A program made the translations under genes and the position numbers. A model generated the notes under the pieces. That model had not been told where the DNA came from. It was given only the letters and a program-made list of their open reading frames with translations, and did no database searches. From assembly GCF_010093815.1 (NCBI RefSeq), contig NW_022985552.1, positions 1,889,827 to 1,953,826 of the forward strand: 64,000 bases of DNA, given 5' to 3'. Position 1 is the stretch's first letter, and each line of letters starts with the position of its first letter. Shown piece after piece: positions 1 through 64,000 of the stretch. This DNA is from Pseudovirgaria hyperparasitica (taxonomy: Eukaryota; Ascomycota; Dothideomycetes; Acrospermales; Acrospermaceae).

Positions 1-2371
1 TGTCAATTTGTGTTTTTATGACGAAGGTGACCTGACTCTCGAGAGCCTACGAACGATTACTCAGAACAGGATTCATGTATGAATTGACGCGTTACTACTT
101 ACCGTTTTCATCTTAGATCGAGCGTATGTGCTGGCACCATCATGGATGTACTCGAGATTGGAAAGAAGAACAAAACATGTCAAAAATATTTCATACCAAG
201 GCTTCGCTCCGGATCCGAATATCTTGCTCTTCAGTCCCTTTACGAGCTCAACTTGGAGCTCGTTAATGTACTTTAGGATAGCAACATCGAACTGATGTCC
301 CATAGCCTGAGGCAATGGTGTATCCATTCCTCGGTTGTATGACTCATAATCGGAAGGACTTGAGCTGATGTAGTCTACTCGTCGAAACTGCGTTGGGTCA
401 CCCCCAAAAACCGAGCCATACCCTTGAGACATGATCGCACCGCATTGTATACGGAGAGCCAGTGCGACAATCCTTGAACCTGACTTGTCTCTATAGCGGC
501 AAGCTTCAAGGAAAGTGAGGTGATTCAAAGGATCATCCCGGTATTGTGAAACGATCCATTTCTCAACGCTGGGTTGCGCAGCCTGAATCAGTCTACTCAT
601 ATCGTCTACGAGCTTCGAGGTATTGTAGATGGCAAATGGCTGTGTGGTGATTGGCTGCCGTCCACTGATGTGGTACGTAGTAGTATCCATTGCGAGCGTT
701 TTGTCGACATTATATTGACCATATTGTACAGTTACATGGTGTCCGTGGACTTGGACATTTCCAGGAAGAAACCAATGCACTTCCACGGTAGGTAGAGGCT
801 CGTCTACACGAATGAAATTATAGCGTATAAATTCAGCATTCTGTTGCCGAAACCTGGCATTGCCTACAACTTACGTTATTAACCTAGTATTGAGTCTCAC
901 ACAGATATGACTTACAATGCCTGATCATGCTATGATCCGCTAAATCTGCTCTTGTGCATGGCTCCAAAAAGCTACGAGCTGATCCAGCAACTTTAGTGCA
1001 TCGTTGGCATGGATTATTTCCATCGCACTACGAATATGTGAGTACATGCTCGAAGGATGCCTTCTACAGACGAAAAGTGACGACCAGCTGGGAGTCGAAC
1101 CAGAACTCTCTAATCACCATGAAAATCTATAAACATCTCTTAGGCAGGGAGGTCTTGTGACGTCTAGCATTGGAAAGAGGACGTTCGAGAGTAATACAAA
1201 TCTGACAAAAACATACTTACCCCAAGCTTATACATCTTGCAACGTAGACAGCGCCCGGTCTTTCGCATTTCAGCAGCTTTGGCTCGCCCTTCATCAGTCA
1301 ACTTGCCCTGTCTCTTCGACACCTTGCTCTTTGGTTGACGTTTTTTAAAGTGAGCACTACTGCGACTTGGCCCATTCTGATACCGAGGATCCCCTTTCAG
1401 TGGTTGAGGTTCAGCAGGTTCTTCGGCCTGCTCAACTTTAGAATCATGAGCTAGTCCCGCTTCGGCAGATATAGAAGGTGAGCGGTTTTCGTTGCTAGGT
1501 GGGCTATCGATTACAAGCTCCTCTGTTCCATATGGAGAATCATGTGGGGAGCTGATGTTCTGCCACGAGCTTGACGAAGGGACCGGTCCAGCGACAAGGG
1601 GCTGATAGTGGCTTTGCTGAATCCCGGTGATGGTTTGAAAGTTGATACCAGACTGAGTCTCGTCCATATTGAACGGAGCGTAAGGCTCGCTGTTGCCAAC
1701 GCTTACGAAGCTAGGCGTCATTGACGTATATGTGGAGCTGTAATTTTGCGGAGCGCCATGATCGACATGGCCTACCTCTGTCGTCATTGTGAGTCTGCGT
1801 AGGCTATCGTCAGGATTATCTCTAATCACACCATTAGACTGTCAACATACTGGCCTTGCCTATCGACTGTATGACTGTGAACAAGAAAAGCGCCATCACG
1901 GACATTATGTTGGTGATACCCATGAGTAACGGAATTGGAGCGAACCAGCAGTCTACTCTGTTGGCCATCACCAAAACAAAGGGTCGAGCTGGGTGAATGG
2001 TAGGCCTGTCTTTCGACCACGACTCTACTATCCCAAGCTACGGAGTCGAGAGGATCCCCAGAATGTGAAGGTTCTGAATTGCTTGATTCATGCCCTCTTA
2101 TGGGTAATGAAACAGAGCCGGTATAATCATGACCTCGAAGGTTCGCATCTGTTGCAGAGGTGTATGTTGCATCAGAAGTTACAGGTAGACTGGCTTCCCA
2201 CTCGTGCTCGCGTGTGGTGTAGGATGGCAAGAAGGCTTGACTAGGCGAGTATGAGGACACCGGTACCCATGTACCCATATAGGTACCGGAGTAGTTCCAC
2301 GAGCTGCCCTGTCCTTGTACCATGCTCCACGATATTTCCTCGTCCGGACTGGCTGCACCCTGATCGGTCAT
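1..2371 (-). CDS. Zn2Cys6 fungal transcription factor, 3' end outside window
   Basis: Hand-built model on the minus strand with exons 2371-1851, 1794-1221, 1027-916, 863-103 and 46-1 (continuing off the edge). Introns are 56, 193, 52 and 56 bp, with donors GTATGT, GTAAGT, GTAAGT and GTAAGT, and acceptors CAG, TAG, TAG and TAG. Phases agree at all junctions, giving at least 671 residues. The binuclear zinc cluster is split by the 193-bp intron: CLRCKMYKLG ends exon 2 and CDGNNPCQRC opens exon 3, giving C-x2-C-x6-C-x5-C-x2-C-x13-C at about residues 356-389. The last spacing is longer than in GAL4. About 350 mostly low-complexity residues rich in Ser/Pro/Tyr precede the cluster, and a basic stretch (KKRQPKSKVSKRQGK) lies just before it as a likely nuclear signal. 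No fungal_trans middle-homology domain is recognisable in the visible part. The family binds DNA in the nucleus; the target genes are unknown. The start at 2371 is the first ATG of the open frame. Zn2Cys6 identity is confident; exact exon borders less so. Confidence 0.85.
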
Positions 2372-3236
2372 GACCGGAGAAATAGCGTTGAGGTAGCGTG
2401 CTGTGCCTGTTCATGCGAGACCCGCGTCTGTTATATCAGGAATTTTGGTCGTTGTGTGCTTGTCAGGTCGAAGATAAAATTATCTTTGAGCTGCACATCG
2501 AGGGCGCTGCCAGCGCTGCTGACTTTCTAGAACCCGTTGCCTTCTTCCCTCAGCCTCACTGAAGGTAAGCGACAGGCCTCTCGCACAATGTGTGCCACGG
2601 CCAAATACAGCCCACGGGTGTTAGAAAGGCTGCGCTTACGTCGAATCTGGCACAGTCACAGTACGCTCTGGCCAGAAAGTCGCCTAAAAAAGAATAGTAG
2701 GAGGAAATTCGGCGTGGACACTGCCTGTCCTGACTAATTATGTAGATGAGGTCTGAGGTAATATTGGCTCAGCTGTTCGAACAACTTACTTGATCGGTCA
2801 ACGAAGCCACAATGTCCAGATCGGGTAAGCACCTAGAGCCACGCCCCTCCTAGCGTCGTCCCACTGGGTACCTATATTCCACTACACTCATGTTCCATGC
2901 AATCTGATCGCTCTACTATGCGCCTGCTTTGTACACAGTAACGTTAGTGAGACGTTTATTTTCTTCGTCCCTGGTGTATAGGACTGCGCCCTATACTAAT
3001 CTTCATGCGACCTATCATCTGCTCCATCATGTCTTAACCCCGTCAGGAGGCTTTTTAGTACTGCCTTGAGCGATCAGGCTATGCAAATTATGCATCATAT
3101 ATAAGTTGAGGAGCTCGCCAGGGCATAGCTTTACGTATATTGGCGTACCTCCTCTCGTGGAATGATACTTAATACGGCTTCAACTTTGGGTTTCTGTTCG
3201 GATTTGTGAAGGCTTTCCTTTGTTTGCACCCTCGAG
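2372..3236. other. Divergent intergenic region, no gene seen
   Basis: This 865-bp gap lies between the divergent starts of the transcription factor and the acetyltransferase. Base composition is normal and CA/TG dinucleotides are frequent, so it is not RIP-mutated. Short open frames exist here (for example 2,537-2,737) but show no family resemblance and no splice partners. It must hold both promoters; the only element I can point to is a TATA motif at 3,098-3,105. Confidence 0.7.
3098..3105 (+). promoter_or_regulatory. TATA-box candidate for the acetyltransferase gene
   Basis: The motif TATATAAG lies 132 bp upstream of the ATG at 3,237. The spacing would leave a 5' leader of about 100 bases, plausible for a filamentous ascomycete. 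It is the only good TATA match in this gap on the plus strand near the start. Confidence 0.4.
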
Positions 3237-4341
3237 ATGGACAACATGAGCACTCCTTCCATGTTAGAGACGGCTGCCGCGAAAGGCAGCCAAGTCTGGG
3301 GCAAGGCTTCTACGTGCTCTCGTTTTTTGTGGCTTGTTGGAATGTCTGATTCTACTGCGATATGTCAGCCTTCTGTGAATCCTACTGCGCCACTGCTTCC
3401 CGCGCTTCCTCAAGACGTCTCTGCCGGGAAGATCAATCAAACGAAGGCTCAGATTCGGAAAGCTAACCTTCATGATCTGGATAGAATAGCCTTGGTCGCC
3501 ACTGCTGGCTTTTCGAATTCTGCCGTGTTCAAATACGAGCGACCCTATTATGGTCCCGCAACTATAATGGACACAATAAGTAGCTACAAGTGTTGGTTCT
3601 ACCAACAGATTACTGACGGTGATCATATCGTCCTTGTAATCGAGACAGGAGCAGTCGATCGTGAGCACAAGCACGAAAATCTTGCTGGCGATAGAGCTAT
3701 CGAAACCTACTACAATCAGCATCCAGGACACATACCTAGGATAAGGGAGACCGTCATCGCAGGTATCGCTTCAGTAAAAGTACCCAGATGTCACAACGCT
3801 CATAACAAATCGTCCGAGTACTTCACATGTGAGTGAAGTTACATCATGATCCGGCCAGCCGCTTACGATACCAAGCCACGATACCACCGATTAGGTTCAA
3901 AAGGCCGACCAAAAGCCTGAGAAGAGATGAGAGCCAGGAAAGTATACAGATATACAATGAGGTAACAAAGATCAAGAAAAGGTGAGACACTACTTGCACA
4001 TTTTGGCCCGTCAGAACGTAACCTAATCCATATCTAGCAAGATTGAAGGCATGATGAAGCTGGAGAGCCTGGTCGTCCATCCCACATATTGGAAAAACCG
4101 GTATGCCACAATGCTCGCCAAGTGGTGCTGTGATTTCGCCGATGCGTGCGACGAGGAGCTCGGGGTTTCTGCCGCACCCATGAGTCAGAACATATTGGAA
4201 AATCGCTTTCAGTTCGTGTCAGAGTCTGTCAGTTTAAATCGACTCACTCTAGAGGAGGACAAGGCGACGAGTCGAGATCGCAAAACCGTCGAACCTTTCG
4301 ACTTACATATTGGGATCCGGGCTCGACGTAATGACAGATGA
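3237..4341 (+). CDS. GNAT-family N-acetyltransferase with an atypical acetyl-CoA loop
   Basis: Model with exons 3237-3828, 3876-3981 and 4038-4341 (introns 47 and 56 bp; donors GTGAGT and GTGAGA; acceptors AAG and TAG; phases 1 and 2), giving 333 residues. The GNAT fold starts near residue 72 (AQIRKANLHDLDRIA). Motif A is at 241-262, LESLVVHPTYW followed by KNRYATMLAKW, and the motif-B-like segment follows (GVSAAPMSQNILENRFQF). The acetyl-CoA pyrophosphate loop normally reads Q/R-x-x-G-x-G/A; here residues 251-257 are WKNRYAT, so the first glycine position holds an arginine. The enzyme may be weak or may bind a different ligand. Residues 1-71 are not part of the fold, and the in-frame Met at residue 36 is an alternative start. 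The substrate cannot be inferred. The gene is convergent with the amidohydrolase, with 124 bp between stop codons. The AAG acceptor of the first intron is the least certain junction. Confidence 0.7.
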
Positions 4342-4366
4342 CCGGAATGAACGCTCCAGCTCTTTA

Positions 4367-4372
4367 AATAAA
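4367..4372 (+). terminator. Polyadenylation signal for the acetyltransferase gene
   Basis: A canonical AATAAA lies within AAATAAATAA, 26 bp after the stop codon at 4,341. It sits in the 124-bp gap between the convergent genes, which otherwise shows nothing. Confidence 0.5.
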
Positions 4373-4465
4373 TAAGGGTTAGGCCCGTTAGCTATCATTA
4401 TATCATCCCATCCACTAGACCGAATACTACAAAACCTATTGTAAGGATCGGATCAGGCGTCGTCG

Positions 4466-5490
4466 CTATCTGATGCCCGCCACTTTCACCTTGAGAAGAT
4501 TTTCTGCATTTTTATATCCAATCATCTCAAATTGCTCTTTGGTCACCATCCCACTACTCTCAAGATCTTCCATGAATTTAAGACCCCAGATATTCTGCGC
4601 GAATGGATAGTCGATGCTAAACAGGATCTTATCGATCTTGGTGTTCCGCAATATACATGCCATAGGACTCAAGCTCCAAACACCGCTTGTCGTGATCCAG
4701 ATGTTATTGTCGTAGACCTCTTGGAAGCTCCTCTTGCGATTGCCCCAGCGACTAGATATATAGGTGATGCGCTCTAGCTGAAAAGGTATCATCTCCCCCA
4801 TGTGTCCGATAATAAGCTTGAGCTTTGGGCACTTGTCGAAAAGGCCCGAAGCAAAAAGTTTCAACACGTGCAGTTGTGTGTCCGCGTGCCAGCCGAAGCC
4901 AGAACTACCTATGCTGAGTGCTGCCCCAGTGGAGAAGTTACCTTCGTAACGTGGAACCATATCTTCCGATGGCCAAGTCGGATGCAGATAGACCTAAATT
5001 CATCAGACTTCACTCAAGCACACACACAATATTAGCTCACAGGAACATCAAGCTCCTCTGCGGTTTTCCAGAACTTCAAGTACTCATCGCCTTCGTAATG
5101 TTGACCATTGACATGATTGTCAATTAACGTGCCCACAAAACCAAACTCTTTGACACATCTCCTTAGCTCACCCGCAGCACCTACTGGATCTGCCATTGGC
5201 AGCACTGCAAAGCCAGCGAAGCGATCCGGATTAGCTTGGACTGCTTCGTAAAGCTGCTTGTTTGCAGCGGTACACAGCGCAACGGTCGAAGCATCCGCTA
5301 TCGGGGCATGAGAAACAATCTGCATGGTGACACCGCCCTTATCCATCTCAGATATGCGCAGCGGTCCAATATCGTCCAATTTGTCTCGGACGCCGTCGAG
5401 CCATTTGAGCTGTTCCGAGTACATTCCTTCAGCGGTGTTAATCATCTCCTGGGAGAGGAAATGTTCTTCGAGAGCGATCAACGGTATCAT
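4466..5490 (-). CDS. Amidohydrolase-2 family decarboxylase (2,3-dihydroxybenzoate / gamma-resorcylate type)
   Basis: Two exons, 5490-5041 and 4993-4466, are separated by a 47-bp phase-0 intron (GTGAGC...TTTAG), giving 325 residues, the usual length for this family. The metal and catalytic positions expected in the amidohydrolase barrel are all visible: E8-x-H10 in IALEEHF at the end of strand 1, H154 in VYLHPTWP right after the intron, H214 in IIGHMGE, and D278 in LFSIDYP. Family members are cytosolic enzymes that remove CO2 from hydroxybenzoates or related aromatic acids (gamma-resorcylate, 2,3-dihydroxybenzoate, salicylate, orsellinate) using a divalent metal. The substrate here is not determinable from sequence. 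No signal peptide is seen. All key residues are present and the frame is clean although the RIP-mutated block starts less than 200 bp upstream of the start codon. The ATG at 5,490 gives the correct spacing to the ExH motif. Confidence 0.85.
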
Positions 5491-5540
5491 ATTGTAGAGC
5501 TTCAGTAGATTGCCGCAGTTGACAGGTTTCGTAATTAGCC

Positions 5541-5548
5541 TTTATATT
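5541..5548 (-). promoter_or_regulatory. TATA-like motif upstream of the amidohydrolase gene
   Basis: On the minus strand this reads AATATAAA, 50 bp before the start codon at 5,490. The whole proximal promoter is squeezed between the start codon and the RIP border at about 5,682, so transcription may be sensitive to heterochromatin spreading from the repeat block. Confidence 0.3.
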
Positions 5549-5682
5549 GAAAGCTACAAAAGTTAGTTGGATAGTCTCGGAGTGAGATTTAGAGGGTGCC
5601 GGCCGGATCCGTTTATCCATAGTTACATGAGAAAGCTTGGCAGTCGGTGCACGCTCATGTCGCACGCACACGTTTTACAGTA

Positions 5683-6904
5683 TATACGATATTTTATAAT
5701 ATTTTTAATAATTACCACATATATTTATAAAAATACTACTATATATTAGTTTTATACTATATTAGCTATATATTAGTGTTTTTTTAAGTATTTTATAATA
5801 TCTATTATACCTTCTAAGTCGTGTAAAGGCGTCTAATTCGGTTATAATAACTTAATAGAACCTCTACTACTACTAGCTAGACTATAGCTATATATATCTA
5901 TATTAAAGACGCTCTAGAATAATATAGAGAAGGTATTAAGGGCTATAAAGATAGTAGTAAGGTATAAAAATATATCTCTAGCGCGCCCTATTACTAAATC
6001 TATAACTCTATTAAGCCCTTCTCTAATCTTACTAAGTACTATATCTAATAAAACTATTAATAATACTATAGATAATAAAGAGATAGTTAAAGTTAAGAAG
6101 AATAAGAATAAGAATATAGCCCTTAATAGAGTAATCTAGTCTATCTATATTAATTAGTAGTTAAGAGTAGATAGATTTAGTAAGATTATTAGGATAAGAT
6201 TCTTAGAGATAGTTACTTAGTATAAGTTTAAGAAAGAGAAGTATAAGGAAGAGATTTAGAGACTTATTAATAAGTCTCTAGCTATAGATAATTAGCTATT
6301 TAAGGCTAGAAGCTTTACTATAAAGCTTAGAATTAATAGACGTCCTAGAAAATAGTTAAGTATACTAGATTAGAGTATATTTAACTAGAATAAGATACTT
6401 AGCTTTATTAATAAGGTCTATAGTTTTATAAAAAGAATCTACTTAAGGCTATATTTATTATATTTAAGGATACTATCTATTATTAGAGTTACTAGTCTCT
6501 AGGGTATAAGAAGACTATCTTATTAAATCCGAAGTCCTCTATACTATTACTACTTACTAGTATAGTATCTACTAGTATAGTATTATTACTAGTAGATCTA
6601 AATCTTAAAGAACGTATAAAATAGCTAGTTAAATCTTAAGAGAATTAAAGATAGTAAGAATATAATTAAGAAGTTATTATTAATAATATATAGAGTAAGC
6701 TATAGTATAATAAGATAATCTATTTAAACTACTAAGGCTAGTACTATAAGGTTATCTTATCTAATAGTATACTTTATTATAAGATAGATAAGACTATCTT
6801 AGAGCTATAGATAAATAATATTATTAATAGTATCTAAGATATAACTAAAGATAAGCTATTAGTAGAGTTATTCTATAAGATATTAGTATAGCTATATCTA
6901 AGGA
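5683..6904. mobile_element. Unassigned RIP-mutated repeat remnant at the block edge
   Basis: Very AT-rich and densely stop-filled, with coding-like bias on the plus strand but no family motif that I recognise. Its right end runs without a visible border into the inverted repeat arm at 6,905. It may be the 3' part of a retroelement whose terminal repeat is within 7,060-7,260. Confidence 0.45.
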
Positions 6905-7260
6905 AGTATAATGAATTACTAGCTAGAGCCATAGAAAGATACGTAGACTCTAGTACGAGTAGCGTAAGGAATAGTATAATATATAGAAGAGGGGCCTATA
7001 ATATAATAGATAGCCTTAAGTAATAACCTAAGGCTAAGGTAGACACCTATAGGGAGAGCTAATTATAGATACTTAGAATAGGTATTCTAAGTAGCCTACT
7101 AGATAATTAGAAATAGAATATCGGTATTCTAAGTAATATACTAAATACTTAGAATAAGTATTCTAATTAGAGGACCTTAGTAGAACTATATAGACTCTTT
7201 AGACCCGACCTCTAGAGATAGTTCTATAGTAATTAATTTAAACTTATACTAATATAATTA
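6905..7260 (+). repeat. Left arm of an imperfect inverted repeat (about 355 bp)
   Basis: This stretch matches the reverse complement of 9,577-9,957, with differences mostly of RIP type. Both arms end at the same inner base (AATATAATTA at 7,260 and its complement at 9,577). The inner 200 bp hold several short palindromes of the form TTAGAATA-x2-TATTCTAA. The inner part could be a long terminal repeat and the outer part the end of the internal region of the same family, which would make this two oppositely oriented 3' ends. Confidence 0.6.
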
Positions 7261-8636
7261 CTACTTTACTCGCCTACTAGCTAGTTACTATTTATACTCT
7301 ATTAATACTTACTATAAACCTACTTATACTCCTCTAAGCCTTCTAAGTACCTTTACCTTAAGGAAAGCCGGAATACTCTATATAATAGACTACTTAAGGG
7401 ATAGACTATATCCTTATCTAGGAAGGTTTATTATAGTTTAATTACTCTACTTAGACTCTAAAATAAGTATTTATACTATCTATTTAAATATAAAATAGTA
7501 AATAATAGATAATCCTTATCTTTATAAACCGCCCTATAAGTACTAACTATAGAGTAAGTTAGATATCTTATTATTAAACTAGGGGAGTAAGTTACGAAGC
7601 TCTAGAGAGAAAATATTAAACTTAGAAAAGCTAAAGAGGGCTTTAAAAGAAAAATCCTAGAACCTTTTAAAGGTAAGTAAAGCGAACTCTAAGGATTTCT
7701 AATATAGATTAGAATATATCTTTAGGCCTATTAAATTTAGAACCTAGAAGAATAAGTTATATTTACTACTAGACTACTAAAGGGAGATATACTTACTTAG
7801 TTTAAACTCTACTTAAGGGACTTTATAGAAAATAATCTATAGAATTAATAGAATAATACTACTAAGGTCTTTAAATATTTTAAAGAATTTAAGGAATATA
7901 TTAAGATAACCTTTAGAGATATAGATAAGTAAAGAATAGCTAAGAGATAGATCTAGTAAATAGTCTAGATAAAATCTATATCTAACTATACCTCTAAATT
8001 CTAATAAATCTCTAGTTAGTTAGAATAGAATAATAAACCTCTAATTCTCTAGTTCTATACCGGACTATATAATAATATTAAGAATAAAATCTCTAGAGAG
8101 AGAGACTATTCTACTAACCTCTAAGAGTATATTAAGCTTATAGTCTAGATTAATAACTAACTATATAAGAGATACTATAAGAAAAGAAGAGAAAAGATCT
8201 TTTAATCTATACTTAAATAAGATACTAGGAAGGGCTATATTAATAAGGCTCTAAACTATCTATATAAGGAATTCTATAATAGACCTATACTAATAGAACT
8301 TAGTACCTTATAGATAAAATATCTATCTAATAAAGAAAGGGAGTAACTAAAGAAGGAAGGTAAGTATCTCTACTATAAGGAAAAGAGATACTATACCTAT
8401 AAATACTCGAAAAATAAAAACAAGAAAAATTAGATTAAGGACCCGGTACTAAGATAAGGAAACTTTACTATAGAAAAAGAAGAAGTACCTTATATAGCTA
8501 TATTATAGACTAGTTATACTAATAACCTCTACTTTATATATAAGTTAAAAAAAGATAGTATAGATTAGTATCTAAAGAAAAGAAATATTTTAATAGCTAG
8601 TAAATAACCTCTATTACTCTATAAAAAATAGAACTA
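7261..8636 (+). mobile_element. Retrotransposon gag-like fossil
   Basis: RIP-mutated and not functional, with stops throughout. Plus-strand residue pattern over about 7,600-8,460 is gag-like, and a CCHC zinc-knuckle pattern can still be made out at about 8,355-8,410. It sits between the inverted repeat arm and the tail of SINE copy 1. Whether it is Ty1/copia or Ty3/gypsy cannot be decided, because no pol part is attached. Confidence 0.5.
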
Positions 8637-9576
8637 TAATAATAATAATATTAGTGTTTAACTAGGAAGAACTATATATATAGCCATATATATGCTCCAT
8701 AGGCTCAGGCCTCCTCTAGTATTAGCTACTATATATATAAGAAAACCTCCTATAATTAGCTCCCTAACTAGACCCTATTACTAATCTAACCTAGCCTAGT
8801 CTAAGTCCTCGAATCCCATTAGGTAACAAACTTACTTCTTATCCTTATATTAGGCTTTTATTACTATATTAGTACCGGCTCTTAATAACGCCCTAACTAA
8901 CTATAGTAGGTATTACCTTTCTTATGATTAGGTAGGTCGCTAGGCTAGGCCTAGTCTTTTATTCCTATGTTACCGTGTTTTTTCCTATCTATAGGAATAT
9001 AGCTTTACGCCGGGTAGTAGTTATTAATTAAGATAACTAATACCGGAGGGGGTATATATCTAATAGGTCCATGCCTTAGTACTAACCCTAGCTAGGCCGA
9101 ATTCGGAAATTATTCTTTGGGGCTATATAATCGTCTATAGGTGGGCGGGATACTTAATTAGGTATTACCGTCTATTTTATAGTTACCGAGCCGGAGTAAG
9201 CACGAGCTAAGCCGGATTAGGGTAGATAAGGCCCCGGTATATAGTAAAAATTCTATGATTCGAGCTAAGCTAGTTATGGGTCTAGCCGCTCTAGGCGTCG
9301 CTCTACTACTTAAGGTAGCTTAGTAGATAGCTATATTAGGTAATTCTTATTATATAATAATAGTATAGTTATTTTTACATTACCTAATGGTCGCTTAGGA
9401 CTAAGTAGTTATATAATGGTAACCTTTACATCACGTGCTCGCTTAGCCCCGTATACTTTTTAATAGAGCGTGCGAAAACTAGTGTATAAAAAGGTGGCCG
9501 TTATAGGATTCGAACCCACGACGTTAGATAACAAACGCTTCTAGTAACGTAGTATACTACTACTACGCCACCTGGC
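8637..9576 (-). mobile_element. tRNA-headed SINE-like element, copy 1 (RIP-mutated)
   Basis: About 940 bp in minus orientation. The 5' head (9,576 down to about 9,495) is tRNA-like, with a B-box complement (GGATTCGAACC) and an A-box-like block; the 3' end is a short ATT repeat at 8,637-8,650. It aligns end to end with copy 2 at 36,658-37,594, differing mainly by C-to-T/G-to-A changes. No convincing target-site duplication flanks this copy, and its 5' end abuts the inner end of the right inverted repeat arm exactly. Confidence 0.75.
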
Positions 9577-9957
9577 TAATTATATTAGTATAAGTTTAAA
9601 TTAATTACTATAGAACTATCTCTAGAGGTTAGATTTAAAGGGTCTATATAGTTCTACTAAGGTCCTTTACTTAGAATACTTATTCTAAGTATCTAGTATA
9701 TTATTTAGAATACTAATATTCTATTTCTAATTACTTAGTATACTACTTAGAATATCTATTCTAAGTATCTATAATTAGCTCTCTCTATAGTTACCTATTT
9801 TAGCTTTAGATTATTATCTAAGGCTATCTATACTATTATAGATACCCCTTCTATATATTATACTATCTCTTATACTACTTATACTAGAGTCTATATATTC
9901 TTCTATAGTTATAACTAGTAATTTATTATATAATACCTCTTCTAAGGTACTTTGTCC
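9577..9957 (-). repeat. Right arm of the inverted repeat
   Basis: Reverse complement of 6,905-7,260. Similarity stops near 9,957, where the two copies continue into unrelated sequence. The arm's inner end touches the first base of the tRNA-like head of SINE copy 1. Confidence 0.6.
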
Positions 9958-11615
9958 TAAAGTACTTCTATAGTTACTTATAAGTAGATAGTTATTCTAA
10001 CTTTCTTTAGTAAGGAGCTCTTCTCTCTTTTCTTCTATTATATCTAGAGTTACGAAATTAGTTAAGTTTTCTAAGTCTAATCTAGTAAAATAGAGAGTTA
10101 CTTTATCTATCTTAATTAATTATAAAGGTAATAAAATACCTTTCCCTTACTTATTTTATAAGAAATATAGTTTAACTTATAGAGTCGTATTTATAAAGTC
10201 TAATAAGTATTTAGAGTATATTTATTAGGGTTATTTAGTAAGTAAGTATAGAATTAAGACTTTAAGCGAGTTATCTTATAAGTCTTCTTTCTTTTTATTA
10301 GGGCTAGTAAATAATATTTCTAGATAAGAAGGTTTATTCTAAGAAGACTTATCTTAAGCTAGAGAAAGAATATATAACTACTATCTAGCGAAAAGCTTAG
10401 TAGAACGCTTAGACTATCTTTATATATCTAGAGTATTTAGAGAAATAATAGAAGCTATTAGAGTATTATTAAAATAATATACTTTATTAGAATCTATTAG
10501 TAATAGATCTTAAGAAAGAGAAGAAGTAACTTAAATAATAATAGAGAGTTATTACTAAGAAGGTTCCGAATTCTCCCTTAGATTTTAATAATTCTTAGCT
10601 TAGTATAGAAGACTAGGCGAATCTAGATTTATTTAATAGAACTTCTATAATAGTTACTAGTAGTTCGTTAAATATTCTCTAGATTTCTAAGTATTTAATT
10701 TATATCTATAGTCTTTCTACTTAATTAGGTATTCTAGTATTTTATTACTAATTCTAGATTCTAGAATCTTTTTAACTTTAAATTCTTTATCTATAGCTTT
10801 AATATTAGTTTTAACTTTTATATTATATAGTACTAGCTCTAGTAACGAGATATAAAATACTAGGTATATTCTTATATTCTAAGGTAAAGATAGTTTATAA
10901 TTAACTTCTAAAATTTTTTATTTTATTTAGAAAGGTCTAATCTTCTTAAAGTCTAGTTTACTATTTAGTTATTATATCTTAATATTTTTTTTATACGAGG
11001 AATACTAGGTCTCCCCCCTTTAGAGATAGTCTCTTTATTCTTTTCTAATTTATATATCTTACTATTCTTTTATTTATAAAAGAAAGTTTAGTTTATAGCT
11101 CTAAGTATAGCTTATATAGTTATTCTACCTTAATCCTTACTTTTAGTACGGATTATTCTAGTTTATAATTATAGCTAGCTATAGGGTTAAATCTATAGCT
11201 TACGTAGAACGGTAAAGTTTTAGTTATTAAGGTTATTATACTATTATAGATAAATTAAGCTAGTAGTAGTAGTTCTATCTAATTATCTTATTATTTATTA
11301 ATATAGTATTATAGATATTATTCTAATATTCTATTTAGAATCTCCGTTTATCTATCCGTCTATAGATAATAGACTATTAATAGTTAGTAACTTATTCTAA
11401 GCTATTATACTAGGCTTTTCTAAAAGTTTAATATAAAGAGCTTATCTCTATTAGATATAATACTATTAGATAATCTATAGTTTACTATAACTACTTATAG
11501 AAATATATAGGCTATTTCTTCTATATCTATATTCTTCTAATATAGTATAAAGTAGACATACTTTGTAAGTTTATTAACTACTACTAGTATAGTATTATAC
11601 TATACTCGCGAAACT
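9958..11615 (-). mobile_element. Ty3/gypsy pol fragment with integrase core (fossil)
   Basis: Broken by many RIP changes. On the minus strand the residue pattern at about 11,600-11,090 is that of a gypsy integrase catalytic core. It is cut at 11,616 by the LTR of element E1. The stretch 10,234-10,548 recurs at 63,330-63,644. The rest of the parent element is not found in the window. Confidence 0.6.
10234..10548 (+). repeat. Dispersed repeat R1, copy 1
   Basis: These 315 bp match 63,330-63,644 over exactly the same length in the same orientation, with RIP-type differences. The plus-strand pattern is rich in Leu, Glu and Gln and suggests a coiled coil, but I cannot name a family. Confidence 0.7.
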
Positions 11616-11843
11616 TATAAGAATAGAGTTATTAGATAGTAGTATAGTTAGATAGAATAATAGAGTATATTCTATTATAGAATAAATTACTACTAAACCC
11701 TTTTAGTAGGAATCTAAGAGTATATATATAAAGAGACGCCGATCTATCTAGTATATAACTATTTACTACCCTTTACGCTACCTTCTAACTATATTAGCTA
11801 AGATATATATAGATTAGGTTATACCTAAGACTAAGTTCTAATA
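11616..11843 (-). repeat. LTR of element E1 (228 bp)
   Basis: Matches the two E2 LTRs at 54,993-55,220 and 61,921-62,148, all 228 bp with TG...CA-type ends blurred by RIP. The pol orientation of the family is minus, so this is the 3' LTR of E1. Confidence 0.85.
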
Positions 11844-12452
11844 ATTATCCCCTTTCTTTAGAAAGCTACCCTTAGTAACCTAGATTATTATCTATCTCTA
11901 TATTTCTATTCTAAGTTCTATAAGACCTTAGTTATTCTTTATACTTTATCTTAGATATATATAGATACTTACTAATCTAAGATTTATATAAGTATTTTTC
12001 TAATAAACTAGATTTTATCTATCCTAAATTCTTATATAGATAGAATTATCTAATTAGGCCTAGTGTATCACGTAATATAATTAGATAAGCCTAGGTACTA
12101 TCTATATTAAAATCTTTTCTTAGAAATATTCCTTTCTTTAAAAAACTTCTTAACTCTTTATAGAGTTTTTTAGATTATTAGATATATTACCTAATTCTTA
12201 TAGATATAGATTTATATAGATTTACTATAATTTAGTATAATTTATATAATTTACTAATTTTTATACTATATTTAGCTAGTAATAATAATAATCTATAATA
12301 ATCTATATAAATTAGTAATAATTATAATATAGTTTTCTAAAATCTTAATACTTAGAAGTAATTAATACTAAAATAGATACCCTTAAATAATTCTTATCTA
12401 GTATATATTACTAATATATTAAAAGCTATTAATCTACTCTAACCTAGGCCGG
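11844..12452 (-). mobile_element. E1 internal region, first piece
   Basis: Aligns with 55,221-55,835 of E2. It is interrupted at 12,453 by element C1 and resumes at 20,463. It holds the region between integrase and 3' LTR, very AT-rich, with no recognised gene. Confidence 0.8.
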
Positions 12453-12692
12453 TATAAGGATTATAGACGTAGGATAGTAGTCTAATAGGTCATAGAAGGA
12501 TTCGGGAATATATTTAAAAGGGTAGTCTACTCTCCTAACGAGGTTGATTCCTAAAGAGTAGGAATTAAGTATATGCGGCCTACTTATATAGTAGTCTCGC
12601 TTATTCTAGCTAACTTACCCTAGGTCTACCTATTACGGACCGTACTAGACTATAGTATTCTAGTTAAGTCCATCCTAGTATTAGCCCTAATA
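12453..12692 (-). repeat. C1 3' LTR
   Basis: These 240 bp match 20,223-20,462 and both C2 LTRs. The outer border is fixed by the GCCGG target duplication. Confidence 0.9.
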
Positions 12693-12715
12693 ATATCCTT
12701 CTTCTTTTTATACTT

Positions 12716-15060
12716 CGCCCCGAAGTACTTAGCTATATATAAATCCGTAATTCTATAAGCATTATATTTATACGCGCATCTAATTAAATCTATATAACGT
12801 TATTAATAGTCTTTATATCGGTAAACTTAAGCTCTAGTTTACTTTTATTTATGCACGCGCTTATCCCTTACTTTATAGCTACTACCTTAGAGATAGCTCC
12901 GCGGGTTATATAACTACTATATTAACTAAGCTTATATTTAGTTCTCTTATTCTAAATTTTCTTCTCTAGTATATCCACCTTACTCTTAAGGTAAGTCGTT
13001 AATTCGTATACTATCTCCTTTAGTTTAGATCCGTTCGGGTCTAGAGTAGTCTATTTTTATTAGAGCTAGTCCTATATAATCCATTCGCGTTATTATAGTT
13101 ACTAATTTAGCTTCTTTAATCGCCTTTAAGGCTAAATAAGTATTCTTCTCTTAGATCTCTAGCTAACGTGTGTATATAGATATCTAATACTAGTCCTATT
13201 TCTAAGTCTACCTCCTCCTCTCGCAAGACTTACTCTAAAGGGATTATCTCTACCCCGGCTATACTAGCTAAAAAATCCACTTATCGTAGTAGTATAAAGG
13301 CGCGCTCTAAGTTAGAGAAGAAGATAGCTAAGGCTACTACTACTATTATTACTAACGTGGCCACTAGTTACTCTAATCTAGGTAATTCTAGTACTAGTAT
13401 TACGGAAGAGATAGCTATAAAGCCTACCTATACCTACTCGCGCCGTCTATCTACTCTACCTCCTTTAGAGGATGAAGAAGATCTTATTATAGACGATAAT
13501 CGAGAGTTTACGCCTTCGCCACCTCGCTCTAAACGCCGTTTCTCTTTTTGGTCTAATATAGACTAACTTAGTCGCTCTAGGTCCTTTTAGGACCTTAATA
13601 TTCGCTCTAAACCTAGCCCTAGTAATAATAAGGCCTAGGTCGCTAAAGATACTAAACGTAGTCGTGGTTTACGCCATAGGAAAACGGCGAACTACGGTTT
13701 AATATGCTTTAAGTATATTAAGGCTTACGCTACCGGCTCTAAATATCTCTTCCGCTCTAACTCTAGTATTAGCTACTACTCTACTAACCGCGACGGGCCT
13801 ATACACCTAATCTTTAAGCTCCCTACCCGCTGCTACCGCTATACTATAACTAGTAAGACTTATCTATAGGTAAGTATAATAGGCTATCTTAATCTAGTAT
13901 AATCTAAAGTGGTCCGCGCTAATACATTCTTAGATTCCTATGCATATATAAGATATATATAACGACCTTCGCGTCCGCGAGACCCTCAGGGGTCCTTATA
14001 GCCATCTATCTACTATATAGAGAGAGTTTAGGGAGCGCTATAAGCTCTTTCTAGAGGTTATTAAAGTGTAAGTTATAAGTATATTAATTATTTTTAATAC
14101 CTATTAATTTTTCTAGCCGCCGCGAGATCCCTAGCGCCTAGGCTACCTATTCTAGAGAGTCTATCCTAGCTATAGAGGCCGTAGAGAGGATTTACTCTAT
14201 CCCTCTCTATCCGTCTCGCGCTACTAACGGATCTTATAAGAGGTCTACTATTTCTCCCTCTAAGTCGCCTTATAAGAGAGTATATATTCTATTCTAGATT
14301 ATTCTAGACCGTGTTAGCTAACTTTGGGTCTAGTCGCTCCGCTCTAGCGCTTAGTCGTCGTCTTACTAGACTCTAACTAAGCGCGTGGTTACTCTAGAGG
14401 ATAAGGTCTCTAATCTCTATCGCTCTATTACTTAGTTAGTTCGTTCGCTACGCTCTAAGAGTAATAATAAGATAGAGGAGTAGCTCTATAGCTCTGTTTG
14501 CTAGGGTTTCTATATAGTGTATATTAGCTCTATCTACCTAGTTTCTATCCGTTTTAGTCCTTTTTAGACCGTTTAGATACCTATCTACTAGTTTTCTAGT
14601 AATTTAATTCTTAACTTAATAATATTATATACGTTCTTATTTATTCTATAACTATTAAATTTTAGGTTCTAATTTCCTTTAAGTTACTTAAGTATAGGTA
14701 TCGTATATAAATTAGTTTATCTCTCTAAATTATATTAGAGTATCTAAACTAGTGGCCTAGTGGTTATCGATTCGGGTACTCTAACCTTTTATATTATATA
14801 TTACGAGTTTAATTCCGTAGTAGGGTACCTTTTTAGTTTCTTAGTCCTATATTCTTCTCGTGTATAATAGTCTATATTAGTCTATTCTAGACTTCTCTAT
14901 ATTATTCTATTATAATGTATCGCGTCGCGTGCCTATAATAGTTATTTACGTTTTCTTCGCGTTTAGTAACCGTGCATCGCTTGAATTATAGGGCTGCCTT
15001 ATAGAGTTTTCCTAGTATGCGTTTGGGATTCGTGATTCGACACTTCGTTCTCTATGGTAT
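12716..15060 (+). mobile_element. Accessory segment of C1 with plus-strand coding bias
   Basis: It lies between integrase and the 3' LTR, bounded on both sides by the same 18-bp pyrimidine tract (ATCCTTCTTCTTTTTATA, ending at about 12,714 and 15,077). Coding-like bias runs on the plus strand, opposite to pol. The longest surviving open frame, 13,357-13,566 (69 residues, beginning MATSYSNLGN), is rich in Ser, Thr and Arg. A homologous segment lies in C2 at 33,936-36,300. I recognise no protein family. It is a fossil part of the element. Confidence 0.55.
14749..14834 (+). ncRNA. tRNA-like Pol III unit inside C1
   Basis: An A-box match TGGCCTAGTGG lies at 14,753-14,763 and a B-box-like block AGTTTAATTCC at 14,806-14,816, 53 bp apart. 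A run of five T at 14,830-14,834 follows as a Pol III stop. A T-stem is nearly intact, but no acceptor stem forms, so this is not a working tRNA gene. The same unit, with a better B box (GTTCAATTCC), is present in C2, so it was in the family before the two copies spread. Confidence 0.5.
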
Positions 15061-18000
15061 CCTTCTTCTTTTTATAACGACCGCGACGTCGCTATACTTA
15101 TATTAATAATACGCTATTCTATATCTTTTGCTTATACGTAGCCATTATAGAACTTAAGATATATACCGCTAGTTTCTAGGTGTTCTCGTCCTTAGTATAG
15201 TCCTTCTAATAGATTCTATATTTCTAAATACCGTCTTTATCGATCCTATGTTTAATAATATGGTCTACTTCGAACACGTCTAGTCTATCTTAGAGTATAA
15301 TAGAGTGTAACTATACGTTCGTGCGGCCATACATGTTAGGTCGAAATCTTTCGAGTAGTAAGACGTGGAACACGTTATAGATTCTTATATCGCTTTCTAA
15401 GTCGAGCTCGTAGGCTCTTATACCGATATAACGTTTAATTCGAAAGGGACTAGCTATTTTATAATCGAGCTTCTTATTTACTCGTAACGTTCATATATTA
15501 TAAACATTAAGAAGGACCTCGTCGCTCTCCTCGTACGTCTAATCCTTAGCTAACCTATTATAGTACTTTGTATACGAGTCGTTTACTTATTAGATTATAG
15601 CGCGATAGTTACGTACGGTTTTAAAGATTTTAATTACTAATTTCTAAGCGTGGACGTTCACGTCTATTATTCGATTAAATTAGACCGTCTAAGGCTTAAA
15701 ACCTATCCTTAGACTACGTCCGAGGTTCGCCTAGAAAGGTATAATATCTATTATACTATAACGACTATTATTATATATAAACTCTACTATACTTAGTAGG
15801 GAGGCCTAGTTATCCTACTCGAAATTATAGAATGCGCGTAGGTAGGCCTCGAGCGTCTAGTTCTATTACTCTATCTAGCTATCCGTCTAAGAATAAAATA
15901 CTATAGATATATTTCTATTTATACTTACTATTTTATAGAATAACGTCTAGAATTTAGACGTGAAGGTACTTCCTCGGTCCGTAACGATCCTTTTTAGTAT
16001 ACCATGGACCTTAATAATCTCGTTCTAGAACACCTACGCTAGTTCTTTAGATATAATCGTCTTCTATACCGGGATATATCTAGATATCTTTATAAGTCTA
16101 TCCACGATAATAAGAATAGAATTATAACTTATTCTAAGTATCTCGCTTAGAGATAAGTTAACTATAAAATCTATAGTAACGTCTTTCTATATAAAGAGAG
16201 GGACTAAAAGAGGCTATAAATTCCTATATGGCTTATACCTAGGGGCCTTCGTTCTTTAATAAATCGGATAAGTAGCTATCTATTCTTCGACGTACTTAGA
16301 TATATCTTTCTAAAAATAGTACTAATGAATTAAGCTTAGGGTACGTATATACCTAAAGTATTCTACTAGGTTAGTATTATAGTATTAGCTAACTACGTTA
16401 AATCGCGCGTTACCCGTTAGTATATAGTACTTTCTATTATAGTAAAGTAAGCCGTCCACGAAGGCCTACTTATAGTCTACTTTAGTCTATAATAACCTAT
16501 CTTACTATATTTTACGTAACTTTAAAACTATCGGGTCTATCTTCTATAGATCTATAATTAACTAGGCGAGGTTAATTAGATATTCACGCTAGGTATTATC
16601 GCCCTTCCCGATAGCGCTAATAAACGGTCTACTAGGGACTTCGGTACCGCGTCTTTAGTTACCGGCTTCGGTCTTAGAGATTCGATTACCGGTATTAACG
16701 TTAGCATCTCGCTAATCGCCTAATAACTTAAAATCTAACCTCGTCCTTAAGAGTTAGGCCTATAGCTACTCTAGGACCCTATAGCTACTATAATCCTAGG
16801 CGCCTTCTTTATAGTTAGGTCTTCTTAATATTCTATTAGCTAGATTTATACTTCTAGGTTAATAATAGATTATAAAGTAAAAGTTTATAAGCTACTTAGT
16901 CTATTAGACCTATCGACGGTTTAAAACCGTTATGCTTATAAACCCCTTTAAGTTATAGTAATTAGTTAGTAACTTAACGTTATATATAGTACCTTTAAGA
17001 TAATGTCGCTACTATTTAAACGACTCTACTATTACTAGTAGCTCTTGGTTATAGATAGTATATCTAGTCTTAATATCGACTATTTTACGTGAGAAGAACG
17101 TAACTAGATACTATTAGACCTTTTTAGACTTAGTTAGTCTAGGCTAGAAGAGAATACCTAAGATTATAAATCCTAACGCGTTAGTTTTAACGCGGATAGA
17201 TTTAGTTAGATCGAAGTGCACTAGTAATAGAGTAGTTATAAATGCCTCTTTAATTTTCTCGAAGGATATTCTTTCGACCTTAGTTAATTTAATAGGTTAT
17301 AATTTAATATTATACTATTTCTATCCACTACGGACCGTAATAGACGAGTTAGTAGTAGTAGTACACGTATTAAGTAGTGCGGCTAAACGGGAGAAGTACT
17401 TAACGAATTTTCGGTAGTAATTAGCGAATCTAATAAAGATACGTATATCTTAAACCGATTTTAGTTTAGGCCAGTCTATGATAGTAGCGACTCTATCCCT
17501 TTCTATAGTTATACCTTAATTAGTAATAACGAAGCTAAGGAAGTTAATATGGTCCTAGTGGAACTCGCATTTAGATAGCTTAATATATAGCTTATATTTT
17601 TCTAGCCTATCTAGAACTACGCGTACGTGCTAGATATATTCTTCTTCGTTATTAGAGAAGATAAGGATGTTATTAAGGTATATAATGCACGTCATATCGA
17701 GTAGGCCTACTAGCGCGTTATTAATGTACGCTTAGAAGGTTCCTAGCGTATTAGTTAGTCTAAAAGGAACTACTATATACTCGAAGTGTCTATAACGGGT
17801 CCTAAACACCGTTTTCTACTTATCGCCCTTCTTAATATATAGGCGGTAGTAGGCGTCGCGTAGATCGAGCTTAGTAAAGATCTTTATATACCCTAGTCTA
17901 TTAATAGACTCGGAGATAAGAGGTAGTAGATAATGATTCTTTCGCGTGATATTATTTAGGCTATAGTAGTCGATATATAGACGGAGACTCCTATTCTTCT

Positions 18001-20222
18001 TCTTTATAAAGAGGATTAGAGCTCCGGCTAGAGATATACTAGGCCTAATCTATCCTCGTGTAAGGTTCTTTTCGATATATTCTTAGAGGACCTATAGCTC
18101 GGGTTCTAATAGAGGGTAGATAGGTCCGTATAGGGGTTATTAACCGTCTTTAAGGTTAATAGTAAGGTTAGTAGATTAGTATTAAGGTAATTCGGACGAG
18201 TCAATCGCTAACACGATATGTTAGTACATTTTATACTAATATAGTAGGTTTTTATCTACTTTAATACTAAGCTCTCTATTTTAAGTAAGTAAGAGGACGT
18301 AGATAGCGGAGATTACCTTTTCGTAGTTCTTCTAGAATTATTCGTCGTCGACTAGCTATACTAGGTTCTATTATAGTAGATATATACGCTAGCCAGCTGT
18401 TTTCTAGATGAAGTCTAGTTTCGGGTTATATTTTTCGAGCTATAGTATACTAAGGATCATATTAAAGGGACTATCTACTACGATAAAGGTTAAGTAGTAG
18501 GGTTTCTACTTCCCCCCGCTATCCTAGATACTATATTTAATAGTATAGGTACCCTATAATTTAATAGGACTATCGATGCTATAGAAGGTAGTATCTATTA
18601 GTACTTAAATGTTAACGTTAAGTTCTTATACTCGTTAAGTCGATATAATGTTAGTAGCTAAACTACTATCGAGTATTACGGTCTAATGTTATCTACGAGG
18701 GACCTTAATAGGTCTAGCCTATAGTTCGATATACTATTTAGCGGATTACCCCTCTATTATAGTCGCGCCTATAAGTCGCGAGGGTTTCTTATAGGCTATT
18801 AGTTTTTTATGTTCTATGCTAGATAGTTAGGCGCGATATATTCTAGCTACTAGCACTTATAGTATATAACTAGTTAGTTAGTTATATTAGCACTCGGTGG
18901 CTTCCCTAAATAGTACTTAGATACTATATAGCCTATTCTACTATAGGTATAGTAAGTGACTTTAGGTTATTTATACGAGTTAGTCCTCGCATCTTAATAT
19001 ATTAATTAGTAGGGAGATCCACGATACGATCCGCGTGGTTTTGAATTTAAGGCGTGGTAGTAGCCTTATAACGTCCCGCGAGATCTATTACTAAATCGGT
19101 TTTAGTTAGATAATTTTATATTAGATTAGATTATTAGGGATAGTCGTACACTAGCGCGGCGTTAATTATTTATTATATACTAGTATCGCTCCGCGAGGTT
19201 TATAAGAGCTTAGAGGTCTATAGGGATTATTATTATAAGGTCGAGACGGTTCTTTATATTTAGGGTAAGGGACCGTTTAAAGTCGTCGTACTATCGAATT
19301 ATACAATCTTCTTCGGCTTCTCTCTAGAGAGGCCGAAGGTATTTAAGGAGGTATAATGGTAACTAATTATCTCGTTATCGAGTCTCGAAGATATGGCCCT
19401 AGGCCTAGTTACGTCGTTTAGCTCTATCGCTAAAATATTAGAGGAGAAATTCGGTGAACGTGTCCTAGTTATAGATATCCTTAGAATATTTAATTCGGTA
19501 TACTATCTAACGTTCTAAAGGCGTTAGGTCGAGGTAGTTCTAGGCGAATCTAATTTTATCGCTATCGTTCGTAAATAGATAGAAGAATCGGCTATATTAG
19601 TAAGCCTATATATGGAAACTCTTTCTACTTTTACTATCGAAGTAAGGTGGTTTCTTAGGTCGGGGTAATTAGGATAGTAGTAGACTAGGATAGATTATTT
19701 TAGTTGGTATAGGTCCATATAAATATAGATTAGTCGTTACTAGAACTAAAGTATATAATATAGCTTTAAGTCTCGTAGTACGTTCTCGAGCTTCGTTAAG
19801 TTCGCGTAGTTATTACTCGAGTTAAATCTATTGTTACCTCTCTTCGTATAGTCTAGTATATATATCGTTATAAGGTGTAGTTAATATTAGGCGATTCTAA
19901 CGGATTAACTCGTTAACGTTAATAAGGTCTAGCCTTATATTAAGGTTAGGTCTAGTATAGTTCGAACTAGACCGAGATAGAGTATAATAGACTCTATCCT
20001 CGTATTCTATAATATCTTCTATAGTTATACGGAATGTTATGCGAGTTATTAGTACGATAGCCTATAAGGTATAGTTATTAGTAGGGGTAGTTATAGATAG
20101 ACTATTCTCCTCGTTTAGGTTAGGAGAAGGTCTACTATAAGAGGTGGTGCCACGAGTGTTATAACGAGTGGTTAGAGCCATTTCTATAAACTACCGTCGT
20201 GCTATATAAAGAGGAATTAAAA

Positions 20223-20462
20223 TATAAGGATTATAGACATAGGATAGTAGTCTAATAGGTCATAGGAGGATTCGGGAATATATTTAAAAGGGTAGTCTAC
20301 TCTTCTAACGAGGTTAATTTCTAAAGAGTAGAAATTAAGTGTATACGGTCTACTTATATAGTAGTCTCGCTTATTCTAGCTAACTTACCCTAGATCCACC
20401 TGTCACGGACCGTACTAGACCATAGTATTCTAGTTAAGTCTATCCTAGTGTTAGCCCTAACA
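20223..20462 (-). repeat. C1 5' LTR
   Basis: These 240 bp pair with 12,453-12,692; the right border is at the GCCGG target duplication. Confidence 0.9.
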
Positions 20463-21060
20463 GCCGGGCTCTAATAATCTAGCTATATATTACTATAGTT
20501 ATCGCTTTCTATTATATACCGCTTATAGTAGTACTAAATCTATAATATATAGTACTTATATAACTAAGAAGTATTATTATTTATAGATATTTAAATAGGT
20601 TTAAAGAGCTTTACGTAGATTTACTTATATTAGTATAGATTATTATTAGATCTCTAGTAACCTCTACTAATAAGAAGTATAGTACTACTAATTATAACGC
20701 CTTAGAGAAGGCTTTCTATAATTTATATATCTATAGTAAGGAGTACGTCTAGAAGTATAATTCTAATATAATCTATAAAAATTTATTAGAATATACTATA
20801 GCTATTATTACTATAATTACTAGATAATATTATTTTTCTTAAATTATTATAGATTCTTACTAATATATATTAATTTCTATAATAGTACTAAGATCTCTAC
20901 TACTTTAGACTTCTTTCTCTATACTAGAGATATTAAAATTCCTAGAAATAGTTCTAGAGAAAAGGCTAAGGTTCCTTTCTTACGTATACTAAAGAGCTAT
21001 AAATTTAGAGAAGATAGCTCTAATCTAGAAGTTTCTATACTAAAGATATATAGTTCTATA
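20463..21060 (-). mobile_element. E1 internal region, second piece
   Basis: Aligns with E2 from about 55,836 to 56,419. Alignment stops sharply at 21,060, after TATAGTTCTATA, where element F begins. No gene is recognised here. Confidence 0.8.
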
Positions 21061-21366
21061 TGTAATGGATATGACTAAGGTATTACTATAATAGTAATTA
21101 AGATATATTATAATTTAACTTAGAGAGAGTAGAGATAAGCCCGTATAGTTATAGCTTTAAGTATAGTCTTAAGTAAGGTCACGTAATACCTCTATACTAG
21201 TCTCTATCTATCCCGGCTCTATTATATAATACTAGAGATAAGGTAAAGCCGAAGTCCATAATATACTCTTATTCTCTAGAATTATTCTAGGGACCGGCTT
21301 AGTATTTTATATAATAATAACCGGGCTCGGTTAGGTCTTAGGTTTATAGTCTTTATATTATACTAT
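21061..21366 (+). mobile_element. Element F, first piece (probable 5' LTR start)
   Basis: The stretch begins with TGTAATGGATATGAC exactly where the E1 match ends, as an LTR would. It is interrupted at 21,367 by element A and resumes at 32,786. Fossil; no coding part in this piece. Confidence 0.5.
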
Positions 21367-21737
21367 TGTAATAAGCCATTGCTACGTATATCCCTTTTAT
21401 AAATGGCTATATTCTTAGTATAGTAGTCGCGACGAACTTACAAGTATCTCTCCTAGGTATTATAAGTTCTCTTTAAACGTACGACTTCTTATTAGTTCTC
21501 TTTTACGATAGGACGGGTCTATATAATACTCTTAATTAATTTATTAATAGCTAAGTCTAATAATTAATACCCATAGAGGCCTATAAACGTAAGGAAAGGT
21601 TGAATTATTAAATATTAGTAATGGGGGAAGCGCGCTAAGCAGAATGACCAAGGAAAACGCCCTCCTTAAATATATAATAAGCTATATAATTAAGCTAGGG
21701 ATATATATATATAGGGCTATAGGAACGGCCTTCTATA
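21367..21737 (-). repeat. Element A 3' LTR
   Basis: These 371 bp match 32,415-32,785 directly and 37,895-38,265 and 48,937-49,307 in inverse orientation. The outer end is defined by the CTAT duplication. Confidence 0.9.
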
Positions 21738-21883
21738 TATACCTCCCCGGCCTATAGAACTACTACCCTTAGTAGTATAGTAACCGTATAAGAAACCGTG
21801 TAAAGAACGCCTAAAAGAAAGACCTTAATATAAATAAAATGCGCCCCTAGTAAACCTTTCGGCGCGGGTAAACCTTAGCCCGG

Positions 21884-21916
21884 ATTATTAGTTAAGGGCA
21901 GCCCTTAACTAATAAT
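21884..21916. repeat. Palindrome P1, element A, near 3' LTR
   Basis: Arms ATTATTAGTTAAGGG and CCCTTAACTAATAAT, 15 bp each, perfect, with loop CAG. It lies about 150 bp inside the 3' LTR and corresponds to 48,757-48,789 in element B. Confidence 0.95.
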
Positions 21917-24900
21917 TAGGTAGGTTTTTAGGCGCCTAATCTTAGTACTTAAGATCGCGAGCCAGCTCCTAAAGAATTATATTACTTATCTTAGAGAGGT
22001 TAGATTCCTCCTTATCGGATAGTTCGTTAGGCCTCTCCTATCTATAGAAGTTCTCTTTAATGTTATCTAGGCCCGCGTTAGGCTCGAATTTCTTTAAATT
22101 AATTAGCCGCTTAGCGGCGCGCGCCTTATTAAATTCCTTCTAGAACGACCTATCCCTATAGACTAGCCTTTTCTACCTTACTATTTTCTTAAAGGTCTCC
22201 ACGAATACCCTCGAGCCCTCCTTAAACTAGGCGTCTATCTTAGCTTTAAGTTATTAAGGACTTATATTAAGCCACGTAGCTACCTCTTCTTTTACCTTCT
22301 AGCTATTCTATCTTTTATAGCTAACTAATACGTTACTAACGGCGTTAAAACTCGGGAGTTAAACTACGGCTAGAAAGGTAAAAGGAATCGCGCTATATTT
22401 ATTAGAAAATTCTAACGGAGACGTAGGTCCCGGAGTTAAATTCCTATAAGCTACTGCGAGTTATTCCTATATATCTATTTTAGGTACTTCCATTATTATA
22501 TGATTAGGGCCAATCGCGATATACTATAGAAGTATTATATATCTTCTACCCTTTATAGAACCCTAGGCGCCGTGTATTATTAGTAGGCTAGAGATATATA
22601 CTTTAAGGGACTAGTAGGGGACTAGGACGAAGGGACTAAATCGTTTCCTATCGTCCGTATTATAGATCTTATCGTTAATAGCTATAATTATACTATTTTA
22701 ATTAACCCCCTCGCGGAGCTTAGCCTTCGACTACTATTTATTTAAGAACTTATAGAAGCGGGGAATGATTATAGTATAGTCGTTACTTTATTCGTCGTCG
22801 AGACTAATACTCCCTTAGATTATATTAAACCCGTGTCTATCGCTAGAATCGAGGATTTGATTAATAGTATTATCGAGATACTTAAAACCCGTCTTATCGC
22901 CTCTATCCCAGGACTTCGCATAGTACGGGTACGAGATTAGATAGTAGTTAAGATTAGGCCGAAGAGCGATATAGGTGAGCTAGTAAAGTAGGTATTACCT
23001 AATAAACTATTAGATATAGGAGTGGTATATAGTTCGTAGCTAGCCGTAGTTCGATTTCTTATTAAACATACGCTGGTAGTACTTATATATATTAAATTCA
23101 TCCCTCGCGAGTTCTAGAATACTCTTATTAAGTATAGAGGTCGTCTTTTTAAGTAGCTCGAAGAGCCCTTTAATATTAATACTTCTAGTACGTTCCTACT
23201 CGTCGAAGAGTTATCTATCTATTCTACTATCCTCCTTCTAAATTATAAATGCGATACTAGTAAGGATAGTTTTAATATTAATAACTTACTTCGGGGTCTC
23301 TAGGGCCTAGTAACGATAGATACCTAATGCCTCTATCGGATAAGGTAGCCGCGCGTACTTCGCGAACTAGGTATAGTAGTTCTTATAAACTTTAAGGGCC
23401 CCCACGTTATCTCTAAACTTATATACTATTTTAAGTCTCGCTACTAGGTTTAAGTAGGACATACTAACGAGTATATTATTCTTTCTAGCCACGTCTTAGT
23501 AATACTTATAGTAGACTTTATACGGAATAGCCATGTTACCTATCTACGCTTTCTAGTGTACTAGTAGGGCTATTCTCTTAATACTCGTGAAATTCTTCTT
23601 TAATAATATAGCTACCTTAAAAGTCTTCGTTACTAAAGGCGCGTATTAATACTTCTTAGGCTTATCCTCTTCCTTAACCGATACTATTATCTTAGAGTAC
23701 GAACTAAGAATAACCGGGGATTATCGTATAGGCGCCCCTAGTAATTACTAAGGGCTAGTAGATAAGGCATATCCGCGAGTAGGTTTTATCGGCGTGGCTA
23801 TAATAGATACTAAAGACGTTCTTATATAGTCTAGTAAGGGACGTTTACTAGTAGTAGTAGGAGGAATACTTACTTTAAATAGACGACTAGCTTCGAAGAG
23901 ACGACGTACTACTAAACTAGAAGGCGTGCTTTATAGAGGGGACTTTACCACGGGCGTTACCTACGCTAGTTTTAGTAATAGTAAGGTCTAAGGCGGAGGC
24001 GATGCACTCATCTCTTTAATTTATAGATAGTATTCGACGGGCCTATAAACCATTCTACTTATCTATAATAACTATTAACTAGCGGGGATAATAAGTCCCG
24101 TCTTATTATAGAACGTTAGTTTATTTTATTAGCTAGGGTAGTTCGAGAGTTACTAGAGAGATAGACCGTCCTTATTACTATTACTAGCTAGGGCGGTATC
24201 GATATTAGAGCTCTAAAGATATACCTTAATTCTCCTTCCCTTCTATCCCTAGCCGATTCGGGACCATAGGGATACGTTTAACTAGTTCCTTACTCTCGCC
24301 CATGTCCGCACTTATAAGAGCGCTACTAGCTTTTCTATAAAGTTCTATGTTTACTAGAGCTATCCGAGAGCGGATTAGAGTAACTAGCCATCGTTATTAG
24401 AGAGGTCTTTTTACTAGTTTTATAGGATTATATTTTTAGCTTTTAGGATACGGGAGTTAGTATCTCTTCTATAATAAATTATCTCGTGGACTTCTTTCGG
24501 AATAGAGGAGTTAATCTTTACCTTACTATACTCTATTACGGCTTCTACTTCCTAGAAGAGGTTAACTATACTACTTAAGAGCTATTCTATAAGGCTAGTA
24601 ATATAAAGGAGATTATTAAACGTGTCTAGAATATAGTCCTATCGCTCTTACGGGTTCTAGATAGCGATAATTCGGTTAATAGTAGACTTATTTATTTCTA
24701 TAGCTTCTATAGCCTATCTATACGGAGTAGTAGATGGCCTTAATACTACGATAGCCGTCGATAGCCCTACTTTAGTACTTACGACTCTTAACTAGGACCG
24801 TATCTATCTTATTAGTGCTTAATAATCTTATAACTCTTTATAAGTAGGCGTTTTCTTCTTTAGCGGGGCTATTATTATTATTAGTTCTATTAGTAAGTTA

Positions 24901-25084
24901 CATTCTAAGAAGAGATAGTTTAAGTAAGGCGGAAGTAGAGGAGGAGATTTTATTAATTAAGAAGATATAGAGAGGTATAAGAGGGAAGAGTTATATACTA
25001 TCTTAAGTTCTCTTTTTATGCCTCCTCGAATGCCGGGTATATAGTAATTTTTATAAATGATCCTTACTAACGGCTATAGGCCCG

Positions 25085-25195
25085 TATACGTGTCGAATCT
25101 ATAAATAAATATATACTAGATATATAGGAAATCTATAAATGAATATATCTACCGGGTATATAGCGGAATCTATAAATAAATAGATACCGGGTATA
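25085..25195. repeat. Short tandem array in element A (about three 35-bp units)
   Basis: Repeated units containing AATCTATAAATRAATA and a CCGGGTATAT-like core, between integrase and the extra coding-like region. The inverse array in element B is at 45,481-45,590. Confidence 0.6.
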
Positions 25196-28100
25196 TTCTT
25201 ATCCTTATAAGACTTCCTATAAGTATCTTTTTCTCTTATACCTCCTCCTTCTTTTCTTTCTTATTAGTTTCTAATAGGGCCCGTTCTATAGTAACGAAAT
25301 AGGCCTTTAATAGATAGGCTTCGATTACACGACCGGTTTCAATATATAGTAGGTGGAATTTCGTGTAAACGCCATTATATCTTCTTTCGAGCATTACTTA
25401 CTTTAATAATAGGTTTTATTATTTTATAGTAATAATAGGATTTATTATCCTCTTTCGATAATAGAGTTTATTATTATAAGACTACTTTTATAAGTATCCC
25501 TTCTCTCCTTAAAAAAACTTCTATCCCCTAGAAGGAGATATCGATTCTAGGGAAACGTAAATATTTCTCTCTATTAAAGTCTTACGGAGTAGAAATTACC
25601 ACTTCCACCCGGGTTCGTATGGCGTCGTCGAGGTATTCCGTAAGTTATTTATAATAGTTTTTCTTATCGCTACTCTCCTTATTTTCCTTAGTAATTCTTC
25701 TAATTAGTAGTCGTAAGGGCTCGTCCTAACTCTCGTTACTCGCATTTCTTATAAAATATTTCTTTAACCTATGGCTAGGAAACGTCCCTCTAAGCATGGC
25801 TCTATTAAGCTCCGCGAGCTTATAAGTATAATTAAACATAGACTAAATTCTATATGGCCCCCTCTAATACCACCTTAGCTTCCGCTCTATATTCTTCTAT
25901 CGCTACGAGTTATATAGAAGGATAATTATATTAACTAGTAATAACTCTTAACGAAGGTAATAGTTATTATTCTATGCCTCTCTCGATTCCTCACGCGTTT
26001 ATATTATATAGATATAGGCCTCCTTAAGATCCTCGGATCTTCTCTTAAGTTATCTAGCTCGAAGAGCGAGTAAGTTAGACGTCGATCGTACCTCGTTCTA
26101 AGAGAGTATTTAGAGTAACTTGAATTCGACTTCGATAGGCATAATTAGTTTATAGCTAAGCACGAGGTATACGGTACTATACCCTATACTAGCACGTGTC
26201 GTTATTCTATCTACCTAGATAACCGCATGGAGGTAGTTAGGCTAGTTCTTAAATCCGCCATTAGTTATCTTCGCGAGAGTATTAGCGAGTAGTATAAAAC
26301 TTCTCTTAATAATTCTATTTACTCGGAGATTATATATAGACGTAACCTTCTAATAAATTCTATAGAGTCGGAGGAGCTCCTCTATAGCACCTATATTTTC
26401 TCTACTACCGTTATAGATGATTTTAGGAATAATTCTATATCTATAGATTACGTTCTTAAAGAGGAACTTTACGATAACTATAGACGTAGCCGCCGTATAT
26501 ACCTCCGCCTTAGTCTATCCGCTTAGCTATTCTTATATAGATACTACTTTACTATACTCTATAGAAGGTAGTAGTATTATTATATCTAAGTATATTCTTT
26601 ACTAAAGAATAGGCGTTATAACGTGGTAGAGCCCTTTATTAAGATCTCCGAGGAGCTTACTTCGTTATTAATATTTATTATAGGTTTTTACGTGCTATCG
26701 CACGTCTCTATATATACCTATCTACTAATACTTATTCTTAATCCTTCTAAGGGTCCCTTCGCTACCTCTATAATCTATCTTATTATAAGTAGTAGTAATT
26801 ATATACGCCCTAGTATTCGGATCCTTAATTACTCGTATATATTAGCGATGCCTATCTCCTCTCTACTAGAGTATTTAGTTATATATAAGGAACTTTAGGT
26901 AGTCGGTTATAAAGGCCTTATATACTCGGTCGGTTAGGTCGGTTAGTCTCTTAAGTATAGTAAGATACTTCGTAATCCTCTACTATTTATTACTATATTT
27001 ATCTATTAAGGGAGACTTAATAGCGGTATAGTTAAGTATCCCTATCGTGTAATCTCTCCCGCTAATAGGCTTAATTAACGACGTCTCTAGCACGTCTATA
27101 TATAGAGCCATATCTACGAACTTATCTAGGTTAAAGGTAGAGACGTCTAGTAGTTCTTCTTCTTCGTGTATCTATAAGATACTATTAGCGACTATATTAC
27201 GCTTTCTAGGTACATGCCTAACTATAAAGTTCTATAGCTAAATCCACGCGAGCTACCTAGTAACGAGCGCCCCTAGTAAGTTAGTTATAGTACGGTTAAT
27301 TTAAGCGACTAGAGTATTCGCGTCTATTTCTATAATAAAGTATATACTATAGAGATATTACCGGAACTTCTATAACGCGTAGAGGAGGGCTTAGTACTCT
27401 AGTTTCACGGTATTATAGTTTCTCTTAGCTTTTAACTATATTCCTCTATTATACCGCGATAGCTAATATTTATAATTCTTGTTCTCCTATATTAACGTAG
27501 CCCCCTATCTAATATTACTAGAGTCTACTACTAGGATTATATCTCCCGTATCTATCCCGTACTATAACGTTATTAGTATAGAAGTAGTAGTTAGAGCTAT
27601 CTTTAGCGCGTCTATTAAGGTCTACTCCTTAGCTATCTACTACTAGACCGATTTATTCTTTAATAGTATAAATAGCGGCGATACGATAATAGCGTACCCG
27701 GGGATCTATATCCGGAAATATATATAAACGCTAAGGAAGGCTCGTATATTCGTCGTGTTTTTATAGGGTTTCTAGTCCCTAATAGTAGTAACCTTTTTAT
27801 TACTCGGTCGCCTCCCTTTAATACTATAGACGTATTCTATAACGTTAGCGGCTTTAACATACTACTAAGTCTTCTTACTACTTAGGGCGTATCCAGCGCG
27901 CTCTATATCCGCGAGAACCTTATCTATATTAATTAAATATTCTAGGATATATCTATGAATTCTAGGCAGGGCCTCCTTAGAGTTATATTTCGTCATAGGT
28001 CCTTTAATATCTAAGTTATCTAGGAATAGTAGAGCCCTCTCCGGGATATATTCTTATATAATAGTTAATATAATTCTAACGAACTAAGCTACTAAATTAG

Positions 28101-29163
28101 TAGCCCCTTAAGGTAATATTATCCTATATAGTAATTCTAGAGGTGTTATAAACCCCGTTAAGTCTCGGTAATACTCTACTAATAGAATCTAATTATATCC
28201 TAAGAAGAAGTCGGTAAACGTTAAGACGGCTATCCCCGTAAAGTACTCCGAGAATTCTTTATATAAGGGCGGCGTAGCCGTATTACGAATAGTAACTCGG
28301 TTAATTTCTATCGCCGAATTAATTAACCTATAATCTTATTTCTTATTAGCTTCCTTCTTCTTTTCCATAAGAAAATAGGCGTTTTAATAAGGACTACTAT
28401 AGGGCTCGAGCCTTCTACTATTAAGACGCTCTTTTAGAATCGTAAGTACCTTTCTATAAAGGGCTCTAGAAATATTAAAGTTCTTAGCCTACTATATCTT
28501 ATATTCTACCGTTCGGATCTCCTATAGAGGTACTATCTCTTTATTAAATTTACTAAGATATAAGAATTTCTATACTAGTACTTCCTCGCGATATAATAAG
28601 ATTATATATAGTAACTTAAGTTCTACGGGACGTAGCTCTATTCTAATCTTTAGCTAACTTATATATAGAGGCGTTAGACGTGTTCCTAGCGGGATAGTTA
28701 CCCTTTAAGGCTCTATTAGTCTATTAAATACGTTAAGGCCTAGGTGGATAGCCGGAAGAAGTATCTACTATACGATTACTTATTCACGCTAGTCTAGATA
28801 CCCTAATAGATTTCTAGAGACCTTTTAGTGGGCTTCGGAGTTATCTATAGGGTGTACTTTAACTCCCTTTCTTTTATATATAGTAGCTATACTAAATCCC
28901 TTTAATACCCCGGATAAATACCGTCTTTAGAGGCCGGTGGAGCCTACTATAAGCTATTCTATTATTATACCTTATTTATATACGAAGGTAGCGTACCTTA
29001 CCGCCGTAACTACTAGGGCGGCTAAGTTATCTTTTCTTAATAACCGAGTAATATTTTTAGGCCGGATTTTCTCGGAAAGTAACTCTATATAACTTATTTC
29101 TATATCCGTATAAAAATATATCCTATCCCCTTTATTAGTAGGTTTACTAGACCCTATTTAGTG

Positions 29164-29202
29164 CGGATTATTAGTTAAGGGTAGCCCTTAACTAATAATC
29201 CG
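29164..29202. repeat. Palindrome P2, element A, gag-pol border
   Basis: A perfect 18-bp inverted repeat with left arm CGGATTATTAGTTAAGGG and loop TAG, 39 bp in all. It corresponds to 41,478-41,516 in element B. It sits between the gag-like and pol-like regions. Confidence 0.95.
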
Positions 29203-31885
29203 GCTTAACTCCGGCTTCTAGTAATATACTCCGCTATATAGTTAGTCTCTAGCCACGGAGTTACCCTCCTTCTCTAAGACTAGAATATACTTATCTAGAC
29301 TAGTTTTAAAGGTTACTCGTTCTTATCTATATACGGAGTAGACTATTAAGAGTACTTACCCGGAGACTAACCTCCGCACTATAAGTAAGGTCTACCTAGT
29401 ATATAGCTCCCCTAGGATAAGGTTATAATTAAGTTTACTATATATAAATATTAAAGTAGCTATAATAATCCAATCTATACGGATAGAGTATTACTATACT
29501 ATTCCTACGAATAGAGTACTATACTAAATAGCGCTAACTAAACTCGAGTTCTTTATATATAGTAGAAGTAAAGATATTACTAGCCTAAGACGCCTCGTAG
29601 CATCTAGTTAAATACTATTTACCTACGCGCTACTATCGAATAGTACTATACTAGTTACCCTTTTAGAACTAACTTCTATAGGGTACCTTAGATACTCGGC
29701 TACTAGCCTTACTATCTCTTCCTTAAGCTAATTAATATCTTATTATATAATAGCTATCCCTATAGTATAGAGGGGTACTAATACGTTAAGTTTATTTATC
29801 TTAGAAGCCATAGTATAGTCGTTTCTTCCTTTCTTCTCGGCTCTCCCCTCTTAAGCCTTATAGATCTCTCTAGCTATAAAGTTAGGGGCGCCCTTCTTAA
29901 ATACCGCACGATATAAGTTACTATTAAGGCTTAATAGTTCGCTAATAGTAATATTTATAGTTATCCCTAGAACGCGTACTAGCTATACTTTACTAGCTTC
30001 TATACTTAGCTACTATCCCTCGTATAGATAGTTATTAAGCTTAACGCCTCGGATACGTGCCTTTTAACTAGAATTTAGGCTATCCCCTTTATCTATCTTA
30101 TCCTTAGACGCTATTAGCTCTTATTTAGACATTCTCTAGTCGCTACTCTTCTTACTATCCTCCTATTCCTTAATAATTCTTATATACTACCCTTAACGCA
30201 TTCCGCGGAGACGGGCGATCTTTCTTTCCTTAGTATAATTAGGTATACTCTTTATAATCCCCCTTCTAGATATTATAAGTATAGCGGGCTCTTCTAGGGC
30301 TATCTCCTTATAGATATATCTATTACTAGCTACGTCGAAGCGTTCGTAGAATTCTATATATCTATCTTTCTTACTCTTAGGCGACGTAACTTCTTCTTCT
30401 AAATTACTATCCGCTAAGGCCTAGTAGGGACTCTTCGTAGGTTTTATACTAATACTATATACTAGTACTCTCTATAAAGCGTTAATATTTACTACGGACG
30501 TAGAAACCTTCACTCCCCCTCTATACTAGCTTAGGCCGTTTTAAACCGTTACTACGTAATTCCGGATAGCTTATAGGGTAGCTTATGGCTCTACTAAGAA
30601 GGGTAGTAATAGAATTTCTTCTCTATTCGCCCCGAAACGCCCTCGGAATACTTATACCCTATTAATATTTAGTAATCCGTCTCTAATATATCCTACTATC
30701 TCCGGATATCTATATATTAGGTAATCTCCTCTATACGTGATATATATAACCGGTCTTTAAGGTCTATTCTAGACTATAACGCCTTCTTAGAAGTCTCGGG
30801 TAGAGACGTATTCTCTATTCTATATATAATTCTATAGATAAACTTACGTTAGTTCTATAGGTATGCCTCATACTTAGAGGTATATTAAAAGATTTAGCCT
30901 TCGCGCCTACTAGTTAATAATAGCCGAAAGAAGCTTAGGTTCGTACTTCTTAAGGGATAAGAATAAGAGATTAGAGGTAAAGTAGGACTTTATCTTAATT
31001 AACGTGAGGTCTAGTTTACTAAATCTCTCTACTATCTTATTAAACTTATCCGATTCTAGCGCGACGTATACTTTAACTAGAGAGGGGTAGCTAAATTCAT
31101 TAGTTCTTCTTTCTTCATGTAACTACTCTTCTAAGCTAGTCTTCTTACTCCCTATCTTTAATTTATAGTATATAGCTATAGCTAGCTCTTATACGGCTAA
31201 GTACTTATTAATACGAGCTAGTTCCTTAAGTACTCTAGCCTTTCGTAATACGAAGCCATAGATAATTACCTAGTTATAACTATATACTTCTATCGTGAGT
31301 TAATATTTCTCTATAGCCCGAGCCTTAAGACTATTAGATAGCCCTTCTAGGAAGAGCTCTATTCACGAATACGAGCTTAGGCTTCCTTTAGCCGTAAGTT
31401 TCTCTATAATAATACGATACTAGAAGTAGTATATAGAGAGAGAGTAGGATAGGTCTACTTTAACCATTTCCACGTATTTTTAGATAAAGTAGATAGTGCC
31501 TTCCTCGAGGGCGGAGTTAAATAGAGAGAATTCCTTTAATAATTCTTCACGTAGCGTAGCCTACTACTATTTCTAAAACCTATCTATTCCTTTAATAGTA
31601 GAACGGAGATAGTTCTCGTAGTATAACGGTAGGGAGGTTATCTTCTTATTAGGCGGAACTTCGTAGTTTATATATATATCCTTATACTTCCGAAGGAAGA
31701 CTATAATATTTATTCCTTTAAAGCGCTTAGGGGCTAGGGTAGATAGAGGTACTATCCTTCCTTATCGCGTAAATACTATAAAGAAGTTAAGTATCTCTCC
31801 ACGAGTTACTAGGTCGTTATTTTAAGCTCCTATCGCACTATTACTAGTAGTAGATATACTAGTAGAGACACTAGGGGTAAGGTTA

Positions 31886-31910
31886 TTAGTTAAGGGATTA
31901 CCTTAACTAA
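31886..31910. repeat. Palindrome P3, element A, leader-gag border
   Basis: Arms TTAGTTAAGG and CCTTAACTAA, 10 bp each, with a 5-base loop. It corresponds to 38,770-38,794 in element B, about 500 bp inside the 5' LTR. Confidence 0.85.
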
Positions 31911-32414
31911 AGGTTAGCCTAATACGTCTACCTATAACATCTATTATCCCTTCTCTATGTTAATTAATCCCTTTATAAGATAAACTATTACTATCGTCTT
32001 TATTAATATAAGGTTCATGGTATTCTACTTATATTATTATCTTTATATAAGGCGTTTCTAAAGTAGTATACTCGTGTAGCCGTGTTTATAAATAACAGCT
32101 ATAGTAGTACTAAATAGGTTATATTTATCGTTTTTAAACTCTTCTTTACCGCTTTATCTAGCTCTATTTTATATTCTATTCCCCTAAGATATTTTTGAGT
32201 CGCGCTATCACCCGTGTTAGTATACGCATGCTTTTTACGGCTACTTTTAAGAGGCTAGCCCCTAGCGACTCCGGACTCTCTATTTTCCGGACTTATAGCT
32301 TCGATCTAGTAAGTCTAGACTACCTTATTAGGCACGCTATATACTTCCCCTAAGCTAGTTTCGGAGTCCTAATCTCCCTCTATAAGTTCGTAGTCCGGGT
32401 ACGACCTCTAAAAT

Positions 32415-32785
32415 TATAATAAGCTATCGCTACGTATATCCCTTTTATAAATAGCTATGTTCTTAGTATAGTAGTCGCGACGAACTTACAAGTATCTCTC
32501 CTAGGTATTATGAGTTCTCTTTAAACGTACGACTTCTTATTAGTTCTCTTTTACGATAGGACGGGTCTATATAATACTCTTAATTAATTTATCAATAGCT
32601 AAGTCTAATAATTAATACCTATAGAGACCTATAAACGTAAGGAAAGGTCGAATCGTCGAATATTAGTGATGGGGGAAGCGCGCCGAGTAGAATGACCAAG
32701 GAAAACGCCCTCCTTAAATATATAATAAGCCATGTAATCGAGCTAGGGACACATACATATAGGGCTGTAGGAACGGCCTTCCATA
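32415..32785 (-). repeat. Element A 5' LTR
   Basis: A 371-bp direct repeat of 21,367-21,737, ending at the second CTAT duplication. Confidence 0.9.
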
Positions 32786-33675
32786 CTATATAATAACCGT
32801 AGGGCTATATATTTCTTCTAGTAAGGTAGTAGTATTTTATAGTTATATTCTAGTAGTTATATAGTAGAGGTAGATTCCTTATATTATGGCGTCGTAGGTT
32901 ATTAGGTCGTACTATAGTAGTATATTATAGTTATATTCTAGCGGTTATATAGTAGAGATAGATTCCTTATATTATAGTATTATAGATTATATAATTATAA
33001 GGTAGTAGAATCTCGTAGTTATATTATAGCGGTCACGTAGTAGAGGTAGACTCCTTATATTATAGTATACCGCGTCGGGTTATATAAAGGTATAGTAGTC
33101 TATATATAAACCGCGCGTTCTATTTTATTATTATCTATTTTAGAACTAGCTCTTCTCTAGACTAGGGGTTATATAGTAGTAGTAGAGTAGCTTATATATA
33201 ATCTATATTTATTATTATTATTATTTATTTTAGGACTAGCTCTACTCTAGTCTACACGATTTTCTCTAACGTAAGTATATAGATTCTACGCCTAGCGACT
33301 TTCTTCTTCCTTAACTACCCTTACGCCTACTATCTTAATACTATATAGTAGCTACTATAATATTAGTAAACTTATATACTACCTCGTAGCTTCTATACTA
33401 TTATTATAAGTACTCTAGGTCTAAATAGTTCTATTATAGAAGCTAGCGCCGTCTCGGTAGTAGCTATAGATACTAGGGGTTAAGACTCTAATAATCGTCG
33501 CGTACCTAGGCGCTAGAAACTAGCCGACCGTACCGTAAGTAGGTTCTATCTCTATACCGTTCCCTATACTAACTAGATAGACTATTCCTCCTACTATACT
33601 CTAATAGACTAAGTCTATTTACTATATAGAGCTATATATTATAGAGGGTAACTCGTTAGAAGACGAGTATACTAA
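32786..33675 (+). mobile_element. Element F, second piece (rest of LTR/leader and start of a coding-like region)
   Basis: Resumes after element A. The part to about 33,260 holds tandem repeats and would complete an LTR of roughly 780 bp if F starts at 21,061. From about 33,300 a plus-strand coding-like pattern begins and continues after C2 at 54,058. Fossil; I recognise no protein family, though gag of an LTR element is a fair guess from position. Confidence 0.45.
32841..33104. repeat. Three tandem 88-bp units
   Basis: Units begin at 32,841, 32,929 and 33,017, each opening with AGTTATATT and containing TATAGTAGAGRTAGAYTCCTTATATTAT-like sequence. Units differ by RIP-type changes. A further pair of related blocks (TTTTAGRACTAGCTCT) lies near 33,140 and 33,225. 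Confidence 0.85.
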
Positions 33676-33915
33676 TATAAGGATTATAGACGTAGGATAG
33701 TAGTCTAATAGGTTATAGGAGGATTCGGGAATATATTTAAAAGGGTAGTCTACTCTCTTAACGAGGTTAATTTCTAAAGAGTAGGAATTAAGTATATACG
33801 GCCTACTTATATAGTAGTCTCGCTTATTCTAGCTAGCTTACCCTAGGTCCACCTATCACGGACTATACTAGACCATAGTATTCTAGTTAAGTCTATTCTA
33901 GTGTTAGCCCTAATA
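33676..33915 (-). repeat. C2 3' LTR
   Basis: These 240 bp match 53,818-54,057 and both C1 LTRs. The left border is set by the ACTAA duplication. Confidence 0.9.
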
Positions 33916-33935
33916 ATATCCTTCTTCTTTTTATA

Positions 33936-36300
33936 CTTCGCCCTAAAGTACTTAGCTATATATAAATCTATAATTCTATAAGCGTTATATTTATACGCGC
34001 ATCTAATTAAATCTATATAATGTTATCGATAGTCTTTATATTAGTAAACTTAAGCTCTAGTTTACTTTTATTTATATACGCGCTCATCCCTTACTTTATA
34101 GCTACTACCTTAGAGATAGCTCCGCGGGTTATATGACCGCTATATTAACTAAGCTTATATTTAGTTCTCTTATTCTAAATTTTCTTCTCTAGTATATCTA
34201 CCTTACTCTTAAGGTAAGTTATTAATTCGTATACTATCTCCTTTAGTTTAGACCCGTTCGGGTCTAGAGTGGTCTATTTTCGTTAGAGCTGGTTCTATAT
34301 AATTCATTCGCGTTATTACGGTTACTAATTTAGCTTCTTTAATCGCCTTTAAGGCTAAACGAGTATTCTACTCTTAGATCTCTAGCTAATATATATATAT
34401 AGATATCTAATACTAGTTCTATTTCTAAGCCTACCTCCTTCTCTCGTAAGACTCGCTCTAAAGGGATTACCTCTACCCCGGCTATACTAGCTAAAAAATC
34501 CACTTATCGTAGTAGTATAAAGGCGCGCTCTAAGTTAGAGAAGAAGGTAGCTAAGACTACTACTACTATTACTACTAACGTGGCTACTAGTCGCTCTAAT
34601 CTAGGTAATTCTAGTACTAGTATTGCGGAAGAGGTAGCTATAAAGCCTACCTACATCTACTCGCGCTATCTATCTACTCTACTACCTTTAGAGGATAAAG
34701 AAGATCTCGTCGTAGATAATAATTAAGAGTTTACGCCTTCGCCGCCTTACTCTAAACGCTATTTCTCTTTTCGGTCTAATATAGACCGACTTAGTCGCTC
34801 TAGATCCTTTTAGGACCTTAATATTCGCTTTAAACCTAGCCCTAGTAATAATAAGGCCTAGGTCGCTAAAGATACTAAACGTAGTCGTGGTTTACGCCAT
34901 AGAAAAACGGCGAACTATAGTTCGATATACTTTAAGTATATTAAGGCTTACGCTACTAGCTCTAAATATCTCTTCCGCTCTAACTCTAGTATTAGCTACT
35001 ACTCTACTAACTACGATAGGCCTATACGTCTAATCTTTAAGCTCTCTACCCGCTACCGCCGCTATACTATTCTTAGTAGAGTTTGTCTTTAGGTAAGTCT
35101 ATTAGACTATTTTAGTCTAGGGTAATCTAAAGTCGTCTATACTAATGCGTTTTTAGGTTTCTATTCGTGTATAAGATATATATAACGATCTTCGTATCCG
35201 CGAGACTCTCGGCGGTTCTAGTAGTTATCTAGCTTCTATATGTAGGGAGTTTAGAGAGCGCTATAAGCTCTTCCTAGAGGTTATTAAAGTATAAGTTTAG
35301 AAACCGTTAATTATTATTAACCTTAGCTTATAATTTTTAGTCGCCGCGAGATTCCTAGCGCTTAGGCTATCTATTCTAGGGAGTTAGTTTTAGCTACTAA
35401 GGCCGTAGAAGAGATTCGTGCTATTCCTTTCCGCCTACCTTATGCTACTAACGGGTCTTATAAGAGATCTACTAGTTCTTCTTCTAAGTTACCTTATAAG
35501 AGGGTATATATTCTATTCTAGATTATTCTAGACCGTATTAGCTAACTTTAGGTCTAGTCGCTCCGCTCTAGCGCTTAGTTATTATCTTACTAGGCTCTAA
35601 CCGAGCGCGTGGTTACTCTAGAGGATAAGGTCTCTAACCTCCGTCGCTCTATTACTTAGTTAGTTTATTCGCTACGCTCTAAGAGTAATAATAAGATAGA
35701 GAAGTAGCTCTATGGCTCTATTTACTAGGGTTTCTATATAGTGTGTGTTGGCTCTATCTACCTGGTTTCTATCCGTTTTGGTCCTTTTTAGACCGTTTAG
35801 ATACCCATCTACTAGTTTTCTAGTAATTTAATTCTTAACTTAATGATATTATATACATTCTTATTTATTCTATAACTATTAAATTTTAGGTTCTAATTTC
35901 CTTTAAGTTACTTAAGTATAGGCATCGTATATAAATTAGTTTATCTCTCTAAATTATATTAGAGTATCTAAACTAGTAGCCTAGTAGTTATCGGTTCGGG
36001 TACTCTAACCTTTTATATTATATATTATAAGTTCAATTCCGTAGTAGGGTACCTTTTTAGTTTCTTAGTCCCATGTTCTTCTCGTGTATAATAGTCTATA
36101 TTAGTCCATTCTAGACTTCTCTATATTATTCTATTATAATATATTACGTCGCGTGCCTATAACGGTTATTTATATTTTCTTCGCGTTTAGTAACTATATA
36201 TCGCTTAAATTATAGGGCTGCCTTATAGAGTTTTCCTAGTATACATTTAGGATTCGTGATTCGATACTTTGTTCTCTACGGTATTCTTCTTCTTTTTATA
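33936..36300 (+). mobile_element. Accessory segment of C2
   Basis: Counterpart of 12,716-15,060 in C1, on the strand opposite to pol. It is decayed further than in C1 and no comparable open frame survives. It contains the second tRNA-like unit near 35,977-36,058. Confidence 0.55.
35973..36058 (+). ncRNA. tRNA-like Pol III unit inside C2
   Basis: The B box GTTCAATTCC at 36,031-36,040 is canonical, while the A box at 35,977-35,987 (TAGCCTAGTAG) carries G-to-A changes relative to C1. Five T at 36,054-36,058 follow. It is the counterpart of 14,749-14,834; as there, no acceptor stem is found. Confidence 0.5.
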
Positions 36301-36657
36301 ACGGCCCCGACGGCGCTAGGTTTACGGTAGTAACGTATTATTCTATAACCTCTATTTATATATAGCTATCGCGGTACTTAAGATATATACCGTAGATTCC
36401 TAGGTATCCTTATCCTCGGTGTAGTTCTTCCAACGGATTTAATACTTTTAGATACCGTTCTTGTTAAGCCTATATTCGATAATATAGTCTACTTCGTATA
36501 CGTCTAGTCTATCTTAGGGTATAATAGAGTATAATTATATGTTCGTGCGTTTATATACGTTAGGTTAAAACCTTTTAAGTAATAAGACGTGGAATACGTT
36601 ATAGACTTTTATATTATTTCCTAGGTTAAGCTCGTAGACTCTTATACTAATACGACG

Positions 36658-37594
36658 GCCAGGTGGCGTAGTGGTAGTGTGCTACGTTACTAGAAGCGTT
36701 TGTTATCCAACGTCGTAGGTTCGAATCCTATAACGGCTACCTTTTCACACACTAGTTTTCGCACGCTCTGTTAAAAGTATACGGGGCTAAGCGAGCACGT
36801 GACGTGAAGGTTGCCGTCACATGACTACTTAGTCCTGAGCGACCATTAGGTAATGTGAAAAATAACTATACCGTCATCACATGATGAGAATTACCTAATA
36901 TAGCCACCTACCAAGCTACCTTAAGTAGCAGAGCGACGCCTAGAGCGGCTAGACCCACAACTAGCTTAGCTCGAATCATAGAATTTTCACCACATACCGG
37001 GGCCTTGTCCACCCCAATCCGGCTTAGCTCGCGCTTACTCCGGCTCGGCAACCACGAAACAGACAGCAATACCCAATCAAGTATCCCGCCTACCCATAGA
37101 CGATTACATAGCCCCGAAGAACAATTTCCGAATTCGGCCTAGCTAGGGTTAGTGCTAAGGCATGGACCTATTAGATATACACCCCCTCCGGCATTAGTCA
37201 TCTTAATTAATGACTACTGCCCGGCGCAAAGCTATATTCCCATGGATAGGAAAAACACGGTAACATAGGAATAAAAGACTAGGCCTAGCCTAGCGACCTG
37301 CCCAATCACAAGAAAGGTAATACCTACTATAGTTGGTTAGGGCGTTATTAAGAGCCGGTACCAATATAGTAATAAAAGCCTAATATAAGGATAAGAAAGT
37401 AAGTTTGTCACCCAATGGGATTCAAGGACTTAGACTAGGCTAGGTTAGATTAGTAATAGGGTCTAGTTAGGGAGCTAATTATAGGAGGTTTTCTTGTATA
37501 CATAGCAGCCAATACTAGAGGAGGCCTAAGCCTGTGGAGCATATATATGGCTATATATATAGTTCTTCCTAGTTAAACACTAATATTATTATTA
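36658..37594 (+). mobile_element. tRNA-headed SINE-like element, copy 2 (lightly mutated)
   Basis: 937 bp with a tRNA-like 5' head (A box TGGCGTAGTGG at 36,664-36,674; B box GGTTCGAATCC at 36,718-36,728; TTTT at 36,742-36,745), a long unique body and an ATT-repeat 3' tail. It is flanked by a 16-bp target duplication TTATACTAATACRACG at 36,642-36,657 and 37,595-37,610, differing at one base. C1 gives the empty site at about 15,418-15,435. CA and TG are common here, unlike in the surrounding C2, so the element escaped most RIP or arrived late. No open frame over 60 residues is present, as expected for a SINE. Confidence 0.85.
36664..36728 (+). promoter_or_regulatory. Internal Pol III promoter (A and B boxes) of SINE copy 2
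   Basis: A box TGGCGTAGTGG and B box GGTTCGAATCC both match eukaryotic tRNA consensus, with 43 bp between them. Only about three pairs of an acceptor stem form, so it is a promoter relic and not a tRNA gene. The long A-B spacing would fit a parent tRNA with a long variable arm such as Ser or Leu, which is inference. Confidence 0.8.
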
Positions 37595-37894
37595 TTATAC
37601 TAATACAACGTTTAATTCGGAAGAGACTAGCCATTTTATAATCGAGCTTTTTATTTACTTACGACGTTTATATATTATAGATATTAAGGAGGACTTCGTC
37701 TCCCTTCTCATACGCTTAATCTTTAACTAATCTATTATAGTACTTTATATACGACTTATTTACTTACTAGATTATTACGCGATAGTTACGTACGGTTTTA
37801 AAGATTTTAATTGCTAGTTCCTACGCGTGGACGTTAATATCTATCGTTCGGTCGAACTAGACCGTATAAGGTTTAAAACCTATCCTTAGACTAC

Positions 37895-38265
37895 TATGGA
37901 AGGCCGCTCCTACAGCCCCACATATATATGTCCCTAGCTCGATTACATGGCTTATTATATATTTAAGAAGGGCGTTTTCCTTGGTCATTCTACTCGACAC
38001 GCTTCCCCCATTACTAATATTCAATGATTCGACCTTTCCTTATATTCATGGGCCTCTATAGGTATTAATTATTAGGCTTAGCTATTAATAAATTAATTAA
38101 GAGTATTATATAGACCCATCCTATTATAAAAGAGAACTAATAAGAAGTCGTGCGTTTAAAGAGAACTTATAATACCTAGGAGAGATACTTATGAGTTCGT
38201 CGCGACTACTATACTAAGAATATAACTATTTATAAAAGGGATATACGTAGCAATAGCTTATTATA
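37895..38265 (+). repeat. Element B 5' LTR
   Basis: These 371 bp match 48,937-49,307 directly and both A LTRs inversely. It keeps more CA/TG than the A LTRs. Confidence 0.9.
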
Positions 38266-38769
38266 ATTTTAGAGGTTATACCCGGACTATAAACTTATAG
38301 GGGGAGATTAGGACTCCGAAACTAGCTTAGGGGAAGTATATAGCGTGCCTAATAAGGTAGTCTAGACTTACTAGATCGAAGCTATAAGTCTAGAAAACAG
38401 GGAGTCCGGAGTCGCTAGGGGCTAGCCTCTTAAAAGTAGCTATAAAAAGTATACGCATGCTAATACGGGTAATAGCGCGACTCGAAAATGTCTTAGGGGA
38501 ATAGAATATAAAATAGAGCTAGATAAAGTAGTAAAGAAGAGTTCAAAAACGATAAATATAACCTATTTAGTACTACTATAGCTATTATTTATAAATACGG
38601 CTATACGAGTATACTACTTTAGGAACGCCTTACACGAAGATAATAATATAAGTAGAATACTATAAACCTTATATCGATGAAGATAATAGTAATAGTTCAC
38701 CTTATAAAGGGATTAATTAACATGGAGAAGGGATGATAGGTGTTATAGGTAGACGCATTAGGCTAACCT

Positions 38770-38794
38770 TTAGTTAAGGTAATCCCTTAACTAA
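38770..38794. repeat. Palindrome P3, element B
   Basis: Arms TTAGTTAAGG and CCTTAACTAA with a 5-base loop, in the leader-gag border. Same place as 31,886-31,910 in A. Confidence 0.85.
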
Positions 38795-41477
38795 TAACCT
38801 TACCCCTAGCGTCTCTACTAGTATATCTACTACTAGTAATAGTATAATAGGAGCTTAAAATAATAACCTAGTAACTCGTAGAGAGATACTTAACTTCTTC
38901 GTAGCATTTACGCGATAAGGAAGAATAGTATCTCTATCTACTCTAGCCCCTAAGCACTTTAAAGAAATAAACATTACGGCCTTCCTTCGGAAGTACGAGG
39001 ACATATATATAAACTATAAAGTTCCGCCTAATAAGAAGATAACCTCTCTACCGTTATACTACGAGGACTATCTCCGTTCTACTATTAAAGGAATAGATAG
39101 GTTTTAGAAATAGTAGTAGGCTATACTACGTGAAGAATTATTAAAGGAATTCTCTCTATTTAACTCCGCCCTTAAGGAAGGTACCATCCACTTTATCTAA
39201 AAATATATAGAAATGGTTAAAGTAGACCTATCCTACTCTCTCTCTATATACTACTCCTAGTATCGTATTATTACGGAGAAACTTACGGCTAAAGGAAGCC
39301 TAAGCTCGTATTTATAAATAGAGCTCTTCCTAGAAGGGCTATCTAATAGTCTTAAGGCTCGGGCTATAGAGAAATATTAACTTATAATAGAAGTATATAG
39401 TTATAACTAGGTAATTATCTATGGCTTCGTATCACGAAAGGCTAGAGCACTTAAGGAACTAGCTTATATTAATAAGTACTTAGCCGTATAAGAGCTAGCT
39501 ATAGCCATATACTATAAATTAAAGATAGGGAGTAAGAAGACTAGCTTAGAAGAGTAGTTATATAAAGAAAGAAGAACTAATAAATTTAGCTACCCCTCTC
39601 TAGTCGAAGTATATATCACGCTAGAATCGGATAAGTTTAACGAGATGGTAGAGAGATTTAGTAAACTAGACCTCACGTTAATTAAGATAAAGTCCTACTT
39701 TACCTCTAATCTCTTATTCCTATCTCTTAAGAAGTACGAACCTAAGCTACTTTCGGCTATTATTAACTAGTAGGCGCGAAGGCTAAATCTTTTAATACAC
39801 CTCTAAGTATAAGGCATGTCTATAGAACTAATATAAGTTTATCTATAGAATTATATATAGAATAGAGAATATATCTCTACCCGAGACTTCTAAGAAGGCG
39901 TTATAGTCTAGGATAGGCCTCGAAGACTAATTATATGCATTACGTACGGAGGAGATTACCTAATATATAGATGTCTAGAGATAGTAGGATACATTAGAGA
40001 CGGATTACTAAATATTAATAGGGTATAAGTATTCTAAGGGCGTTTTAGGGCGAACGGAGAAGAAATTCTATTACTACCCTTCTTAGTAGGGCTATAAGCT
40101 ACTCTATAAGCTATCCGGAACTATATAGTAACGGTTTAAAACGGCCTAAGCTAGTACGGAGGGGGAGTAAAGGTTTCTACGTCTATAGTAAATATTAACG
40201 CTTTATAGGGAGTACTAGTATATAGTATTAGTATAAAATCTATAAAGGGTCCCTACTAGGCCTTAGCGGATAGTGATTCGGAAGAAGAAGTTATATCGCC
40301 CGAGAGTAAGAAAGATAGATATATAGAATTCTATAAACGCTTCGACATAGCTAGTAATAGATATATCTATAAGGAAATAGCTCTAGAAGAGCCCGCTATA
40401 CTTATAATATCTAGAAGGGGGATTACGAAGAGTATACCTAATTATACTAAGGAAAGAAAGATTACCTATCTCCGCGGAATGCGTAAAGGGTAGTATATAA
40501 GAATTATTAAGGAATAGGAGGACGGTAAGAAGAGTAGCGACTAGAGAATATCTAAATAAGAGCTAACGGCGTCTAAGAATAAGATAGATAAAGGGGATAG
40601 CCTAAATTCTAGTTAAAAGGCACGTATCTAAGGCGTTAAGCTTAATAACTATCTACGCGAGGGATAGTAGCTAAGTATAGAAGCTAGTAAAGCATGGCTA
40701 GTGCGCGTTCTAGGGATAACTATAAATATTACTATTAGCGAACTATTAAGCCTTAATAGTAACTTACGTCATGCGGTATTCGAGAAGGGCGCCCCTAACT
40801 TTATAGCTAGAGAGGTCTACGAGACTTAAGAGGAGAGAGCTAAGAAGAAAGAAAGAAACGACTATACTATAGCTCCTAAGATAAATAAACTTAACGTATT
40901 AGTACCCCTCTATACTATAGGGATAGCTATTATATAATAAGATATTAATTAGCTTAAGGGAGGGATAGTAAGGCTAGTAGCTAAGTGTCTAAGGTACCCT
41001 ATGGAAGTTAGTTCTAAAAGGGTAACTAGTATAGTACTATTTAATAGTAGTACGTAGGTAAATAGTATTCGACTAGATACTATAAGGCGTCTTAGGCTAG
41101 TAATATCTTCGCTTCTACTATATATAAAGAACTCGAGTTTAGTTAGTACTACTTAGTATAGTACTCTATTCGTAGGAATAGTATAGTAATATCTAATCTA
41201 TATAGGTCGGATCGTTATAGCCACTTCGATATTTATATATAGCGAACTTAATTATAACCTTATCCTAGGGGAGCTATATACTAGGTAGGCCTTACTTACG
41301 GTATAGAGGTTAGCCTCTAGGTAAGTACTCTTAATAGTCTACTCTATATATAGATAAGAATATATAACCTTTAAAACTAGTCCGGACGAGTATATTCTAG
41401 TCTTAGAGAAGGAGGGTAACTCTATAGCTAGAGACTAACTATATAGCGGAGTATATCGCCAGAAGCCGGAGTTAAGC

Positions 41478-41516
41478 CGGATTATTAGTTAAGGGCTACC
41501 CTTAACTAATAATCCG
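41478..41516. repeat. Palindrome P2, element B
   Basis: A perfect 18-bp inverted repeat with loop CTA at the gag-pol border. Same arms as 29,164-29,202 in A. Confidence 0.95.
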
Positions 41517-44500
41517 TACTAAATAGGGTCCGGTAAACCTACTAATAAAGGGGATAGGATATATTTTTATATAGATATAGAAATAAGTTATATAGAGTTA
41601 CTTTCCGAGAAAATCCGGCCTAAAAATATTACTTAGTTATTAAGAAAAGATAACTTAGCCGCTCTAGTTACGGCGGTAAGGTATACTACCTTCGTATATA
41701 AATAAGGTACGATAATAGAATAGCTTATAGTAGGCTCTACCGGCCTCTAAAGACGGTATTTATCCGGGGTATTAAAGGGATTTAGTATAGCTACTATATA
41801 TAAAAGAAAGGGAGTTAAAGTATACCCTATAGATAACTCCGAAGCCTACCGAAAGGTCTCTAGGAATCTATTAGGGTATCTAGACTAGCGTGAATAAGTA
41901 ATCGTATAGTAGGTACTTCTTCCGGCCATCTACCTAGGCCTTAACGCGTTTAATAGGCTAATAGAGCCTTAAAGGGTAACTATCCTACTAGGAACACGTC
42001 TAACGCCTCTATATATAAGTTAGCTAAAGATTAGAATAGAGCTACGTCCCACGGAACTTAAGTTACTATATATAATCTTATTATATCGCGAGGAAGTACT
42101 AGTATAGGAATTCTTATACCTTAGTAAATTTAATAAAGAGGTGGTACCTCCGTAGAAGATCCGAACGGTAGAATATAAGGTATAGTAGACTAAGAACTTT
42201 AATATTCCTAGAGCCCTTTATAGGAAGGTACTTATAATTCTAAAAGAGCGTCTTAATAGCGGAAGGCTCGAGCCCTATAGTAGTCCTTATTAAAACGCCT
42301 ATTTTCTCGTAGAAAAGAAGAAGGAAGCTAATAAGGAACGAGATTATAGGTTAATTAATTCGGCGATAGAAATTAACCGAGTTACCATTCGTAATGCGGC
42401 TACGCTACCCTCGTATAAAGAATTCTTAGAGTACTTTACGGGGATAGCCGTCTTAATATTTACCGACTTCTTCTTAGAATATAATTAGATTCTATTAGTA
42501 GAGTATTACCGAGACTTAACGGGGTTTATAACGCCCCTAGAATTACTACGTAGGATAATATTACCTTAAGGGGCCACTAATTTAGTAGCTTAGTTCGTTA
42601 GAATTATATTAACTATTATATAAGAACATATCCCGGAGAGGGCTCTACTATTTCTAGATAACTTAGATATTAAAGGACCTACGACGAAATATAACTCTAA
42701 GGAGGCCCTACCTAGAATTCGTAGATATATTCTAGAATATTTAATTAACGTAGATAAGGTTCTCGCGGATATAGAGCGCGCCGGATACGCCCTAAGTAGT
42801 AAGAAGACTTAGTAGTATATTAAAGCCGCTAACGTTATAGGATACGTCTACGGTATTAAAGGGAGGCGACCGAGTAATAAAAAGGTTACTACTATTAGGG
42901 ACTAGAAACCCTATAAAAACACGACGAATATATAAGCCTTCCTTAGCGTTTATATATATTTCCGGATATAGATCCCCGGGTACGCTATTATTATATTATC
43001 ACTATTTATACTATTAAAGAATAAATCGGTCTAGTAGTAGATAGCTAAGGAGTAGACCTCGATAGACGCGCTAAAGATAGCTCTAACTACTACTCCCGTA
43101 CTAATAACGTTATAGTATAGGATAGATATAGAAGATATAATTCTAGTAGTAGACTCTAGTAACGTTAGGTGGGGGCTACGTTAATATAGGAGAACGAGAA
43201 TCGTAAATATTAGCTATCGCGGTATAATAGAGGAATATAGTTAAAAGCTAAGAGAAACTACGATACCGTGAAACTAGAGTACCGAGCCCTCCTCCACGCG
43301 TTATAGAAGTTCCAGTAATATCTCTATAGCACGTACTTTATTATAGAAATAGATATAAATACTCTAGTCGCTTAAATTAACTATACCGTAACTAACTTAC
43401 TAGGGGCGCTCGTTACTAGGTGGCTCGTATAGATTTAGCTATAGAACTTTATAGTTAGGCACGTACCTAGGAAGCGTAATATAGTCGCTAATAGTATCTT
43501 ACGGATACACGAAGGAGAAGAACTACTAGATATCTCTAGCTTTAACCTAGACGAGTTCGTGGATATGGCTCTATATATAGACGTGCTAGAGACGTTATTA
43601 ATTAAGTCTATTAGCGGGAGAGATTACACGATAGAGACACTCGACTATACCGCTATTAAGTCTCCCTTAATAGATGAATATAGCGATAAATAATAGAGGA
43701 TTACGAAGTATCTTACTATACTTAAGAGGCTAACTAACCTAACCGACCGAGCGTATAAGGCCTTTATAACCGACTACCTAAAGTTCCTTATACGTAACCG
43801 AATACTCTAGTAGAGAGAAGATAGGTATCACTAATATATACGAGTAATTAAGAATCCGAATACTAGGGCGCGTATAATTACTACCACTTATAACGAGATA
43901 GATTATAGAGGTAGCGAAGGGACCCTCGGAAGGATTAAGAATAAGTATTAGTAGATAGATATACGTAGAGACGTGCGATAGTATATGAAAACCTATAACG
44001 AATATTAATAATGAAGTAAGCTCCTCGGAGGTCTTAATAAAGGGCTCTACTACATTATAATACCTATTCTTTAGTAAAGAATATACTTAGACGTAACGAT
44101 ACTACTATCTTCTATAGAGTATAGTAAAGTAGTATCTATACGAGAATAGCTAAGCGGATAGACTAAGGCGGAGGCATATACGGTAGCTATATCCATAGTT
44201 ATCGTAAAGTTCCTCTTTAAGAACGTAATCTATAGATATAGAATCATTCCTAAAATCATCTATAACGGTAGTAGAGAAAATATAGGTGCCATAGAGGAGC
44301 TCCTCTAACTCTATAGAATTTATTAGAAGGTTACGTCTACGTATAATCCCCGAGTAAATAGAATTATTAAGAGAAGTTTTATACTACTTACTAATGCTCT
44401 CGCGAAGATAACTAATAGTAGATTTAAGAACTAGCCTAACTACCTCTATACGGTCGTCTAGGTAGATAGAATAACGATACGTGCTAGTATAGGGTATAGT

Positions 44501-45480
44501 ACTATATATCTCGTACTCGGCTATAAACCAATTATACCTATTAAAGTCGAATTCGAGTCGCTCCGAATACTCCCTTAGGATAAGGTATAATCGACGTCTA
44601 ACTTACTCGCTCTTTAAGCTAGATAACTTAAGAGAAGATCCGAGGATCTTAAGGAGGCCTATATCTACGCGATACGAACGCGTAAGGAATTAAAAGAGGC
44701 ATGGAATAACGACTATTACCTTCGTTAAGAGTCGTTACTAGTCGATATAATTATCCTTCTATATAACTTATAGTAATAGAAGAATATAGGGCGGAAGCTA
44801 AGGTAGTATTAGAGGGGGCTATATAGAATCCAATCCGTGTTTAATTATACTTATAAGCTCGTAGAGCTTAATAGAGCTATACTTAGAGGGACGTTTCCTA
44901 GCCATAGGTTAAAGAAATATTTCATAAGAAATGTAAGTAACGAGAGTTATAACGAGCCCTTATAACTACTAATTAGAAGAATTACTAAGGAAAATAAGGA
45001 GAGTAGCGATAAGGAAAACTATTATAAATAACTCATGGAATACCTCGACGACGCCATACGAACCCGGGTAGAAGTAGTAATTTCTACTCCGTAAGGCTTT
45101 AATAGAGAGGAATATTTACGTTTCCCTAGAATCGACATCTCCTTCTAGGGGATAGAAGTTTTTTTAAGGAGGGAAGGGATACTTATAAAAGTAGTCTTAT
45201 AATAATAAACTCTATTATCGAAAGAGGATAATAAACCCTATTATTACTATAAAATAATAAAACCTATTATTAAAGTAAGTAATGCTCGAAAGAAGACATA
45301 ATGGCGTTTACGCGAAATTCCACCTACCATACATTAAAACTAGTTATATAATTAAAGCCTACCTATCGAAGGCCTATTTCGTTACTATAGAACGGGCCCT
45401 ATTAGAAACTAATAAGGAAGAAAAGAAGGAGGAGGTATAAGAGAAAAAGATACTTATAGAAAGTCTTATAAGGATAAGAA

Positions 45481-45590
45481 TATACCTAGTATCTATTCAT
45501 TTATAGATTCCGCTATATACCCGGTAGATATATTTATTTATAGATTTCCTATATACCTAGTATATATTTATTCATAGATTTAATACGTAT
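45481..45590. repeat. Short tandem array in element B
   Basis: About three units of 33-36 bp, each with TATATACC and a TTTATAGATT-like block, between integrase and the extra region. Counterpart of 25,085-25,195 in A. Confidence 0.65.
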
Positions 45591-45699
45591 ACGGGCCTAC
45601 GGCCGTTAGTAAGAATTATTTATAAAAATTACTATATACCTAGCATTCGAGGAGGCATAAAAAGAGAACTTAAGATAGTATATAACTCTTCCCTCTTAC

Positions 45700-48600
45700 A
45701 CCTCTCTATACCTCCTTAATTAATAAAACCTTCTCCTCTACTTCCGCCTCGCTTAAACTATCTCTCCTTAGAATATAACTTACTAATAGAACTAATAATA
45801 ATAATAGCCCCGCTAAAGAAGAAAACGCCTACCTATAAAGAGTTATAAGATCGTTAAGCACTAATAAGATAGACGCGGTTCTAGTTAAGAGTCGTAAGTA
45901 CTAAAGTAGGGCTATTAACGGCTATCGTGGTATTAAGGCCATCTACTACTCCGTATAGATAGGCTATAGAAGCTACGGAAATAAATAAGTCTACTATTAA
46001 CCGAATTATCGCTATCTAGGACCCGTAAGAGCGATAGAACTATATTCTAGATATATTTAATAATCTTCTTCACATTACCAGCCTCGTAGAATAGCTCTTA
46101 AGTAGTATAGTTAACCTCTTCTAGAAAGTAGGAGCCGTAATAGGGTATAGTAAGGTAAAGATTAACTCCTCTATTCCGAAAGAAGTCCATGAGATAATTT
46201 ATTATAGAAGAGATACTAACTCCCGCATCCTAAAAGCTAAAAATATAATCCTATAAAACTAGCGAAAAGACCTCCCTAATAATAATAGCTAGTTACTCTA
46301 ATCCGCCCTCGGATAGCTCTAGTAAACATAGAACTTTATAGAAAAGCTAGTAGCGCTCTTACGAGTGCGAATATAGGCGAGAGTAAGGAACTAGTTAAAC
46401 GTATCTCTATAGTTCTAAATCGGCTAGGGATAGAAGAGAAGGGGAATTAAGGTATATCTTTAGAGCTCTAATATTAATACTACCCTAGCTAGCAATAGTA
46501 ATAAGGACGGCCTATCTCTCTAGTAACTCTCGAACTACCCTAGCTAATAAAATGAACTAACGTTCTATAATAAGACGGGACTTATTATCCCCGCTAGTTA
46601 ATAGTCACGGATAAGTAGAATGGTTCATAGGCCCGTTAAATACTACCTATAAATTAAAGAGATAAGTATATCGCCTCTGTCTTAGACCTTACCGTCGCTA
46701 AAACTAGCGTAGGTAACGCCCGTAGTAAAGTCCCCTCTATAAAGCACGCCTTCTAGTTTAGTAGTACGTCGTCTCTTTAAAGCTAGTCGTCTATTCGAAG
46801 TAAGTATTTCTCCTACTACTACTAGTAAACGTCCCTTACCGGGCCATGCGAGAACGTCTTTAGTACCCGTTATAGCTACGCCGATAAAACCTACTCGCGG
46901 ACATGCCTTATCTACTAGCCCTTAGTAATTACTAGAGGCGTCTATATAATAATCCCCGGTTATTCTTAGTTCGCACCCTAAGATAATAGCATTAGTCGAG
47001 AAAGAGGACGAGCCTAAGAAGTATTAATGCGCGCCTTTAGTGACGAAGACTTTTAAGATAGCTATATTATTAAAGAAGAATTTCACGAGTATTAAGGGAA
47101 TGGCCCTACTAGTACGCTAGAAAGCGTAGATAGGTAACATAGCTATTCCGTATAAAGTCTACTATAAGTATTACTAAGACGTGGCTAGAAAGAATAATAT
47201 ACTCGTTAGCGTGTTCTACTTAAACCTAGTAGCGAGACTTAAAATAGTATATAAGTTTAGAGATAACGTAGGGGCCCTTAAAGTTTATAAGGACTACTAT
47301 ACCTGGTTCGCGAAGTACGCGCGGCCACCTTATCCGATAGAGGTATTAGATATCTATTATTACTAGGCCCTAGAGACCCTAAAGCAAGTTATTAATATTA
47401 AAACCATCCTTACTAGTATTATATTTATAATTTAGAAGGAGAACGGTAGAATAGGTAGATAACTCTTCGACGAGTAGGAACGTACTAGAAGTATTAATAT
47501 TAAAGGGCTCTTCGAGCCACTTAAAAAGACGACCTCTATACTTAATAAAAGTATTCTAGAACTCGCGAGGGATAAATTTAATATATATAAGTACTACCAG
47601 CGTATGTTTAATAAGAAATCGAACTACGGCTGGCTATAAACTATATACCACTCCTATATCTAATAGTTTATTAGGTAATATCTACTTTACTAGCTTACCT
47701 ATATCGCTCTTCGGCCTAATCTTAACTACTATCTAATCTCGTACCCGTACTATATGAAGTCCTAGAATAGGGGCGATAAGACGGGTTTTAAGTATCTTAA
47801 TAACGCTATTAATCGAATTCTCGATTCTAGTAATAGACACGAGTTTAATATAATCTAGGGGAGCATTAGTCTCGACGACGAACGAAGTAACGACTATACT
47901 ATAATCATTCCCCGCTCCTATAAGTTCTTAAATAAATAGTAGTTAAAGGCTAAGCTCCGCGAGGGGGTCAATCGAAACGGTATAATCACGGCTATTAATA
48001 ATAAGATCTATAATATAGATGATAGGAAACGATTTAGTCCCTTTGTCCCGGTCCCCTACCAGTCCCTTAAAGTACGTATCTCTAGTCTACTAATAATATA
48101 CGGCGCCTAGGGTCCCGTAAAGGGTGGAAGACGTATAATACTTCTATAGTATATCGCGATTAGCCCTAATTACATAATAATAGAAGTGCCTAAAATAGGT
48201 ATATAGGAATAACTTATAGTAGCTCATAGGAATTTAACTCCGGGACCCACGTCTCCGTTAGGATTTTCTAATAAATATAGCGCGATTCCTTTTACCTTCC
48301 TAGCCGTAGTTTAACTCCCGAGTTTTAACGCCGTTAGTAACGTATTAGTCGGCCGTAAAAGATAGAACAGCTAGAAGGTAAAAGAAGAGGTAGCTGCGTG
48401 GCTTAACGTAAGTCCTTAATAACTTAAAGCCAAGGTAGACGCCTAGTTTAAGGAGGGCTCGAGGGTATTCGTGGAGACCTTTAAGAAAATAGTAAGGTAG
48501 AAAAGGCTAGTCTATAGGGATAGGTCGTTCTAGAAGGAATTTAATAAGGCGCACGCCGCTAAGCGGCTAATTAATTTTAAGAAATTCGAGTCCAACGCGG

Positions 48601-48740
48601 GCCTAGATAACGTCAAAGAGAACTTCTACAGATAGAAGAGGCCTAATAAACTATCCAACAAGGAGGAATCTAACCTCTCTAAGATAAGTAACACAATTCT
48701 TTAGGAGCTGGCTCACGACCTCAAGTACTAAGATTAGGCG
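45700..48740 (+). mobile_element. Extra coding-like region of element B downstream of integrase
   Basis: About 3 kb with plus-strand coding bias, same direction as pol. A surviving 61-residue open frame lies at 47,181-47,366. No motif of gag, protease, reverse transcriptase, integrase or envelope is recognisable, and there is no obvious run of hydrophobic segments. The mirrored region in A is about 24,970-21,930. It makes this family about 3 kb longer than a standard gypsy element. Fossil, not functional. Confidence 0.5.
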
Positions 48741-48756
48741 CCTAAAAACCTACCTA

Positions 48757-48789
48757 ATTATTAGTTAAGGGCTACCCTTAACTAATAAT
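48757..48789. repeat. Palindrome P1, element B
   Basis: Perfect 15-bp arms (ATTATTAGTTAAGGG and complement) with loop CTA, about 150 bp before the 3' LTR. Counterpart of 21,884-21,916. Confidence 0.95.
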
Positions 48790-48936
48790 CCGGGCTAAGG
48801 TTTACCCGCGCCGAGAGGTTTACTAGGGGCGTATTTTATTTATATTAAGGTCTTTCTTTTAGGCGTTCTTCACACGGTTTCTTACACGGTTACTATACTA
48901 CTAAGGGTAGTAGTTCTATAGGGCCGGGGAGGTATA

Positions 48937-49307
48937 TATAGAAGGCCGCTCCTATAGCCCTATATATATATGTCCCTAGCTCGATTATATAGCTTATTAT
49001 ATATTTAAGGAGGGCGTTTTCCTTGGTCATTCTACTCGGCACGCTTCCCCCATTACTAATATTCGATAATTCGATCTTTCCTTACGTTTATAGGCCTCTA
49101 TAGGTATTAATTATTAGGCTTAGCTATTAATGAATTAATTAAGAGTATTATATAGACCCGTCCTATCGTAAAAGAGAACTAATAAGAAGTCGTGCGTTCA
49201 AAGAGAACTTATAATACCTAGGAGAGATACTTATGAGTTCGTCGCGACTACTATACTAAGAATACAACCATTTATAAAAGGGACATACGTGGCGATAGCT
49301 CATTATA
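48937..49307 (+). repeat. Element B 3' LTR
   Basis: A 371-bp direct repeat of 37,895-38,265, ending at the second CTAC duplication. Confidence 0.9.
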
Positions 49308-52300
49308 CTACGTTCTAGGTTCGCCTAGAAGGGCGTAACATCTATTATACTATAACGACTATTATTATACGCGAATTCTACTATACTTAGTAGAGAGGCC
49401 TAGTTATCTTATTTAAAATTATAGAATGTACGAAGGTAGGCCTTAAGCGTTTGATTCTATCGCTCTATCTAACTATCTATTTATAGATGGAATACTATTA
49501 ATATGTTTCTATTTATACCGGCCATTTCGTAGAATAACGTCTAGAATTTAGACATAAATATACTCCCTCGGTCTATAACGATCCTTTTTAGTATACTATA
49601 GACCTTAATAATCTTATTCTAGAATACTTATACTAGTTCTTTTAATATAATTATCTTCTATATAGGGACGTACCTAGATATCTTTATAAGTCTATCTACG
49701 ATAATAAGAATTAAATTATAACTTATTCTAAGCATCTTACTTAGAGGTAAGTTAACTATAAAATCTATAGTAATATCTTCCTATATAAAGAGGGGGACTA
49801 GTAGAGGCTATAAGTTCCTATATAGCTTATGCCTAGGTACCTTTATTCTTTAATAAATCGGATAAGTAGCTATCTATTCTTTAACGTACTTAGATATATC
49901 TTTCTAAAAATAGTACTAACAAATCGAGCTTAGAGTGCGTATATACCCGAAATATTCTACTAGGTTAGCGTTATAGTATCGGCTAACTACGGTAAATCGT
50001 GCGTTACCCGTCGGTATATAGTACTTTCTATCGTAGTAGAGTAAGCCGTCTACGAAGGTCTACTTATAGTCTACTTTAGTCTATAATAACCTATCTTACT
50101 ATATTTTACGTAACTTTAAAACTATCGGGTCTATCTTTTATAGATCCACGATTAACTAGGCGAGGTCTACTTAATATATACGCCGGGCACCATTACCCTC
50201 CCTAATAGCGCTAATAAATAGCTCGCTAGGGACTTCGGTACCGCGTCTTTAGTTACTAGCTTTGGTCTTATAAATTCAATTACTAGCATTAGTATTAGTA
50301 TCTCGCTAATTATTAGATAACTTATTATCTAACCTCGTCCTTAAGAGTTAGGCCTATAGCTACTCTAGAACCCTATAGCTACTATAATCCTAGGCGCCTT
50401 CTTTATAGTTAGGTCTTCTTAATATTCTATTAGCTAGGTTTATACTTCTAGGTTTATGGTAGATTATAAAGTAGAAATTTATAAGCTACTTAGCCTATCG
50501 AATCTATCGACGATTTAAAACCGTTATACTTATAAACCCCTTTAAGTTATAGTAATTAGTTAGTAACTTAACGTTATATATAGTATCTTTAAGATAATAT
50601 CGCTACTACTTAAACGACTCTACTATTACTAGTAGCTCTTAGTTATAAATAGTATATCTAGTCTTAACGTCGGCTATCTTACGCGAGAAGAACGTAACTA
50701 GATACTATTAGACCTTTTTAGACTCTATTAGTCTAGGCTAGAAGAGTATACCTAAGATTATAAATTCTAATATATTAGTTTCGACGCGAATAGGTTTAAT
50801 TAGATCGAAGTACACTAGTAATAGGGCGGTTATAAATGCTTCTTTAATCTTCTTAAAGGATGTTCTTTCGACCTTAGTTAATTTAATAGATTATGATTTA
50901 ATATTACGCTATTTCTATCTACCACGGACCGTAATAGACGAGTTAGTAGTAGTAGTATACGTATTAAGTAGTGCGGCTAAACGGGAGAAGTATTTAATAA
51001 ATTTTCGGTAGTAGTTAGCGAAGCTAATAAAAGACACGTATATCTCAAATAGATTTTAGTTTAGGCTAGTCCATAATAGTAGTAACTCTATCTCTCTCTA
51101 TAGTTATACCTTAATTAGTAATAACGAAGCTAAGAAAGTTAATATGGTTCTAATGGAACTCGCATTTAGATAGCTTAATATATAGCTTATACTTTTCTAG
51201 CCTATCTAGAACTATACGTACGTGCTAGATATACTCCTTCTTATTATCTAAGAAGATAAGGATATTATCTAGGTATACGATATATATCGTGTCGAGTAGG
51301 CCTACTAGCGCGTTATTAATATATGCTTAGAAGGTGTCTAGCGCGTTAGTTAGTCTAAAAGGGACTATAGTATACTTAAAGTATCTATAACGGGTTCTAA
51401 AAGCCGTTTTCCATTCGTTATCTTTCTTAATATAAAGGCGATAGTAGGCGTTACGTAGATCGAGCTTAGTAAAGATCTTTACGCGTTCTAGTCTATCGAT
51501 AGACTCGGAGATAAGAGATAGTAGATAACGATTCTTTCGCGTAATATTATTTAGGCTATAGTAGTTAATATATAGACGGAGGCTCCTATCCTTCTTCTTT
51601 ATAAAGAGGATTAGAGCTCCGGCTAGGGATATACTAGGCCTAATCTATTCTTATATAAGGTTCTTTTCGATATATTCTTAAAGGGCTTATAACTTAGGTT
51701 CTAAAAGAGAGTAGATAGGTCTATATGGAGGTTACTAGCCGTCTTCGAGATTAATAGTAAGATTAGTAGATTAGTATTAAGATAGTTTGGAGGAATCGAT
51801 TACTAACGCGATATATTAGTATATTTTATACTAATATAGTAGGTTTTCGTCCACTTTAATACTAAGCTCGCTATTTTATATAAGTAAGAGTACGTAGATA
51901 GTAGAGATCGCCTTCTTATAATCTTTCTAGAATTATTCGTCGTTAATAAGCTATACTAGTTCCTATTAAGGTGGGTTTATACGCTAGCTAGCTATCTTCT
52001 TAAGGAAGTCTAGTTTTAGGTTATATTTCTTAAGCTATAGTATATCTAGGATTATGTTAAAGGGACTATCTACCACGATAAAGGTTAAGTAGTAGAGTTT
52101 CTATTTCCCTCCGCTATCCTAGATACTATATTTAATAGTATAGGTACCGTATAACTTAATAGGACCGTCAATACCATAGAACATAGTACCTATTAGAGCT
52201 TAGATATCGGCGTTAAGTTCTCGTGCTCGTTAGGTCGACATAACGTTAGTAGCCGACCTACTATTAAGTATTATAGTCTAATATTATCTATGAGGGACCT

Positions 52301-53817
52301 CGATAGGTCTAGCCTATAGTTTAATATACTATTTAGCGGATTACCTCTCTATTATAGTCGCGCCTATAAGTTGCGAGGGTTTCTTATAGGCTATTAGTTT
52401 TTTATATTCTATGCTAGATAGTTAGGCGCGATGTGTTCTAGCTACTAGCACTTATAGTATATAACTAGTTAGTTAGTTATATTAGTACTCGGTAGCTTCC
52501 CTAAACGGTACTTAGGTGCTATATAGTCTATTCTATTATAGGTGTAGTAAGTGACTTTAGGTCGTTTATACGAGTCGGTCCTTATATCTTAATATATTAA
52601 TTAGTAGGGAGATCCACGATACGATCCGCGTGGTTTTAAATTTAAGGCGTAGTAGTAGTCTTATAACGTCCCGCGAGATCTATTACTAAATCGGTTTTAG
52701 TTAGACGATTTTACGTTAGATTAGATCGTTAGGGATAGTCGTATACTAGCATAGCGTTAATTATTTATTATACGCTAGTATCGCTCCGTAAGGTTTATAA
52801 GAGCTTAGAGGTCTATAGAGATTATCGTTATAAGGTTAAGATAGTCCTTTATATTTAGGGCGAGGGACCGTTTAAAGTTACCATACTATCGAATTATATA
52901 ATCTTCTTCGGCTTCTCTCTAGAGGGGCTAAAGGTATTTAAGGAGTTATAATAGTAACTAATTATCTCGTTATCGAGTCTCGAAGATATAGCCCTAGGCC
53001 TAGTCGCGTCGTTTAGCTCTATCGCTAAAATATTAGAGGAGAAATTCGGTGAACGTGTCCTAGTTATAGGTATCCTTAGAATATTCGATTCGGTGTACTA
53101 TCTAACGTTCTAAAGGCGTCGGGTTAAGGTAGTTCTAGGCGAATCTAATTTTATTACTATCGTTCGTAAATAGATAGAAGAATCAGCTATATTAGTAAGT
53201 CTATACGTGGAAACTCTTTCTACTTTTACCATCAAAGTAAGGTGGTTTCTTAGGTCAGGGTAATTAGAATAGTAGTAGACTAGAATGGATCGTTTTAGTT
53301 AGTATAGGTCTATATAAATATAGATTAGTTATTACTAGAACTAAAGCGCGTAATATAGCTTTAAGTCTCGTAGTACGTCCTCGAGCTTCGTCGAGTTCGT
53401 ATAGTTATTACTCGAGTTAAATCTATCGTTACCTCTCTTCGTATAGTCTAGTATATACGTCGTTATAAGATATAGTTAATATTAGGCGATTCTAACGGAT
53501 TAACTTGTTAACGTTAATAAGGTCTAGCCTTGTATTAAGGTTAGGTCTAGTATAGTTTAAACTAGACCGAGATAGAGTATAATAGACTCTATCCTCGTGT
53601 TCTATAATATCTTCTATAGTTATATAGAATATTATTCGAGTTATTAGTACGATAGCCTATAAGGTATAGTTATTGGTAGGGGTAGTTATAGATAGACTAT
53701 TCTCCTTATTTAGGTTAGGAGAAGGTCTACTATAAGAGGCGGTGCGATGGGTAATATAACGAGTAGTTAGAGCTATTTCTATAAACTACCGTCGTGCTAT
53801 ATAAAGAGGAATTAAAA

Positions 53818-54057
53818 TATAAGGATTATAGACGTAGAATAGTAGTCTAATAGGTCATAGGAGGATTCGAGAATATATTTAAAAGGGTAGTCTACTCTCT
53901 TAATAAGGTTAATTTCTAAAGAGTAGGAATTAAGTATATACGGCCTACTTATATAGTGGTCTCGCTTATTCTAGCTGGCTTACCCTAGGTCCACCTATCA
54001 CGGACCGTACTAGACCATAGTATTCTAGTTAAGTCCATCCTAGTATTAGCCCTAACA
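53818..54057 (-). repeat. C2 5' LTR
   Basis: A 240-bp direct repeat of 33,676-33,915, followed by the second ACTAA duplication. Confidence 0.9.
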
Positions 54058-54992
54058 ACTAAGTCTATATACTTTATATATTATATATATATAAAGGCCC
54101 TAGAGAAAACTAGGGTACTTAGATATATACCATCTCTATACCGTAGTAGCGTCTACTAATCTTAGAGTATAGCTATAAGTCTAGCCGTGGTACTAACTAT
54201 ATAAAGTACTATATATTAAAGGGGATCTACTTATAGAATACTAAGGAGCTTACTATATACCTAGCCTTATATAAGGCGTAGAGTCGTCTTAAAAAGTTTA
54301 TATATAAGTTAGTTAATAATAACTTTAGCTATATAATAGACTATAGTAGTCGCGGCCTAGATCTAATAAAGCCTTTATCTAGTAAGTAGCCGCGTATAAA
54401 CTCTAAGTTCTACCGCCTCTATAAGGACTATAAGTCTAACTTAGAGATTATCTATATCGCGTAATATAATACTAGTATTATTAGTTAGACTTCTATAATA
54501 CTCTATCGTAGTACTATAATATCGTTTAAGCCGCTATATTATAGTAGTAGTAACCGTAGCTAGATTAGTAGTATAATTTACTAGATAAATTAGTACGTGT
54601 TCTATAACGAGGCCTAGATAGATAAGCTATATACTAGTGTCGGTACCTTATAGATATATAAGCTTTATAAGCCTAAATATCTATTCTAACGCGTAATATA
54701 GGGTACTATATAATAAGTTATATCTAGGTTAGTCTATCTAGTAGAGCTACTATCTCGCTATCTTATTACTTAGATAGTTATAGAGGATAAGAAGCCCTTA
54801 TTAGATAGTAGCCGCTTACGCTAACCTTAGTCTATAGACTATAGAGAGTCGCTAACTCGGAGCTCTTACTATTATACTATTAGACCCCCCTAGCTCTCTA
54901 TTACCGTCCCTCCTTATAAGTTTTCGCTATCTTATTATTAGCTCTAGACCCCCTCTTACTATAATAACTACTCCCGGTTCTATAAGTATTAT
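54058..54992 (+). mobile_element. Element F, third piece
   Basis: Continues the plus-strand coding-like region of F after C2 (joined by the ACTAA duplication). It ends where the E2 LTR starts. Proline-rich and tyrosine-rich patterns are visible, but I recognise no protein family. The 3' LTR of F is not in the window. Confidence 0.5.
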
Positions 54993-55220
54993 TATAAGAA
55001 TAGAGTTATTGGATAGTAGTATAGTTAGATAGAATAATAGAGTGTATTCTATCATAGAACGAATTACTACTAAACCCTTTCGGTAGGAATCCGAGAGTAT
55101 ATATATAAAGGGACGCCGATCTATCTAGCACGTAACTATTTACCGCCCTTTATATTACCTACTAACCCTATTAGCTAAGGTACGTGTAGATCGGATCCTA
55201 CCTAAGACTAAGTCCTAATA
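54993..55220 (-). repeat. E2 3' LTR
   Basis: These 228 bp match 61,921-62,148 and the E1 LTR. Confidence 0.88.
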
Positions 55221-56883
55221 ATTATCCCTTCCCTCTAGGAAGCTACCCTTAGTAACCTAGATCGTTACCTATCTCTATATCCCTATCCTAAGTCTCGTAA
55301 GACCTTAGTCGTTCTCTACGCTTCGTCTTAGATACTTACTAATATTTACTAATCTAAGATTTATATAAGCGTTTTCCTAATAAACTAAATTTTATCTATC
55401 TTAACTTCTTACATAGGTAAGATTGCCTAATTAGGCCTAGCGTATCACGTAATGTAATTAGGTAAGCCTAGGTACTACCTATATTAAAATCTTTTCTTAG
55501 AAATATTCCTTTCTTTAAAAAACTTCTTAACTCTTTATAGAGTTTTTTAGATTATTAGGTATATTACCTAATCCTTATAGACATAGATTTATATAGATTT
55601 ACTATAATTTAGTATAATTTACGCAATTTACTAATTTTTGTACCGTCCTTAGCTAGTAATAATATAATTCGTAATAATCCGTATAAATTAATAATAATCT
55701 TAATATAGTTTTCTAAAATCTCGATACTCTAAAGTAATTAGCGCGGAAACAGGCGCCTTCGAATAATCCCTATCTTATATACGTTACTAATATATCGAAA
55801 GCTATTAATCTACCCCGACCTAGGCCGGGCTCTAATAATCTAGCTATATATTATTATAGTTATCGCTTTCTATCGTATATTACTCACGGCGGTACTAAAT
55901 CTATAATATACGGTACTTATATAACTAAGAAGCGTTATTACTTATAGGTATTTAAGTAAGTTTAAAGAACTTTACATAGATTTACTTATATTAGTATAGA
56001 TTACTACTAGGCCTCTAGTAACCCCTACTAATAAGGAGCGTAATACTACTAATCGCAACGCCTTAGAGAAGGCTTTCTACGAGCTATATATCTAAGGTAA
56101 GGGTTACGCCTAGGAGTACGATTCTAATAAGATCCGTAAGGATTTATCGGAATCTACTATAGCTATTATTACCGCGATTACTAGGTAATATTATTTTTCT
56201 TAAATCGTTATAGATTCTTACTAATATATATTAATCTCTATAATAGTACTAAAATCTCTACTACTTCGGACTTCTTTCTATATACTAGTAATATTAGAAT
56301 TCCTAGAAAAGGTTCTAGTAAAAAGGCTAAGGTTCCTTTCTCGCGCGTGTTAAAGAGCCGTAAATTTAGGGAAGATGGCTCTAATCTAGAAGTTTCTATA
56401 CTAAAGGTATATGGTTCTATACCGATCGTTAAATCTTTTTGCTAATTTATATAATTCTTAGCGTGCCCGCGCCGGTCTATCCCTCTCTATCCTAGATCCC
56501 GCCGCTCTATAGGTTTCTATAGAGGAGTTTATAGCTATAAGGCGCGCTATATAGAATTTATAGCGTTGGAACGAAAGGCTAGAGACTTATATTATAAAGC
56601 TCTACACTATACTAAATAAGAACTAGCGGAAGAAATTAGATATAACCATCGCGGTAATTAGTACTTCTACTCCTACTCCGACTTAATTAGTTTAGATCTA
56701 TACCGATCGGTACTAATATATCTCTTTTATCTAGCGTTTTTAGTTTTTCGGTTTTAATTTTAAAGCGATCTTACTTCTTCTAGATAGATTAGTACGAGTT
56801 TATATAGATCTATATAGATCTTTATATTTTCTTTTAGCTTTCTTAATTTTATCTTTCTTTAATAATAACTTCTTTAATCTCTT

Positions 56884-57263
56884 NNNNNNNNNNNNNNNNN
56901 NNNNNNNNNNNNNNNNNNNNNNNNNNNNNNNNNNNNNNNNNNNNNNNNNNNNNNNNNNNNNNNNNNNNNNNNNNNNNNNNNNNNNNNNNNNNNNNNNNNN
57001 NNNNNNNNNNNNNNNNNNNNNNNNNNNNNNNNNNNNNNNNNNNNNNNNNNNNNNNNNNNNNNNNNNNNNNNNNNNNNNNNNNNNNNNNNNNNNNNNNNNN
57101 NNNNNNNNNNNNNNNNNNNNNNNNNNNNNNNNNNNNNNNNNNNNNNNNNNNNNNNNNNNNNNNNNNNNNNNNNNNNNNNNNNNNNNNNNNNNNNNNNNNN
57201 NNNNNNNNNNNNNNNNNNNNNNNNNNNNNNNNNNNNNNNNNNNNNNNNNNNNNNNNNNNNNNN
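56884..57263. other. Assembly gap (380 N)
   Basis: An unbroken run of N inside E2. Real distance and continuity across it are unknown. Confidence 1.
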
Positions 57264-60200
57264 CTATTATCGTATAGTTAAGCTTCTTCTTTAGCCTAAT
57301 ACTACGAATATTCTTACTATTTAGTAAAACTTTATCCCTAATATTAAAGATTATAGGTTTTCTACCCTTATTATAGTGCGATTTACTATAATTCGTAGTA
57401 TCTTATAGTAACTTTATAACGCTTCTTTATATTTAGAATAGTTCTATAGTAATTTCTATTACTTTAACGTTAGGTCGTTCTACTTTAAACTAAGTCCCTA
57501 AGAACTACGTATTATAGTTCTAACCGAAGTTTACTTCGAATAGACTTACGTAGGTTAATGTATGTTAGCTATTATTATACGCGAATTCCGCGATATAGAC
57601 TAACCTTACCTAGTTATCCTACTTATAGTTATAATATATGCGTAAATACGCCTCGACTATCTAATTCTACCGCTCCGTCTATCTATCTATTTATAGATAG
57701 AACGTAGTACTAAGTTTCCGCTTAATTCCTAGCGTATAGTAGAAATCCTTCTAAAATTTAGACGTTATCTACGGACCTCTATCCGAAACTATACCGTTTA
57801 GTATACTATAGAGCCGGACTACGTCACGGAGTAGTATATCTATAAGATCCGGTGCTTAGATCGTCTTCCTTATAGGGATATAGTATAATATCTTTATAAA
57901 TCTATCTAGAACTATAAGTAAACTATTATAAATATACCTAGAACACTTACTTAGGGGTAGATCTATAATGAAATCCATCGATAATTCCTTCCATGCCTCC
58001 TTTAGTATAGGTAATGGCCTTAATTCGCTATATAGTAAGTGTCTATATACTTTCGTATACTAGTAAACGTTATACGTTTTTATGTAGTCTTTTATATATT
58101 TATAAAGACCTAGCTAGTTATACGTCCTTCGGATTAAATCGACCGTCCTTATAACGCTAAAGTACCCTACTAACGCGTAATCGTACTGTTCCCTTAAAAT
58201 ATTAATTTATAAGCCGCCTTCCGGCACGTAGAGTCGGCCTTAGAAGTAGATCGCGTCCAATTATCATTCCTACCTTAATAACCACAGCGGATCTATAGCG
58301 CTTCCTTTTATGCTTATGACTTTCTTTACTAATATATCGGAATTCTAGGTAGATTTAATTAAGTCTTCGAGGGTTTTCTTAGTTTCTTAGACGTTTATTT
58401 AGATTACTTAATACCCGCTCTAATTCCCGCGGAGAATCGCCGAAAGTGTCCTAGCTTCTAGTATTCTATTAGATAACTAGTCTTATAGTATCTAAAGTAT
58501 AGTATAGTCTAACTTGTACCGACTATCTACGTTATTCTATAACGATTTCTTATAATCTTTATACCGCGATAGAGGATTAGCTTTATTCTCTCTTCTAGCT
58601 TTATATAAGATTTTAAAGTTAAATATTAATATCTACTTAGCCTAACGTACTTATCGGCGATTAAGGACCTTAGTCGATATAAAGTAACGTAGATTTATAT
58701 AATCTAATAATAATTCAATCTAATATACGGAGCCTTCTAAATAATATTACTATTACTTAAAACTCTTAATAATTATAAGTAGTTCCTAGTCGTACGTGTT
58801 ATAACGCGTCTCTATATCCGCTATTTTATAGGAAAAGAAAGCGACCGGGTGCTATTATACCTTATCTTTCGTATCTTTATACGGTTAACTAATAATTCTA
58901 GTAATTATAAATCCTAACGCGTTAGTTTCGACCTAAATATACTTCTTAGAATCGAAATACCTAAGAATCGGTATAGTTATAAAGTAATTCTTTAACGATC
59001 GGAACGTATCTCGCGCTTCCGGCGTTAACTATATCTTAACCGACTTAGCTTTACGCTATGCTCGCCTATCTATAGAGATTTTACCGCCATTCTCTATGAG
59101 TTTATTAAGCGGCGCCGTAATTCGTAAGAAGCCTATAATAAATTTACGATAATAGTTTATAAAACCTATAAATATTCTAATTTAACGTATAGTAGTAGAT
59201 TCTAGCCATTCTATAATAGTCTTTACACGCTCCGGCTCCATTTTTAGGCCGCTATATATTATAATAAAGCCGAGAAACCTAACTTCTTATTAGTAAAACT
59301 CATATTTAGATAATTTTACGTAGAGTTTATACTACCTTAGACGATTTAGCACCAATTTTACGTGTTCTTTATAATCCTATATACTATCGGAGTAAATTAG
59401 TATATTATTAAGATAAACTACGTAAATCACGTTAAGTAATCCTACGAGTATAGTATTAATATATCCTTAAAACGCTCCTAGCGTATTTATTAGCCCGAAT
59501 AGCATAATAGTATACTTAAAATAACTATATCTAGTCCGAAATGCGGTTTTCTACTTATCTCCGCGACGAATTTAAAGCTAGTAATATATATCTTATAAAT
59601 CTAGCTTCGTAAAGTACTTTACCTTCGTTAATTAGTCTAAAGATTTACTAACTAGCGGTAATAGATAACGATTCTTCTTAGTTACTATATTTAGTGCCTA
59701 ATAGTCGACGCATAGATATAAACTTCTATCTTTCTTCTTTACGAAGAGAATAGATACGCCGGCCGATAATATACTACGACGTATCTAGCCTCTTTTAAGG
59801 TATTCTTTAATATATTTATAAAGAACTTCGAGTTCTAGTCTCGAAAGTAGGTAAAGTAGGCTATAAGGGACGTCTACTCCCTCTTTAAGCTTAATCTTTA
59901 GCTTATATAGCCCGTGATTAGGGAGAAGTAACGCATCTCCTACTAAAAATATATCCGTATACTACGAATATACGTTAGGTAGCGTGTCTTCGCCCCGATT
60001 ATTACTATCGTCCTTATCTTTATCGATAATTAATAAGAACGTAAGATAGATTAGCGATAATCGGGTCCGTATAGTAAGGTTCCATGCCTCCTTACTAATA
60101 GTTACGACTTACTAGTATAATTTACTATAGTATTATCGGAACGTTAATATCTCCTTCTAAAAATTAAGGATAGGGTTTAGGCGTCTAAGCTAAGGCATCC

Positions 60201-61920
60201 CTAGAATCATATTCTATTAGCTAATATTAGCCACGATAAATTCATTAGATATCTACTATTTTATTATCTTCGAGTCATGAACTTCGTAATTTATTATAGC
60301 TTTACCTAAAGTTCTAACTTTATATCTATTAACTATAATAGTTCGGCTAACTTTACCGAGATCGTACGATAATCTACACTCCTTTATAAGAATTAATAAA
60401 ATATAGTTATCTTCTATACTAGTATCCACGAGGGCCTATATAGTTTTATTACTATTTACTATAGATAACGATACTTTTAGTAATATTAGGTCTTTACTCG
60501 CCGGAAGGCGCTACGGCTTCTTCTAAGTATATATAATTTAGCTAAGAACGCGGTTAGATCTTATATACTAGTCTACTCTTTTTTTAGATTCTTATAGTTA
60601 GATAAAATATATTCTATTTCTCTATACTTATAGTAACGAAGTACGCTATAATCCTACTATTTTACGATAGGCGTTATATTTAAGCCTATGCCTTATCCTT
60701 TTCCGTGTTAAGAAGCACCGCCTTAATTATTTTAGTATCCTCTTAACGCGTTTCTACCCCGATTTACGCTCTTCTAGCGCTAATCGCGGTAAGGTTACTC
60801 TTAATCGAACGTATTCGATCGACCTCGTTTCTAACCCGTATAGGGTTCGTCGGTTTTACCTAGAGAGCCGCGTTCCTTAAGGATGCGGTAGTATTTATTA
60901 GCTTTCTCCTCTAATTCGTATAGATAGTTAAAACTTAATAATACTATTTCTAGTCTTTCGCGGATTAACGGAAGTAGTACTTCGCGAAACTAGAATATAC
61001 GAATATTTTTCTATAGCGTAGGGATATTATTCTATAGGTTTTAGAGGTATTATAGTAGTTAAGTAGGTGTCTAGTTCGGTCGTTATACCACGCTTCTTAA
61101 CTTAGATAGTGCCTTTCTTTCATGTTCTCTATCCGTTCCGAGGGTGTTTAGTATAAATATAGCTAAATATTCCTAGGTTATCGTAGATAGTGGCTGTACT
61201 TCCTTCTATCTATCCTATTAATCGCGGGATTATAAGTCTAGGTATTATTCTCCGAACAAAATATATTATACTTTAGTAGAAAAGAGTAGAGGGTTATCGA
61301 GGAAGTACTTTTCGTAGTCTCTCTTCTAGTCTTTCTACTCCTTTTAGTTCTTCCCTATAAATATAGTCGGGTCTTTAGATTTCGGTATATCTAGGGAAGG
61401 AGTAGAGTAAATCGGTAATAAAGCGGCTAGGTATACGGTGGATTGTCGCAACTCTAATGGTAGGTAAACTAATTCCGCCTGAATTAGTATAGGAAGTTAT
61501 CCACCTACTATCGTTTAGCGTAGTTCTTTAAGAGACTCCTTAAGTTCTCGTCTCTTTACGAGGAGTTTCGCGCGTTCTATCTATTCTTTAAGGGTTTAAA
61601 TCTCTCGAGTCTAATTCGCGACGTATTCCTAAAGTTCGGCGATAGTTTATTATAATACCTTACGTAGCTCCGCCACGACTCGTTATCCGGCTTTATATTA
61701 TTAGAAGTTACTCGGCGTATCTACCATTTCTTCGTCTAAAAGCTCCGTGATTTAGTCTAATATTTCTACTTCTCGGTTAGAAACGGCCGGGATTAATACC
61801 GATTATAGAGGATCCCTATTATTTAATATAGTATTACTTATCCCTATAGTAGATCGTGTTAACCTTCTCGGTTCTAGTTAGACTATCTTAACTATAGTAC
61901 TATATAGGGAGTAATTCGAA

Positions 61921-62148
61921 TATAAGAATAGGGTTATTAGATAGTAGTATAGTTAGATAGAATAATAGGGTGTATTCTATTATAGAATGAATTACTACCG
62001 AACCCTTTTAGTAGAAATCTAAGAGTATATATATAAAGGGACGCCGATCTATCTAGCACGTAACTATTTACCGCCCTTCACGTTACCTCCTAACCCTATT
62101 AGCTAAGGTACGTGTAGATCGGGTTCTACCTAAGGCTAAGTCCTAACA
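61921..62148 (-). repeat. E2 5' LTR
   Basis: These 228 bp match 54,993-55,220. It retains the canonical CTAACA end at 62,148. Confidence 0.88.
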
Positions 62149-63060
62149 TTGCGTTATTATCTATGCCCTATCCCATGGTTCCGCCGTAAGTAGCTCTCCT
62201 TCGGCTAGGAAGCCCTCCTATATTATTCTATAGGCGAGAGCGGGGTCCCTAAGCTCTACTATTATAGTAGAGTGCTTTTTCGATTTTATCTTAATCCCTT
62301 AGACGTTCTTCTACTACGCCTTTACGATCTTAATCCCGGGGTACTTTAGTTCATTAGATTACTCTATTTACTCGATATCGTCTTCTCCGATAACGTGTCC
62401 TTAGACGGGGATAGTATATATCTATATTAGGTACGTGGTTACGCGGACGGACGCGCTAGGGAAGATATTATTAATTACATTCGGGTCGCGTAAGATAGTC
62501 TACTAGGCCGTATTAGTAGTGGTAGTTAGTACTATACCTTCTAGGGTAAGTTTGGTAGCTACTATATTTAACTACATCCCTTTCTATTCGTTAATCTTAT
62601 TTATAATATCCTTTAGGGACGCTTACTAGACTTATACGAGTACTTCTTTATCCTAGATAGCGACTCGTATACTATATACCCCGTCTATAGGTGCCCTTAG
62701 TATTTTAGCTAATATGGCTATTCTACTTATAGGTGCGGCGACCTATGCCCACGTGCTAGGGCGTTTTCCCTAGGTAAGGCCCTCCTAGATCCTCTATAGG
62801 CTAGCCTCTATACGATCTAGTCTAGATTCTAGGTCTAGTTCCGGCGCCTATTTTACTTCTATAGTAAGCTCCCTAATATTCTAGATAAGGTTTTAGAAGA
62901 TACTAAGGAGGGCCGTTTCTCCCTTCTTAACTTCCCTCTCTATACGTACTATCTAGTAGTTAATCTTATTTAGAAGGGTCTCCCCGGGTAGAGTCCTATC
63001 TATCTCTATTATCTATAGTATTATACGCCCTTAGTTATTCGTCGTTTATTAGACGGGGGT
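62149..63060 (-). pseudogene. LINE ORF1 (gag-like) fragment, Tad1/I-like
   Basis: On the minus strand one frame keeps a long protein-like pattern interrupted only by TAA and TAG codons, as expected where RIP has turned CAA and CAG (Gln) into stops. Recognisable blocks include ELRDPALAYRII, then FLAEGELLTAEPWDRA near 62,250-62,160, typical of the region before the zinc knuckles of ORF1 in fungal LINEs. An amphipathic N-terminal part lies at about 63,050-62,800. The 3' continuation (zinc knuckles, ORF2 with endonuclease and reverse transcriptase) is missing, cut at 62,148 by the E2 LTR. Clade assignment is tentative. Confidence 0.5.
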
Positions 63061-63329
63061 TTAATCGTTCTAGGATATGCCGCTATATAGCCGTTTCTAC
63101 CGTACTAGTATTAGGGGTATACCCGGTGGAAGCCAAGGTACGTCGGTGCCTAAGGCCGCTATAATTATTAGTAAAGGGCTACCCGTAACTAATAAAAAGG
63201 GGGTTAGCGTGTCGGCGTTTATTAGAGATAGTCTATACTTATATTATCGAAGAGCCTTCGAGTATATATATATAGTATCTCTATACATTGGTATCGTTAC
63301 GTATTATATACTATACGTACGTGCATGTA
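63061..63329. other. Unassigned segment with a 85-residue open frame
   Basis: A plus-strand frame, 63,077-63,334, begins MPLYSRFYRT and has no family resemblance. It reads antisense through the presumed 5' end of the LINE fragment and through a palindrome, so I do not call it a gene. Confidence 0.3.
63165..63195. repeat. Palindrome related to P1/P2, outside elements A and B
   Basis: Arms TTATTAGTAAAGGG and CCCGTAACTAATAA around loop CTA, 14 bp each with one mismatch. The core is the same as in the A/B palindromes although the flanking sequence is unrelated. Confidence 0.8.
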
Positions 63330-63644
63330 TTTAGTAAGTAAGTATAGAATTAAGACTTTAAGTAAATTATCTTATAAGTTCCCTTTTCTCTTATTAGGGC
63401 TAGTAAGTAATATTTCTAGATAAGAAGGTTTATTCTAAAAAGACTTATCTTAAGTTAGAGAAAGAATATACGGCTACTACTTAGCGAAAGGCTTAGTAGG
63501 ACGCTTAGACCGCCTTTACGTGTCTAGAGTATCTAGAGAAATAGTAGAAGCTATTAGAGCGTCGTTAAAATAATATACTTTATTAGAATCTATTAGTAAT
63601 AGATCTTAAGAAGAAGGAGAAGTAACTTAAATAATAATAGAGAG
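63330..63644 (+). repeat. Dispersed repeat R1, copy 2
   Basis: These 315 bp match 10,234-10,548 at the same length. The right end is cut by the next element. Confidence 0.7.
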
Positions 63645-64000
63645 TATAAGGAGGCGGGCTCTATATACTAACTAACTACACTATAAAAGGACCGAATCTT
63701 AAAGCTACTACTTCAAGGGTAGAGCACACTACTTATATACGACTACTATATATATATATAATTAACTAGTAGGCCACGTGCTCCTCACGTGCCTAATATT
63801 ATCCCCCTTTTTAAAGGCGCGTGTCCTTACGCGTCGTGGGTATACTACCTTACGAAAGATAAACTAAACTAGCCGTAACGGGCCTAGTATAAACCATGTA
63901 CATATACAACCAATACTCGTAATGCCGCCTCTAGCACTAGACACGCTAACTTACCGTAGTAACGTTACTACCATGTTATCCGTTACGTGTATAAAGTACA
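63645..64000 (+). mobile_element. Start of a less-mutated repeat (possible LTR)
   Basis: Begins TATAAGGAGGCGGGCTC right at the end of R1. CA and TG dinucleotides return. Two CACGTG boxes lie 11 bp apart at 63,775-63,780 and 63,786-63,791. An LTR or other young insertion continuing beyond the window is likely, but no second copy is present to prove it. Confidence 0.35.

Follow-up and report, generated by a model that had tools for sequence, protein, structure and literature searches.

The 64-kb stretch of DNA analysed here (the window) contains two copies, A and B, of an 11.4-kb retroelement, which are inverted to each other and ~92% alike, as well as a fragment of a LINE-like element (Table 1). 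Both copies of the first element have LTRs of ~371 bp and 4-bp target duplications, as in an LTR retrotransposon; the duplications were read from the alignment as CTAT for copy A and CTAC for copy B. Stop-free pieces of the LTR element gave no relevant Pfam hit above the cut-off, and the gag, protease and RT labels that we use for its parts are putative, given by motif resemblance. The LINE-like element is 5.28 kb long, lacks LTRs and has an (ATT)n tail; its RT match had an E value of only 0.041, below the Pfam cut-off. Since no piece of either host element yielded a Pfam hit above the cut-off, the names LTR and LINE rest on anatomy.

Table 1. Retroelements and palindromes in the window; positions are those of the window unless a locus is named.
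Feature	Position	Strand	Remarks
LTR element, copy A	21367..32785	-	LTRs ~21367-21737 and 32415-32785; CTAT at 21363-21366 and 32786-32789
Site a, copy A	21884..21916	no strand	33 bp, loop CAG on + strand
Site b, copy A	29164..29202	no strand	39 bp, 18-bp arms
Site c (diverged), copy A	31885..31911	no strand	2 core mismatches
LTR element, copy B	37895..49307	+	LTRs ~37895-38265 and 48937-49307; CTAC at 37891-37894 and 49308-49311
Site c (diverged), copy B	38769..38795	no strand	2 core mismatches
Site b, copy B	41478..41516	no strand	39 bp, 18-bp arms
Site a, copy B	48757..48789	no strand	33 bp, 3' LTR ~147 bp further on
LINE-like fragment	62154..63320	-	72% identity to L005 1649-2802; family bears sites d and e elsewhere
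Site d, decayed palindrome in LINE-like fragment	63167..63193	-	2 mismatches
Second palindrome	7070-7093, 7146-7169, 9668-9691, 9744-9767; L006:760, 836; L017:3989, 4065		

A palindrome recurs at three sites (a, b and c) of the LTR element, and a search of the window found it where it had been predicted, near the 3' LTR, at the gag-pol border and, in a shorter form, at a third place; the perfect 18-bp arms that had been claimed are those of the 39-bp site b in both copies. These palindromes are confirmed as real and far beyond chance. Arm matches with at most one mismatch numbered 13 in the window, compared to 1.25 expected, and none of 100 shuffles reached 13. Similarly, 39 of the 59 perfect-arm hairpins in 247 kb (arms ≥11, loop ≤8) were the palindrome under study, and three first-order Markov controls held 1, 4 and 2 hairpins by the same criterion.

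Across the 35.03-Mb assembly, the perfect 27-mer occurs 428 times on each strand, compared to 0 for the reversed control, and the base that follows it is A in all 428, as found by a genome-wide search of the flanks. Allowing up to 5 mismatches, we counted 44 palindromes over the window and the loci L005-L025 (d 15, e 14, a 6, b 5, c 4), none of them outside these five sites, in a sample that is non-random because most of these loci were picked from the first 50 of the 428 listed 27-mers and so for containing a palindrome; flank searches covered the whole genome, where the patterns identified 138 sites e and 136 sites d. Sites a, b and c belong to the LTR element and sites d and e to the unrelated LINE-like family. 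When two LTR copies were compared with six LINE copies, the only 18-mers common to the two elements were those of the palindrome. Confinement to the LTR family at its three sites, which the original prediction had named as an argument against mobility, is not what we found: the same word occurs at two LINE-like sites and once in unique DNA (L030), which gives at least six distinct contexts. Site a of L020 adjoins a stretch of N at one flank, and the palindromes at L018:5477 and at window position 63167 class as site d under wider flank rules. The latter, a decayed site d, sits beyond 21884..48789, the range that the original prediction had covered.

We also examined shorter matches. A search for seven-base arms with loops of 0-12 gave 12 places (reversed control, 2), of which five (C2, C6 twice, C10 and C12) could not be extended and were rejected as chance-like; the remaining seven were C7 and C26 (LINE site e), C36 and C45 (LINE-like 3' ends), C8 (site c), C47 (L028) and C19 (L030). 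Likewise rejected was a short match to a loose site e pattern among the fetched loci, which proved to be an unrelated stretch of L009.

Within the LTR element, site a lies at the end of the last frame, and in RIP'd copies a coding-looking frame closes there (..NLPNY*), in the same manner as described below for site e. Site b lies between the protease-like and RT-like stretches, where RIP'd copies show, in one frame, a TAA in the arm and then TAA ATG; the arm TAA may be original or RIP-made, and 4 of the 6 comparable TCAA places in a lightly mutated copy are changed. The shorter palindrome, site c, had been assigned to the leader-gag border. Its coordinates and shorter form stand, but its placement at a border does not, since in L029, a lightly mutated copy, site c lies inside an open gag-region frame (810-1073), reading ..PTFSQGNPLTNNL...

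In the LINE-like family, the two sites lie close to the ends of the element, 236 nt from the 5' end (site d) and 243 nt from the 3' end (site e) in L005. Site d is a few bases upstream of AACCATGG, likely the ORF1 start, which would place it where the 5'UTR meets that frame. The TAG in the left arm of site e is the ORF2 stop codon of un-RIP'd LINE copies, such that the L027 frame (292-999) finishes with ..RENSDY* and the L026 frame (800-1000) with ..RENPDY*; a protein search with the L027 frame gave nothing at the thresholds used. L026 is a 5'-truncated copy with TATAATCTTGTT on both sides, as judged by eye. A LINE-like 3' end in DNA of normal GC content (L041 1231-1249 with L042 1166-1184) loses its 5'-side similarity inside the palindrome, as if the hairpin had halted reverse transcription.

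The original prediction explained the perfection of the arms amid RIP-scrambled DNA by their lack of CA and TG, which RIP could not touch. This describes their present state, but the arms of un-RIP'd relatives contain a CA and a TG, one of each, and these copies rule out RIP-proof arms as the reason for perfection. The un-RIP'd palindrome reads ATTAGTCAAGGG-CAG-CCCTTGACTAAT, with one CpA per arm in the hot RIP context TCAA. A search for arms carrying C instead of T gave 27 matches at 22 distinct places: 8 of the main type that are still un-RIP'd in one arm (a 1, d 2, e 5), 3 of the main type un-RIP'd in both (C7, C26 and C47), 10 forms of site c and L030. In RIP'd copies, TCAA was changed at 39 of 39 places with the arms counted and at 12 of 12 without the palindromes. 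If site b is like the others, the arm CpA of the main type was changed in 864 of 878 cases (428 x 2 + 8; 439 sites, decayed forms excluded). The loop, in the context GCAG, was changed in 55 of 100 sites e and 84 of 100 sites d among the matches listed (of 138 and 136). Thus, at sites a, d and e, for which un-RIP'd forms were seen, RIP altered both arms and produced a new perfect palindrome; pairing is restored because RIP acts on one C per arm and the two lie on opposite strands. Site b was RIP'd in both arms in all 15 copies seen (5 + 9 + L052). A perfect palindrome in RIP'd DNA is therefore not necessarily RIP-proof, as its arms may be rewritten in step.

We asked how the palindrome varies over ten contexts, and found that the core (columns 12-22 with 26-36) is constant apart from the RIP pair 17/31 and one base in site c. 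Pair 22/26 is broken in site c, and the one core pair in which both partners change is 17/31, the RIP site. The outer arms vary between sites, and two-sided changes there fall in poorly paired columns. The covariation score of the whole helix exceeded that of all 500 shuffles, with contributions from the RIP pair and mostly unpaired outer columns. Except for the RIP pair, we found no compensatory changes in the core stem over the ten contexts, and a search of Rfam with the window and six loci gave no match. If the hairpin were retained just for its shape, paired changes would be expected in the core, and the lack of these beyond the RIP pair weakens a purely structural RNA role. Of the structural RNA signal that had been proposed, the idea of a signal is favoured, in that the palindrome persists in all family members seen as well as in LINE lineages that have diverged, and that of a purely structural one is weakened.

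The conservation of site e is not special to the palindrome. Two un-RIP'd copies, L026 and L027, share 30 of the 31 bases of the palindrome (the difference is in the loop), compared to 347 of 519 columns of the whole alignment, in which gaps and part of the flank are counted, but 44 of 489 windows reach 30/31 identity, which places site e in a generally conserved stretch. In pairs of RIP'd copies from distant subfamilies (L005/L016, L005/L008, L016/L018 and L007/L016), between 23 and 38 of ~5270 windows were as good as site e, the requirement being no transversion and at most one transition; the single transversion of site d across the same four pairs was in the loop. Where the mosaic copy L018 was one partner (L005/L018 and L024/L018), 277 and 370 of 5287 windows equalled site e, which is nothing special there, and within one subfamily (L005/L024) 2292 of 5253 did so. 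The loop exists in two orientations. Among the matches listed, site e had a CAG-type loop in 98 of 100 and a CTG-type loop in 2 of 100 (100 of 138 sites), and L027 is of the CTG type; site d was of the CTG type in 51 of 53 copies of one subfamily and of the CAG type in 47 of 47 of the other (100 of 136 sites). Such flips of the loop between fixed arms are described as one footprint of template switching in excerpts of PMC8794818.

The original prediction had also raised the possibility of a tiny mobile palindrome, to be checked by empty sites. Gap patterns for empty sites d, a and e found 0 genome-wide; in their long-gap form, these patterns recover 9 of 15 filled sites d, 5 of 6 filled sites a and 13 of 14 filled sites e in the window and L005-L025, so that RIP'd empty sites could be missed. 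Nor did the fetched loci hold an empty site: every flank pair aligned across the junction encloses a palindrome, and an apparent exception, the row aligning e1 with L027, reflects no more than a shifted gap, since the palindrome is present in L027. Rather than dispersal in many unrelated places, we observed one solo relative, L030. A right flank of AABR, which random flanks would often give, follows 1 of the 428 perfect copies, itself a LINE site e (L025). With no empty sites and no scatter, self-mobility today is not supported, but in view of the LINE-like sites and L030 the palindrome may have been mobile in the past.

L030 is the sole relative in unique DNA (GC 0.53, without similarity to the loci then fetched). 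Its palindrome has 22-bp arms with 2 mismatches and the loop ATT. It lies within an open frame of 161 codons (803-1288), a 131-codon part of which found no relative in a protein search at the threshold used. In L028, the palindrome and ~23 nt of LINE left flank are joined at the right end to another element; beyond the palindrome, the L028 frame runs antisense to another element, and a protein search with the L028 frame found nothing at the threshold used. The palindrome lies in frame within an open stretch at site c (L029), L028 and L030, and at site e it ends the frame; the un-RIP'd word itself has one open frame, with a near-identical peptide on both strands, IISQG(L/Q)PLTNN. By eye, 6-base direct repeats flank site c (AACCTT) and the L042 copy (GATCCC). 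The RIP'd arm TATTAGTTAAGGG without its second arm occurs at 71 places, 50 of which are site c by the next four bases, and on this ground we think it improbable that the palindrome forms the ends of a larger, MITE-like DNA transposon. Two other solo arms were L040, a decayed site e, and L039, which has no second arm within 801 bases.

We consider the best reading to be a putative cis signal that is read by its sequence and that unrelated retroelements acquired and multiplied as they multiplied themselves, with a probability of about 0.42. The palindrome, whose core is fixed (before RIP, arms TTATTAGTCAAGGG and a 3-nt loop), is a 31-base word in at least two unrelated retroelement families of the fungus. 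Its stations are, in the LINE-like family, the border of the 5'UTR with the likely ORF1 start (d) and the ORF2 stop that site e holds, and, in the LTR element, the end of the last frame (a), the interval between the protease-like and RT-like parts (b) and, in diverged form, the gag-region frame (c). Its sites and copy number show that the palindrome is copied by its host elements, and the missing scatter and empty sites suggest that it does not move by itself today. Unrelated elements would then have taken up the same signal, and most likely a protein would bind the twofold-symmetric word, in DNA or RNA, reading it by sequence. At a, d and e, its perfection after RIP results from two symmetric hits, with the CpA of each arm on opposite strands, and the loop flips between matched arms would fit template switching in the hairpin. 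An exact word in elements that otherwise have no sequence in common points to shared control of, or exchange between, retroelement classes. In a bolder form that we doubt, the LINE-like and LTR classes carry the same palindromic signal at frame edges, exchanged or host-derived, one host contact with protein or RNA controls both, and RIP erases the signal through both arms. Against a cis signal are the unexceptional conservation of site e and the one solo copy outside retroelements; copies in coding frames are also odd for a DNA signal.

We rate three other explanations below the cis signal, in the order given here. The palindrome could be the fossil of a miniature mobile palindrome, an insert of 27-41 bp that once entered several places but multiplied only where a successful retroelement could tolerate it (at UTR borders, at ORF ends or as an in-frame linker), a possible but somewhat unlikely history that we suggest by analogy with the palindromic elements of Rickettsia (RPE). 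The six or more contexts, including the unique DNA of L030, are consistent with such an origin, as are the frame open on both strands, the in-frame positions at c, L028 and L030, and the stops inside the palindrome at e and a, as expected of an insert that brings its own stop. Even so, no empty site was found, five of six contexts lie in two element families without scatter beyond them, the open stretches of L028 and L030 have no protein relative, and the L028 frame is partly antisense to another element; the direct repeats at c and L042, which would suit an insertion, are short and were not seen at other sites. Less probable, in our opinion, is a neutral passenger whose arms are repaired and whose loop is flipped by template switching in the hairpin, and which came to be shared between families by a rare strand jump during reverse transcription. 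The loop flips with fixed arms at d and e, as in the process that the excerpts of PMC8794818 describe, and the L028 junction, where the palindrome with its short LINE flank meets another element, speak for it. However, template switching equalises the arms within a hairpin, not with the arms of another family, and over ten contexts the core arms differ in nothing but the RIP pair and a single base of site c.

A special form of the cis-signal reading is that the palindrome is a candidate DNA site for an AP-1-like (bZIP) regulator, such that retroelements would have borrowed a host stress-response site; we think this improbable. Each un-RIP'd arm contains the exact heptamer TTAGTCA / TGACTAA. 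The promoter of a LINE would be internal, in the 5'UTR, and the position of site d there is consistent with one. In excerpts of PMC6545440, the targets of Yap1 include TGACTAA and TTAGTCA. Yet this is a single motif match made after the fact, covering 7 of the 14 arm bases, and none of the sites a, b, c and e coincides with a known promoter.

We compared the palindrome with known systems. Like RPEs, it is a palindromic word in several unrelated host sequences, in some of them in an open frame; RPEs, however, are ~150 bp and largely within host genes (excerpts of PMC10969869 and PMC6649704), whereas the palindrome here is 27-41 bp, lies nearly always in retroelements and gave no empty site in our searches. 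The fungal GalEa Copia elements similarly have a conserved palindromic or hairpin word, of 9 bp, directly after the 5' LTR and discussed as a primer site (PMC5445492, in part), but ours lies at ORF borders and is common to a LINE-like family. Stem-loops in the 3'UTR of LINEs, which are bound by the element's own protein, resemble site e in being in the 3' region; those described lie in the 3' tail (PMC4176376 and PMC5135761, in part), whereas the stem of site e includes the stop codon, ~240 nt short of the end, and is matched by a second copy upstream of ORF1. The mobile hairpin elements (double-hairpin elements, RHE) are likewise tiny dispersed palindromes, but are mitochondrial (PMC2800124, in part), unlike the nuclear, retroelement-borne palindrome described here. 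The word is not named in the accessible, mostly non-subscription literature listed on fungal palindromes, palindromic elements, template switching, retroelement hairpins and mobile hairpins, and one or other of two 11-mers of the palindrome occurs in the text of 10 papers, none of them on the subject as judged by title.

The window also contains a second palindrome, TACTTAGAATA-nn-TATTCTAAGTA, which, with 0 to 3 mismatches, forms pairs spaced 76 bp apart at four places in the window, L006 and L017. Since these four places have common flanks, it is part of one other repeat family.
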